Assembly: GCA_037952775.1 (NCBI GenBank)
Contig: JBANAY010000003.1
Coordinates: 5,270,001 to 5,334,000, forward strand
DNA length: 64,000 nucleotides
Reading direction: 5' to 3'
Origin: Clonostachys chloroleuca
Taxonomy: Eukaryota > Ascomycota > Sordariomycetes > Hypocreales > Bionectriaceae
The notes beneath the pieces are model-generated. The model saw nothing but the letters and a program-made list of their open reading frames with translations, was not told the DNA's origin and made no database searches. This document shows positions 1 through 64,000 of this stretch, one piece after another (position 1 is the stretch's first letter; every line of letters starts with the position of its first letter). A program made the translations under genes and the position numbers.

Positions 1-656
1 CAGGTCAACACGAGCCTAAACAATCAGGTCGGCCTCTTTGTAGGCTCGATTCACTTGCCGTGATCTATTGGCTGGCTCTCTCCACTCTGCCGACAAAATC
101 TCATTTCCGGATCTGCAATTGGAGGCTCATGCGCAGGTCCCGAGCCGATTGAGGCGCCCTGAGCGGTCTCATCGAGCCACAGAGGGCCCAATCATTCCGT
201 CGACCGTCTGCTGTTAGCCGCCTGGTCGTGGACTCCAATGATGGGGACCGGGCAGGGCTTTGCTTCCATCTGCGTGGCGGTCCTTTTGTCGTGACCACCT
301 GGGACCATTGGCCAGATACCGACATTCTTTTTCGCGATCTTTCTTCTTTTTCTCCCTTATTCACTACTCGTGGCATTCCTTTCTTCTTGATGGATTGTTT
401 GGCTCGCCCTTGAGTTTTGTAGCATAATCCACTGCTTCATTCACCTTCGTTTATGTGATGCAGGAGGACGTCTCTCGCTAACCAACCTTTATACATTCGT
501 TCGCTCATCCATTCATTCTTTTGAACAATTTTGACACTCATTTGAAGGCAATTGCTTTCATTCTACGGAATCCATTCGTTCGCCTCTGCCTAGCACCGCA
601 ATATTGATATCCCTACTGGACATACACTCATTACTTGGTTCGATAACTTCTTCAAC
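1..656 (+). promoter_or_regulatory. Upstream region of the GMC oxidoreductase gene
   Basis: I see no convincing gene here; the short open frames lack recognisable domains. The last 230 bases before the ATG at 657 are pyrimidine-rich, as is common in fungal leaders. An 11-base direct repeat, CATTCGTTCGC, occurs at about 494-504 and 573-583 and could be regulatory or simply part of the low-complexity leader. Confidence 0.4.
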
Positions 657-2775
657 ATGAGCTTCCTGGCTGGTGCCCTCGCTGGTCTTTTGTCTTTCGC
701 ACCCTTAGTGGCTGGTGCGATTATCCTCCCCGATGCCATCGATTCTCTTCACTCATCCTACGACTACGTGATTGTTGGAGGCGGAATCTCTGGCCTGGTT
801 CTCGCCAACCGCCTCACTGAGCAGAAGTGTTGCAGAGTCCTCGTCCTCGAAGCCGGTGGCCTGGACGACGGGCGATGGCAAGTGCAGGCTCCTGGCAGCA
901 TCGGTCTCGAGGATGTCTCCATGTACGACTGGAACTGGAGGACCGTCCCCCAAACCTTCCTCGACAACGCCGACCGTTCTTTTCCCCTCGGCAAGGCTGT
1001 CGGTGGTGGAAGTGTCGTCAACGGCATGGTCTGGACCCGTGCCTCTGCCTCCGACTACGACTCCTGGGTTGATCTCGGGAACGACGGCTGGGGCTGGGAT
1101 GACTTGCTCCCTTACTTCAAGAAGTCGGAGTCTTTCAGTCCTGATGTAAATGATTACGGACGCGACAATCTCCAGATCGACCCCGATTCTGAAATCCACG
1201 GTCGTAATGGGCCCATCCAAGTCGGTTATCCCAGGCACTTTTACCACCCTCAAACCGAGAACTTCCTCAACGGTGTCGAGGAGCTTGGCATCACCATCGT
1301 CGGCGAGCCTAACGAAGGCAACATGACTGGTGCCTCTGTTGTACCCTCCAGCTTGACCCACGACACAAATGCCCGGTGCAGTGCCCGAGATGGCTACCTG
1401 ACCCCCATCGTTGATCGCCCAAACCTCCATGTCGCCACTGGCCAGCGAGTTACCCGCGTTCTGTTCGACAATTCCAACGGCGACCCCAAGGCCGTCGGTG
1501 TTGAGTTTGCCACGGACTCTGGCGCTGCCGTACGCAATATCACTGCTAAGCGAGAGGTGATTCTCTCCGCTGGAGCTGTGCACACACCTACCCTCCTTCA
1601 GATCTCCGGAATTGGTCCCCGAAGACATCTTGAGTCGGTCGGTGTTGACGTCCTCGTCGACCTTCCCGGAGTTGGAAACAACTTCCAGGATCATCCTATG
1701 ATCTCTCCTGGTAAGTTCCATGATATATCCTTGTTGAAACGAAGCCATACTAATATGCTCTGCTAGAATATCAATGTTAGTCGGAAATTGTTGGAGCTCT
1801 CTGGGTGATGGCAAGACTGACCGACGTGTAGATACCGTCCCGGGACTTTACACCTCACGCAATCTCACTGGAGCTGAGGGAGCAGCTCGTCTCAAGGAGT
1901 GGCAGGAGGAGCACACTGGTGAGTCCTGATGGGATGTGTTCGCTTATCGTGATGTTTCTTTCTCATACTGACATTGGGGTCCTTCCTAGGTCCTTACACT
2001 ACACCCCTGATTCATGCTGTGGCCTTCCCTGGCTTCCCCTCTGTTGCGCCAGACTACGCCGACCGACTCAACGCCATCCGAAACGGCTCCATCGCCAACA
2101 GCCTCCCCGACTCCTACGACGAGACGCTGCGTGCCGGATACGACGCCCAGCTCACCAGCATCATCGGCCTTCTCGAGAAGGACGACGTCTCCGCCTACGA
2201 ACTCATGTCCAACTCCTTCGGCGGCCTCACCGTCTCCGTCATGCAGCCGCTCAGCCGGGGCAACGTCTCCGCCACCTCCAAGTCCATCTGGGACGCCCCC
2301 AAGATCGACCCCCGCTACTGCTCCCACGCCTTCGACTGTGACATGGTGGAGATTGGCCTGCGCTTCAACGACCGGCTCATCACCACCAAGTCCATGGCCG
2401 AGCTGCAGCCCATGGCCCAGGCGGGTTTCGGGCCTGATGTCACCCACGAGGAGCTGCAGAGGTCCCTCCGGGCCAGCCTCCACTCCGACTACCACCCTAG
2501 CTGCACTGCGTCCATGCTGTCCCGCGACCTTGGCGGTGCTGTCGACACCTCGCTGCGGGTTTACGGGACGAAGGGGCTGAGGGTTGTTGACGCCAGTATT
2601 TTCCCTACTATTCCTGGCGCGCACTTGCAGGCAGCTGTTTATGCTGTTGCTGAGAAGGTAAGACCTGTCGCATCTGATGTGTTCTCATTGAGACACACGA
2701 CAGGCTAACGAGATATAGGCTGCAGATATCATCAAGAGTGACGGCCCGCACCGCCACGAACGACGCGCTCTCTGA
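657..2775 (+). CDS. Secreted GMC (glucose-methanol-choline) family FAD oxidoreductase
   Basis: Predicted to oxidise an alcohol, aldehyde or sugar outside the cell using FAD and probably O2 or a quinone. Inferred exons are 657-1710, 1767-1775, 1832-1918, 1990-2657 and 2719-2775, giving about 624 residues, normal for the family. Residues 1-21 look like a signal peptide. The Rossmann FAD motif VIVGGGISG lies at about 38-46, GMC signature 1 (GKAVGGGSVVNG) near 120, and signature 2 (GAVHTPTLLQISGIGP) near 305-320. The catalytic pair is His552 (YHPSCTASM) and His595 (PGAHLQ); their 43-residue spacing equals that of glucose oxidase. The second exon would be only 9 nt; skipping it with one 121-nt intron also keeps the frame, so that detail is uncertain. 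Substrate cannot be told from sequence (aryl-alcohol or choline dehydrogenase-like are alternatives). Confidence 0.93.
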
Positions 2776-4924
2776 ACAATACCGACATTATTTAGACCTC
2801 ATCTTCCGTCAGATTGAATTCTGGCACTCAATGAACAACTGGTAATGCAGGAGAAGGGGTAATTCTCAATGTACAGCGGAACGATCACATGATTATGCAT
2901 ATACCTATCTTCTAGTCCATACTGTTAATGTTATCTGTCGATTCACCAACCGACCTGTCGTTTCCTTATCTTGTGCCTGTGTTTCATTGGCCCGGCCTGA
3001 TCCGTATCTGAATCAATGCTGAACATCATCCATTCATCGATACGTCATCATGACGCGGCGGAGACTGATCTTGAGCTTCGGTAGAGCAGTGGGTCGATGC
3101 TAAGATAAAGGCGAAATTTTCGCTAAACTTCCAGCATATGACGACAGAAGAAGCAATTGATTATCTAAAAATGAGGTGCAGAAGTAGAAAGGTCTCCATA
3201 TTCGGGTTTTCCGCATGCAGAAGTTGGCTGCTGATTTGGCGCAACTCTATCTGGATTCGTCGGCTCAATGAAGTTAAAAAGATGAAAACAATTGAAACTG
3301 AACAACTAAAGTATTCGCATGCGAAATGCCAGTAGCACATGCATGTTTCGAACACACTGAAACCAGCCTTTTTGGCCAACACGAGCCTGGATGCAAGAAA
3401 TATGTTGGTTGCTGTCCACAAGGCTAGAGGGAGGTTTGGTGGGAAAATGTTCTCTAGAGTAACAGTCTAGAGATTTGCTCCGTTGTACCTTTATGAGATT
3501 TTTTACCCTCTAAATAAAGGAAAGGCCCGGATGTTTGATATTTTGGATTGCGGAATCAATTCACGGGCAATGACTTATGGATGGAGCAGATGTGAGACAT
3601 ATTGAACACCGCAGTTCCCAGCCCCTCAAAACATGATGAGTCTCTTGGCCACAAATAACCATTTGTTTCATAGAATATCAGGTGGCTTGTCTAATACTTT
3701 CCAATTGAGCATTGGCTGGATGAGCGATGTGTACATTGAACAAAAGATAGCTAGCACTGGTCGTGCTGGCCCATAAGAGATTCACTTTGAAATGGACAAA
3801 TCAGTTATCTGCGCCCTGAGACGTTGAACTAGTTGCAAGACCTAGGTCTTTTCTAGAATGGCCGAGATCGTCACCTCTCTGAGTTGCCAACAGGGGACGG
3901 GCCCGGCATGCTCTGTGCCTGGCTTTTACTCCACACGGGGACAACTAACCTGCTATTTACCTACCCACATGGGAGACTAGACAGTCTCGCGCCAAGGGAG
4001 ATAGTCGTTCGATATTCGACTAGAAATTGGGGAGTTGTGGCTAAAAAAAGATGACTGCCTAAACTAAAGTCTCTAATCGAAAATGTTCGTTTTTCGTTTG
4101 CTTAAATAGGGCTTTGAGAAAAAGAAAAGAAGAAAAGTAAAGAACTGACGGCAGATACTTTGAAGTATCAATTGATCACATATAGTAGAGATCGTTTCTT
4201 AGGCGGTGTCGTGGGAATTATTGGGGTTGAGTCAAGCTGGCTGGTCTCGTCAAGTTGAGACAAACAAACCTCAACGACGGGCTCAGCCGGATAACCCCCA
4301 CGATGAGCTGGGAGATGAGCAGATGTGTGGGGGCAAAAAAACCTTGGTACGGAGTTGGCTCCAGATTAATGCAAGAATTGTTGACCTTAGTCATTTCCAT
4401 TAGTGCTGCCATCAACCAAGACCGCGGCTCAAGCTCATGTAGGTACATTCAACAAAAACATGGCTAGTAGCTGCTAACAGAAATTGCGTGGGAGACGCAG
4501 GTACAGGCACCTGGTCAGCCAGTGTCAGCGTGTCACCGTCCAACGCCCCCTTTTTTCTGCAGAAGAGATCAAAATTCAGCAGGTCATGTGGCCAATTAAT
4601 AAGCCAGGGACTGGGTTTAGGCAGCTACATTTCCAGTATCGATTGTGCCACCAGCGAGTCTGTCTCCATGCTGGTGCAGATCTAGTCCCGGGTTTGATAG
4701 CGCGGGCCCAGTTTATGGCCAGCCGGACCCTCCATCCTGCCAGACAATACACAACGTGCTGGTGCGAGGCGAGGCCGCCGAACTTCTTCCGGTGAAACTT
4801 GAAAAACGAGCGGTCAGAACCAGCCGGAAGCTATTTGATCGTTCGAGCTCGCCCTCTCCTCATCCCTCTGCTTGCTCCCAACCCCCTCCATCCCCAAGCA
4901 CCGTGAGTCCGTCGAGCAATTGCC
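2776..4924. other. Intergenic region between GMC gene and mannitol dehydrogenase
   Basis: No supported gene. Open frames of 60-124 codons on both strands show no domain or consistent coding character. The last 120 bases before 4925 are C- and T-rich and are probably the leader of the mannitol dehydrogenase mRNA. Confidence 0.5.
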
Positions 4925-6433
4925 ATGTCTCAGAACCCCGAGCCCCTCAAGCTGGGCACCCAGAGCCTGTCTCAGTTTGCTACGCGGCAGGTCCAGGTCC
5001 CTACCTACAACCGAGATGACGTCAAGGAGGGCATTGTCCACATTGGCGTCGGCGGCTTCCACAGAGCCCATCTGGCTGTCTACGTCGACCAGCTGCTGCA
5101 GAACCACGGAGAGAGCAAATGGGGCATCTGCGGTGTCGGAATCCGAGCCAACGATGCGGCCATGCGCGATGTCCTGAGCTCCCAGGACTACCTCTACACA
5201 GTCCTCGAGCGGTCCGCCAAGGGAAGCTTCGCCAAGGTCGTGGGCAGCATCAACTCGTTCCTCTTCGCCCCTGACAACCGCGAGGCTGTGATTGCCAAGA
5301 TGGCTCACCCAGACACGCACATCGTGTCCATGACCATCACCGAGAGCGGCTACTACTACAACGAGAACACCCACCAGCTGCAGGCCGAGCACGAGGACAT
5401 CCAGCACGATGTCGCCCACCCCGACGCGCCCATCAGCACCTTCGGCTTCCTCTACGCCGCCCTGGTCCGCCGTCGCGAGCAGGGCCTCAAGCCCTTCACC
5501 GTCCTGTCCTGCGACAACATGCAGAAGAACGGCTCCATCAGCCGCTCCATGCTCGAGTCGTTTGCCCGTCTCCGCGACCCGGAGATGGCCAAGTGGATCG
5601 CCGAAAACGGCGCGTTCCCCAACTGCATGGTCGACCGCATCACCCCCAGCACCTCTAAGAGGGATATTCAGTCGCTCAAGGACCAGTTCGGCATCGAGGA
5701 CGGCTGGCCGGTCGTCACCGAGCCCTTCATGCAGTGGGTTGTCGAGGACAAGTTCAGCGACGGCCGCCCGCCCTTTGAGAAGGTCGGCGTCCAGATCGTC
5801 CACGACGTGCACGACGTCGAGCAGTTCGAGAAGCACAAGCTCCGTCTGCTCAACGCCAGCCACTCCGCCATGGCGTACCCCGGGCAGCTCGCCGGCTTCA
5901 AGTACGTCCACGAGGTCATGGAGGTGCCCATCTACCGCCAGTTCGTCTGGGAGATGATGCAGGAGGAGGCCAAGCCCCTGCTGCCCGAGATTCCCGGCGT
6001 CGACATCGACGCCTACTGCACCACCCTGATGGAGCGCTTCTCCAACCCGACCATCATGGACCAGATTCCCCGCGTTGCCCTGGGCGCCTCGGGCAAGATC
6101 CCCCAGTTCATCATGCCCTCCGTCGCCGAGGCCATCTGGTCAAACTCGCCCCTGCGCCGCCTCTGCTTCGTCACTGCCGCCTGGTTCCTCTACATCAACG
6201 GCGTCGACGATAAGGGCAACAAGTTCGACATCGACGACCCGATGAAGGAGGAGCTGCAGGCCTTGGCCAAGGAGGGCGGCAACGACCCCAGCAAGCTCCT
6301 CAGCATCAAGATGCTGTTCGGCGACAACCTGCGCAACGATAAGCGCTTCGTCGGGGAGGTCGCCAAGGCCATGGAGCTCATCTCCAAGGATGGTATCATG
6401 GCCACCATCCCCAAGTATGTTAACCAAAACTGA
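4925..6433 (+). CDS. Mannitol 2-dehydrogenase (polyol-specific long-chain dehydrogenase)
   Basis: Interconverts D-mannitol and D-fructose with NAD(H) in the cytosol (EC 1.1.1.67 type). The gene is intronless and encodes 502 residues, the usual length. The dinucleotide-binding region includes GVGGFHRAH at residues 41-49. The family catalytic motif K-x4-N-x2-H is present as Lys305, Asn310 and His313, with the same spacing as Lys295/Asn300/His303 of the Pseudomonas fluorescens enzyme. The start at 4925 has a good fungal context (GCCATG) and aligns with the family N-terminus. Codon use is strongly C-ending, which suggests high expression. Related fructuronate or tagaturonate reductases are possible but less likely in fungi, where this enzyme is standard. 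Confidence 0.96.
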   Translation: MSQNPEPLKLGTQSLSQFATRQVQVPTYNRDDVKEGIVHIGVGGFHRAHLAVYVDQLLQNHGESKWGICGVGIRANDAAMRDVLSSQDYLYTVLERSAKGSFAKVVGSINSFLFAPDNREAVIAKMAHPDTHIVSMTITESGYYYNENTHQLQAEHEDIQHDVAHPDAPISTFGFLYAALVRRREQGLKPFTVLSCDNMQKNGSISRSMLESFARLRDPEMAKWIAENGAFPNCMVDRITPSTSKRDIQSLKDQFGIEDGWPVVTEPFMQWVVEDKFSDGRPPFEKVGVQIVHDVHDVEQFEKHKLRLLNASHSAMAYPGQLAGFKYVHEVMEVPIYRQFVWEMMQEEAKPLLPEIPGVDIDAYCTTLMERFSNPTIMDQIPRVALGASGKIPQFIMPSVAEAIWSNSPLRRLCFVTAAWFLYINGVDDKGNKFDIDDPMKEELQALAKEGGNDPSKLLSIKMLFGDNLRNDKRFVGEVAKAMELISKDGIMATIPKYVNQN

Positions 6434-6881
6434 GCGGAATTGATGTGAGACAATATGGGCATTGCGGGCAATTGATTTTGGAGGTGTACGGAATTTCTTC
6501 TTGTTTTGAATGAATGAATTTTCAGTCCAGGGAATAGAAGGAAAATAGAGACTTTGAACGAAATAAAATAATACACTCGCCAAGTCGTTCTGGCAAACAG
6601 ATTTCTTCTGACGGCGCGATGCTGCCTATCTTCTCCCATTGATGTCTTGATGAACGCCTTATTAGATCTACTCACGCTTAGTATATCCTGTCCTTTGACA
6701 TACGTCATCTTGGAGCGAATGTGATGCTGTTGGATAGAGTTGGGCCTATGAGAGTCTTCGTCTTGGTCAGCTTGAGCGACATTCTGACTGTCAGCAATTG
6801 CGCGATTGAGGTCGTCTTCCTTCATCTTTCTCTTACCCACCACCGACCTCGATCATTCAACCACATCGAGAGCAGCCAGCC
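6434..6881. other. Intergenic, mannitol dehydrogenase to alpha/beta hydrolase
   Basis: Holds the 3' untranslated part of the mannitol dehydrogenase gene and the promoter of the hydrolase at 6882. No gene or recognisable regulatory motif seen. Confidence 0.4.
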
Positions 6882-7847
6882 ATGTCCGAGCTTCAGTCCA
6901 TCAGGCTTACCACAAAGCCCCAGGCCCGTATACTTTATCGCCTGTATCCCTCCACATTAACAGAGGCGCCGCAACAGATTGTCGTGTTTCTAAATGGCCT
7001 CATGCTGCCCCAGGCGGGGTGGGCACCGGCCATCGCGGAGCTGCAGGGCATGTTTCCAGGTGGCGACCTGCCTCCGATGATTACATACGATAGATTTGGC
7101 CAAGGGCAGACGACCGATCGGGATCCGCTGGATGAGAGTGCTCCTGATCCATCCCTTGGCCATGACTGCGCCTCTGTGGTGGCAGATCTGAGGCAGCTGC
7201 TTTCGCAGATTACCCGAGAGAAGCTGGATATCCCTCATCTGGACGACGTGGCAGTCGTATTTGTCGCCAATTCAATTGGCTGCGCTTTGGCCCGGCTTTA
7301 CGCACAATCATACCCCGGTACAGTGATAGGGTTGCTTCTTCTGGACAGCATCATTGCCAACTCGGACTTTGTCTCCATGTTCCCAGATCCCGATGCTGCG
7401 GATTTCGACCCTGGAGCTCTCCCAGACGGAGTAACACCTGAAAACCTCAGGGAGGTTCGCAGCCTGGTTCGCCAAATCTTCTATCCAAGCGTCCCCAACG
7501 CCGAAGGTCTCGACAGGAGGAACTTGGCTTCGCTTCTACCAGATAGTGATGCACCCGAACTCAACGGGCCGAATGAGCTGAAGCCTTTTGTCAGGGTTGT
7601 CGGACACGACTTTGAGAAGTTTGTTGACGAATGCGAAAAGTCCGGTTGGCCAAAGCCGGTCACCAGGACGTATACCAATCCTTACTGGCAACGATATAAT
7701 GAAGGTCTCGTCAAAATCACGGCGCCCGAGAGAGCCAAAGGCCCAGTGCAGGCACCTCACTGTGGGCACTTTGTGCAGAGAGATAACCCGCTGTTTGTTG
7801 CACAGGAAATAAAAGGATTGCTGGATGACATCTCGAAGACAAGTTAG
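6882..7847 (+). CDS. Alpha/beta hydrolase fold protein
   Basis: Single-exon gene for 321 residues, a typical length for a stand-alone alpha/beta hydrolase. The first strand and oxyanion region appear as VVFLNGLML (about 34-42), followed by YDRFGQG after strand 4. The nucleophile elbow is ANSIG with Ser131 in place of the usual G-x-S-x-G first glycine. A C-terminal APHCGHF (His293 or His296) supplies the catalytic histidine. No signal peptide is seen, so it is probably cytosolic. Substrate is unknown: esterase, lipase-like or C-C hydrolase are all possible. Confidence 0.85.
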   Translation: MSELQSIRLTTKPQARILYRLYPSTLTEAPQQIVVFLNGLMLPQAGWAPAIAELQGMFPGGDLPPMITYDRFGQGQTTDRDPLDESAPDPSLGHDCASVVADLRQLLSQITREKLDIPHLDDVAVVFVANSIGCALARLYAQSYPGTVIGLLLLDSIIANSDFVSMFPDPDAADFDPGALPDGVTPENLREVRSLVRQIFYPSVPNAEGLDRRNLASLLPDSDAPELNGPNELKPFVRVVGHDFEKFVDECEKSGWPKPVTRTYTNPYWQRYNEGLVKITAPERAKGPVQAPHCGHFVQRDNPLFVAQEIKGLLDDISKTS

Positions 7848-7972
7848 ACCACCAGGTTGTGGTATAACCTTACATCGGTCGAATGGCTTTCAGAAGATAT
7901 TGTGAGGGCTAGTGCTGGAAAGATCATTGGGGTATCATTATTCTTATTACTTTAACACATAGTCTAAATATG

Positions 7973-10347
7973 TTACACTCTCGGTGGCGTATGCTCAGGC
8001 CTTCCCGTATCAAGCAGTTCGCCAATACCAGTAACGCCATCTGTGCCCAAATCATTTTCCGACCAGCCATAGCATACCCGCCTCCTCTTGAGCTCCCTCG
8101 CGAGCTCCATCCCATCCATGGTCTCTGACGCCTTGGATAGATACATATTATTTTTTCGCAAGGCTGCTGTGGCGTATCCAAACACAGCAGGGCTGACAGC
8201 TAGATGTGCAAACACCACACCTGCCACGCCACTCGCGAGTAGCAGTATAATCGACAAAATACAGAACACAGTCCAAACTGTGGAAATCGAATATACAACG
8301 ATCCATTTACCCACTTGTGAATCCGCTTCTTGGGTATTGAAGCCGTCCCCGTTCAAGCTGCTGCCCTCGAGTGCATGACCTGCTGCAGCGGAGAGCTGAA
8401 TGTATGTATTAAGCGCCTGGCTCAATCTGGTGCTGAGATCTTTCTTGTCTATCTTGGAAGGCTCGAGCTGCACTGCGGCCGAGGAAAACTGTAGACTCGA
8501 GTCCGGATCAACAAGGTATTGCAATGTCAGGTCGTGGCTCGCGTAGCCCGAAAAGCGAATGGACGGGGCTGAGGCAAGAGGCCAATACTTGGAAAGAATG
8601 AGCCACGTTTGAGGCCAGTTCAAAATGGTTAGATTCTCCGAAAGGCTTTGCCTTTGGGATGGCCGCTGCGCGGTAACGGCGCATTGTGCAGTGCTCGACG
8701 AGCTTGTTTTCTCGCAGTCGACCTTGGACTCGACGTATTTTTGCTTCACAGTACAGTGAGTGCCGTAATATCTCATCTGGGTGACTTCAGGATTTTCCGT
8801 CGTATTCTGAGGGATGTACGACTGGAATGAGATTTTGGTTGGTCCAATATCAATCCCCTGCTCGTTTTCGAATAGTCTCAGGGTGTTTCGCCTTTTGGTC
8901 TGCTCTTGGCCATCGCTCCCCCACTCGAAACCCTCCAGCCATTTCTCATTGATAAGTCGATCAATGCCTACACTCCAGGAAGCTTCTCGCGAGTCGTAAT
9001 TGCCTCCACGGTCGATGCCGAACCCTTGAAACGTCCCATTCGGCGCCGGCTGTTCAACACCACCGCCACCCAAGGCTGCCATGTACGTGGCATTGAGGTA
9101 TCCCGACTGGGAAGAGTTGCTAGACCCAACAGGTAATACCCAAAGTTCCAAGTCGTCGCATTCCAGTGCAACGTAGGTCGACTCAATCTCAAAGGTGTTG
9201 TTGCCCGAGGAGATGTTCGTAAAAGGAAGACCAACGAGGGAGCTGTATGGCCGATCAGAGTTTGCTGACACAGCTTGCCATGAGCTGTCCTGGTCGTTGG
9301 ATAAAAATGGAACCTTGATATTCCCCCATGAGTCCATGCTACTCTGCTTGACCGCACGGGGAGCCGTGAGCATGGATCCATATATCGTGTTTCTCGCGTC
9401 CAACTCTGCTCGTAGCTTGCTCATCCGCTCCATGCTGTACCACCATTCATTGCCCATCACTCCATCCCCAATCGAGTCACTTGGGGCCGAACCGATGGTG
9501 TCAAAGTAGGTCATCCGGCTTGATTCCGTGACAATGGCCAGCCGTGGGTGGACGAGACGAGTGAGAGCCTGGGAACCGACCGGCGAGAAAGACCAGATGA
9601 GAACAAGAGGGATGGCGAGTACGCTCAAGCTCCGTAGGCGGATCTGTGTGATTACTGTGCCGAAAAAGGTTCTACTCCCTGTGAGTTGCTCGAGAGTTTC
9701 CACTGTGACACCTCTTTCCAATTTCCAGCGACCTAATTGCATCATCAATCGGCCCACCACTGCAGAGAAAAACAAAGGGAAGAGTGTAGAGAGCTGGATG
9801 AATCAAGCACATCGTGTTAGCTAGAAATATATCGTATCGTAGACCTGCTCAGACTCACCACAGACGCGGCATTCTGCCATTGCTCAATCTGGTGCATGGA
9901 AGTCTCTTTGCCGTTTTTGGAGATCAGAATTGAGGCAAAAATCAGTAGAGCTATGGGGATTAGGATCGTGAGAACGTCGGCTATGATGGTCTCGATCCTG
10001 AGACCCCCTTTCACGAATTCCGGTGGCGTCTTTTCAGCAACCTGCCCGCGAGAGAATCCTTCATGTCCATCCGACAGCATCGGCGTCCGATCTGGATGTG
10101 TAGGCTGCACATTTCCGGCGGGATTCTGTGAGGGATTGTAAAATTCTTCCCCTTGCTGTTGCTGTCGTGGCTGCTGTGGCTCCTGCTGCTGTTGTCCTCG
10201 TTGTTGAGGATCCCTGACTGAGGATATGGCCTGATATTGCTGCTGTTCTTGGTAATTCTGCGACTCAATCGGGCTGATCTCATTGTAGCGTCCGCTGACC
10301 GGACTTGGACCTGATGAAAGCGGCGACACTGATCTCGTAAGTGACAT
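7973..10347 (-). CDS. Large multi-pass membrane protein of a fungal family of unknown function
   Basis: Two exons (10347-9859 and 9793-7973, joined in phase 0 across a 65-bp GT-AG intron) encode 769 residues. The N-terminal about 110 residues are low-complexity and Gln-rich (about residues 34-66). Hydrophobic segments follow near residues 115-137, just after the exon junction (FPLFFSAVVG), near 200-220, and near the C-terminus (VWTVFCILSIILLLASGV). Between them is a long region of roughly 430 residues with several N-x-S/T sequons and Cys, probably extracellular. This arrangement matches uncharacterised fungal proteins of the DUF3176-like type, but I cannot confirm the family name from sequence alone. 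No enzymatic motif seen. Confidence 0.82.
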
Positions 10348-11415
10348 CTTCTGCGATGGGACGAGACGGGTGTAGTATAGATGGATGACATTCAGAACAG
10401 CATATGGCCAGTATTAGTTAATATTGGCCTCCTCACACTGCATCACTGCACGGATAAGTACCCACAGATTGTATTTGCTTTGCACTTCAGTCCTATTGCT
10501 TCCGTGCCCCGTTCTAATAGGAGATTACAGAGTACCCGCTTGTACGAATGAGATGGCTTTGAATGGTACTTCCCCAAAAAGTGCGAGGCTTAGACCGAGT
10601 TGACAGGCCTGCTGGGTCCATCGAACGCCATGGGAGGGGTCCTATTCTTAGTGTGCCATGCCCGCTCGGACAAGAATAACGTGTCGATCCGTGCTACGCC
10701 GCCGCTCGATATTGGATATTGATTGTTGGTGCGCGTACCCTTGCGGAGAAGGTTGGCGCTCCTTTTGGGATCCCAGACCCATTGTCTTTGCGCATTCATG
10801 GCTGTGTTGGCCCAGTCAATGCCAGGACGGGAAGCACTAGAGCCAACTACTAATCTCCCAGTTCTAGTAATTCTTTTGAGCACTGCAGAAAGGGTTATTG
10901 CGCATGTGGCTGCCGCTAATTTCTCACTCTAGAGGGGCAAGACCGCAAGTTGTTCACGCCAAGCTGACGGTTGCATACGTAGTTGGACCGGGGGTTGGCT
11001 TAGCTACCAGAACCCAGCATCAGTCGGAACTTCGGAAGTACTGGCCGCAATCTTGTCATCAAGATTCATTGGGAAAATCCCTTTAAAGAGCTAAGCAATC
11101 AATCCATGTGGTTAGCAGAAGTGGCTGAGGCGGTGAGACTCAAGAGCAAACAAGAAGCAAAGACATTTTCATAGCTCCTGCTGCTTGATACAAATCATCT
11201 ACACCGGATCAAATGCTATGCCAGTTCCCTTACCCAATATTGACATGCAAGCCCGGACAATAGTAGTAATATGCTTACTCCAACGAACCACTGCGACTCT
11301 GACTGGAATCTCACCCCATATTTGCTCATAATCACAGTAATCTCATTCAATTCAGCCCCATATAGACAATCTATGTATCGGCGTATATACAATCCTGTGG
11401 TGCCACACACAGCTT
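10348..11415. other. Intergenic region
   Basis: No supported gene. A 97-codon open frame on the minus strand (10590-10883) is mildly coding-like but has no recognisable domain. The 3' flank of the GH18 chitinase gene lies at the right end. Confidence 0.35.
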
Positions 11416-12462
11416 TCATGCGGTCCCAAGCCGCCCCTTCACATTGTCGCCAAAGGTCCACGACTTGGACCCATCCCAATTGATTGACCAGGTCATCAAG
11501 CCTTTGAGCGCACCGTTGTAGTGGTCCAGGGCCTGCCCGACAAGGGTGGTCGACATATAGCCACCGCCGGCGCCCACCTGGGCTGGTAGACCAGGGGCTT
11601 GCATGTCGTAGGGGACGCGGATCGTTGTACCCTGGATGTTCAGGCCGGTGTTCAAGCAGTCGGTTTGCGCGATGAATCCTGCGACCGTGCCCGCGGCGTA
11701 TGAGTCGCCGGAGCAGCCGTACATCTCTCCGTTGTAGTACTGCATGTTCAGCCACCACAGGCGGCCGTTGTCAACGTACTTCTTGATGATGGGCAAGTAA
11801 GAGCCCCAGATGGAGCCGTAAACGACACTTCCTCCAGTGACATATGCCGTCTCAGGCGCCATGGTCAAACCGAAATTGGACGGCATCGCTGCAAGAACGC
11901 CGTCGATGATACGGATCAGGTTCTGCTGGGACGTGGAGAGGGTGGTAATGCTGCCGCTGCCGGTCAAGCCAGTCTCGATGTCGATATCGATGCCGTCGAA
12001 GTTGTAGTTCTTAAGAATGGGCACGACAGTCGCGACGAACTTATCAGCGACCGCGGAAGAGCTCAGATCGATCCCTGCCGTCGCACCTCCGATGGACAGA
12101 AGAATGGTGGCCCCGGCGGCTTTGGCCGCACACATCTCGGCAGGGGTCGCGACTTTAACACCGCTGTCCATGCCGTCCTGCCACAGTACGGTGCCGTCTG
12201 AGAGAATGACCGGGAACGCGGCGTTGATCACGTTGTAGCCGTGTTGGGGAATTAGGGAGTTTGTGATTGGTGTCCACCCGAACCCGGGGTGAACACCATT
12301 GCTCGACCCATCCCAGTTCTCCCAGTAGCCTTGCAGGACTTTTCCTGCAGGCTTGCCCTTGGTTGCACAGGTTGTGGTTTGCCTGGTGGTTGGCATGGCG
12401 TTGCATACAGTTGATGCCATGATGGGCAGCAACGCCAACGTGGCCCGGAGCAGGTAATTCAT
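11416..12462 (-). CDS. Secreted GH18 family chitinase (bacterial-like short type)
   Basis: Predicted endo-acting chitinase cleaving beta-1,4-N-acetylglucosamine chains in walls or exoskeletons. Intronless, 348 residues. Residues 1-22 form a signal peptide ending at CNA. The catalytic motif D-x-x-D-x-D-x-E is intact as DGIDIDIE at residues 156-163, with Glu163 the acid/base. The upstream SIGG motif (LLSIGGATAG) and a late Trp-containing barrel strand (MTWSINWDG) are also present. There is no carbohydrate-binding module or GPI signal, so it should be a small free enzyme. The short length and layout resemble the bacterial-type GH18 enzymes found in some Hypocreales rather than class III plant-type chitinases. 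Confidence 0.94.
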   Translation of the reverse strand: MNYLLRATLALLPIMASTVCNAMPTTRQTTTCATKGKPAGKVLQGYWENWDGSSNGVHPGFGWTPITNSLIPQHGYNVINAAFPVILSDGTVLWQDGMDSGVKVATPAEMCAAKAAGATILLSIGGATAGIDLSSSAVADKFVATVVPILKNYNFDGIDIDIETGLTGSGSITTLSTSQQNLIRIIDGVLAAMPSNFGLTMAPETAYVTGGSVVYGSIWGSYLPIIKKYVDNGRLWWLNMQYYNGEMYGCSGDSYAAGTVAGFIAQTDCLNTGLNIQGTTIRVPYDMQAPGLPAQVGAGGGYMSTTLVGQALDHYNGALKGLMTWSINWDGSKSWTFGDNVKGRLGTA

Positions 12463-13712
12463 TTTGGAAGCAGTTGGCCAGAGAGAATGTTATTTGAGTA
12501 CTTAATAAGCAGCAGAGTATCGGTGAAGATAATGGAGCATTTGCTGAAGGTTATCTGAACGAATAGTCGAAGATGCAGCGATATGTACAATTGCAACCAA
12601 TCCAAAAGCCTACTCTGAAGTTGCTCTGCAACACCAAGACATGAGAGCCGGAATTTTTAACCTCCCATCGCATCCTTACTTATAGAACTCATCATATGAG
12701 ACAGTTCATCCCATTCTTTCATACTCCTCCTGTCGGTGGAATGATCAGGTGGGGGGTTTTACACAAATTCGGCAGGTGGGAGCAAAGGCTTGAGGTTTCA
12801 AAAGGATTAGCACGCGTTGATATGGCGGAGAACGACATCCCGCCTTTGGGCGTAACGTAGTACGTTATCATGATATGAACTATATCAACTGATGAAGGGA
12901 AAAAGGGCTTGTTACATATTGGAAGGTGTTTACGCTCGTCGATCATGGCGAGCAATCCACAATCTACTACTCAGCTGCCATGTGTAGATATCTGATGCCC
13001 TGTCGTAGATCCATAGGTTACATTCCCTGACAAGGCTGATCATTTGGACAACTCGCGTGCCCAGTCCTTAGGTAATCTAGGTTACATTGTTTGACAGTAA
13101 CAAACCACAACCACCGGTTCAATGTGCCAGTTGAAAATCCCGTCTGCGGGATATATTGACTTGACTAGAGAATTCCTAGCACACGTTAGAGTGCGGGGAA
13201 AACGACAGAGACGGAGCTTAAGGGTTTCTCGCCGCCGCTGTATCGGGCAACTTCACGATCCAAAGAGGAGCAAAGATGAGCGTTGGGATCAATGCGTGGA
13301 TTGCTCTTTTGAATTGAGGTAACAAAAGTACCAGTACTACTACAGATTAGCGCCATAAGATGATGAAAACTACCTCTCTAGATTATTTAACCTAGACATA
13401 GAGAAGTTGCTGTATTGATACACTTAACTTCTGTTACATCTTCCAACAAGCACAGCGTATTCTGGGACTTCTGTTTGAGAACAACGACGAAATTAATGGA
13501 CGGGAGCATGGAAATTTCGCCTTTGATTTCTTCGCAGGCGATCCCTCATCGCCTTTCTCTATCTCTTTAGCCATCAAGCATTCACTCATTCACACCCGGA
13601 TTTGAATGAACAGTGCGTCAAAAACAGTCCCCATAACTTGAGAACACCAAAACCCATCAAGCACGATCATGCATAAAGATAAGGTAGCTTGAGAAGCTTC
13701 CTCTAATCAGTG
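12463..13712. other. Intergenic region
   Basis: Contains the promoter of the minus-strand chitinase at its left end and the 3' flank of the CorA-like gene at its right. No supported gene or RNA; open frames up to 78 codons are unremarkable. Confidence 0.4.
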
Positions 13713-15196
13713 CTAGACCTCCCATGTTTTGGAAGTTTCTCTCAATCTGTACTGCACGGTTGAAAGCGGCTCCTTGAGTTGCTCTCCCAGCCTGGAATCT
13801 CTCCCCGACATTCCCAAGTTCTCATCTCTCACCAACTCTTTACTTGTGGGCGATGTGGACGCATTTATCTTGATCTGGAAGATCCATGATCGAAGCTTAC
13901 CAAGTTCTTCCGCCTGAGTGAGAAGAGCCCAAAGGGTAAAGACAAGCGCCGTGAAAGGTAACGTGAACGCCCAGTACACCCAAAATTTGTCCTGCACCAC
14001 CGGTTCCGTATTCCATTGTAGTGAGGGTACCGAAAAGAGGGCAGCAAAAAATGTGCCTGGAAGGAAGGCCATTGTCATGATAGCAAGAACTTTCATCGAA
14101 GAGCTGTCGCGAGCTGTGGCACGTGCGACTTCGATGGTGGCAAGGGCATCGTTGCGGGTCATGAGATGGAAGATCTAATCAAGTGTAAAATCAGTATCAA
14201 CGAAGAACACACGAGCTGGCAGATTCTCAATGGACTTACCGTGTTTATAAGTGCATCGGCTCTAGCACCGACGTAAAGGAAATCAAGCTCCATCACCTTC
14301 AGCTTAGTTTTGGTGAGGCTCAGCGCCGATGCTACTGATGTGGAAGTGTCAAACTCTGACATGATTTCAGCCTCTGGATATGCGGAGCTCTGAAAGTCTC
14401 TCTGGATACCGGCGTATACTTCGATAGCCGCGAGAAGCTGCCTCAGCCGTCGCAAGATCATCTCTACCTCCAGCTTAAGAGCATTCGTGTTCTTTGAAAG
14501 ATCCGAAAGTTCGTTCAAGTCCTGCGAAGACTGCGAAACGACCCGCTGAGGGTGATGATATCCTATGGAATTCTCCGTCTTGTGGCACTTGGTGTATTGT
14601 CTGCGGAGCAAGCTGTCCATAAAACCTACCGCCTGAGCAAGGCAGGCCATGGGTAGGATGAGAGGGTGCGAGAGGAGCTCGGCATTGCACAGAAGAGATG
14701 CCTTGAAGTCCTCGAAACCCTTCCTTGCCATGGGGCGGTTGAATGAGAAAGCCACTGCCCGACAGCGTCGAGTTGCGGGGTCATAAGACCAGAGGATTTT
14801 GTAAGCCGTGCATTGGAGGTAGTAACTCGCAGTTCCAGTCGAAGGATCGCCCCCTAGACTATGGAAGCCGTTCGCATCGTTGGCTACTAGCCCAAGACCA
14901 TACGAGTCGATTTGGAAAAGCTCCAACAGCCTCCTGCACTCCTTTGGCGTAGAATCGAAGATGTGATCAGAAATTGGTCGCTGGTATAAGACTTTCACGA
15001 TAAGCAGTGGCGTTTCGCTACTCTCACACAGTCGCTCGATGTCGGGAAGCGTGGATTCACGCTCTTCGAGTTGCAATTGCGCTGCTACAGTAGACTCAGC
15101 ACTAATGGTACTGTACTTCTGGATTGCAGCTTCCCCTTGAAATTTCTGGTTTTGGAAGTCGGCCAAGGCAATGCTGCGCAAAGCGTTGATTCCCAT
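13713..15196 (-). CDS. CorA-like (Mg2+ transporter fold) membrane protein, 5' end uncertain
   Basis: Exons 15196-14240 and 14174-13713 join in phase 0 across a 65-bp intron to give at least 472 residues. The C-terminus has two hydrophobic segments (AIMTMAFLPGTFFAALFSVPSL and WVYWAFTLPFTALVFTLWALL), preceded by long helices, as in fungal CorA-like proteins. The canonical GMN after the first helix is not present, as is usual for this fungal subgroup, so ion transport is unproven. The frame stays open and conserved-looking upstream of this Met (PARWPDIAM) to an apparent acceptor AG at 15237-15238. A further 5' exon therefore probably exists or has been lost; I found none with a convincing donor. 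Confidence 0.75.
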
Positions 15197-16482
15197 CGCG
15201 ATATCAGGCCAGCGGGCAGGTTTTTCAGTGATGTATCTGGCGTATCAATTGAGCAATCGAGAAAAGGTTTTGGGCTTTCTCTGTAATGGGCTAGGCGACG
15301 ATATTATTTATTCCCCCCACTGTCACATCTGTGCACTCTTGCATGAAGTTTCGCCCTAATGCGCCTCATATTCAGCCTCAGCTGAAGCTGCGCCTCCAGA
15401 TGTGGACAAAGGCGTCAGCTGCTGCCTTCTCCACGAGAAATTAAATTGAAGGATGACTATAAGCAAGCAACTTTCTACAATGGTTATAGTATTATAGCTG
15501 TTTAAGCGACATATGTAATAATATTTAGTGTAGCATCTCTTTTGAATTCATTATTAGCCCTCACTTGCCCCCCCTTGATTTAATCACTGTTGGTTTGCTG
15601 CAACCTATGGAAGCGTTGAATGAGCCGTATTTAGCTCTGAGCCTTTTCTATTTTGAATGCTCTGGAAGAGATGGTGCTTTCTGTTGGGCAGCTGCTCCTG
15701 CAAGCAAACTGGACTGGAGGTGACGAATCCCCCAATCGTCCTGTGGAATCCATGAACCTCTCTCAGGTATGTGGTGTGAAGGAAATATCCTGAGAATAGT
15801 CTTGGTTGCAAATGGAAACAGCGCGTGTATTTGTGATGGGCAAGTGAATACGTCCCCAGATCCCTTTAGTTAACGTCATTTGTGTTCTTGGGTTTAGTGA
15901 TTTTTACCAGATATTCTGGATGAAGACCTAGGAACTCCAACTCCAGAGGTAGAAGTGAACACACCCAAAGGCGGACAATTTAAGGTGTATACAACATAAA
16001 TATTTTGAGAGTAACTATCATCTTAGGAGATCTCCTACGGTGGCTCTAACCCTTGGGAGTACAAAGACAGAGACTTTTCAGGCCTTGGAAAGAGACCAGG
16101 AAGTTCTCAAAGCTTCATTGGGTGCTCTTATTCCTCCCCTCTAAAAACCAGATTCAAAGTCTTTACTGTACGGAGCATGAGGTGGAAGACTAAACAAGGC
16201 CATGCTGGTATCTTGATGCACTAGAGGTGTTTGTGTAGGGCTTTGCGAACCAAAAGTCTCTGCAAAAGACAACTTCTCTTATTCATAAGACATTTCTGGG
16301 AATTAATCAATTTTGATGGTTGCTAAAATAGATGCAACAAGAAATGAACGGGTCAATTTCGTTCGAGATCAAATTCTCGACTGCTGGCGGATTTGGTGTC
16401 CTGTTTCCCATTAAAAAGCATATTATCCGACTCTTCATATTGTTCCAATCTCCGGACTCTAAATCAAGTAGATTCAATGCCC
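15197..16482. other. Intergenic region; may hide the 5' exon of the CorA-like gene
   Basis: Bases 15197-15236 are probably still coding for the CorA-like protein. Beyond that no gene is supported. AT content is somewhat raised between about 15,430 and 16,480. Confidence 0.35.
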
Positions 16483-17166
16483 TTAATTATTTGACGTATA
16501 CGGGGTGACAGCAGCAGGGAATTTGGACACTTGACGCAAATGGTCTGGTGTCCCCAGTGCCTTCATCTCATCTGAACCGTGTCGCTTAACGGCAACTTTT
16601 TTACCACAATTGGTGCAAAAGTGACTGATATGGCATTTCCATTTGGCAGCGTAGGGTGCTACTACGCCTCCAACGGTCGTAAAGAAGAGTCCGGTCGCGA
16701 CAATACTGAACGAACATGTGTAAGTGGAGATAGACAATGCTAGGCTTTGACAGTTGAACAATTTGAGAGAGATGATTGCTCACTGGGTAGCTGTAGAAGC
16801 ATTCTTCTTAATTCTCGTTTCAACCCGTCGCCGACAGAACGGGCAGTCCACGAAATCTGCCTGATCTCCTAAGAGATGGAGTGGTGTGACGGTAATATTA
16901 GCGGTCGACGCCGGCATTGAATACGAGGTATCTGGTCTGAAAATTGCCTTCGAATTTGACTGGACAGATCGGAGCGAGGTTGTGGAGGAGTCGTGTAATT
17001 GTAGTCCGTAGTCCAGTGAAGCTGGCGCTCGAGCTGCCGACATGGAGCCTTCAGCTCTCACAGGCCCCGGGAGAGCACCATCGAGGATCAAAGCCTCATC
17101 ACTCTCGTCACTTGTCTCATTTATTTTGTCAGATTTGTCCGCTGGGAAGTTGAATGGGTTCTGCAT
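16483..17166 (-). CDS. LITAF-domain (LITAF/SIMPLE-like) membrane-associated zinc protein
   Basis: Exons 17166-16784 and 16705-16483 join across a 78-bp intron to give 201 residues. The C-terminal half is a LITAF domain: CPFC at residues 108-111, a hydrophobic membrane-inserting stretch at about 129-145, then H-x-C-x2-C at His156, Cys158 and Cys161. The two halves of the zinc site are thus brought together by splicing. Family members sit on the cytosolic face of endosomal or vacuolar membranes. The N-terminus used here (Met at 17166) may not be the true one: a Pro-rich frame with a PPIY motif lies just upstream. Confidence 0.82.
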
Positions 17167-17371
17167 ACGTTGGACTCGATGTTTTGGTATCTAAGTGGTG
17201 GTGGAAAGAGGAGAAAGATTGGTTTGAAGACTCTCCTCTCTCTTGGGAAAATCGACCATGAGCCAATCCGTCAGGTGAGTATATCGGTGGAGGAGTAGTG
17301 GATCGTAGGACGGCGCTCGGTGGATTTGGAGTCATTGGCGATGGCGTAAAGGACATTGCGATCGTTTTCAA
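17129..17371 (-). other. Pro-rich open frame, probable N-terminal part of the LITAF gene
   Basis: An 80-codon frame overlaps the LITAF start in another frame. It contains TTPPPIYSPDG; PPxY motifs in this position are a hallmark of LITAF proteins, which use them to bind WW-domain ubiquitin ligases. I could not find a consensus donor linking the two frames in phase, so an unusual splice, a frameshift or chance are all possible. Confidence 0.4.
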
Positions 17372-17839
17372 GCTGTAGGTAGCGGTTTCGGTTTAGTATA
17401 TGCTTGCGACCGAATTTCCAAAAAATGTCGGAATAGGCCGAGAGGTACTTGGGGAAGAGATTGAGCTCCCCTTTTCTCGGGGTGTCGGTATGTTTAACAG
17501 TATGGCTAATCACTACATTCTCCCTCACCTCGCATCTGAAGCGGGTAGGCCCAAATTTAGGTCTCTCCAGGTCACAGCCACTCCCGTTCCAGAAGTTAAT
17601 TGGCCCTGTCGCTTAACTGTCAGCAACTCACTAGACTGGTGGTGCGTGGCCATCACCACGACTCATGATGGCCAGGGATCAAATTCGTAAGATAATGGGG
17701 CTATGCTTCCACTACATATCTTCGGCTACGGTGCAGATCTTGGATGTAGGGTCCGGTACCCGGTCAAGCCGGTGCTAGCATACTAAGATTAAGGGTGAAA
17801 TGACGGGAGCTGATGCTTTTGGACGCTCGCTTTCGGTTA
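17372..17839. other. Intergenic flank left of the Tc1/mariner insertion
   Basis: Promoter side of the LITAF gene and the 5' target flank of the transposon. The last two bases, TA at 17838-17839, are the left target-site duplication. No other gene seen. Confidence 0.45.
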
Positions 17840-17864
17840 AAGTGGGCTCTCAAAAGTCCGTGAC
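17840..17864 (+). repeat. Left terminal inverted repeat of the Tc1/mariner element
   Basis: Begins AAGTGGGCTCTC and ends GTCCGTGAC; exact reverse complement of 19205-19229. Confidence 0.96.
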
Positions 17865-17940
17865 GTTTTTCGCGTTTTCCGCCCCAACCAAAACGCGTTC
17901 TCCCACTTACACAATTTTCAACTGGCCACATAAATTCAAA

Positions 17941-19084
17941 ATGACCTCTGATAAGCGATCTTTTGGTACCGTTATAACGGGAAATCGTCAGAAAGGTCAA
18001 GAATTAAGTTCTGAACTCCGTGCAGTCATTTTAGCTGCAATTGACGCGGGCGAAAGCAAGGCCGCCGTTGCGCGACGTTTTAACATATCGCGCGCCGTGG
18101 TCTACAAGACTATTGAACGGTTCAACACAACCCAGAACTTTGAAGCATTACCTCGTTCTGGACGGCCCAAGAGCCTTACACCTAGGCAAACTAGGGCTCT
18201 TACAAGAGCTGTACGTACTGACTTCCGTACGCCGCGAAAATCGCTTATTGCAGCCCAGGGTCTTAAGGTTAGCCCCTCGACTGTACACCGCGCTCTCAAT
18301 GAACAGAACTTGCGCAAATGGAGGGCTAAAAGAAAAATTCCTCTAAGCTAGGAATCAGCTGCTTTCCGGCTATCTTTTGTAAGAGATTGGGTGAAAAGAG
18401 AAGACGAATTGGTCCGGGTTCGTGGCTTTGGAAAAACGCTGTTGTTCCTGCCTCTGACTGGCTAGCTAGATGATCTTTTCAGATGAATATACTATTCAGA
18501 ATTCATCTGCAAACCCGAATGTTTGGGTTTGGCGATATTCTTATGAGGTACATAATCTGAAATTCGTTAATTTAGAAGATCATAGAAAGCCAGATATTCA
18601 AATTATGGTGTGGGCAGCGATCTGGGATTCCGGCCGTACAGATCTTGTGATTATGACGCGTGACGAGCTCGCAAAGAAGAAGGGATTTACCTCAAATAGC
18701 TATATAAAGGCATTAGAGGAAGGTTTACTTCCTAATTACGATGGAATATGTTATTTCCAGTAAGATAATACCTCTATTCATCGCTCAGCTGCTATAACAG
18801 AGTGGCTGTTGAATAACGCGGTCAGTGTTATTGACTGGCCTCCTCATAGCCCGGATCTCAACCCCATTGAACACGTATGGGCTATGTTGAAAAGAAGGCT
18901 CTATAAGATGTTCCCTTATCTCTCTAATTTACATGCAAATAAGCTGGATATAGCAGAATTCAAAGAGTGCCTGCAGAAAGCGTGGCAGTCGCTTGATCAA
19001 GTGAAAATCCGGAACCTGATCCTTTCAATGCCGCGCCGGCTAGCTGCCTGCGTTGCTGCAAAAGGCTGGTATACAAGGTATTAA
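17941..19084 (+). pseudogene. Tc1/mariner transposase pseudogene (DD34E)
   Basis: The reading starts with a helix-turn-helix DNA-binding region (AAVARRFNISRAVVYKTI). It is broken by a TAG at 18349-18351, a frame change between about 18,440 and 18,480 with a TAG just before the IFSDE motif, and a TAA at about 18,762 just before DNTSIH. The stops can each be explained by one C-to-T or G-to-A change, as RIP or deamination would give. The catalytic residues remain readable: Asp in IFSDEY, Asp in DNTSIH and Glu in SPDLNPIE. Exactly 34 residues separate the second Asp and the Glu, the Tc1 spacing. It cannot make a transposase as it stands. Confidence 0.93.
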
Positions 19085-19204
19085 AATTCAGACGCGTGGC
19101 TCCCGATAGATACGTCATTTCCTAATAAATTACTATGTGATCGTATGTATCTTGCGGATTGAATTGTCCTGTTAGATGTGACGGATGACCAAATGGGGGG
19201 TGGT

Positions 19205-19229
19205 GTCACGGACTTTTGAGAGCCCACTT
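19205..19229 (-). repeat. Right terminal inverted repeat of the Tc1/mariner element
   Basis: Perfect 25-bp inverse of 17840-17864, followed by the TA duplication at 19230-19231. Confidence 0.96.
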
Positions 19230-19821
19230 TACCCACATAAGTGGCTTAGAACTTCTACTTCTGGGGTTTAACAACCCTGTAAAATAGATAGTTCCCTATC
19301 TTAGATATCCAAACAATTCAGCCCTCATCTTCTTTGGTATTGTGTCTGATTTTTCCTTGAGGCTAACGCTAATCTGTCAAAAATTATAATCCTAAACAAT
19401 TATAAGAATGTCGAATCCTATTGGACCGTTTGAAAAGAGTAGTAGATGAATGTATATATTGGAAGGCAAATGTGTGGAATTTACACAGAGAAGTTGAACT
19501 TAAAGATCCTTCGTACACAAAGAAATGAAATGTGTTACTAGGTGGAAACAACAACAATACCTTCCCTACGCGTTTGTGACTACCTATTTGATATATCTGG
19601 CAGTCATATCCTAGTCTTGTGTCGAGGCGCGAGGATGGGTTTTTATGTGTTTGAGAGAGATGATTAGGGTTTATTCAAGTAGCCTCACTCTAACCTTCCC
19701 TCTATAGTTATATGAGTCAGTTGTTAATCTGAGTAGTCTTAGTAGCTGTCTGTAAGTCAAGGTTCTGGTGAATTCGCTCTGAGAATAATATTAACATAAA
19801 TATCAATGAGGTCCATGAGTA
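19230..19821. other. Intergenic region right of the transposon
   Basis: AT-rich, no supported gene; leads into the 3' end of the kinase-like gene on the minus strand. Confidence 0.4.
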
Positions 19822-20768
19822 TCAAACGCTCTGAGATAGAAAGCTAATACGGTTCACGTCATAATGCTTGTGTGCACGATGGGACCAATGCATCTCCCAT
19901 GGGCTCTCGAGAGCAGCAATATCAACCAGGATTCCCCCAATCCAATTTTCAGGCTTGAGATCGCATATATCAAAGCCTACGAGATAGAGCAAGTCCATTT
20001 GGGCCTGTAATCCTTCTGTATCCACGTGCTGCTCGCCCGGGGGGATATACTCGTATAATATAGCGTAGTACTCGACGTCTCTAGTCATAGTATGGCGATC
20101 ACGGCCAATACGAGCGTTAGGAGGGCCCATTCGCCCGTAAAGACGAGCGCTGTTGACTTTGAGCCAGCCGAAGCATTTTCTGAATCGTGGAAAAGAGGTG
20201 ATGGGCACAGCGCCAGGGATATTTTTGAACTGGGGTTCTGGAAGGCTTCGCTGCAAAAGGCTTGCGTATTATATAGAGCATCCTTGCGACTCTCAATGTC
20301 GGGCTTCAGGTAGATGGGCTCCTCCGATTGTGCAATAGCAGCACCTATCATCTGCAACAGCGCAAAGTTCCAGCATTCTTTTTGGATGGCATAGTAGGTG
20401 CGCTCCCTTGGTATCTCAACGTCCCAAAACTAACAAGAGATGTCCATTAGCATTTCTTGATGCATCAAGGCAGCAGTGGAGTAGCTTTTCATTTTAGGCG
20501 GCGGAGGAGAGGGACGTACCACTTTAAGTGCATAGGGAGTACCGTCGATGCTTACCTTGAACACAACACCATCTCTCCCGTGACCAAGCCGTTCTTCGAA
20601 AACCATGTCCTCGAGTTTAAAGGGACATGCCCTAAGCATATGTGTCTGGGCGCTTTTCCATGAGCAATTAGGGTCGCCTATGAGCGGCTCATCATCGCAA
20701 AAGGGCAGTGACTTTTGAGCAAAGAATTGGTCGTACTCTTGTTGAACATGTAGAGGGACACCATTCAC
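19822..20768 (-). pseudogene. Protein-kinase-like fungal protein, probably frameshifted
   Basis: The first part reads a glycine-rich loop (LGHGRDGVVFKV) and ALKV as the ATP-binding Lys. An intron from about 20521 to 20432 then leads to FWDVEIPRERTYYAI. A conserved-looking continuation (PRFRKCFGWLKV, then EYIPPGEQ and DLKPENWIGGILVD, the catalytic-loop region) lies in a different frame. The shift is needed near 20,260-20,280 and no intron explains it. The family is the degenerate kinase-like group common in Pezizomycotina, often of unknown activity. There is no ATG at 20768 (it is GTG), and an upstream exon may be missing. Either a pseudogene or a sequence error. Confidence 0.6.
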
Positions 20769-22315
20769 TAGGGGAGAGCGAAGGGGATCTGTACGATTTT
20801 AAATATATTCCGGAGATCAGAGGGGAGGCTTGTCTTTCGGAGCACGAGGCGGGATCAGACATGGTGATGATGCCTTGGGTAGGCGGATGCATAACAAGAT
20901 GAATGAAGATCAATTGGTATAAGGGGAGAAAGTCTTCACAACTTCGGACAAAAGTTCCACCGGTTAGTGGGAAGGGAGGAAGCCACACAATTGATCAGTG
21001 AATGCTGGATTCTTGAGTTGCAAAAGAAGGAAACAGGAGGATAAATCATTTTCTTTTTGCTTCATATTAAGTTCTTAGTTTCTTAGTATTTGGGTAATTA
21101 CCCTCATTAAATTACATCAAGGGCACTGAGAGCTGAAAGAGGGCGCTGGAGTTTATCGGTAGCGACATGGGTGAATGCACCTCCATCCATCCCTATCTAA
21201 AGGGATGCCACAAAAGTCTTGCCTCTTTCGAATACACAGAAAGTAACCCGGAGAACGCAGAATAATATGTGAGACTCTAAAATTTGTTACAGTCGTTGGC
21301 CGGTTTCACGCTTGACTAGTTGCTTGTTCCAAGAGCCCATGGCCTGCACAGCCCTATATATATTGTAAAAGAGCTAAAATATGCTTTTTTTTGTGACAGG
21401 GAAATATGGCGATCTGGGAAATTTACAAATATAAAAAAGAAAGCATCACTGGTTGGCCGCTCATGATTTAGAAGCATGAATGTGGCGTAGCAACTTGGCA
21501 TCCCCAATTTCAAATCGAATACGAGGTACCCAGATGCACAGCAGCAGATCGCTGTAAGAGCTGAACTGCAGGGAGTCCAGCCACCAGCTACTTCTATTCT
21601 TAACGAGTCCTACTAGTTATCAAACGCTTGCTAGAAGGAAACCTACGGTAGATGTTTGAGCTGTATGCCCGTAAGGCTATGTTAGGCTAACCAGAAATTG
21701 CCTCACTGATGAAGGAGCAATCGGTTGCTTTTCAGTGGCGGCGAGTGCTTGGTAGGAGTGTGATGCATCGAGTGCTACCCCCAACTACAAGGTTGCAGTC
21801 TGACACCCCGTCGAAGTTCTTTTCCAGTAATCATTTGTACTTCCGTCTCGTGCCACAAATTGAGTTGTATTTTACACAGATAAAAGGCCTTTTATTTCGG
21901 TGCTATTGACTTGATTTATGTAAATGCAAATCATTTCTCGAGGGCGAAGAGCGAGAGGACATCGAGTGCTTTCAGTAAGGTAGAACATAATTGATTACCT
22001 GAGTATCCCTAAGCGTAGCATTGGCTGTGGTTAGGTGCATTTATCATTTGGTCAATCACACATCCTCGGTTCTCCGATTGGTGGATGATGGCGCTGCCTT
22101 GCCTTTATGCTGATATGAAACACGAAAGGATCGGGATATTGGGTTTGGTCCCCATCACGACGCATGAGGCGAACATTGGCCTCCTTTGGGGTTTACTCTG
22201 GCCTGATCAATAAAGGGCCTTGGTAACGAAGAGATCGCGCCATGTCCATCGCTCACTTTTCGTCATTTATTTGACTGACCAGTGCTCAAATCTCTCATCT
22301 GTGGCAGACATCACC
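20769..22315. other. Intergenic region
   Basis: No gene supported beyond possible 5' exons of its two neighbours. The frame of the gene at 22316 stays open upstream of its first Met (back to about 22,200), so an extra exon may lie at the right end. Confidence 0.35.
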
Positions 22316-23377
22316 ATGGCATGTCTTGACGTCTGCAGTATGAAACCTTTCCGGAGTCCCAAATAATAATGAATATTCTTCTAACACCTACATCGCTGAT
22401 ATAGGCAATGCGGTACAGCAAGTGAATTTCTTCAGTTCGCCAGCTGATACCTGCAAATCTGGATCCAAATTCCTCCAGGCCTACGCGTCCTGTGCCCAAT
22501 GTGCCACGAACGTAGAGCCACAACCTACGCAATATATGCCGGATAGCCTATCCCCTGTGCTTTCATATTGCGAAATGAGATTCCAGTACAATAAAACCAT
22601 CTCCGGTATCACAATGGTGCCGACATCTGGTAATAACGCTTTCTTCTCGACAATCTTCTATTACTACATTGCGAATCTACCTACAGAGCCGACAGCACCG
22701 ATCACAGGCATCCCGCCGACAACTGTTGCCGCGAACCAAATTCCTACGGCATTGAATACTGCATCATCTGAAAATTCGCTTCCAAGCAAAACACCGACGA
22801 TACCTCAAGTGACAGAAACTCCCCAGGCCAAGGTTGGAAACTCCAATTCTACCCATACGTATTGGTGACTTTCTTAACTCTATTTTAAATTGATGGGAGC
22901 AGAATCTTGTCTGACAAGCTGTTAGTGACGTGGGTTATTGGTCCCGCTCTTGGGTTTGCCGTGCTCGTAGCACTATGTTTTCTTCTATGGCTTTACCTCA
23001 GGCCCCGAAAGGATGAAGAGCCCGACATTTATGATTCCGAAGGGGGCAAACACGAACCTCCAAGCAAGACCCGTTTACCCTTGAAATCCGCCTTGGAGCC
23101 CATTTGCAGATCGCCTTCCAGCCTACGCCGCCTCTTCCACATTTACGAGCTACCCGGCTCAGCGCTGCCACACGAAATGCCGGGCTCGACATACCATCCG
23201 CAAGAGCTCCAAGGCTCATCCCCACGACCAAAGTCAACACGCAATTTACATGGGAAAGGGCCAGGGGACGTCGAAGTTTTGGCAGCGGCCTATATCACGG
23301 CAAAATCACTGGCAGCTGATCACATCAAGGAGATTAGTGAAATATCCCCGAGAGAAAAGCGAAAAACAAAGAGGTGA
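22316..23377 (+). CDS. Single-pass membrane protein with Cys-rich and Thr-rich ectodomain, function unknown
   Basis: Inferred exons 22316-22337, 22405-22858 and 22903-23377 give 316 residues. The ectodomain is Cys-rich at its start (ACLDVCS, then TCKSG and CAQCA), then Ser/Thr/Pro-rich from about 100 to 155. A single strong transmembrane segment follows (TWVIGPALGFAVLVALCFLLWLYL) with a basic stop-transfer (RPRKDEE) and a cytosolic tail of about 120 residues. This is the layout of many fungal surface proteins. No signal peptide is encoded from this Met, and the frame is open upstream (QCSNLSSVADITM), so the real start is probably in an upstream exon. The second intron would be only 44 nt with donor GTATTG. 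I do not recognise a function. Confidence 0.65.
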
Positions 23378-23665
23378 AACGATGATATCGAAAGGGTGTA
23401 CAAGTCAATCAGTTAGATACAGAGTCTGCCTAAATACTTCCATCTAAAACCAAATATTCTAATCACACAAAGATCTAAAGTGGCCATATTTCTTGCATTT
23501 GCACTTCCAAGTAGAGGAAAGCCCGGGGTTTTACAAGAGCTTCCCAGACATGGAAATTATCTACTTCCTAATGTTGTTGAAACGTATTCTTTCTATGCGA
23601 TTTCTACAGCTGGTAGGATACAAAATGAGTTACCATGTATGAAAAGTAGTGTCAGATAAGGCTCC

Positions 23666-25170
23666 TCAAAGTTCCGACCTTACTTCCTTTTCATTTTCCT
23701 TCTGAATATCCTTTTCGGATATCTGCTTATCAGGTTGAGGCTTATCGTTCAGCCCCCCATTGGTATCGAGGCTATGCTGGTAGGCTGACGAGAGTACCAT
23801 TTTTGGCCATACCAAGGCTTCAAGAATCAATTCATGCGCATGCTTAGACTCTAGGTATAGGCAGATAGACATCCCTTCTATGATGGCTCGTTGACGCATC
23901 CACCATATCTTACACTCGACCAATTTTGCGTAGTACCAAACGAGAAGAAGAAGGGCTCGAGGGTCCTTTTGCGCAAGGAGGCCTTTGTAGCTATCTTCCA
24001 TGCCGATAGTGAAAGAAATGAAGCGGCCAAGTTTACCCGGAATGAATGGGTGGGGGAGAATCTGCGCAAGGATTGAGGCCGGTCGATAATAGACATCAAC
24101 CTCGGAGCCCGTCGAAGCGAACTGGTCAAAAAGAGTATAGAAGCATTGTGGGAAAGCATCCAAAGGTATCGGAGCATCCCCCCTTGGAAGCGAATCGGTG
24201 AGTATGTTTGTTCTGTACTTCTGGAAGGCAGTACCCTCTTGAACTGGCCCGATGGTTTCTCCGACAGCTTTCTTCCCGTCACCCATCTTGATCCAGCCCA
24301 GATCGGACGGATCCGGATCTCGGAACGGCCAAGTCTTTTTAGGATCGTGAGTACCAAGATATGCGAACGAAGCAGCTCCAAGAAGCACGGATGTGGCCCA
24401 GAGCGCGTCATGTTCGACAACAGTCACACCAAATCGACCTTGGGAGAGCATCCTTCTGAATATCGCCGAGGCCTGATACCAATGGAATGACATCAAGGCT
24501 TGTTCGGCTGAGGGGAAGGGAGACGGAGAGCAGGAGTCGTGAATGAAGGCAAGCGCAATGAACATGTGAAGAAGAAATGGATGCTAGGACAGTTAGCTTC
24601 GTGAAGTGTGTTATGGGTACATATGCAAATGTCTAGTCCTAAATAAACAACTGGGATACGTACCGAAACCCCAAGGCCACCATTTTCGTCACTAAATAGT
24701 GGCCGAGACTCCTTTGTCCCGATATGGTTGAGAGTTCGGTTGCGATATCGGTCCAGGGCGGCAAAGTCCTCGGCTCTCAGCTCATACTCGCCAAAGGCGG
24801 TGGAGCAAGGAAGGACAATGGGGATCGTATACCGGGGAGTCGGACCCTGTGAGCTCAGGCTAAGGTCGAACTTATAGACTCCCGCATGCTGGAGTTGCAG
24901 CATGGGTCCTTGGCTAGAGAAGTCACAGCAAAACCCGGATGCCTGGCAACGCTTACAAGCGGGCTTAGATTCGTCGCACTTGCATGGTCAGTCCAATCAG
25001 CACAGCGAAATAGGACAGGAAGCGATCAACTATCTAAAATTGACAGGGCAAAGATCTTAGTCCCATACCTTGACACTTCGAAGCTTGCAGTTTTTACATC
25101 CGAGGCGAGACTTCCGATGGGCCTTGCGGTGACGTCGAGGGACCATCGCATCCGTCATGGTCGAAGCCAT
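23666..25170 (-). CDS. Zn2Cys6 zinc-cluster transcription factor
   Basis: Exons 25170-25069, 24978-24664 and 24583-23666 join in phase to give 444 residues. The N-terminus after basic residues holds C-x2-C-x6-C-x6-C-x2-C-x6-C with Cys25, 28, 35, 42, 45 and 52, a fungal binuclear zinc cluster that binds CGG half-sites. The first intron interrupts the cluster after VK, a frequent position. The rest (from HPFLLHMFIALAFIHD) matches the short fungal C6 proteins of the sterol-uptake-regulator-like type. No neighbouring pathway suggests a target. Confidence 0.88.
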
Positions 25171-25859
25171 GATGTGAAACTAACGCGGGGACCTACTTCC
25201 GTGGATGCATATACGTAAACGTGCAGTCAATGTGCAGCTTTGATATCTTCCGCCGTGCGCTGGAGGCTGGAGCTGGCGGACTGTTGAATGGATGTTGATG
25301 ACAGGAGAATGATAATTGACCCAGAGGAAATGCCAAGACGAAGCTGACTGGTGGTATCCACAATATTCTGTGGATATCTCGCGTTTTAATTGGCATATTT
25401 TCAGACTCCACTATCTGAGCTAACCTTGTTTCGTATTCAAAATAGTCTCTGATTGGCCAGAGTAAATTACATCATCACCCAGTGTCTCATCGAGGCAAAT
25501 GATTATCAAAGCGAAGGTTAAAGCGGTTGAAGATAGGATACGGGAACTCCAAATATTGATGGATCAAGGAGGGCATTGATTGACAGTCACTAACTCCAGT
25601 AGTAGATAAGGCTGAAATATTTCGGAGGAAATTAGTTACAATGCGGATTACAAGATGGAGCCCCAAAGTGAGTCCACTTAATCTTGAAGTTGTTTGGGCT
25701 CTTTCACCGTCGTTGATTTTAAATACTTCCAAGAATTCTAGGCTGTTCAAAAGATTGTCTCGGTTTATATAAAAACAATTATTAGTTGTATCAGTAACTA
25801 TGATCTATCGTTCATTCTATCATGTAACGCAATTCTTGGAATCAAGGCTCGCATCCCAT
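25171..25859. other. Intergenic region
   Basis: Promoter of the Zn2Cys6 gene at its left and 3' flank of the Ser/Thr-rich gene at its right. No gene seen. Confidence 0.4.
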
Positions 25860-27026
25860 TCATTTGAGCAATAGCGTGACTGTAGGGTAGCCAGCAGGAA
25901 CTGGGTATTCGAGCATTCTAATCGCGGTAGATGCTGTGTTGCCATGCTTCCCCAGCACAACATTTTGATTCTGACCAGGCTTAAGCCTGGCAAGGTCCTG
26001 GTCCTCGTAACCGCAGGTCACGTAGCCATCTGCATCACGGGTGCATTTCACATAAACAATCGAACCCTCGTATGCCGCAATCTGGGCAGGGGTCCAAAAG
26101 CTAAGAAGAAGAGATCCCTTCAAAGGTAGACCGGTGGAGCCCCATAGCTTGTCGGTCCTGCCATCGAGCAAAGCGTAAAGACGCCCGGTCTCCGGATCAA
26201 TACCCAATTTCCCAGGCACGGTAGGAACATAGTTCCAGCTAAGCGCAAAACCGTTGGTTATCGCCCGGAACCCGGTGTTATGCGGCATAGGATGACCCTG
26301 AACATAAACGGTTATATCGAAGAATTCGGTCTGGGCGGGGGCTGTGCTCGACGAGGTTGAAGAAATGGGAACCGTAGAGGATTCGGGGGTAGTTGAAGAG
26401 ATTGGGGTAGTGGACGAGGCTGGCGGGGTAGGCTCTGGAATAGTGGTGGAGACCGGGGTGGTTGAAGAGATCGCTGCAGTGGAAGACTCTGGAGTAGTTG
26501 AGGACTCTGGAGTAGTTGAGGACTCTGGAGTAGTTGAGGACTCTGGAGAAGCTGAGGATTCTGGAGTAACTGAGGAGTCTGGAGTAGCTGTGGATACCGA
26601 TGTAGCTGTAGAAATAGGAGTACCCGAGGTGGCTAGAGCAGTCGAAGAGATCGATGTGTTGGAAGAACTTGGCGGAGCCGAGGAATCTGGGGTAATGGAC
26701 TGGGCAATCGAGGGTGTATGAGCCGTGGCGGATGAGGATGGCGACACGGTCGGCGACACTCCAATGCACGAGTAAGCGCGAGAAAAGGCCTTCTTGGAAC
26801 GGCACACCTCATTGAATTCAACAGGAACTGTGGTGTCTTTTCCCTGTTGTAGGAATGCGAGACAGGACTCTTTCTGCAAGCTACTGCCAATAGGGTCAAG
26901 CAAAGCCCTGGCGCATCGGCTCATGCATATTTTGGAGCATTCAGCTACAGCCAGTGGGAGGAGACTGGCTAGAGCGACGAGAAGGCGCGTTGGTATCATG
27001 ATGCTGACGAGATGCTGTGGCAGCAC
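25860..27026 (-). CDS. Secreted Ser/Thr/Pro-rich (mucin-like) protein
   Basis: Single exon, 388 residues from the first Met; Met10 (start 26999) is an equally good or better start because it directly opens the signal peptide (IPTRLLVALASLLPLAVA). A Cys-containing N-terminal module of about 65 residues follows, then a stalk of Ser, Thr and Pro from about 95 to 235. The stalk holds a run of six-residue repeats of type TPESST encoded by an 18-bp minisatellite. The C-terminal 150 residues form a compact domain (FFDITVYVQGHPMPHNTG onward) resembling fungal secreted proteins of unknown function. The stalk is probably heavily O-glycosylated. No GPI signal is clear. Confidence 0.85.
   Translation of the reverse strand: MLPQHLVSIMIPTRLLVALASLLPLAVAECSKICMSRCARALLDPIGSSLQKESCLAFLQQGKDTTVPVEFNEVCRSKKAFSRAYSCIGVSPTVSPSSSATAHTPSIAQSITPDSSAPPSSSNTSISSTALATSGTPISTATSVSTATPDSSVTPESSASPESSTTPESSTTPESSTTPESSTAAISSTTPVSTTIPEPTPPASSTTPISSTTPESSTVPISSTSSSTAPAQTEFFDITVYVQGHPMPHNTGFRAITNGFALSWNYVPTVPGKLGIDPETGRLYALLDGRTDKLWGSTGLPLKGSLLLSFWTPAQIAAYEGSIVYVKCTRDADGYVTCGYEDQDLARLKPGQNQNVVLGKHGNTASTAIRMLEYPVPAGYPTVTLLLK
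26485..26592. repeat. 18-bp minisatellite within the Ser/Thr-rich gene
   Basis: Six tandem units beginning GACTCTGGAGTAGTTGAG on the plus strand, starting near 26485, 26503, 26521, 26539, 26557 and 26575; the last copies are diverged. It keeps frame, so copy-number change would lengthen or shorten the stalk by six residues per unit. Confidence 0.85.
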
Positions 27027-28243
27027 ACGCGCAAGGTCGTGGCAGAGTTTTCTTTCAGAGTCTGTCGTTTGCTCTTATATTTTAGCTGCAGTCCGATTTG
27101 TCTCTGTTAATAAACAATAATTAACCCCTGAACGACGGCATTATTAGCTGAAAGGATTAGTGGCACTGGTCTTGTAAGACGCAGTCTGGACTCACGATGG
27201 CGACCAAGAGAGACACTATGCTTTCTTTTTCACATGCAATCAAACCTAATGTGGGCCATTAGCAGAGGAATTTACATCCTGCATTAAGCAAATGAGAAAT
27301 TGCGAATCAGTACTGTGGCTCTACTGCCTTCGCGGGTCATGCATCTACGTCTGGGTGTGGGCTTGGTGTGGGCGGAGGCCCGCTCGATTTCCGGTCAGCT
27401 GAAGTATCTGGATCGTATGGGAAAATAATGTTCTGTTCTCATTTGAGTAGCCTCGCCTTCAAAGATTTCTTTTAATTTGATGAGGACTTGAGGGTTTTTA
27501 AGACTAAGCGATCTGATACAGAGTCTGCCACGAGGCAGTTGTCGAAAGCAGCGCCATTGGCAAGTCCTCGGTGGCAATGTTTTGAGAAATAACTGCCGTG
27601 GTAACATATAAAGGTCTCACGTTTAGAACCAAGAGCCAGGTACAAGAAGCGATGCCGTAACAATGGCAATGCTCAATATTTTGGCCCGGGCGAGACCAAA
27701 AATGATCGTTTCAAAGACGCAAATGAAGAGAAAGGACGGAAATAAGGAGAGATGCTCCCAAGAGTGATATCGCTCCTTGCCTCTTCTGTAGCTTAATAAA
27801 AAAATAAATATCCCATACGTCAGCAGACAGGTAGCAGAGGCTCTCCAAACTCACATTCCTCTGGTCTTCTTTGACCTCATTGGCAGTTGAACTAGACAAG
27901 GTAAAATAGGAACGAGAGGAGGATTAAATATTCACCGCCAAGCGAGCGAGATTACAGACAGACTTCTTTTATATAGGTCATTTAAGACCTGGTTAAGCAG
28001 GCCCAGCTCTAATATGTAAACAGAGAAAGGTGCTAAAGTTATGTTCTCAAGAGACTCATATTCACAAGAGCTTTATGTGATAATTACATTCATCAGAATG
28101 TTGCGCGCCACATCAATATACACACTTGAAATTATTAGTATCTGTTCAGTGAGGAGCCGGAGATGCAGCTCTGCCTAGCCTGAAAACTAGGATAACCTCG
28201 CACCTTTCGCAGCAAGAGATGCCCTCTGATCCCCTGAATTGTA
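27027..28243. other. Intergenic region with doubtful hydrophobic open frames
   Basis: Minus-strand frames between 27395 and 27899 include hydrophobic stretches, and a possible first exon begins at 27899 with a GTGAGT donor. No combination of splice sites gave one convincing protein, so I do not call a gene. Confidence 0.3.
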
Positions 28244-31200
28244 TTACGCGTTATACTCGGCGAGCTCTTCTGTTAACTTTTCAGCAAAGGTGGCATCGTC
28301 TCCTGTAAAGTCTGTCAATCCGCAGGATGGATTGAACGACGTTCGCGCCTTGTTGTCAAAGGTACCCGTGATATAGTGCTCATCTGCTCGGCCGTTACCA
28401 TCGAGGTCAGGCCAGTATTCGCACGTACCCGCTGCGTTTCCTTTGTATGCAACCTCGGTCTGCTGCCTCCAAGAGAACGTAGAGCCGAGAAGATCCTCAG
28501 ATTTGCCTCTACCCTCGTTGTACCTATCTCATGATCAGTAAATTGAGCTATAGGCTTTAACCGCAAGAGTAAGCGCTTACCAAACGTAGGCATCCCCTGA
28601 GAATTTCTCAACCCAGAGAAGATCGTCCTTGCCATCACCATTCACGTCGGCCCAGCGAAGGTTAGCACGATCTTTGCTGATTGATACCTTAATCTGGCCG
28701 GCATCTTCAAAGCTGCCATCGTCATTCTGGACGAAGCCGGTGACTCTGCTGTTAGGCTCAATGCAAAGATAATCAGCCCTCTTGTTTCCGGTGAGATCGG
28801 CGAAACGGACAGCCACTGTATCAAATCAGCTCCTAAATATCAAGATAGTGGTGGGGATTCTGGGACAGAGGCTCAACTTACAGTCATGAATACCAAGGCC
28901 TCGTTTCTGGGAGCAACTCAGACTTGGAGCTGGGTTTGATAGATGAGTCCAGTCCCACTTCCCGGTACTGGGGAAGTTGTTAATCCAGACTTGCACCTTG
29001 CCGCTCTCAGGGTCAGCATAGATGATGTCGCAATTCCCGTCTCCGTCCCAGTCCTGTAAGTGCAGATCACGACGGTTCATCTCGCTTGGCGGGGTCCAGA
29101 TCGTGCCCTTGGACTCCCAGAACCCATCAGTGTCTGAATCGGATATCGACGTCTTGCCGCGATTTGCCCACATCTCCATCGTACCTCCCGCGTAGGCCCA
29201 GACATAGTCCTGCATTCCGTTGGAGTGGCCCATCATATTGCAGTATTTGTTTCCGTCGGCAAGAAGCTTGGTACCGCCAGAGCCAGTATTCTTCCAAACA
29301 CGCATCTGGAACCGATGCTTGCCAGTTGAAAGCGCCTCGTGCTGCATAAAGATGTAGTCTTGCTTTGGAAAGTTACCGAAGACTGAAGACTGTCCATAGA
29401 TGCGGCCAAAATGAAGCCGGTTACGCAGGGTCTTCTCTGAATCTGTAACGAAGCTGCCCATGCCCTTGTAGACCGTACCAGATGATGCGCCCGTAAAGTA
29501 CCCATCACGCCACGCAACGTTGAGGCCATCGCCCTCGGAACCAGTTGCACAGCTTCGCCCATTAGTCTGCATATAGCCCGCTCCGACGGAGTCGAGCCAG
29601 ATGGAATCGTCACGGCCCTAGTTCCCATGTTAGTTTCGCTCCATCCACATTGAATCCTAGGAGCTTACATCGCCGTTGACATCCTCAAAGATGTACCCCT
29701 CATAGCTTCCGTAACCTTGGTCTTTGCGTCTGGCACCAAGAGCTTGCCAATACTCGGGGATATTGCCAACTCCGCCGTTTCTCCAGAACTTCCAGCTGCT
29801 CCCATCCCAGACACCATAGTCGCCTCGGCCATCCCCATCAATATCTGCGAGGCGCACTTTCTCTCGTCCATAGCCTTCAGTGGTCTTGATTTTTGCTGTG
29901 TCGCTAACACGCTTGAAAGTAGGTGCCTTTCCAGCCGCCCTATCGCCGTCTCCCTGGTTGATGGACAAGTAGGCGTTACCATCCTCATCGATATATACGA
30001 GATCATCAAAGCCGTCGCCGTTCATATCAATAAAATTGACACCCGTGGCACTTTTGCAATTTATATCAGGTGTCAAGTTGTTAATTTGTTTGAAACCAGC
30101 CTTACCGTCGCCGGAATTAGCCCTTCGTGTTCCAGTTAGCGCATGCTTGATTGACTTCGAGAAGAGTTGGATCAAGATCTTCGGAAAGGGGGACATACCA
30201 GACAACGTATTCTTGAGAACTATCGCCGGTGCTAAGCCATGCCAGGAGGTCGTCATATTTAGTATCAAACAGGCGTGCAAACTTCCACTGGCCTCTATCC
30301 CAATCGCTTTCTGCACTCCACAGAATCTGGATAATCTCAGTGAGAAAGGAGGAACAACTGCGAGTGCCTAGAGATTGAACTTACACCCATGTCATCACTG
30401 TTGTGGTAATAGATGCCGTCATCATAGCCTGAACCACGCTGAGTGAGGCCACCGGCATCGATACCGTTGCCTGCGAACTTGTCGCACCCAGTCTTGCCAT
30501 CACCGGTATCGAAGTCGGGTGCGGCCTTGACGCGGTTGTCATCCAGCGCCTTGTGAATAGCCTGATAGAACGCAGCAGCCATTTTTCTGTGTCCCTTGTT
30601 CTAAAAATATAGTGTTAGAGATCTATTTCTTGCCTAGATATTGGGAATTACTAACATTGGGGTGGACAGCTGGTGACTCCCCTGCCGAATAATCTGTATT
30701 AAAATCGAACCAAACCTTTTCGTTGGCAAGGTCCATGTCAGCGAGGTAGATACACTTCCCCTCATTGCTTCGTGCGGTGACAAGCGAGCGATATTGGCTG
30801 TTGATTGCAGCACGGTTTTTGGCACCATTGGCATTGGTTGTTGGGATGAGGGTTGAGAGCATGATACACATGTCGCTCATATCGGTTGCATTCCAAAGTG
30901 CGTTAAGAATGTTGTTCATTCGGTCGCCAACATTGGAAATATCTATATCGCCGTTGCCGTCGTTGGTTCCTCCGTTGATGATGACAATATTGGGCTGCGA
31001 CCAAGGTTAGGTGACGTCCTTACGTTCGATTCCATCTTCAGTGGTGGTAAGTCCACCATCTTGATAAACTGACCTTGTACCCAATAAAGTTTGCCACTCT
31101 GTCCTGGATTTGTGTGAGAACATCTCCAGGCCTTCCCTCGTGATTCTAAATTAAACCGATTCTGTTAGTATCTCGAACTTCTCAAGGATGTTGAAGCAAA

Positions 31201-31572
31201 CTTACTTGATCCTTCATTTGGCCAGAAGCTCGGCTACCAACCATGTTCACTTCATAGCCATCCTGTCGAAGTGCATCTCGCAAGGGTTTTCGATGGCTTT
31301 GGGACAGTCGGCATCAGTACAAAGACTACCGACATCGGAACAACATACCCATCACCCGTGGATGAGCCAACACCAGTCATGATGGAGGCACCAAGGGGTA
31401 GAATCCGCAAGGGAACCAGGTCGGCACGCTTAGCATTTTCCCAGTCTCCGGAGACATCCCTATAGCTGATGGGTATAGTCTCATAGTTGGGTGCCGCACT
31501 GACAGGACCAACTTGGGAGAAGGCTGACAGTGCCAGGCTGGCTAGCAGCCAGGACCGAGTAGGACAGTTCAT
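28244..31572 (-). CDS. Secreted SGNH/GDSL-type esterase with FG-GAP (VCBS-like) repeats
   Basis: Ten exons (31572-31349, 31296-31206, 31145-31074, 30994-30656, 30600-30385, 30326-30199, 30122-29669, 29617-28882, 28815-28581, 28523-28244) sum to 2,775 nt, 924 residues, all in phase. Residues 1-26 are a signal peptide. The SGNH domain has block I LPLGASIMTG with Ser63, block III GGTND (Asn140) and block V HPNNKGH with His240. The Asp normally three residues before that His is not seen (PAVH). From about residue 330 on come several Ca-binding FG-GAP-like repeats with D-x-D/N-G-D-G motifs (DMNGDGFDDL, DIDGDGRGDY, DWDGDGNCDI, DVNGDGKDDL, DLDGNGRADE), predicting a beta-propeller. Probably an extracellular carbohydrate esterase or lipase. 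An upstream in-frame Met exists at 31677, but the Met at 31572 opens the signal peptide. Confidence 0.9.
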
Positions 31573-32552
31573 GATCGGCCACAATATTGATCGTTGATCA
31601 GCCCAGCAATACCCCAACGTGGTGTGCCTCTGAGCAGAAAGGAGGAACGAAAGTTTATTTAATAACCCCCGAGCCAACCGGTATTAATTCTGACTTGCAT
31701 GAGAGATTACACTACTGCCGGGAGACCCGATTTCCAGAACCTGGGCTCACTCATAAGGGAGGATGGTTATGCCATGGCTGGGGATAGGTGTGCGTGTCTG
31801 CTTACTGTATCCACTTCGATTGTGGCAACTCTGCTATATATGTCGACGCTTTTACCCAATAGGGAATATTTGAGCCCAACTGGACAAACTATGATTAAAG
31901 CCGGGCCCGTCCTGGTAAGATTATGGGTTGGGTCAGGACCAAGCTTATCCACAACGCGGCTATTTTAGCAACTCGTCCCATCCCCTTTCCAAAAACATGG
32001 GGCTGTCCAAGGCATTTCCCAAATTGAAGTCAAGGATCACGCTGCCGACCGGCAAAGCAGCCACAGATACCGAACCAGCTGACAGGCCAGGATTCAAGCT
32101 ATTATCTGTCCGTCGATTCTCTTCTGTCAGCAGCCGTGCCGTAAACTGACCCAGAACAGAAGTTCGACGGGCATCTAGGTAATCACGGTAGTTACCCTAT
32201 GATCTAATAAGATTCACACCAAAATAAATTTGCCACAAGCTCACCTCTTGAAAATTTTGCCCTTCCTGTCTCATGCCATGAGTAATTTTTGTTCTGGAAA
32301 CACCAAGTGTGTGTTGCCTATTCTATATGCTGACTACACTAGTATCAGAGAAACCTGACGTTTGAAGCTCAGCAGCTAGAGAAAGAAGCATTCTGGGTAA
32401 AGAAAAGTGAAATCTATCACAATACAGTTATGGATGCACTTAAATAGAGGGTAAAAGTCTGGTAGTTGAAAGTTCAACTGGTAATCTTTATGAGAAGTGT
32501 TTTTGGACTGTCCAAAATCTAATGTTATTTGCTGCATTTTTGCGTGCCAACC
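31573..32552. other. Intergenic region
   Basis: Promoter of the SGNH gene (right of its start on the minus strand) and the 3' flank of the dihydroxyacetone kinase gene. No gene supported. Confidence 0.4.
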
Positions 32553-34586
32553 TCACTTGTATACTTTCACTAATGCCTGCTTCACACCATCCAGTATGGC
32601 TACGACACCTGTTGCCCCAGGGTCCGGAATGCCTGTTGTGGAATCTACTCCATCCTCTGCTCCAACATAAGTGCTACGCCCAAACCTGCTTTGAAGTGTC
32701 TTTGTGTTCTCGGCTCCTACCTGAGCCGCTGCGCGTGCGCCCTCGAACACTTCTAGAACAGACTCATTCTTGGCAGCCAATTCAGCAAACTTGTGGGTGA
32801 AAGGAATCAGGGCATCCATCATGGTTCGATCGCCACATCGAGCAGCTGTGACTTGTTCTAGACTCCGCAGGCCGTGTGAGAGACCAGCGGAGATAGTGCT
32901 TAAGCTAGCACCCTCGGAGCCAGATTGGAGCGCAATGTTGGATGCGAAGGCAGTCATGAAAACGGCATATAGGGCGCCTGATGTGCCACCCATGCTGAGT
33001 GATAGTAAATCGGCGATTTCGAGCATGCCATGAGAGAGACTTGAGGTGTTGATTGTGTTATCTTCAAGGGCTTTGATGATGGAGGTGGCACCATCCACGA
33101 GGGTTGTACCGCAATCACCGTCGCCAAGTATGGTGTCGTTGCGGGTGATTTCAGGCTCAGAAAAAACAAGCAATTCGTGAATGGACTTTAAAATAGTCTC
33201 AAAGAGAGATTCGTCGCCTGAATATACTGTTAGTCCCTTTTAGGTTACTGAAACAAGGAACAGAGAAGTGAACATACAAGGGACACTAGGAGTATCTTGG
33301 CTAGGCTTTCCATCCTTTGTGGACACGTCGCTCTGGGACGCGGAAACCGGAGATTCCCAAGTAGCCTTTGCTAGATGACTTGGCCAGCCAACAGCATCTG
33401 TACTTTCATCAAGATACTTTATAATGGTGGGCGAGTGCTTGCTCGCCCTAGGCAGGCTAAGCAGAGTGATGCTGAAACCAGGGCAGTTCAATGCTGATAA
33501 GAAAGTACCACAGTACACTCGAACAGGCTTTAGTCCGTACGTGTTATGGAGCTGAGAAGTTATCTCATTCGTGATGGCTAGCATTTCCAGAGCTGAAAGA
33601 CTTCCAAGGTTGTTGATCTGGACCACAATGTCTGTCATGTCCGCCTTCGGAGGCGTGGCAATGTAGTTGCGCTCTGGATCTTCGTCCAAGAGGTTTGAAA
33701 GCAGACCTTTGACAAGATCTTCAAGACTAGGGCGAGGACTAATGCGCCTGCTTCCAGGCTCGTTGTGAATACCGATACCGATTTCAATCTCGTCGTTAGC
33801 CAAACGGGAGTTATTTGATGCTTGGCCTGGGATTTGACAGCCATCCAACCCTAGGCCAATGGTTCCCATATTGTCCATGGCAAACTCGGCAATTTCCACG
33901 ATTCCATCCAAGTCTACTCCATCTGATGCAGCAGCACCTGAGATCTTGTGGATGAGGGTGGTGCCTGAAAGACCACGTCGGCCGACCAATGCTGACTTAC
34001 TTCGGCCTATGGACACGTCGTCTGCTACAACGAGAAGACGGATAGGCTGGGCGGTAGCCAGGCGAAAGCGATCGGCCGCTAATGTGAAATTGAGCTTATC
34101 ACCAGTGTAATTCTTCACAATGATGAGTGTCCCATTGGGAGACTGAATGTGTCTCAGACCACACTCAATCTGGGCTGCGTTTGGTGAGGCAAAGATAGAA
34201 CCACAGACAGCGGCATCAAGCATATTGGTTCCGACAAAGCCGGCATGTGCAGGCTCATGGCCAGAACCACCTAGAACACGCCAGGGTTAGATCAATTGCG
34301 TCTCATGCAAGATTTGGAAAGAAAAATCAGCACCATACCTCCGCTCAGAATGGTCACTCGCTGTTGCCTATCGGGGGCATCTCGATACACAACTATTTCA
34401 GAGGGGTCAATTAGTTTGTTGATCCTTTCATAAGTGGCAAGCATTCTACTTGCTCTTGTACTTTTCATTGAGGCGTAACGAAGGGTGAAGATTCAGAAGC
34501 CCCTGAAGACCGCCATGAAGCGTTGCAGCGCCATCGGTGACAAAGCTGCGAGTCTTCTGAGCTAGAGAATTACCCTCTCCTGACAT
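32553..34586 (-). CDS. Dihydroxyacetone kinase (ATP-dependent DhaK-DhaL type)
   Basis: Phosphorylates dihydroxyacetone or a related triose/tetrulose with ATP in the cytosol. Inferred exons 34586-34454, 34392-34339, 34270-33278 and 33217-32553 give 614 residues, the usual length. The first intron is a GC-AG intron (donor A|GCAAGT, 61 nt); only this splice restores the family N-terminus (LRLNEKYK then IVVYRDAPD). The DhaK domain holds SGGGSGHEPAHAG near residue 60, KNYTGD, and GIGIHNEPG with the substrate-binding His231. The C-terminal DhaL domain holds GDGDCGTT and GGTSGALY. Diverges from the Dabb gene across a promoter with a CGG-N7-CCG site; first gene of the proposed catabolic cluster. An erythrulose or other ketose kinase role is an alternative. 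Confidence 0.94.
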
Positions 34587-35201
34587 GATGGGCACTGGTG
34601 ATTTCTCAAAAGGAGGCTATGATTTTCTAGATCTGGGGCGCGGGGAGACTAGGATAAGGGGCGCGTAGAATGGGCCCGCGATGGATTTGGCTATATACCT
34701 GAGATATGCCCACTTCAAAGCATCCCATCCAATAATGTCTGAGAAAACCGAATAAACAAGCCCGAAATATACCATGATGGCATTTTCTATTAGTGGTACC
34801 ACTTGGATTTAGAAACCCACCGACTCCGGAGCATATGCGGCTTCCAATTTCTGAGAAGAGCCCACGAATTGTTTCTCAACGTGTCCTCGGGCTTTCGGTA
34901 ATTGCGAAGAGGTGGCTCAAGATCGGCTCAGTGCCGATTGCTAGCCTCGCCGCTTCTCAGATGTTCGGGATCTCGGGGACCATCGGCTAGTAACCCCCTT
35001 AGCGGTGTCCTGGCCAATCTCGATGGGAAAGTTGATAATCCCAGACTGTTTAGTCAGGGTTGTAGGTCGTTCATTGTTCTTTATTACCGGTGCTCCTTTT
35101 GTATTTCCCATTCCATCATTCTGAGGAAGAATCAACAAGCTGACGTTCAATCGTTTTCGACGAATTTCCAACCCAAGCATTTCAATTTCCCAGCTACAAC
35201 C
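34587..35201. promoter_or_regulatory. Divergent promoter: dihydroxyacetone kinase and Dabb gene
   Basis: 615 bp between two start codons facing away from each other, long enough for shared control. Contains one CGG-N7-CCG palindrome at 34924-34936 and, nearby, a direct CGG-N7-CGG at about 34974-34986. Confidence 0.6.
34924..34936. promoter_or_regulatory. CGG-N7-CCG palindrome (candidate Zn2Cys6 site)
   Basis: CGGCTCAGTGCCG, flanked by T and A so that the symmetric core is TCGGC...GCCGA, the same core as most other sites in the cluster. Confidence 0.55.
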
Positions 35202-35744
35202 ATGACTCTCATTCATATGGGTATGTGATCAAGCGGAAGAATGACTTTATCTCTGGAATTCAAGGCTGATCTGGCATTTACAGTGTTTTTCAAGTTCCGG
35301 GCCGATGTGTCCGAGGAGCACAAGCAGACATTCGTACGCGAACTGAAGAAATTGAAGCACCTCCCTTGTGTCAAGGACAACCGCCTGATCGTCGGTGGTC
35401 CTTCCGTTACCGACCCCATTGAGCGGAGCAAGGGCTTCGAGTTTGCTCTCCTCAGTTACCACGAGAACCGTGCGGCTCTCGACGAATACCAAGCTAGCAA
35501 AGAGCACACATGGTAAGATGACCCAGTTGCTTGCCTTGCTCGAGAGAAAGTCGACCGCGCAACTAACCAATCACTCTACAGGGTGACACAAACCTACATG
35601 TTCCCTTACAAGGAGGATTTGTGCCGCTTTGACTTTGAGGTCGACCCTGAGGATGAATACATGTGCCCAATTACCGCGCTTTCAAAATTGAGTGGCCTAC
35701 AAACCCCCACTGAGGCCCCAAAGACGCCCGAGACTACGAATTAG
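35202..35744 (+). CDS. Dabb (stress-responsive A/B barrel) domain protein
   Basis: Exons 35202-35220, 35284-35512 and 35582-35744 give 136 residues. The first exon has only 19 nt (MTLIHM then V split); the typical Dabb start (M-x-x-H followed by a strand VFFKFRADV) is restored only with this splice. The later part (SKGFEFALLSYHENRAALDEYQ) matches the family pattern with its late helix and strand. These small dimeric ferredoxin-like proteins act as cyclases, isomerases or have unknown roles. Here it is divergent from dihydroxyacetone kinase and shares its promoter, so a role in the same pathway (for example handling an unstable intermediate) is an inference. An alternative Met at 35241 inside the intron would give an atypical N-terminus. 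Confidence 0.87.
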
Positions 35745-36568
35745 ATTATAGATAGATTTAAACACTAAATGTATAAGACTTGAGTTTCTATCGTAACATC
35801 CCTTTAAATACTCTCTGTTCCTGTGCTGGCTATCTTGAAGCCGTGATAACAAAACGATGCGGTGAAGTTAGAGCACCAGATAAATCTCCCTGACCGCTTC
35901 CTACGTTATCCACCTAATGGGGAATTGTTAAGAACAAGACGAGCAGCTTCACTTCCATGGCTCACAATTCGTGGGTCCGCTTCGAGTGGCACTCATCGGC
36001 TTATGTCCGGTCCCCTTTCAATGCCCCTCCGCGTCATTCATTATTGCCAGAGCTCCACTCGGGATTTGCCGGTGGAACAACAAGATGCCAACAGTTCGGC
36101 TGTAAGCGTTAGGCCAGCTCGACAGTATTAACGACGAACTATTTGGCCGGGTTCGAGACCCTCGTGATTAAATGCTATACTGGGGGCCTCAAAACCCTTG
36201 ATCCTTCACATGGTGAGTCTGTATGTCACTTGGCTTTGCATGCCCTCTACACGAAACTTCTTGATAATACAGAAAAACAGCGCCAGTAACGGATTCACGT
36301 AGTGTGAGCGTAGAAATTTCACGAATACGGGACGTGATATTTCTATTTCGACTCGAGAAAGATTTGACATCTTAAATCACCAAAGATTTCTTTGAAGGGC
36401 TGTGGTTATTATTGATGTATGCATTGCTATCTATCTCTGCAATATAAAACTCGACTCTTTCCATAGAATGGATAGCAAAATCATGTCTCTCCGGAATTGG
36501 CATCTCCAGGTCCCCGAACCCCCTGATACTCACTCATCTAGAGAATGGGTGGTCCCTAGGGGATCATT
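35745..36568. other. Convergent 3' intergenic region
   Basis: Lies between the ends of the Dabb gene and the first amidohydrolase. No gene seen and no CGG-N7-CCG site, unlike the promoter regions of the cluster. Confidence 0.45.
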
Positions 36569-37708
36569 CTAGTCCTCAGAATACCATTGCCATAGACGCC
36601 GTGGATTGTCGACGAATATTCTGCGCACTTGAGCTTCACTGCCCGCCCAATCCTTGACGATCTCAACAAGTGCAGCATCGTTGATGTTTCTATATTCCTG
36701 TGGGTTCAGACGACCACCCACTGCCGCGTTACCTTCCTTGCTGGAAGTATGAGGCCAGTCACTTCCGTAGACAACCATGTCTGGTCCCGCAGTGATCAGG
36801 CTCTCAGCCACAATACGCATGTCCTCGTACAGAGGTGCGGCCTTTGAGTTCTGGTAAGGCGCAGAGAGCTTGACAAACAGAAGCTTGCGTTGGACAAGGT
36901 CAATCACCTCTGGGAATCCAGTTGACTTGTACGGGTCAATGGTGTTGACCGTCTTGTTGGTCTTGGAACCCACTTCCGCGTGCGCAAAGTGATCAGCGAC
37001 GAATGTTACCCCCAGATCAGGGATGATGGAGTGCAGGCCCACGTATGTCTTGATGGGGATCCAGAGCTGCACGACCCAGTTGCGGGCTTTGGCGATCGCG
37101 GCGTTCTTCTTGACTTCCTCAATGATGTCTTCGTCGGTATTGTTGTTCAAGTTGACACGCAGACCACGGACGCCAACCTCATGCAGCTCATTGAGCTCCT
37201 CTTCCGTTACACTGTCGGGGTCCACAACGGCGACACCGCGGTACTTGCCTTTGAACTGACGTAGAGCGTCGAAGAGGACGGAGTTGTTGGTGCCGTAGAC
37301 GCTGGGCAAGACTATCACCGCGTGATTGACGCCACGTGCAGTCTGGAACTCAGTAGCGTTGGCAACAGTCGCAGGTTTGGGCGTATAATCTATCAAAGTA
37401 GAGATGTTAGCTTGGAACTTCCTTTTCCGGTGGCCAAAGCTCCCGGACAAGATGCCGCCGTGGAAAGCACTGACCTCGATCTTCATCCATAGGGAATCTT
37501 TCGGGATCAATAACGTGGATATGGGAATCCCTACAACAAACAGTTAGCTTCGATCTCCGTACCCAGTGGCGGAAGCGGTCCGCCAGCATTGAATCAGAGT
37601 TTGAAAGGGGAGCTGGGGCCGAGTGACATACCACGAACCGGCGGGGACCCTGGAGCCCATTGTGGCTGCGATCCAAAGTGTAAGGACAATGCTCTTAATG
37701 GTAATCAT
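36569..37708 (-). CDS. Amidohydrolase-family metal-dependent hydrolase (COG3618 / lactonase type), paralogue 1
   Basis: Exons 37708-37632, 37530-37475 and 37389-36569 give 317 residues. TIM-barrel amidohydrolase of the PF04909 type: metal motif H-x-H (WDSHIHVIDPERFP), a mid-barrel His (VADHFAH) and the late Asp in YGSDWPHT. Family members open lactones, such as 2-pyrone-4,6-dicarboxylate and aldonolactones. The first Met would add a hydrophobic leader; Met17 (start 37660, MGSRVPAGSWDSH) is probably the real start because the second amidohydrolase of the cluster also begins with VPAG-x-WD-x-H after a short leader. Diverges from the MFS transporter at 39026. Confidence 0.9.
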
Positions 37709-38064
37709 AATGGGCAGCTAACCCGCTTAAATAGATTTATTTTCACTGGAAGTTGGAAATAGGGGCAAGAAAACCGTGAGTGGTGACACGGAGTAAGACT
37801 TAAGCACTGGTTGCGACCGAGTACTCTTAGTATTTATACCGTCCCTCGGCTACCCATGGACTTCAAATTAGGATTCTGGTTTCATTCACCATTCTGCCGA
37901 CTTAACCGCTCATGCCTTTCCCACTGCTTGCTTCTCCTCACGAGATATCCTAATATGGTAGGGGTTGGGGACAAGGATTCGCGTTCTCATGGGGAAATAG
38001 ACTAGACTACCTCTGCTAAAAAGATGAGGGGAGGATGCCCCTGTACCATCTAGAGAGAATGTGT

Positions 38065-38076
38065 CGGATACATCCG
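38065..38076. promoter_or_regulatory. CGG-N6-CCG palindrome (candidate Zn2Cys6 site)
   Basis: CGGATACATCCG inside a longer near-perfect inverted repeat TGTCGGAT...ATCCGACA at 38063-38080, 357 bp upstream of the amidohydrolase start. Confidence 0.4.
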
Positions 38077-38286
38077 ACACCTGCCAACCAGAAAGCAACA
38101 AATCAACAAGATGCATTATGTGAGAGAGAAAAGACCATGAGCAGGGATAATGAAGACTGGGGGTACGTAATTATCGTCCGAGTTGGCTATGTACCCAATC
38201 TCTGAGTCAAATGTTAACAAGAATTGGCAATGTGATGGTAACCCATGGGACATTCCACCCCACGGTCTCTCTTGGGGATGCTCCTT

Positions 38287-38299
38287 CGGACTAATACCG
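38287..38299. promoter_or_regulatory. CGG-N7-CCG palindrome (candidate Zn2Cys6 site)
   Basis: CGGACTAATACCG, flanked by T and A. Confidence 0.55.
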
Positions 38300-38520
38300 A
38301 TGCGGGGGATTTTGAACAGAGGCCGCCAGTTTTGCGTCTTTGGTACGAAAAACAGGGGCTTGATGCTTGCTCGCCCATGGAAATGGTCTTCATGAGGGCA
38401 AAGTCGAGAACCGACGTTACAACTCGGGTGGGCTAGCAAAGCAAGACTTTGTCCCGATGTTGCATAGGCTGAATGAAATCTATTTGGATCAGCTGATCAA
38501 AGACGAGTCTATGTTGCTCC

Positions 38521-38533
38521 CGGACCAATGCCG
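38521..38533. promoter_or_regulatory. CGG-N7-CCG palindrome (candidate Zn2Cys6 site)
   Basis: CGGACCAATGCCG, 493 bp upstream of the MFS start; spacer close to that at 38287. Confidence 0.55.
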
Positions 38534-39025
38534 GTTCTGGAGCTGGCAGGTGAGGCCAAGAGACTATTGGCCTAGCCCATGAAAGTTATGAATGAAGGGT
38601 AGAGATTTTCATGTAGATTGCTCAATCAAACACGGAGCCTTGGCATCATGTGTTTAGATGCTGCACTACTGGGAATCTAGCCCTTGCGAAGGCCACGCCA
38701 TTGTGGGGAGAACCAGCATCAAAACAAGGTATGCGGGGTTGCCCCGGGCGGGGGACGTGGAGGATGGTGGTCGAGGGTGTTATGAGTCGGTGGGAAGCCG
38801 GTCCATTAGCTGGAGCTCGAAGACGCGAGGAGATGATTCGGAGCCCCAGTTGTTTGCTTCAACCTCAGCGCAAACATAAAAGCGGTCACCTGCCTCCAGC
38901 TGAGTGTTGAGGTTGGCATCAGCAAAGAGTTCAACAACAAACATCAGGCTCTTTCCTGACACCCTTTTCCCCTCGTATTCCTTCTGTGCACAGTTCTACG
39001 TTTCTAATTGAGTTCAAGGCTGAAG

Positions 39026-40672
39026 ATGGCTGCGGACGCGAACGCATCCTCCGACGCCAAGCCGGGTAGCGCCGTCGAGATGGTTGAGCTCAAGGCAGCC
39101 CAGGAGGGCAATCGCCTTGCTCTGGCACAGGCAATGGGCTCAGAGGAATTTCTTGCTGCCGAGAAGGCACTGAAGCGGAAGCTTGACATGCGCCTCTTGG
39201 CTAGTGTTTGGCTCATCTTCGTTCTCAATTATCTGGACAGAGTAAGCCGCCTTACCAACAGATCGTGAGACCACCTATAAACTAACTGCCCTCGTCTCGT
39301 AGAATAATATTGCCGCCGCAAAGGTTGCTGGTCTCGCGGATTCGCTTAAACTGACAGCCGCTCAGTATGCTACCGCAGTGGCTATTCTGTTCGTCGGTTA
39401 CGTTCTCATGCAAATCCCCTCCAACATCTTCTTGGCTCAGCTCCGCCCTTCGCTTTATTTGCCAGCTTGCATGGCTGCTTGGGGTCTGCTCTCTACATTG
39501 ACTGGAGTGGTTCACAATGCTGCCGGCCTGTATGCCTGTCGTTTCTTCCTTGGTTTCGTCGAGGCTGCCTTCTATCGTAAGTAACGGCCTACATTCCTGA
39601 CGGGTTCAGTGATGACTAACTCTTATTTTTCAGCTGGAGCTCTGTTCCTGATTTCGTCATGGTACCGTCGCTCTGAGATGGGTCTCCGCAGCGCTATTCT
39701 ATTCTCTGCTACTCAGCTTGGAAGCGCCTTCAGCGGCCTTATTGGCGCTTGTATCCAAAGTGGTCTCGAAGGTGCTCGCGGCCTCGAGTCTTGGCGATGG
39801 CTGTTCATCATTGAAGGCTCCATCACCATCTTTGTCGCCATCTGCACTTGCGTTATTCTCCCAGATTGGCCTACGACGACCCGCTGGCTCTCTCCCACAG
39901 AGCGTTCCGTCGCTGAGTGGCGCCTGATCCAGGATGCTGGCCAGGTCGATGAGGACGACGAGAACTGGTCTCACGGTTTCAAGCTCGCCTTCAAGGACTG
40001 GCGTCTATACATTTTCGCCGGCATGTTCTTCTGCCTCCAGGTCGCCGCTGCCACCTCCAACTTCTTCCCCTCCGTCGTTCAGACCCTTGGCTACAACAGA
40101 ACCAACACTCTTCTGCTGACCGCCCCCCTTACATTCTGGGCCTCATGATCTCCATTTCAAACAACTGGTCCGCCGACCGTCTCAAGAATTCCTCCTTCCA
40201 CGTCATGTGGCCCCTGGCCCTGGCCATCATCGGCTTCGTCGTCGCTGCTGCGACTCTACAGGTCGGCCCCCGCTACTTTGCCATGATGCTCATGGTTGGC
40301 GGCGGCCATGGTGCCAACGCGGTTGTTTTGGCCTGGACTCAGAAGACGATGCTGCGACCTCGAATTAAACGAGCTGCCGCAGTTGCTTTTGTGAACGCTT
40401 TCGGAAACATCTCCCAGGTCTGGACCTCATACCTTTACCCGGACACTGACAAGCCCCGATACATACTGGCAATGTCGGTAAACTCTGCCTTTGCTCTCGG
40501 TACCATTATTCTTGCTCTTGTGATGCGCATCGTGTTGCAGAGAGCCAATAAGAAGCTTGACTCTGGTGCAGACGTTGCCGATGTGATGAAGGGTGAGGCG
40601 CAGGCCGAGATTAGTGGTGTTACCGAGGAGGAGCGCCAGGCTCAGAAGGCCGCCTTCCGCTTCATCACCTAA
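39026..40672 (+). CDS. MFS transporter of the anion:cation symporter (Dal5/allantoate permease-like) family, with a 1-nt frameshift
   Basis: Plasma-membrane carrier, expected to import an organic acid anion or similar. Exons 39026-39241, 39303-39576 and 39634-40672. The first 379 or so residues read normally (YLDR and NNIAAAKVAGL around the first intron, EAAFYPGALFLISSWYRRSE after the second). At a run of six C at 40123-40128 the frame ends after a few residues (TFWAS stop), while the expected continuation (YILGLMISI, then about 180 residues to the end) is in the next frame. One extra C would give a 509-residue protein of normal family length. The rest is undamaged, so a sequencing or assembly error or a very recent mutation is likely. 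Confidence 0.88.
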
Positions 40673-41063
40673 GATGACAGGAACTTGGACAAGAGATACG
40701 AAGCTTTGTGTACGGTTATTGAATCGAATCAGGTGACTAGGTTTAAGTCGCGTTGAAAAGAGGACGGGCTAGGTTGTAAGATTGTGTTGGAAGATGTCAT
40801 TAGTTTCAGCGAATTAACTTGGGTGGTAGTCTTTTCGTCTTTATGGAACTAGCACATTCAAATACCAATGAACAATGTATTTGGAGACATAATATTCCAT
40901 ATCTTCTTTGCTTAGCTCTGATTTGTCTATGTCAAGATTCCATGTGAACATGCCCTTTTTCAGATCCTCGGCCTCATTTTGCTCTCAAATTCAAGCATAT
41001 CTCTTGTTCCGAGGAGCTCGTTCTGTTTTGTTCATTTATTTCTTTAAATAATGTACATAAAAT
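40673..41063. other. Convergent 3' intergenic region
   Basis: Between the 3' ends of the MFS and Zn2Cys6 genes; AT-rich near the right end, no gene or palindromic site seen. Confidence 0.45.
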
Positions 41064-43470
41064 TTACACATCGCCAAAGGTCGGATAATTTGCCTGATCA
41101 ATCCATCCCAAATCAAACCACGAACTCATATCCCCCAACTCCATATAAAATGAACTAAAGTCCACGTTGTTGAATTCATTCGGGTTATCAAACTGGTTCT
41201 CCGGTGGGAAGAACCCGTCCGTATCAGCGTTAGCCACGCGCGTGCCGTCCTCATTCGCCCTCCACTCCGACTGGTGCATCATCATCAGCGAATGGCCAGC
41301 TTGTACTTCAGTCGCCTGCTTCTCTACCCGGCTGCGCCAAAAGGCCATGCTGGTGGCTACGAGCTTGTCAAATTTGTCGAGGGAGTCCGCGGCCACGCTC
41401 CACGTCTTCCCCAGATGCCGCAGGAGCGAGGAGCACTCTGCGGCGTTGCTTGTGGTGGTCTCTATGCCGACTTCTCGTAGGAGACTTGGATTGATCCATA
41501 GGCAGTAAAGGAATGTAATGCCGCTCACGAAGATCTGGTGTGCGGTGAGCCAGCTGTTGTTGAGTTTGCGGAATCGCTGGAGCTCTGCGGAGATTAGGAT
41601 GGTCTTCACAGCACTGTGATAACATGTCCTCCAGGAATCCAATGTGGGCTGCGCTACTGCAGGCGATGGCCGATGAAGAAGCATCAAGCACTGGTGATAC
41701 TTGAGTTCCAGGCTGCGGGTGGGAAAATCAGTTGTACTCCGACGAGACTTGTGCCTTAGCTGCTGAATCGACTCGGCATAGAGTTTGTCGCAGTGCTCAT
41801 GCACTGTTTGCTGCCACTTGGGAATATCGGTGGGCCAGGGAAATCGATCAGGGAGGCTGACGACGCGGTACAACGTCAACTTGATCTCTGCAACCACGCG
41901 GTCAAACGTTAAAGAATAGTGGGACACGACATATGAAGGAACAGATAGTCTGGCACGCTTCGGGCTCGTTGGCCCGTCTGAGACCTCTGTCCGTCCGTTC
42001 GAAGACGGTAGGGAGTCCTCACCTCCCGGGAAGGGCACATCGATCGCTTCATCCCTCAGTGTTAGTGGTCGGCCCAGCACAACTGCCAATGTCCGCTCGA
42101 TGGAGTATGTTGACCAAAAGATACCACTCCTGAGCGTTCGTTTCGTTTCCAATTGTCGCTTCTGCTGAAGGCCAATGTCTTGTGGCTCCTCTAACCATTT
42201 TCTCTGGAAGCCAAGATCAAGACAGCTTGCAATCAAGTTCGCGGTCAAAAACCACGCGTTGGGCCCATTAATGAAATTGAAGCTGCATAGTGTCAACAGC
42301 AGCATGATCTGAAGTCCCTCGATACTGTCGTGCAGAGCAAGGCTGTCTAAGCGAGACATGGCGGTAGCTAGGTACCTCCCAGACAGGAAATCCGTTGATA
42401 GACGAGACTCCAGTGTTCGTGAACCAAGGGCAATGATGAGGAATATCTGTACAGATGCAATTGGTGACAGACAAGACTCCATATCAACCAGCCTAGGCAT
42501 ACCCTGCGCGCTATCTAGCGAGAAGATATTCTGCAACCACTCGTGCACTGCGTCCTCATCAAGGAAAGGGTATATCGGTTGGTATGTCTCGAAGTAGGCG
42601 TCTACAAAATGTTGTAAGTCGGCTTCGGAAGTCCAATCTGGGGGGAACGGTTGTGCGTCATCGTCGTGGTTTCCTTGTGCATTCGTTGAAGGAGGCGTAG
42701 CCCAGCATGTTGCTAGACCTTGTGACTGAGGGATAGCTGAAAAGATCAACCGTGCAAAAGGAACGCCGGAGGATGGGCCAAGGTACTTAGACTCTTTCGA
42801 GTTGGCGAGTGAGAGGAGGCCAACTTCATGTGCTAGAGGCTCATTGGGTTTGATCTGTGTTGATGGAGCTGGGCTCGCTGTATTACCATCGAAGCCAGAG
42901 TCATAGCTGTTCTGGAGAAGTGGATCGACATTATTATTCGACAGTCCGTGACCTTGCAGCTGGATTTGGGAATGGGAGGAAGCGATTGTTTGTATTGGGG
43001 TGCCCGTCGGAGGATATTGCTGATGGTTCAGATCGATAGGCTGGGCGGTGATAGCAGGAGCTTCGCTGAGCTTCTCAGGGGCCACTTGTCGAAGGGCCTC
43101 TTCAAGCCAGCGAAGACGATTTTCAACTTGATTCAAGTGGCTATACCCGCTCCGCCAAGTAAGAGCACAGTCAGCAACGGTGGCTAAGAAAACACAACCG
43201 CTCTGTGGTTGGATAGACGCACCTTAGTCCTCCGGCTGTGTTAAGGGCTCCGGGACGGATGCAGCTGCGACCTACGCGGGCGCAGCTGCCACAAGCGGGC
43301 TGCTGATCATCACATCGCGTCTTCTGCATGCGGCAGCGAAGACATGCCGTCCCCTTCTTCCGACCAGGCGCTGGAGTCGGTCCCGTTGTGGGCGCCGGTG
43401 CTTGGGTGGGTGGGGACGTCGGTTTCACCAGAACGCGCTTTGGTGGCTCCTCCTGCTCATCCATGATCAT
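41064..43470 (-). CDS. Zn2Cys6 transcription factor, candidate regulator of the cluster
   Basis: Exons 43470-43223 and 43140-41064 (intron 82 bp) give 774 residues. The zinc cluster is complete: Cys43, 46, 53, 60, 63 and 70 with spacing x2, x6, x6, x2, x6. A coiled-coil-like linker follows (QVENRLRWLEEAL, just after the intron), typical of dimeric members that read CGG-Nx-CCG palindromes. The central fungal_trans-type domain is visible (SGIFWSTYSIERTLAVVLGRPLTL). The N-terminal 40 residues are Pro-rich. It diverges from the Ldh2-type dehydrogenase across 478 bp carrying two CGG-N7-CCG sites, so autoregulation together with the pathway is plausible. Specific inducer unknown. Confidence 0.92.
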
Positions 43471-43708
43471 TCTCCCTTAAAATCTCGGCCCCGTACAATT
43501 CTCCAGATAGGAGCTTGGTTGTTGGATCGGGGTTGGGTGCGAGAAGTGCGGGATGATGGCTGGGGAAGAAGGGGGATGCGGATGCCAAGGGGAAAATGAC
43601 CGATATCTAAACTCACGACCCGGCAATTCCCCGAGTAGAGGACATCATTCAAGTCGGGTTTTGCACAGGCACGCGACCCTGAAAAGAAAATGTGGCTATT
43701 TAGTGACT

Positions 43709-43721
43709 CGGCTTTATGCCG
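43709..43721. promoter_or_regulatory. CGG-N7-CCG palindrome (candidate Zn2Cys6 site)
   Basis: CGGCTTTATGCCG with flanking T and A; 228 bp upstream of the dehydrogenase start. Confidence 0.6.
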
Positions 43722-43751
43722 ATGGGTGAGGCCACTCAAACGTCATCTTAG

Positions 43752-43783
43752 CCGGAGCTATCCAGAAATCGGGGTAGCTCCGG
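43752..43783. repeat. Inverted repeat / potential hairpin in the regulator promoter
   Basis: CCGGAGCTA at 43752-43760 pairs with TAGCTCCGG at 43775-43783 across a 14-base loop. The right arm overlaps the CGG-N7-CCG at 43770-43782. Confidence 0.6.
43770..43782. promoter_or_regulatory. CGG-N7-CCG palindrome (candidate Zn2Cys6 site)
   Basis: CGGGGTAGCTCCG; spacer differs from the other sites, so this is a weaker candidate. Confidence 0.4.
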
Positions 43784-43948
43784 TCGAGGGATGGCATTTG
43801 ACTCGAACTAAGGTGAGGGGAAAAAGAAAAAGTAGCTATATCAAGAGGAAATTGGGGTAAAAGGAGCTGAATAAATCGAGCATCATCCCGGATTCCTCTA
43901 CCCTCTCTCAACCATCACGACATTCCTTGAAGCACCACTAAATCAACC

Positions 43949-45084
43949 ATGGCTTCTCGATACTACGCTAACCCGGCGGAGGCCAGGACCTTTGCCAAGG
44001 CTCTTCTAACCAAGTCCGGTCTTCCTGAAGACCATGCCGAGTTGATGACCAAGTGCCTGGTTGAGGCTGATACTCGTGGTGTGGTATGTAGAAAATTCGA
44101 GGCCATTCCATAGCTCTTCTCAGCCTGCTAACTAAATCTTTTTAGGACACTCACGGTCTTGCACGATTGCAACAATATGTTGAGCGCGTCGGCAGTGGTC
44201 TCGTTAACGCCAGTGCTAACATCCAGATTCACGAGAAGACCCCTGTTGCTGCTCATGTCGATGGAGACAACGGCTTCGGTTTCATCGTGGCCTCCAAGGC
44301 TATGGAAGATGCTATCCGCCGTGCCAACACCTATGGCATTGGTATTGTCACTGCTGAACACTCGAACCATTTCGGCATGGCTGCCACATACGTCAACCAG
44401 GCTCTGGATGCCGGCATGATCTCCCTCGTCTTTACCAACTCGGCCAAACAGATGCCTCCCTTCGGTGGAAAGGAGACTCTTCTTGGTATCTCCCCATTTG
44501 CCGCTGGCGCTCCCAGCCAAAGCGAAGTCCCATATGTTCTCGATATGGCCCCATCCGTGGTTGCCAAGGGCAAGATCAGGCGTGCCGCTCGCCGCGGAGA
44601 GAAGATTCCCTTGGGCTGGGCCTACGATAAGGACGGCAAGCCTACAGAAGATGCGAACGAGGCTCTGAACGGCTCCATGGCCCCAATTGGTGGGCCCAAG
44701 GGCTCTGGTATTGCCATTCTCATGGATATCATGTCTGGTGTCCTCTCTGGCGCTGAGTTTGGCGGTACAGTTGGTGACCAATACAAGGAAGCTCGTCCCC
44801 AGAATGTGGGACATTGTTTCATCGCCATCAAGCCCGATATCTTCATGTCGGCTGAACAGTTCCGTGCTCGCATGGACACTTTAGTGCAGCGCGTTCACGG
44901 GGTAACGCCGGCTGACGGCTTCAAGGAGGTTCTCTTCCCAGGTGAGCCAGAGTACCGCCTAGCTGTTGAGAGGACAAAGCAGGGCCTGCCTTTCGCGGAT
45001 GCCGAAAAGCAGATGTTTGAGGATATGGCAAGCAAGTATTCTGTCACTCCTCTTGCTCTGTCTACCGAACCTCTGAATCTGTAA
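43949..45084 (+). CDS. Ldh2-family (malate/L-lactate/ureidoglycolate type) NAD(P)-dependent dehydrogenase
   Basis: Cytosolic 2-hydroxyacid dehydrogenase/2-ketoacid reductase unrelated to classical MDH/LDH. Exons 43949-44083 and 44146-45084 (62-bp intron) give 357 residues, normal for the family. Characteristic motifs are DTHGLARL (46-53), EHSNHFG with His117 and His120 (active-site region), NSAKQMPPFGG, IPLGWAYDKDGKPTED and GGPKGSGIAIL (cofactor region). Bacterial members reduce 2,3-diketogulonate or oxidise malate, lactate, sulfolactate or ureidoglycolate, so the exact substrate cannot be read off. Its place in the cluster suggests oxidation of the acid made by the lactonase-like amidohydrolases, or reduction of the keto acid after cleavage. 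Confidence 0.93.
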
Positions 45085-45544
45085 ATATATATCTTTATGA
45101 GTTGATGGGGGGAAAATAATTAGACCAATGAACCAACATACCAAATGTTAATAATATGATCACGCGTGCTTCACATTTGATGTTAACAAGCCCCTTGTGG
45201 TTGTGAACCTCTTTATGCAATTTTCTCTCTGGCCATTTATGATTAAACAAAAATACAAAATGCACATATCTACAAGGTACGCTACATGGATACACCCTTC
45301 TAACACTTAGGGTGATAGCTACAAAGACTAAAATATGATCTATCAAGCGTTCTCAATTTAGAGGGGAAACGATCAAATACATGGACACAGACGGCTATCG
45401 TGATTAAGGTAGGCAATAAATTGAACTCAAGATGAATGGAAGAGAGCTCTCTAGGTACTCGTTGGTCCGCACAATCGAAACTTAAGATGGCCAGACGAAA
45501 GTATTCTCATGGTAGATTTTATATCAAATTCTTTTACTCATTGC
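45085..45544. other. Convergent 3' intergenic region
   Basis: AT-rich spacer between the Ldh2-type gene and the RraA gene; no gene or palindromic site seen. Confidence 0.45.
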
Positions 45545-46394
45545 TTATTTCTTTCCGCGGAATGTAGCAAAGGCCTCTTCTACCGACATGCCGCCCTTGA
45601 TAGCCTCGGCGCACTTCTCATCGGCCGACACAACCTTGGGGATGATTTCCAAGACCTGCTCGGCCAGGTCTGCCGGTAGCACCACCACACCGTCCTTATC
45701 AGCGATGATATAGTCGTTCGGGTTGATGGTGGCCTCCTGGATGGAGGATTGCAGCTGGATCGGAACGCTGACCTGAGAGGGAAAACAGACAGCACCTCCA
45801 GCTGTGGTTCCGTGAGTTCGGGCAAAGAGCTGTTTAGTCACAATTTAGAAATCAGCTAGCTTTGAATTGCTCTATTATTGGCTTACAGGGAACCCAAGAT
45901 CGCGGTGCTCCTGAAGATCACGGACAGAGCCGTCGATGACCACACCAGCGGCGCCCAGGGCCTTGGCTCGGAGAGACATCAAACCGCCGTAGCACGCATT
46001 GATATGAGGAGCTGGCTGAGAGATGAACACGACAGCATCGCGGGGAATTTGGTCAATCTAACATGTCAGTGATATTCATCAATTCTTCCCAATTTACTTA
46101 CATAATTTCCCTTCACCTTGGGCGCAGATGTGTTTGACTTGGGCTCAAACTTGACTGTGAAAGCAGGTCCAACAATTTTGGTATCACCGGTCACAAAGTC
46201 GGGAGAGTAAAGATTAATTCCCTCGAGGAAGCCCCCGTGGGCGTGGCCGAGCTTCGACAGTCCATCAGACACCTACAGCTCGCCTTCAGCATCAGTAACA
46301 CAAGTATATCAAGACTCCAAGAATTGGACAGCTAACTCACGTCGCAGCTGGACCACTGCTTGAGGCGATCGATAATAGATTCGGAGGCTGACAT
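45545..46394 (-). CDS. RraA-like aldolase/decarboxylase (HMG/CHA aldolase or oxaloacetate decarboxylase type)
   Basis: Four exons (46394-46341, 46272-46102, 46057-45887, 45829-45545), all in phase 0, give 226 residues, the normal RraA-fold size. The metal/pyruvate motif is present: GGLMSLRAKALGAAG and VIDGSVRDLQEHRDLGFP with Arg121 and Asp122, followed by LFAR. RraA-fold enzymes with this motif are divalent-metal class II pyruvate aldolases that cleave 4-hydroxy-4-methyl- or 4-carboxy-4-hydroxy-2-oxo acids, and also decarboxylate oxaloacetate. Introns are small (44-68 nt). Diverges from the class II aldolase with two palindromic sites between them, so co-regulation is likely. Confidence 0.92.
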
Positions 46395-46566
46395 GGCAAG
46401 TGTTGTGAGTGTCTCTGCCTGTATTTTGTTGGTGCTGGATATCTTGTTCACGACAATCCGAAGATCAGAACGTAGGATGCATCTTTATCAAGGAGTTATT
46501 ACGGACTCGATGCCTGGAGCATGCCGCTAGCAGAATCGTAAAACAGCAACCCAAACGCCCCGAAAC

Positions 46567-46579
46567 CGGCCACAAGCCG
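46567..46579. promoter_or_regulatory. CGG-N7-CCG palindrome (candidate Zn2Cys6 site)
   Basis: CGGCCACAAGCCG; 165 bp upstream of the class II aldolase start and 173 bp from the RraA start. Confidence 0.65.
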
Positions 46580-46595
46580 TCTTGCCCCACGACCT

Positions 46596-46608
46596 CGGCC
46601 TGAAGCCG
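46596..46608. promoter_or_regulatory. CGG-N7-CCG palindrome (candidate Zn2Cys6 site)
   Basis: CGGCCTGAAGCCG; nearly the same as the site at 48110 and 29 bp from the site at 46567. Confidence 0.65.
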
Positions 46609-46743
46609 GGAGACTACCCGCATTGGAATCTGGGAAAATAAAAGAATCAAATACAACGAGCACAAGGTCAGTCTTGGAGATCTATTGAACTGGCTCCCGG
46701 TAAAGGTTTCTTCAGTCGCAGAATTCATTATTCACTATTCACG

Positions 46744-47737
46744 ATGTCAACTTTCCCTCAGAACAACCGTACATTCCAGATTCTGGACGCAGCAGCAAAG
46801 GGAGGCTATGCTGTGGGTGCGTATAACTGGTAAGATTGGATTAGTCAAGCCAAACAACTAAAAGAGACCAGGATCTAATAATACTCTCCTAGTTACAACG
46901 ATGACGGCGTGATTGCTGTGATTCGCGCCGCCGAGGCCACCAACTCTCCCGCCATTATCCAGCTCTTCCCCTGGACTCTCAAGTTTCAGGGTGAGCATTT
47001 TGTTCAATATGTCATCTCGGCTGCACACGCCGCTAAGGTGCCTATCGCCGTCCACCTGGACCACTGTATCGAGCCCGAGGATGTCGAAAAGGCCTTGACG
47101 CTCCCCTTTGACTCGATCATGGTCGACGCGTCGATTCACGAACCTTCCGAGAATATTAGACGATGCAAGGAGATTGTCCAACGCGCCAACGCAAAGGGCA
47201 TTTCCATTGAGGCTGAAATGGGTCGTATTGAGGGCGGAGAGGATGGTCTTCCCACGGTCGATCTGGACACGATTCTCACCACCCCACAGGAGGCCGAGGA
47301 GTTTGTCAGGGAGACTGGCGTTCAGTTTCTGGCTCCCTCTTTTGGAAATGTTCACGGCCACTATGGCCCTAACGGTCCTGAAGGATTCTGGAGACTTCCA
47401 CTGTATGTTGAGGTCTAGCCACACTGATCACGGGAACATCTTGGCTGACAAGCACCATAGGTTGATGGATATTCACAAAGCCGTTCCTAACGTACCTCTT
47501 GTTCTCCACGGCACACACGGTGTCTCTGACGCGCTCTTCCGCACCTCCAGGCAGCACGGCATGGTCAAGATTAATCTAAACAAAACCGTCCGAGACCCAT
47601 ATACCGATTTCATGGCGGAAAAGGCTGGCGAACTTGAGCTTACGATCCTCAAGATGAAAGGTGTAGAAATCTACCAGAAGTCTATAGAGAGAGTGATGCA
47701 TGAGTTTCTCGGGTCGGCGGGTAAGGCTAGTTCTTGA
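46744..47737 (+). CDS. Class II (zinc) aldolase of the fructose/tagatose-bisphosphate aldolase family
   Basis: Exons 46744-46829, 46893-47402 and 47461-47737 give 290 residues. Class II aldolase signature HLDHC places the catalytic Asp85 and zinc ligand His86; further zinc ligands are His183 (GNVHG) and His215 (VLHGTHG). EAEMGRIEGGED follows the family pattern. At 290 residues it is closer to the tagatose-bisphosphate/ketose-bisphosphate subgroup than to the 350-residue glycolytic fungal enzyme, so it is probably catabolic rather than housekeeping. Such enzymes yield dihydroxyacetone phosphate and an aldehyde; dihydroxyacetone kinase in the same cluster would feed the same pool. Substrate unknown. 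Confidence 0.92.
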
Positions 47738-48654
47738 AAGTTGACCGAGTTCATAAGAAATTTGACATAAGATCATACAAGTTAGACAGTAAATACAAAA
47801 GAGACATGGTACAATGGAATTTCTCCTCAAGATGACCGAATAATCGAATGATCTTGAGATCATCCGTCCAGCGCCTTGAGGGAGGCTTGAGGCTCAAGCA
47901 TTTCAAAGGTCTCATGAACATCTCATCATCTAGTTCGATTAGTTCTATATCCTCCAAAATCCCGGGCTCGGGGATACAATCCGTGACCAATGACGTTGAA
48001 TCATTTCACGTTACCATGTCAGCCGGGACCTGAATCGAATTAGACGAATAGGCTCCACGCTGCTTCGGTGCAGCAGTGACATACCATCATTCTTTGGCCT
48101 CGTGATCATCGGCCTGATGCCGATTCCACTCCATTATACCCAGTTCCCCACAGCCAGACCCCAAATCTTGACTCGATACCCCATGGTACCTGTTGTCATT
48201 AGCCCGGAGAAACCCGGAAAGCCGGTTTTGTTGGAGCTAGAATGTTTGCTCGGTGAAAGGGGATTCCCGATCACGTTGTTGGGGAAAGCTTCGTCTAGGC
48301 TTTCAGAACTCTCTCAGAACAGTTGTGCCGTGCGATGTATTCAACGAACCCCATCTGGGCACATAACCTCATTCATAAGATTTAAGTCAAATAATCAGAC
48401 GGGGTATGGGGTCCATTCCCATTCCCTGCCATCTTTCCCTCCTGATTGGTAAGAGGAAACCAGAACCTGGTCAGGTCCTGCTGGGAATCCGACCCTTCAA
48501 ATAGGCCCCTTAATCCCCGTTGCAATCTGCCTCGATCTTTCCTCTCACCTCCGATCATCTTTGATGATTCATTAGGCATTGTGAGGCTCACAACCCCTGC
48601 CAAGAAGTCCAACGACACGCAAGCTTTGCAAGGACAATCTACGCATCCGCCGCC
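47738..48654 (+). promoter_or_regulatory. Promoter region of the sugar-porter gene
   Basis: 917 bp between the aldolase stop and the transporter start. One CGG-N7-CCG site at 48110. No gene supported; the leader before 48655 is C/T-rich. Confidence 0.5.
48110..48122. promoter_or_regulatory. CGG-N7-CCG palindrome (candidate Zn2Cys6 site)
   Basis: CGGCCTGATGCCG with flanking T and A; 533 bp upstream of the sugar-porter start. Confidence 0.6.
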
Positions 48655-50345
48655 ATGCCTCTCATAGATAAAGCCGTCTATGAGAAGACCCCCAAGGAGG
48701 TCATCTCGTGGAAGATTGTGGCATACTGCATCATTTTGTCCTTTTCGGGTGCTCTTCATGGTAAGAACAAAACTCCTCTAAGAACTTGGCACCAATGACA
48801 CTGTGCTTACCCCTGCGTTTTCGTAACCCAGGCTTCAACACTGCAAATATCTCGGGCGTTCTCGCCATGAAGTCCTTCAAGAGCTACTTTCAACTGAACA
48901 AGATGGATGAAAGTGATCTCGCCAACTGGACTGGATGGATTACGTCTATTCTCATCCTTGGGTCTGGTCTCGGTTCCATCACTTGCGCCCCCGTCACTGA
49001 CCGACTGGGCCGACGTGTTTCCCTGGCCTTCTTCTCCGCTCTTTTCATCGCCTCCGCTGTCCTCATGACTGCCAACCCCGGCGGCAGCAACGGACGTATC
49101 GAATTCCTCGTCGGTAGAGCCCTTTCGGGCTACGGCTCTGGAGCGGCCAGTGTCATCGGTCCAGGTTACATCGCCGAGATTGCACCTCAGTCAATCCGCG
49201 GTGGTCTAACCGCCCTATACAACGCCAATACCATGTTGTCCGTCGGTCTAGCTTATTGGATCAACTATGGCTCTCTTCAGAACATTTCCGACGGAACAAA
49301 CACGCAGTGGCAGGTTCCCATGAGTGTTCAGGCGCTACCTGGTGTGATTCTCATTCTTGGAGTCTTTCTTATCCCCGAGTCTCCCAGATGGCTCCTTACC
49401 CGAGGCAAGGTTGAGCGAGCTGAGCAGTCTCTGGAGACCCTCCGTTCACTCCCTCGCGATCACGAGTTTGTCCGCCAAGAGTTCAACACTATCCAGGCTT
49501 CTCTGGAAGAAAAGGCTGTTCAAACTGGTATCAAGGGATTTTTCCACGAGCTAGCCTCTCCAGGTATCCGCAAGAGGATGGCCATGGTCATGATTATTCA
49601 AGTTGGCTTCCAGTTCTCCGGTGGTAACATCATTACATACTACAACACGTCTATCCTGTCTTCCATCGGACTCAAGTCTTCCTCTACCAACTATCTCTTC
49701 TCCGGTCTCTATGGCTTGATCAAGTTTATTGCCGTGTTACTGTACTGTCTATTCCTAGTCGATCGGTTCGGTCGCCGCAGGGGTTTGTTTATTGGTTCTG
49801 GCCTAATCATTTTCTCTCTCACCTACATCACAATCTATCTCGCCGTTGCGAACCCTTCCTCCAGAAATACCACCGGTCCTGCTGGCTGGATTGCTGTAGT
49901 TTGCATCTACATATTTGCACTGGGTTACGCAATTTCTTGGGGCACCGTCCCTTGGATTATCAACGCCGAGGTCTTTCCCAATCGGCTTCGGTCTACATGC
50001 ATGTCTATTTGTATCACATGGCAGTACCTGGTAAACTTCGCCTTGTCGCGAGGTCAGCCCAACATGGTCATCGCAATGCACGCGTGGGGTCCCTTTCTTC
50101 TCTTCACTCTGTTCACTACCATGATGACAATTTACTGTTTCTTTGCCTACCCAGAGACCAAGGGCCTATCTATGGAATCCATGGACGAGCTCTTTAACAT
50201 GCCTTGGTACAAGGTCGGACGCGCCAGCTTCAAAGTCCTGGAGTCTCAGAAGGCCGCCAACGCTTCCACAGAAGAGAAGGAGACCGTGGACTTTGCAGAG
50301 GATGTTTCCCATCCAAATGGAACTGCTCAGGGAACTAAGAATTAG
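48655..50345 (+). CDS. MFS sugar porter (hexose/lactose-permease-like transporter)
   Basis: Plasma-membrane sugar:H+ symporter with about 12 transmembrane segments. Exons 48655-48760 and 48832-50345 (71-bp intron after the first hydrophobic segment) give 539 residues. Sugar-porter signatures are DRLGRR after TM2, GRALSGYGSGAASVIGPGYIAEIAP, PESPRWLL after TM6, DRFGRRRGLF and YPETKGLSMESMDELF after TM12. It sits between the class II aldolase and the second amidohydrolase, with a cluster-type palindrome upstream. Together with the anion-type MFS carrier at 39.0 kb it suggests the cluster imports both a neutral sugar-like compound and an acid form. Specific sugar not predictable. Confidence 0.94.
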
Positions 50346-50809
50346 AAACCGCTCCAGCGGTGCTATCATAAGGGCAAGGAAACATCATCTTTGTGGTGTT
50401 TGTATATTGGTATTGTAGAATAGTTTGAAAGCAGGACGGCGTCGTTGGTCCTGGTCTCATTCTCTAAAAATGGAAGTATTCTTTTGGCAGAGTAAATAAA
50501 AGGGCAAACCTTCATTCCCCATATACGTCCCAATCTCCCTCAATTATCTGAAGACTGGTAGGTATCGCTAAAACACAGACATATTATCACGCAGGACGGA
50601 AAGAGGTCATACCCATGCAAAGTCCTTCTCTTGCTATATCACCGTAATCTCAGGTTCCTTGATGAGTATGAATGAGTCTTTACAAAGCCACTACAAACAG
50701 TAATAAATTTATAAACTGAATGAAGCCCAATTTAAATGGATCAGCTATTCGCACAATTTATTGGGAATACAACTGGTGCCACAACCTAATGCTACATAAT
50801 ACTCAGATT
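50346..50809. other. Convergent 3' intergenic region
   Basis: AT-rich spacer between the sugar porter and the second amidohydrolase; nothing else seen. Confidence 0.45.
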
Positions 50810-51736
50810 TTACGAAGAATAATCATACAGCTTCCGAGGGTTTGCTACCCACAAGTCCGTCCACTCTTCCTCGGTGAGCCAAGTGCTCAATGATTGGATC
50901 CAAGTCTTGTTGTCAATCTTCAAGAAAGGTTCAACCTCATCCTTGTTCCTCAGATGTCGATCCTCGTGTCGCTGAGTGTGAGGCCAATCGCTACCCCAAA
51001 CAACACGCTTCGGGTTCGCGTGAACCAGCCCTGTCACAATATCACGGAGATCATCAAAGGTAGGATCAGCACGAGAATTCCGATACGGTGCTGAAATCTT
51101 CATCCAGACGTTTCCATCCGAAATGGCACCCAAGAGCTCTTTCCAGCCCGGTTGACTAATGGCCAGTTCAACCCCTTCCGGCGTCATGCTGGCCGCCTTC
51201 ACGAGCGCCATATGGTCAATCACAATGGGCAGACCGAGGTCCTTGGCGACCTCGCGAATTTGCTTCCAGTATGTGAGATTTGGCTGTTGCATTTGCACGC
51301 TCCAGCCATTGCCATTGGGCTTCCAGCGCAGGAGCCTGTTGGCAGTTTGCTTGATCATGGCGATTTGCTTGTCCAAGTCGTTCATGGCCTGTGCTTTGAA
51401 AAAGTCCAGTCGGACACTCCGCACGCCTGCGGCATGGTACTTATCAAGCAACTCATCTGAGATGCTCTGCTCATCTATGACACCAATACCACGAGCGGAC
51501 CCCTTGAACTGCTCCAGGTAGTACAAGAGAGAAGTACAGTCAGGGCCGTATGAAAGGCCGTGGGCAATGCAAACGTGCTCGACGCCAATGGACACCTCGA
51601 ATTCTCTGAGTTGATCGAGGGTAGCTACTGAGGGAGTAAAGTGCCGCCCAGCAGCAAAGGGGAATCGCTCCGGCTCAAAGATGTGATGGTGCGTGTCCCA
51701 GGCACCAGCTGGGACTGCTTTGGCAGGATGTGTCAT
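50810..51736 (-). CDS. Amidohydrolase-family metal-dependent hydrolase (COG3618 / lactonase type), paralogue 2
   Basis: Intronless; from the Met at 51736 it encodes 308 residues (MTHPAKAVPAGAWDTHHH). The frame is open to a Met at 51808, but the extra 24 residues are Arg/Pro-rich and unlike the family. Metal-binding residues are visible in WDTHHHIFEPERFPF, VIDHMALV and WGSDWPHT. The protein is related to the first amidohydrolase at 36.6-37.7 kb (shared VPAG-x-WD-x-H, PERFP, KISAPYRNS/KLSAPYQNS and GSDWPHT). Two different lactonase-like enzymes at the two flanks of the cluster suggest two lactone or ring-opening steps, or one enzyme for each of two substrates. A CGG-N6-CCG palindrome lies 167 bp upstream. 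Confidence 0.92.
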   Translation of the reverse strand: MTHPAKAVPAGAWDTHHHIFEPERFPFAAGRHFTPSVATLDQLREFEVSIGVEHVCIAHGLSYGPDCTSLLYYLEQFKGSARGIGVIDEQSISDELLDKYHAAGVRSVRLDFFKAQAMNDLDKQIAMIKQTANRLLRWKPNGNGWSVQMQQPNLTYWKQIREVAKDLGLPIVIDHMALVKAASMTPEGVELAISQPGWKELLGAISDGNVWMKISAPYRNSRADPTFDDLRDIVTGLVHANPKRVVWGSDWPHTQRHEDRHLRNKDEVEPFLKIDNKTWIQSLSTWLTEEEWTDLWVANPRKLYDYSS

Positions 51737-52592
51737 GGTCGGGGGTAGGCGAGGGCGAAAGGGCAATAGATCTTTCTTTAGGCGATGACCATTACTTCTC
51801 CTTCGCATCTACAAACCTTATATGCCACACACGGCTTTGCGATGTCCGAGCCATAATGGCATCGGCCAAAACCCGAACACCCGCTCCACCAGTCAAGTCA
51901 TTCGGCTTAAGCCGATCGAGGTCACTCCAGTTTCCCCACGGTACTCCGCATTATGGTGTGAACAGCTTCAAGCTATTGATAGCGGTAAACGTCTGCCTCG
52001 ACGGACATTCCAGCTCTGCGGCGGGCAAATGCCCCCGAGGTTTTCTGGGACAAACCCTAACCCACGTGATGGTGATAACCTCACTGCCATTGTAACAGCA
52101 TAAAGTGTTATTTTAGGGACCCAGCATGGAAAGGCTACAAATTTTCTCACATCTTCATCTAAATATTGATGCTTCCATATGCTTTCCAACCGCCGTACAT
52201 CACCCGTGCAGGAGAAGCGCATCCCATCCATCTTGATGATCCCGAGGCTTGTGAGTATAGGGTAGCTGAAGCAGGTGCTTCAGCAACGGGCCCGGCTCTG
52301 ACCCCGGTGTGGACCTGCGGAATTCCGCGGCTGCTGCATCCTTGACTGTGGGTGCCCAGTCAAGATAAGTTTGTTCCCACAACCACCGTCTGCTCTTCCT
52401 TGGCGGTAGAAACCTGATTATGAGAGAATATCTCCATTGTAAAACAACATGACGAGGAGGCAAAATGGGATTTTCATTCCATCTGGTTATGACGAAACGA
52501 GATCTACAATCACCCTGGAAAATTGTAAATTTTCCCCAAAAGTAAGGGTTCGAGTATTAAGTAAACAACAGTAGTAGAATATACCAGACCCA
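51737..52592. promoter_or_regulatory. Promoter of amidohydrolase 2 and boundary with the AT-rich block
   Basis: Contains CGG-N6-CCG at 51903-51914. No gene supported to the right; base composition is normal until about 52,590, where it changes sharply. Confidence 0.5.
51903..51914. promoter_or_regulatory. CGG-N6-CCG palindrome (candidate Zn2Cys6 site)
   Basis: CGGCTTAAGCCG, a perfect palindrome flanked by T and A. One base shorter than the N7 sites, so binding by the same factor is less certain. Confidence 0.4.
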
Positions 52593-54735
52593 ACACTATA
52601 TATATACTTTTAATTTATTTTTTAAACCTTTTAGTTATTTACTTCTTTATAGTAATTTACTTATTATAAATAATAAGAAGTTTTTTAAATATATTATTAA
52701 ACTAGTACTTTTTTAAATTAGGTTTTTAATTTATTTATCTCTATAGTATAGTTTTATATATATAAATTAAAAGATCTTTAATCTATTATATATTTTAGTT
52801 ATAATATTATAAAAGTTATTTAATAATAATCTATATAATCTAAACTATTTTTTATTCTTTTTTTATATTATAATTTTACTAAGAAATAAAAGTTTAAAGA
52901 GTTTTATTAGATTAGAGCTATTATATATAGTTAGTATAAGTATAATTCTCTCTTTAATATATAGTTTTCTTAGAGCTTTTATTATAAAGTTAATTACTTA
53001 TACTTTTTAAATTATAGATTTTAATAAAGAAGAGAATATAATAATTCTTAGATATACTCTAAATATAAGAAATATTAGTATAAAGCTATTAAGCTCTACT
53101 ATATTATTAATTATTTTAATTATTATTTATAAAATTAATTTTTTTTAAAATTATTTTCTTAAGTTCTTTATATAAAATATTAAATATATATTATAGTAGT
53201 TTATAATATCTCTTAATCTTACTAATTAATTAATAACTTTTAATTAATATTTATTTATACTTAGATCTAATAATTTTTATATTTATATAAAATTAGTTAT
53301 TTATAAATTAAGTTTCTATATTATATATAATATAGTATTATATAGTATAACTAATTATATATAAATAGATATCAGATTAATATTAAATCTATATTATTCC
53401 TAATAAAAATATTCTATAGCTATAAATATATACTATACTTATAGAGATAAAATAATTAATAACCTTATATAACTAGCTTTTCTTATTTCTAAATATATAT
53501 AATTTTAAATTAAATTAAAACTAATTCTAATATACCTCAGCCTGATATAAATAATACTCTAATCTAAATATAACTAAAAAAAATATAAAGTTTAGATAAT
53601 TAATTTTTAAAGATTATTTTTACTCTAATTATCTTAATATAGTATATAATATACTAAAACTATAAGTTATATATTAAGCTATAGTAAGCTTATATAAGAG
53701 AGTAATTATTCTTAAGATATAATATTTACTTAAGTTTATTTTAATTCTCTATAAGTTCTTATAGTAGTAGTTATAAGTAATAAGCTATATAAAGTAATAG
53801 ACTAAGTAGATATAGCTACTAGATCTATAATACTAAGAATAGCTTTATTATTATAAATAGATCTTTAACTAATTAGAGGAATATATTATAAATATATTTA
53901 GTAAATAATTATATTAGATTATCTTAGATAATTATTATTATTATTTTAAGGGTTTTATTAGAAGTATTAATTAGACTCTAAGAGATTAGAATATTTATAT
54001 TAAATATTATAACTATTTAAGTACTTACTAGATATTTAATAATTAATTAATTAAGTAATTAATAGTAAGATATAATTAATTAATTAATTATAATAAGCTT
54101 TAAATTAGAAAAAAAATATAATTATTATTATTAAATAATAAACTTTCCCTTTTAGGAACTATAGCTATAGTTAGATTATTTATATATCTAGCTATATAAA
54201 TATCTCCTATTATTAGAGTTTTTATAAGATTAATATCTATACCCGGGCTAAAAGTATAATATTTTAACTTTATCTTATAGTATTAAAGGTTTAGATATAG
54301 ACTACTAATTATATTCTTAAAAAATATATATTAGATTATATATTATCTGATCTTAGAATATACTCTTATTTATAGTAAAACTAATAAAAAAAATATATAT
54401 ATATATAATATAGTTTAATAATTTTAAATATATATTTAGCTAGATTTTTTTTAATATTTTCTATATAGTATTTACTAAGATATTTATAAAAAAGATTATA
54501 TTTTAAAATATAGTTACTATATAAATAATATATAAAACTAGTTTTTAATCTAGTAGATATATAATATTAGTTATTAGTATATATTTAGAAAAGAACTATA
54601 TATAATTCTATTTTCTTATAATTAGAATAAAAAAACTATTTATAGTTCTAATTATTTTATTAGTTATATTTCTAAACTTAATATTTAGATAATCTATATT
54701 TTAAAAATATATTAGAAAAAAGATCTCTTATTAGA
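52593..54735 (-). mobile_element. Heavily RIPped Ty1/copia relic, inverted copy 2 (truncated, deleted)
   Basis: On the minus strand this matches the copia element at 56.6-62.5 kb with many C-to-T/G-to-A differences. 52593-53336 corresponds to about 60,695-59,967 (integrase to start of reverse transcriptase), and 54415-54735 to parts of 59,970-59,805 and 59,575-59,405. It lacks about 59,575-59,800 and everything between 56,822 and 59,405 (gag and protease), and it ends abruptly at 52,593 where normal DNA begins. Confidence 0.8.
53337..54414. mobile_element. Unidentified insertion of about 1.08 kb inside copia copy 2
   Basis: The copia match is interrupted here, and a short TA-rich word (TATATAATATAGT) occurs at both borders, like a target duplication. 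The insert shares no match with the other repeats that I can see. A TATAGTAWAACTAA word lies near both ends in the same orientation. An island ACCCGGGC at 54241 escaped mutation. Confidence 0.5.
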
Positions 54736-54918
54736 AGGCTTTTCTAAAGTATATACTATAGAGTAAATAGATTAAAAGTAATTAATTAAATTACTATTCT
54801 AACTATAGAAGTAAACTAGTTATAAATATAGTTCTAGAATAGTTTTAACTAAGTAAACTATTTTACTTCTAGCTTCTAGTTTATAACTACTAGTTAGTAA
54901 TATTTAATATACTAATAT
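54733..54918 (-). repeat. Copia 5'-terminal unit, inverted copy
   Basis: Reverse complement of 56634-56821 with about two dozen C-to-T/G-to-A differences; adjoins copia copy 2 at its pol fragment. Confidence 0.85.
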
Positions 54919-56633
54919 AAATAGTTTTTTATTTTCTTATTCTATATAAATAGTTTTTATAATTATAAAATCCTTTATAATCTCTATAAATATAAGAAAT
55001 AAAAATATATAATTCTAATTCTTTATATTTTTATTAAAAAGATATACTATATATATTAATCTAGATATATATATATTTTATTATTAGATTTTCCTATTTA
55101 TTAATATAGTTATTTCTAATAATAAATAATTATAAATATATACTTTATCTATATTAAATTATATTTTATATTATTATAATATCTCTTTTTTTCTTTTCTA
55201 TATAGTCATTCTAGTATTATATATATACTCTTTATAATAATCCTTACTACTTTAGATTAGAGTTTTACTACTAATTATTTTATAAACTAATTATATTTTA
55301 ATTCTTTTTTTATATATAGAGATATATATACTTTAGAATATAGTTTTATAGTTAATCTTAATAATATATAATTAAACTTTTAATTTATTATTTTTTTCTT
55401 TATAAATAGTTATTCTCTTTTTATATATTTTAAAGCTAATTAAATATAGAAATATAATATCTTTTTTTTAGAATAAATAAATAACTATTTACTATAAATA
55501 ATAAAGAATACTTAGTATAAAAAACTTTAAGTACTATATTTAAGAAAATAATATATACTAAGATCTAGATAGATATTATACTAGATATAAAGATACTATA
55601 GTAAGATATAAGAATAATATTTATTAGAAAAATCTATAAATATCTACTCTTAGAATATTAAGAAGTTAAGAAAATATTTAATAGAATAAAATAATATTAT
55701 AATTATTCTAATCTATAGAAAGATATATAAACTATAGTTTTAAAATATAATACTTATATATAAATTAAGTTTATAAAATATAAATTTTATAAAGAATTTA
55801 AACTAATATAAATATTATAATAATTAAAATAATTATAATAATTAATATTCTTTAACTATATTATTAAGTTATTATTATTAATAGAACTTATAATAGAAAT
55901 ATAGTATAATAATATCTTAATTATTATTAATAGATTTATAAAGTATAGATATTTTATTCTATATAAAGAAATAAGTTTAATAGAAGATTTTATATATTAG
56001 TTTTTATAATATATAGTTAATTACTATAGATTATCTAAAGAAATAATTTTAAATAGAAGAATAATATTTACTTTTCAGTTTTAATAATTATTTATAATAT
56101 AAATAGATACTAAATATAAGCTTTTAATAGTTTATTATTCTTAGAGTAATAGATAAATAGAATATTTAAATTAAATACTAGAATAATACTTATAGATATA
56201 TACTAAGTATAAATAAGATAATTAGATATAATTACTACTTATAGTATAGATTATATATAATAGTTTAGTATAAGAATTTATTTAGTCTATATCTATATAT
56301 ATAAATTATAAATATAAATTAGAATTTTAAAATTAATAAATACTTAATAAACTAAATATATCTACTATTATATTTATAAAAGAAATATTATCTTTATTAT
56401 ATATAGAAATAAAAATAGAATTAGAATTTATTTAAAAAAAAATATTATAATAAAATAAAATTAAAGAAATTAATTTTAAAGAAAAAAGATAAAGTTTATT
56501 TATTTTATAAAAATATTATAATATTATAACTAAATAATAAATTAGATTATAAAAAATTAAAACTATTTAAAATTCTTAAGAAAAAATTAGATATTAATTA
56601 TAAACTATTATTACTAGATATAATATATATATT
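54919..56633 (+). mobile_element. RIPped Ty3/gypsy retrotransposon relic
   Basis: The plus-strand reading between about 55,920 and 56,290 keeps the skeleton of a gypsy integrase core: NRFIKYRYFILYKEIS, then LNRRIIFTFQF (intact form SDRG-x-x-FTSQF), TKYKL and a degraded H-P-x-x-D-G-x-x-E-R-L-N. A post-integrase segment reads on to about 56,630 and is cut by the copia 5' unit at 56,634. Stops are very frequent. The left part (54,919-55,850) is probably reverse transcriptase/RNase H but is too degraded to prove. Confidence 0.72.
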
Positions 56634-56821
56634 GGTATACTAAATACTACTGACTAGCAGTTACTGGCTGGAAGCTAGAAGCAGAGCGGTTCACTTAGTC
56701 AGGACTGCTCTGGAACTGTATTTATAACCAGTTTACTTCTATAGCTAGGATAGTAATTTAATTAATTACTTTTAACCTATCTACTCTATAGTATACGCTT
56801 TAGAAAAGCCTTCTAATACTA
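56634..56821 (+). repeat. Copia 5'-terminal unit (LTR- or leader-like), less mutated copy
   Basis: Starts TTGGTATACTAAATACTACT just after the gypsy relic. The inverted copy at 54733-54918 ends at the same points, which marks this as one end of the copia element. I found no matching direct repeat after 62,320, so a two-LTR structure is not confirmed. Confidence 0.75.
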
Positions 56822-59800
56822 ATTAGTAGTTATATAGCAGCTATAGATTAGTAAAGAAGAAGAGATAGGATTTCCTAAGTACTCAGGGAAGTATAGTTCT
56901 CCTGTAAGCGCTAGTCCTATACTATAGAACTGTATATAATATATAATATAATAACGCTGTTATCTTTTATATGCTCTGAACGGTTGCTTTAGAGATTACT
57001 TATTCCTCTAATAATACTATTAATACTGGAAATACCTCCAAAGAGTATTATATTATATATACCTCCCTAATAATACAGACAGGAGCGATTAATAAGATTG
57101 CTTCCTTCCCTAACTGCCTAATCTTAAGAGTTTGCCCTCACAGGATACTCTCCCTTTCCTAACTCCAGAAGGAAACAAGATAATCCCTTATACTTCTCCC
57201 TTACTGCTACTCTGTTTCCTATAACCTACCGGAATCCTCCTGAACAGAGACCCTAGTCCCTTAAATAAGGGTAAAACCCTATACTCCCCTGTTATAAAAA
57301 TATATATACGCTTTGGAACCTACCTCCTGAGCGAGTATAATAGTACTACTAGTATAAACTATACCTATACTAACCCCCTTTAACTGTAATAAAGCGGAAG
57401 AGGTCTTTAATATAATTAGGCTGATGAAGGTCTGTATAAATAATATTAACTGGATAAACTGCCCGACCTCGGCAGCCCAGATAACTACCTAAGAACTTAC
57501 TAATATATATACAGTATATTATATATACTACTATAAATATACCGGGCTGTATAGTAATAACTTACTAGGCGAGTTTATATATAACTTCAGGGACTAGTTA
57601 ATAGAAAAATTTATACTCCTAAATAATAGTATTACTAAGGAGTTAAAATATATCCTATAATATAGTAGTATATATACTAGCCCTGTAAATAATATATCTG
57701 AAGCAGCTCTTAATAATATACAGGAGCTAGAGGACCTGCTGGAATAGCTAAATAATTAATAGTTCCTTATAAATATCTTTAATCTGAACTCCTGGGTATT
57801 CTAATTACAGGAGTAATATAGGAAGTCTTAAGGATATATAGTACTAATACTATAAATACCCTGAGAAAGGAGTATAATCTATATAATTAAGGTAGATAAG
57901 ATAGAAATACCTGAGAGGAATAAGGAGTTAACCTAATAAGTACCTATACCTCCTAGGAATCTAGTTCTAAAATAAGAACTAGGAGGCTATATATATAAGT
58001 TATATAACCTGTACTATAACCTCCTATCTAAGTAAAGCCTCAGAATAGATACAGTAGCTATATAAGAACTTATAGCCTTCCAGAAGCTGTATAATATAAA
58101 AGAGCACTTATTCAGCAGGGAACTATATAATATACTTAATACTAAAGTCAGGATAATACTAAATGCTTATAAATTCTGTAATATACAGCTAAGTAGATTT
58201 AAAACTGTTCTCTTCTAAATTCTTAAAGGGAATATATAGAATTTCTAGTTCTAATATATTAAAGAAGAATATACCTTCAGAGAGGTATATCTCAAACTGA
58301 AGTAATACTTTAATAATACTATTAATAAACAGCAGTATTATTATAACTGGACTTAAACTAGTATTGCTTTGATATAGGCAAACAGAGAACACAAGGACCT
58401 TACAGTACGCCAGATACTATAAAAGGTCTTTACTACCCTGATAAGAGTACAGAAGGTACTCGGAGGTACTTATACAGGGGATAATAACCTATAAGCCGCA
58501 GTAGTAAGAGTATACAGAGGTTTGAAGGAACTGGAAACAGTACTCTAAAGAGAGTATATAAATACTAAAGCCCTAATATAATATCTTATATTAGTATTAG
58601 AAATAAACCTGTTAAGATAGCCGGAATAAAGCCTGATAGCCTTAGCAGCCCAGGATATAATAAGAAATATATATCTTATCGACCGGTAATATTAATACGC
58701 CTGGAAGCTACTAAATAGAATATAATAGCAGCCCTATTATACCTAAAATACACAGGGCAGACTGTTCAACAGAAGCTTTACTAGCTAGGACTAAGGACTA
58801 CAGAGGAACGGCCAGAGAGAGTGCTATTTTATTTATAATAAGCCTGATTATTAGTCTATAAACTATCCGCAGAAGAGATCTAAACTATACTGCTAATTTA
58901 TAACTGAGTTCCTTGAAGCAGAAGAGGAAGCAGAAGAAGATAATATGCTAGAAGAATTCAAACAGTAGATTCAAGACCAAGAAGGGGTTAATAACTGGTC
59001 TGAAATAGCAGACTATAGAGACCCTGATAACTATAATAACCCAGATAAGGAAGACCAGTATATAAGCAGTAATAAATAACACCTGATATAATATCTACTC
59101 AATAAGGTATTCTGGTACTTGCTCTCCGGAGAGGAGATTAAGAGAAAGCTATAAGACCCCTTATAATTTATTATTAAGGAAAGATATATAATATAATTCC
59201 AGGGGATTATACTGAATATAGGTACCTTATTAATCTTAACTGTAGGTAAACTATAATTCGAAGTACTTAAACGAATTAACCTATTAATTAAACTAGATAC
59301 TATAGCTAATATAAAGAGTATTAAGTTTGGAAAGGGGCTTACAGAGTTACTTAGTATAATAAAGTTACAGACTCTGTTTAGACCTATTATATTTTATATA
59401 ATAAACTCAGAGACCCCTTTCCTGATATACCTTCGAGATATAGACTATCTGAATATTGAGTTTAGGAATATAACTAATAAAGTAATTAGGACTATAGATA
59501 GCCTTTCTGCCCTAACTGTAAGGAAATAGGGCTATATATAGTTCTTTCCCGAATATATACTAATAGCTAATACAGCCTACTTAATAGAACTAGAGCTAAG
59601 ATAACTCTATCACTGCTTTAGTTACCTATTAGTAGAAAGGCTATATAAGCTCTTAGAAAGAGCAGGCTATAAGGATATAGATAGAGAAGTGATAAAAAAG
59701 ATTGAATACTTCTGCTACTAATACCAGGCCTATAGCCCAGCTCTGAAATACTTTAAATTCAGACTATAAGATAATCTCGACTTTAACTATAAGATTATAG

Positions 59801-62541
59801 TTAATATTATATATCTGCTGGATTAAGAACTAGTTTTATATATTATCTGTATAGCAACTGTGTTCTAAAATATAATCTTCCTTATAGATATCTCAGTAGA
59901 TACTGTATAGGAAGTATTAAAGAGGATCTGGCTGGATATATATCTGGGACTGCTAGACTATATTATATATAATATAGGAACCTAATTTATAAGTAACTGA
60001 TTTTATATAAATACAAGGATTATTAGTTCTGAGTATAAGTAAATACTAATTAAGGTCTATTAATTAATTAGTAAAATTAAGAGATATTACAGACCGTTAT
60101 AATATATATTTAATATCTTATATAAGGAACTTAAGGAGATAACCTTAAAGGAATTAATATTATAAGCAGCAGTTAAAGCAGTTAATAATATAGCAGGGCC
60201 TAATAGCCTTATACTAATACTCCTCGTATTTAGAGTATATCTAAGAATTATTATATCCTCTCCCCTATTACAATCTATAGTTTAAAGAGCATAAGTAGTT
60301 AACCTTATAATAAAAGCCTTAAGGGAACTATATACTAAAGAGAGAACTGCGCTTATACTAGCTATATATAACAGCCCTAACCTAATAGAACTCCTTAAAC
60401 TCTTACTCCTGAGTAAGGTTATAGTATAGAGAGAGAATAAGGGGTAGTTTAAGCTGTACAGACTTTTATTAAATAACTCCTATAATATTATAATTAAAAT
60501 GTAGGATAGATTAAAGATCTTTCGGTCTATATATATAAAGCTGTACTATAGAGATAAACAGACTGAAAATCCAGCCTAAGAGAGTACTAGCCTGGCAATA
60601 TATCCAAAAGACCTCTTACTACTTATAATAAGCGAACTACTATAAAGAAAGGGATAACTAATAGGCTTAAAGAATAAACCGAAAGTATATATATAATATA
60701 TAGTACGACCAGTTAGACTGTATACTAACTATATAATATATAAGGAGCAAGATACCCTTAAGCTAGCTAAGAAACTTTAAAAGGAAGGAGTTATTATAAC
60801 CCCGGGTACTCTGTTTAAGGCCTCTATAACAGCCGAAATTAACTAACTCGTTAAAGCAGGTATATTCGAGTTCGTACAGTTTAACTATAATATTAAAAGC
60901 AGTTAACTGTTTAAGGTATATATTATTAATAAGGTAAAAGGACAGAATATATATCTGTATGAGAAATCCTATCTAGTTATATAAGGATATAATAATACTG
61001 GCAAGGAGATAATTCTTATATAGTTACTAACAATCTAATACTATAGCTAACAGCTTATTCTTATACTAATACTATTACTATTAGCAGTAGGAACTTATAT
61101 TCTGATAGGTAGAGATATTATACAAGCCTACCTGCAGTCCGAGTTAACGCTATAATATATAATTTATATAATACTCCTAAAAGACCTTGAGTAAAGCTAC
61201 CTATAAGGAACAGTTATAAAAATTATAAAGCTGCTATATAGAATTACTGAGTCTGGTATATATTAGTATACTATATACTATAAGTACTTTATAATATATA
61301 TAAAGATAGTAACCTCCAGCTTTAACCTATACCTCCTAATTACAGGAAGTAATATATCCGGTTTTAGGATTATCAGAATATAAACTAATAATATACTCAG
61401 GTTATTTAATAAGATACTTACTGCAGAAGAAGAATATCAGTTAAAAGAGGCTAAGTTTAAGATAAAAGCTAGGGTTAAGCTTTCTAAGGAAATAGACCTT
61501 AAATTCAACAGAGGAAAGATATCCCTCTATAGTATAATAATTAAGTTCCTTCAAAAGGGCTAAACTAATATACTCTAGAAAGCTATAGATACAGAGAGCT
61601 ATAAAGCCTAAAGAGTACACAGTATGTAGATTATAAGTATTATACAACCAGAAGTCTTATATAATTTATCTGTAGTAGTATAATTATAATAGAATCTGTC
61701 GAAAGATAATATTAAGAAGTTAAATAAAAGGCTTATATAGTAAATTAAGAACTACAACTGTGGACTGAAATTTATACTACTCGATCTGTATAACCTGAAG
61801 CTGTATATCTTTACAGACAGATCTCTTGCTAATAATAAAGATATAAGCTCCTAAATCAGCTTTATAATTATACTTAGAATAGAGATAAGGATTAAGGGCT
61901 AGGAGCCTGTATTCTAACTAACTAGGAATATTATATACTAGTTATTAATAAAGTGTAAATATATTATAAGAAGCAGCCTTATATTAGAAGTCTATAGTAT
62001 AGTAGCTAGATTTAATATAGGTATTATAATTATAAGTACCCTTTGAATAATTACTTTGAAAATAATACTGCTGGAAATACTACTAGTAATTTATACAGAT
62101 TCTCTCTTACTGTATAAATACCTTATTAAGCTCAGTATAACTGTAGAGAAAAGACTGATAATTAATATAATAGCCTTATAGTAATTATATAAATACTATA
62201 AAATTGCTGAGATAAGATAGATCAATAGAGAGAATAACCTAGCAGATACCTTAATAAAAGGGAAGCCTAATTCAGTACTCTTAAAACTTATAGAAACAAA
62301 TAAGTTAAGAATTTAAATTAAGGGAGATATTAAGAGGCTGCTTAAACCAGGTACAGCCCAGTAAATATAGATAGACTGAACCTATATAATAAGCTGCTTC
62401 GAACTAAGAATTCAAATATATTATAAGCGATTAGAATATACAGAGGGGGGGCCTCCTATAAGAGGCTATTCTATTCCCCTATCTATCTAAGCTATCTACT
62501 AATAATCAGATCTATCTACCTATCTGAACTAGCTAAGCTAT
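56634..62541 (+). mobile_element. RIPped Ty1/copia retrotransposon, copy 1
   Basis: About 5.9 kb with many stops but a readable order of domains on the plus strand. Gag-like region about 57,380-59,090 with a zinc-knuckle remnant near 58,830-58,880; protease about 59,150-59,450; integrase about 59,590-60,480; reverse transcriptase about 60,790-61,450 (the catalytic T-D-D reads T-N-N at 61384-61392); RNase H about 61,750-62,310 with IFTDRSLANNKD and NNLADTLIKG. A purine tract at about 62,316-62,327 fits a polypurine tract, and about 215 bp after it may be a 3' LTR remnant. Less AT-rich than its inverted partner, so probably younger. Confidence 0.82.
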
Positions 62542-64000
62542 CTAATTTTTTTATTTTTTTTTATTTATTTTATCCTCCTCTTTTACTTAGGTTCAGGGTA
62601 TATAGGAAAACAGTATCCAGGGGGTCAGAATTAGATATTAGAGGAACTACCCTCGGATTTATTATTATTATCAGACCTATCAGTACTCCTATAGATAGTA
62701 CTATTATTATTATCAGGCCTTACGGACTGATAATAAATAGTACAGCGCTCTAAAAGAGGTTTGACCTCCTCAGAGATAGTATTCTCGAAAATATAGCTAG
62801 AGCTAGGTTCTAATCTGTATTACTAATAGACAGTTAAACTGTTAAAAGCGCTATCTATAGTAAGATTATAAGCTGTCTTCCAGGCGGTACTAGTATATAT
62901 AATCAGAAGGTATACCTTAGTATACTTACAGGAAGGTTTCCCAGCAGGTTTACTAAGCTCAGTAAGAGCTTTATAAGCAGTAACTAAGTTATATATAAAA
63001 GATATTAGAACTTTAGGTATAGTAATATAAATATTACCGCCCTTATTATAATATATATATTATATTCTATTACTATTATAGTTAAAGTAATAACTATTAC
63101 TCTTCCCTAAGGTAAGTAACTTAATATATACTATATATTTATTAGGATACTTACTACTAATAAATATATTAGCTAAGAAAGTAAGAAAAAGAAAGACTGC
63201 TAATACTTATATCTGGTTAGAGTACTTCTTAGCTGTATAATATTCCTATCTCTTAAGCTTCCTAAGCTCCTTCTATATCCTTCTGACCTTAGCTTACCGC
63301 TGGGCTAGCGTACTTAATATTCTTTAGATTACTATATAAGCCTGTTAGTAAGAGTTCCTGAAACTAAGTATCCAAGTATATATAATTAATAGCTGTTTCC
63401 CTGGCTATACTACAGTAGGGCAGTATTATAGGCTCGGGGGAGGGGCTCTAAGGAGTAGATAAAAGGGGGAGGAGGAAGGTATTATATCTCTATATTTAGT
63501 TAGCTCTGAAATATATAAGGAGGGAGTAACTACTTATAGAGAAGAAAATAGTAAGTTAAAAGTTTAACTATATACTACTAAGGTTAGCTATAAAACTATA
63601 TCCTAGAGTATATATACCTCTATATATAAAAAGAGGATTAGGATATAACTATCCTGTAAAACAGTTAGCTGTAAAACTCTGATCTAAAGTAGTAAGGATT
63701 ATTATAGAGGGTATATATATAATACTAGGGTAGCTATATAGAAAAGGAAAAGAGGAATATTATAATAGTATAGAACAGGGTTTAATATAGGTAGGGTATA
63801 TATCTATAATTACTTATTGCTAGGGGTAACTATAGTAATAAGCAGGGAAATCTAATAATAAAATATATATATATCCAGACTAATATATACAGTATACCTT
63901 TTTAATAAAGATATAAGGAATTAGAATTATATATATTTATTTCTTATATTTATAGAGGTTACAAAGGGCCTATAATTATAAGGGCTATTTGTATAGAATA
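62542..64000. repeat. AT-rich sequence, identity unknown
   Basis: Continues the AT-rich block with some G-rich islands (for example near 63,430-63,470). No readable domain on either strand; probably more RIP-mutated repeat reaching beyond the window. Confidence 0.4.

Follow-up and report, generated by a model that had tools for sequence, protein, structure and literature searches.

Fungi degrade L-rhamnose (LRA pathway) and D-galacturonate (GAA pathway) by a lactonase or acid route leading to an aldolase, under the control of dedicated Zn2Cys6 transcription factors. The erythritol cluster of Yarrowia is likewise regulated and contains a tetrulose kinase of the DAK family. To our knowledge, few substrates of fungal sugar-acid catabolism are known. 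The bacterial LigI/LigJ/LigK route for 2-pyrone-4,6-dicarboxylate (PDC) and the galactarolactone isomerase (Gli) of bacterial oxidative hexuronate catabolism are further points of comparison. In Aspergillus niger, the genes of galactaric acid catabolism were found via their co-induction (PMC5153877).

Here we analysed a window of 64,000 nucleotides from contig JBANAY010000003.1 of Clonostachys chloroleuca, in which ten contiguous genes occupy positions 32553-51736. Like the LRA and GAA pathways, the cluster has a predicted lactonase or acid route to an aldolase and a dedicated Zn2Cys6 factor. In contrast to them, it lacks a sugar dehydrogenase (none of the ten genes encodes one able to make the lactone), a dehydratase and an LRA4/GaaC-type aldolase, and it has different aldolases and a kinase. 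A DAK-family kinase in a regulated cluster is shared with Yarrowia, whose erythritol cluster is without lactonase, RraA and Ldh2. The cluster also shares a same-family amidohydrolase and an RraA-fold aldolase with the LigI/LigJ/LigK route, but its proteins lack two to three of the four substrate arginines that were checked, and it has an additional kinase, F_bP-type aldolase and Ldh2 dehydrogenase. The uronate dehydrogenase, cycloisomerase and KdgD family of the Gli pathway are all absent from the ten genes. The galactaric acid genes of A. niger also represent fungal sugar-acid catabolism, but the seven selected genes in Table 1 of that paper are predicted to belong to other families and include no DAK, RraA, Ldh2 or amidohydrolase gene (PMC5153877).

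The ten gene models are complete and have canonical introns, with AH2 as the sole intronless gene (Table 1). A Pfam search confirmed the family of every gene (Dak1 and Dak2, Dabb, Amidohydro_2 twice, MFS_1, Sugar_tr, Zn_clus and Fungal_trans, Ldh_2, RraA-like and F_bP_aldolase), so that gene models and Pfam agree with the ten contiguous genes of the preliminary description. Its statement that no unrelated gene lies between them also held, as the gene finder added only antisense shadows within this interval (e.g. at 44006-44814, score 9.1, opposite LDH2) and one noise-level frame of 54 aa (38780-38944). The public annotation, where readable, is in agreement: DAK (V2G26_004227) and RraA (V2G26_004233) are separated by five gene numbers, which matches the gene count in the window. 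The public DAK is 595 aa long versus 614 aa here, with 97% identity over the whole query. The left neighbour (28244-31572) encodes a large unrelated protein with a partial FG-GAP match just below the Pfam cut-off. The right flank consists of a block of AT-rich DNA whose dinucleotide ratios are RIP-like.

Table 1. Genes and CGG-N7-CCG sites of the cluster (window coordinates).
Feature	Position	Strand	Description	Basis
DAK	32553..34586	-	single-chain dihydroxyacetone/ketose kinase, 614 aa	gene model, Pfam, TIGR02361, solved DHA kinase relatives
DAK exons	34586-34454, 34392-34339, 34270-33278, 33217-32553	-		gene model
Site	34924..34936	.	DAK/Dabb bidirectional promoter	pattern search
Dabb	35202..35744	+	Dabb-domain protein, 136 aa, 3 exons	gene model, Pfam
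Site	35997..36009	.	Dabb/AH1 tail-to-tail region (only intergenic site outside promoters)	pattern search
AH1	36569..37660	-	COG3618-type amidohydrolase (lactonase / lactone isomerase type), 301 aa	Amidohydro_2
AH1 exons	37660-37632, 37530-37475, 37389-36569	-		gene model
Four sites (38287, 38521, 38734, 38788)	38287..38800	.	AH1/MFS1 bidirectional promoter	pattern search
MFS1	39026..40672	+	anion/allantoate-permease-type MFS transporter (subtype by eye), 488 aa, 4 exons	gene model, Pfam
Regulator	41064..43470	-	Zn2Cys6 transcription factor, 774 aa, 2 exons	C-x2-C-x6-C-x6-C-x2-C-x6-C
Three sites (43621, 43709, 43770)	43621..43782	.	regulator/LDH2 bidirectional promoter	pattern search
LDH2	43949..45084	+	Ldh2/malate-type NAD(P) 2-hydroxyacid dehydrogenase, 357 aa, 2 exons	gene model, Pfam
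RraA	45545..46394	-	RraA-fold class II pyruvate-type aldolase, 226 aa, 4 exons	gene model, Pfam
Two sites (46567, 46596)	46567..46608	.	RraA/ALD2 bidirectional promoter	pattern search
ALD2	46744..47737	+	class II (F_bP_aldolase family) aldolase, 290 aa, 3 exons	gene model, Pfam
Site	48110..48122	.	MFS2 promoter	pattern search
MFS2	48655..50345	+	sugar-type MFS transporter, 539 aa, 2 exons	gene model, Pfam
AH2	50810..51736	-	second COG3618-type amidohydrolase, 308 aa, single exon	Amidohydro_2
Site	51863..51875	.	AH2 promoter	pattern search

Five genes (DAK, AH1, LDH2, RraA and AH2) were traced across fungi. At least two of the five occurred together on 31 contigs besides that of the window, 28 of which came from other named fungi. 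Cylindrodendrum hubeiense has all five in the same order as the window, over a span of nine gene numbers (DAK g7867, AH1 g7869, LDH2 g7872, RraA g7873, AH2 g7875). RraA and Ldh2 have adjoining gene numbers in five fungi, and DAK and RraA are 6-7 gene numbers apart in three species, including that of the window. Close linkage by gene number was found in 6 of the 28 other named fungi; long shared contigs do not prove adjacency. Among the DAKs on shared contigs, seven show no more than 41-49% identity, values within or close to those of the paralogues in the window's own genome.

The intergenic DNA of the cluster (6,227 bp) contains 13 CGG-N7-CCG sites, of which 12 lie in the promoter-bearing regions, covering all six, and only one in the tail-to-tail regions, of which there are four. 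All 15 remaining spacings between N0 and N15 gave 0-4 sites each in the same DNA, and CGG-N7-CCG was absent from 16,221 bp of intergenic DNA on the left-hand side. The regulator itself matches PF00172 and PF04082, i.e. the six-cysteine cluster and the fungal transcription factor domain. A site present in all six promoter regions and absent from the left-hand DNA fits a single dedicated Zn2Cys6 regulator, as had been suggested for this cluster, and the pattern fits predicted binding sites of the cluster's own factor. The direct repeat CGG-N8-CGG was also raised (9 sites, in four of the six promoters), and hence N7 may not be the sole signal. Outside the cluster, a second LDH2 gene at C3:19.33 Mb has three CGG-N7-CCG sites within 56 bp upstream of its start.

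The locus combines two features of fungal catabolic clusters, co-localisation in other species and a common regulatory element. That the genes share contigs in 28 further named fungi and have a promoter element in common makes the grouping more than chance. The synteny search proposed in the preliminary description found the probed genes co-localised across other ascomycetes, so that its view of a catabolic cluster with its own regulator withstood this check and is supported. No description of this gene cluster was found in searches of an open-access paper library.

NCBIfam models were scanned for seven of the cluster proteins, and all matches were below cut-off except for the dihydroxyacetone (DHA) kinase model TIGR02361, for which DAK passed the equivalog threshold (608.7 bits; cut-off 574.95). 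Furthermore, DAK matches both PF02733 and PF02734 (DhaK and DhaL domains), and its GIHNEPG stretch aligns to a solved DHA kinase. Judged from its sequence, DAK is a single-chain ATP-type dihydroxyacetone kinase, whose substrate may be dihydroxyacetone or another ketose. ALD2 matches PF01116 at 280.3 bits and has PDB 3pm6 as its nearest solved relative; none of its 20 matching NCBIfam models was above cut-off (TIGR01859: 201.3 bits; cut-off 343.05). LDH2 is 71-87% identical to 14 aligned fungal relatives and has one further copy in its own genome. The motif G-X20-R-D-X2-E/D, which we take to be the exact form of one HMG/CHA metal/aldolase motif, is present in RraA as G100-X20-R121-D122-X2-E125 and is invariant in 22 of 22 aligned proteins. 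Two motifs are described for these RraA-fold class II aldolases (PMC5065237). The LigI-type COG3618 TIM-barrel fold was recovered for the cluster amidohydrolases. AH1 and AH2 are only 33% identical to each other. AH1 is structurally related to Agrobacterium Atu3138 (PDB 4mup), its best structural fit and presumably the galactarolactone isomerase Gli; identity in the structural alignments is 19-23%.

On balance, the ten genes probably act as a single, jointly regulated unit that catabolises an unusual sugar acid or the corresponding lactone. MFS2 and/or MFS1 would import the substrate. The amidohydrolases AH1 and AH2, to which the Dabb protein may contribute, would produce a hydroxy acid by isomerising and/or hydrolysing the lactone. 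LDH2 could then oxidise the 2-hydroxyl to a 2-oxo acid, and RraA, which retains the metal-aldolase motif, may cleave a 4-hydroxy-2-oxo acid, giving a C3 acid of the pyruvate type together with an aldehyde or ketone. DAK and ALD2, in either order, would convert a ketose or dihydroxyacetone to triose phosphate. The Zn2Cys6 protein is expected to act on the six promoter regions, its own included, via CGG-N7-CCG. The invariant RraA motif, the structural fit of AH1 to Atu3138, the module pairs repeated elsewhere in the genome and the bacterial loci with an amidohydrolase or RraA near LDH2 relatives are in line with this reading; that the cluster has no sugar dehydrogenase to form the lactone counts against it.

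This reading can be weighed against three others. The preliminary description had offered, as its second option, an aromatic ring-opening route resembling bacterial PDC catabolism, in which one amidohydrolase would open a pyrone-type lactone, the other would hydrate or open the product, and RraA would split 4-carboxy-4-hydroxy-2-oxoadipate into pyruvate and oxaloacetate. In the alignments, however, the positions of LigI Arg130, Arg183 and Arg217, which we take to bind the PDC carboxylates, are N, H and Q in AH1 and A, L and R in AH2, with only Arg124 retained in both. RraA scored 73.5 bits against the CHA aldolase model TIGR02798 (ligK_PcmE; cut-off 304.5), a ring-opening oxygenase is absent from the ten genes, and DAK, ALD2 and LDH2 have no role in such a route. 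With the presumed key arginines lost and no oxygenase, we regard this route as quite unlikely, and the first option of the preliminary description, from sugar lactone and acid to aldol cleavage, is favoured as the likelier of the two. Organosulfonate catabolism, with LDH2 as sulfolactate dehydrogenase and ALD2 and DAK as sulfosugar-phosphate aldolase and kinase, is suggested by L-sulfolactate dehydrogenases being both the best NCBIfam model and the best solved structure for LDH2, and by 4-sulfomuconolactone hydrolase being the only NCBIfam model listed for both AH1 and AH2. These matches may merely point to the nearest described members: the scores are far below the cut-off of 500 bits (LDH2 against NF040650, 281.1; AH1 and AH2 against NF042924, 134.8 and 108), and the ten genes include neither a glycosidase nor a sulfonate-specific enzyme, which makes catabolism of a sulfosugar or sulfolactate very improbable.

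Alternatively, two independent modules, DAK with ALD2 and the amidohydrolases with RraA, LDH2 and MFS1, could share neighbourhood and regulator while acting on separate compounds, such as both parts of one conjugate. Counterparts of either half occur by themselves elsewhere in the genome, with a class II aldolase family gene near DAK at four other loci and an amidohydrolase beside RraA at two, and the parts are on different contigs in Thozetella (RraA) and Xylaria multiplex (DAK). The promoter element common to both halves and the short DAK-RraA distance in three species argue against this arrangement, which we consider rather unlikely.

Returning to the sugar-acid unit, we tentatively propose a new fungal pathway with a patchy distribution across Pezizomycotina. 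A sugar-acid lactone might be opened and oxidised, and the RraA-fold aldolase might cleave the product into a pyruvate-type acid and dihydroxyacetone or a ketose, which the co-clustered DAK and divergent class II aldolase could feed into glycolysis. One Zn2Cys6 activator would control the pathway, possibly with the second LDH2 gene as a distant member of the CGG-N7-CCG regulon. The linked set in about twenty genera, together with the predicted regulator site, offers a direct way to find the substrate. The pathway would also assign functions to RraA, Ldh2, Dabb and fungal class II aldolase proteins; many of these appear in listings under the names malate dehydrogenase, ribonuclease E inhibitor or simply hypothetical protein.

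Relatives of MFS1 occur at four other loci of the genome, one of which (C3:5.11M) adjoins an amidohydrolase-RraA pair. At 2 of 13 bacterial loci (L029, L041) a weakly matching amidohydrolase lies beside the nearest LDH2 relative, and one of the 13 (L032) has RraA, MFS and a lactonase-like gene, named by eye, near that relative. AH1 may instead start at an ATG further upstream, near 37708. A Dabb domain with 80-85% identity is annotated as fused to an AH1 orthologue in two records from Hypoxylon (P0337, P0343), possibly through a merge of gene models.

The source assembly comprises 59.4 Mb in four contigs, and the window corresponds to C3:5270001-5334000. The long frames of the window served to train a small splice-aware finder, from which the gene models were taken, and two N-termini were corrected by hand; these models also define what is called intergenic here. 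The cluster contains ten intact genes, encoding a single-chain dihydroxyacetone/ketose kinase (DAK), a Dabb-domain protein (Dabb), two COG3618-type amidohydrolases (AH1, AH2), an anion/allantoate-type (by eye) and a sugar-type transporter (MFS1, MFS2), an Ldh2-type 2-hydroxyacid dehydrogenase (LDH2), an RraA-fold aldolase (RraA), a class II aldolase (ALD2) and a Zn2Cys6 factor. Pfam confirmed each of these ten families, as named in the preliminary description. Five public gene numbers lie between DAK (004227) and RraA (004233), the same as the number of genes between them in the window. PKS, NRPS and terpene synthase genes were absent among the ten genes according to Pfam, and a secondary-metabolite cluster was therefore rejected.

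The predicted structure of AH1 was weak (pLDDT 67.5). Two Hypoxylon records (P0337, P0343) are annotated as Dabb-AH1 fusions. Because the joint coincides with the start of the second exon of AH1, these may be either real fusions or merged gene models, and they count as a hint only. The cluster borders an AT-rich block with RIP-like dinucleotide ratios (TpA/ApT 1.2-1.5; (CpA+TpG)/(ApC+GpT) 0.02-0.63).

Features of the window and of related loci on contigs C3 and C4 of the same genome (L027, a fetched piece of C3)
Feature	Position	Details
GMC oxidoreductase and mannitol-dehydrogenase-family gene	594-6433	far left of window, ~26 kb from cluster; no link to cluster shown
Long stretch within left-hand intergenic set	15197-23665	possibly with unseen genes
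Large protein left of cluster	28244-31572	924 aa model; partial frame, FG-GAP-like match just below Pfam cut-off
Ten-gene cluster	32553-51736	DAK (-), Dabb (+), AH1 (-), MFS1 (+), Zn2Cys6 factor (-), LDH2 (+), RraA (-), ALD2 (+), MFS2 (+), AH2 (-)
CGG-N7-CCG inside cluster genes	37570; 44898	AH1 intron; LDH2
AT-rich block	52500-64000	12-31% GC (2-kb steps); start ~0.8 kb beyond AH2
DAK and class II aldolase	C3:0.95M, 13.29M, 14.31M	~1 kb apart each
DAK and class II aldolase	C4:2.22M	~5 kb apart
RraA family beside amidohydrolase	C3:5.117M, C3:30.84M	
Second Ldh2 gene	C3 ~19.33-19.34 Mb (L027:4503-5816)	48% identical
CGG-N7-CCG upstream of second Ldh2 gene	L027:5761, 5785, 5804	within 56 bp
Short-chain dehydrogenase genes near class II aldolases	C3:0.95M; 13.45M, 14.41M	Pfam; by eye

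The inverted triplet pair CGG-N7-CCG (N7 site) occurred 12 times in the six promoter-bearing intergenic regions of the cluster (4,088 bp), with at least one copy in each. None of 300 shuffles, which preserved two-base blocks rather than all dinucleotides, reached this six-of-six coverage. The ten intergenic regions of the cluster together (6,227 bp) held 13 N7 sites, one of them in the four tail-to-tail regions, against 0-4 sites for each of the fifteen other spacings from N0 to N15. No N7 site was found in the 16,221 bp of left-hand intergenic DNA delimited by our own models, a set that includes the long stretch listed in the table, and the left 32.5 kb in total had two, both within gene models. 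Pieces of the same genome amounting to 200 kb contained 27 N7 sites, a density at which 12 in 4,088 bp would be unlikely (Poisson 1e-12). The inner bases tend toward the palindrome CGGC-N-T-N-A-N-GCCG.

Direct CGG-N8-CGG was also raised, with nine sites in four of the six promoters (matched by 1.7% of shuffles for promoters and by 0 of 300 for the total), and inverted N6 was weakly raised (three of six promoters; 3.3% of shuffles). In 10-kb control pieces that included coding DNA, direct CGG pairs numbered up to 17 and inverted pairs up to 10; likewise, with coding DNA included, direct CGG-N15-CGG (16) exceeded inverted N7 (15) within the cluster span. Because coding-rich DNA can give high raw counts for some triplet pairs, the counts in intergenic DNA are the more reliable comparison, and the case for N7 rests on them, together with the contrast to the other spacings and the shuffles at all six promoters. 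The N7 sites are predicted to be bound by the Zn2Cys6 protein of the cluster. The second Ldh2 gene of the genome, beyond which no further one was found, has three such sites 185-228 bases upstream of where its model starts; this suggests that the gene is a distant member of the same putative regulon.

Co-localisation in other fungi was compared for five of the ten genes, DAK, AH1, AH2, LDH2 and RraA. Protein searches gave the best 120 of 160 matches for RraA, the best 120 of 7803 for DAK and the best 120 of 765 for a chimera of LDH2, AH1 and AH2 fragments, and contigs were matched by their lengths over the resulting 360 proteins, of which P0323 had no contig. The preliminary description had named synteny across ascomycetes as its check, and co-localisation was indeed found: among the matches listed, at least 32 contigs carried two or more of the five genes, one from the genome itself, 28 from other named fungi and three from metagenomes. 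As lower bounds with the own contig included, at least 15 contigs shared LDH2-RraA, 11 DAK-RraA, 10 DAK-LDH2, six AH2-RraA, four each AH2-LDH2 and AH2-DAK, three each AH1-DAK and AH1-RraA, two AH1-LDH2 and one AH1-AH2, co-occurrence on long contigs being weaker evidence of linkage. Gene numbers indicate tight linkage in Cylindrodendrum (7867, 7869, 7872, 7873, 7875) and Fusarium lateritium (9039, 9046), and place RraA beside LDH2 in Pestalotiopsis fici, Xylaria multiplex, Colletotrichum noveboracense and Fusarium nematophilum. Two genes separate RraA from AH2 in the window, but Cylindrodendrum has a single free number (7874) at this place, so that either ALD2 or MFS2 may be absent from it or wrongly modelled.

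In contrast, DAK, LDH2 and AH1 of Thozetella were not on the contig of its RraA, DAK was on a separate contig in X. multiplex, as was AH2 in F. nematophilum and Niveomyces, and RraA and LDH2 were on different contigs in Aspergillus avenaceus and A. wentii. Among the DAKs on shared contigs, identity to the query was just 41-49% for seven, those of Aaosphaeria, Fonsecaea, Penicillium canescens, P. brasilianum, Aspergillus costaricaensis, Pyrenochaeta and Exophiala.

From knowledge of the enzyme families, we propose that the substrate would be imported by MFS1 and MFS2 and its lactone isomerised or hydrolysed by AH1 and AH2, perhaps with Dabb. LDH2 would then oxidise the resulting 2-hydroxy acid, and RraA would perform retro-aldol cleavage of a 4-hydroxy-2-oxo acid. 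DAK would phosphorylate a ketose or dihydroxyacetone, and ALD2 would cleave a ketose phosphate. Opening of a pyrone ring, the second reading of the preliminary description, is possible at low probability, and so is a sulfonate route. A profile search of genome contigs with LDH2 yielded 13 bacterial loci, several as short stretches. Frames were listed at four of them (L029, L030, L032, L041), with neighbours named by eye, and no ring-opening oxygenase was recognised by eye in those of L029, L032 and L041. L029 and L032 also carry luciferase-like monooxygenase frames.

A weakly matching amidohydrolase adjoins LDH2 at two of the 13 loci (L029, L041), and an RraA match lies inside the fetched stretch at two (L032, 31% identity; L034, 23%); DAK and ALD2 had no match at E <= 1e-3 in these stretches, several of them short. 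At L032, a lactonase-like gene (by eye), RraA and an MFS gene lie close to LDH2. This LDH2 matched at E <= 1e-110 in its own genome only (1 of 200 of its family), and its RraA at E <= 1e-50 in 32 of 200.

Galactaric acid was rejected as substrate, since the Aspergillus niger genes for it, as far as Table 1 of PMC5153877 gives them, belong to gene families different from those of the window. No description of a fungal cluster with this gene set was found in the open-access literature, publication elsewhere being possible, and the site string CGG-N7-CCG in three spellings had no match there. Hence, the types of parts are known, and their combination and its putative regulon look undescribed.

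Paralogues in the same genome were sought by whole-genome family searches and by tblastn on 20 fetched pieces. Four further loci have a member of the DAK family close to a class II aldolase, and two have an amidohydrolase adjoining a member of the RraA family. Both halves of the cluster thus recur elsewhere, and the window therefore joins two recurring modules. The locus at 5.117M additionally contains two transporter genes, one MFS1-like and the other a sugar-type MFS relative, as well as an aconitase-family gene and a Gfo/Idh/MocA gene, and the paralogous pair at 30.84 Mb (L019) adjoins a luciferase-like monooxygenase gene (Pfam). A possible flavin monooxygenase was also seen by eye at L019, with no Pfam match. 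Class II aldolases have many copies in the genome (L009/L010, L011/L012, L013/L014, L015/L016, L024, L026), four of them near a DAK and some near short-chain dehydrogenase genes; they look like an expanded, unexplained family of ketose-phosphate enzymes.
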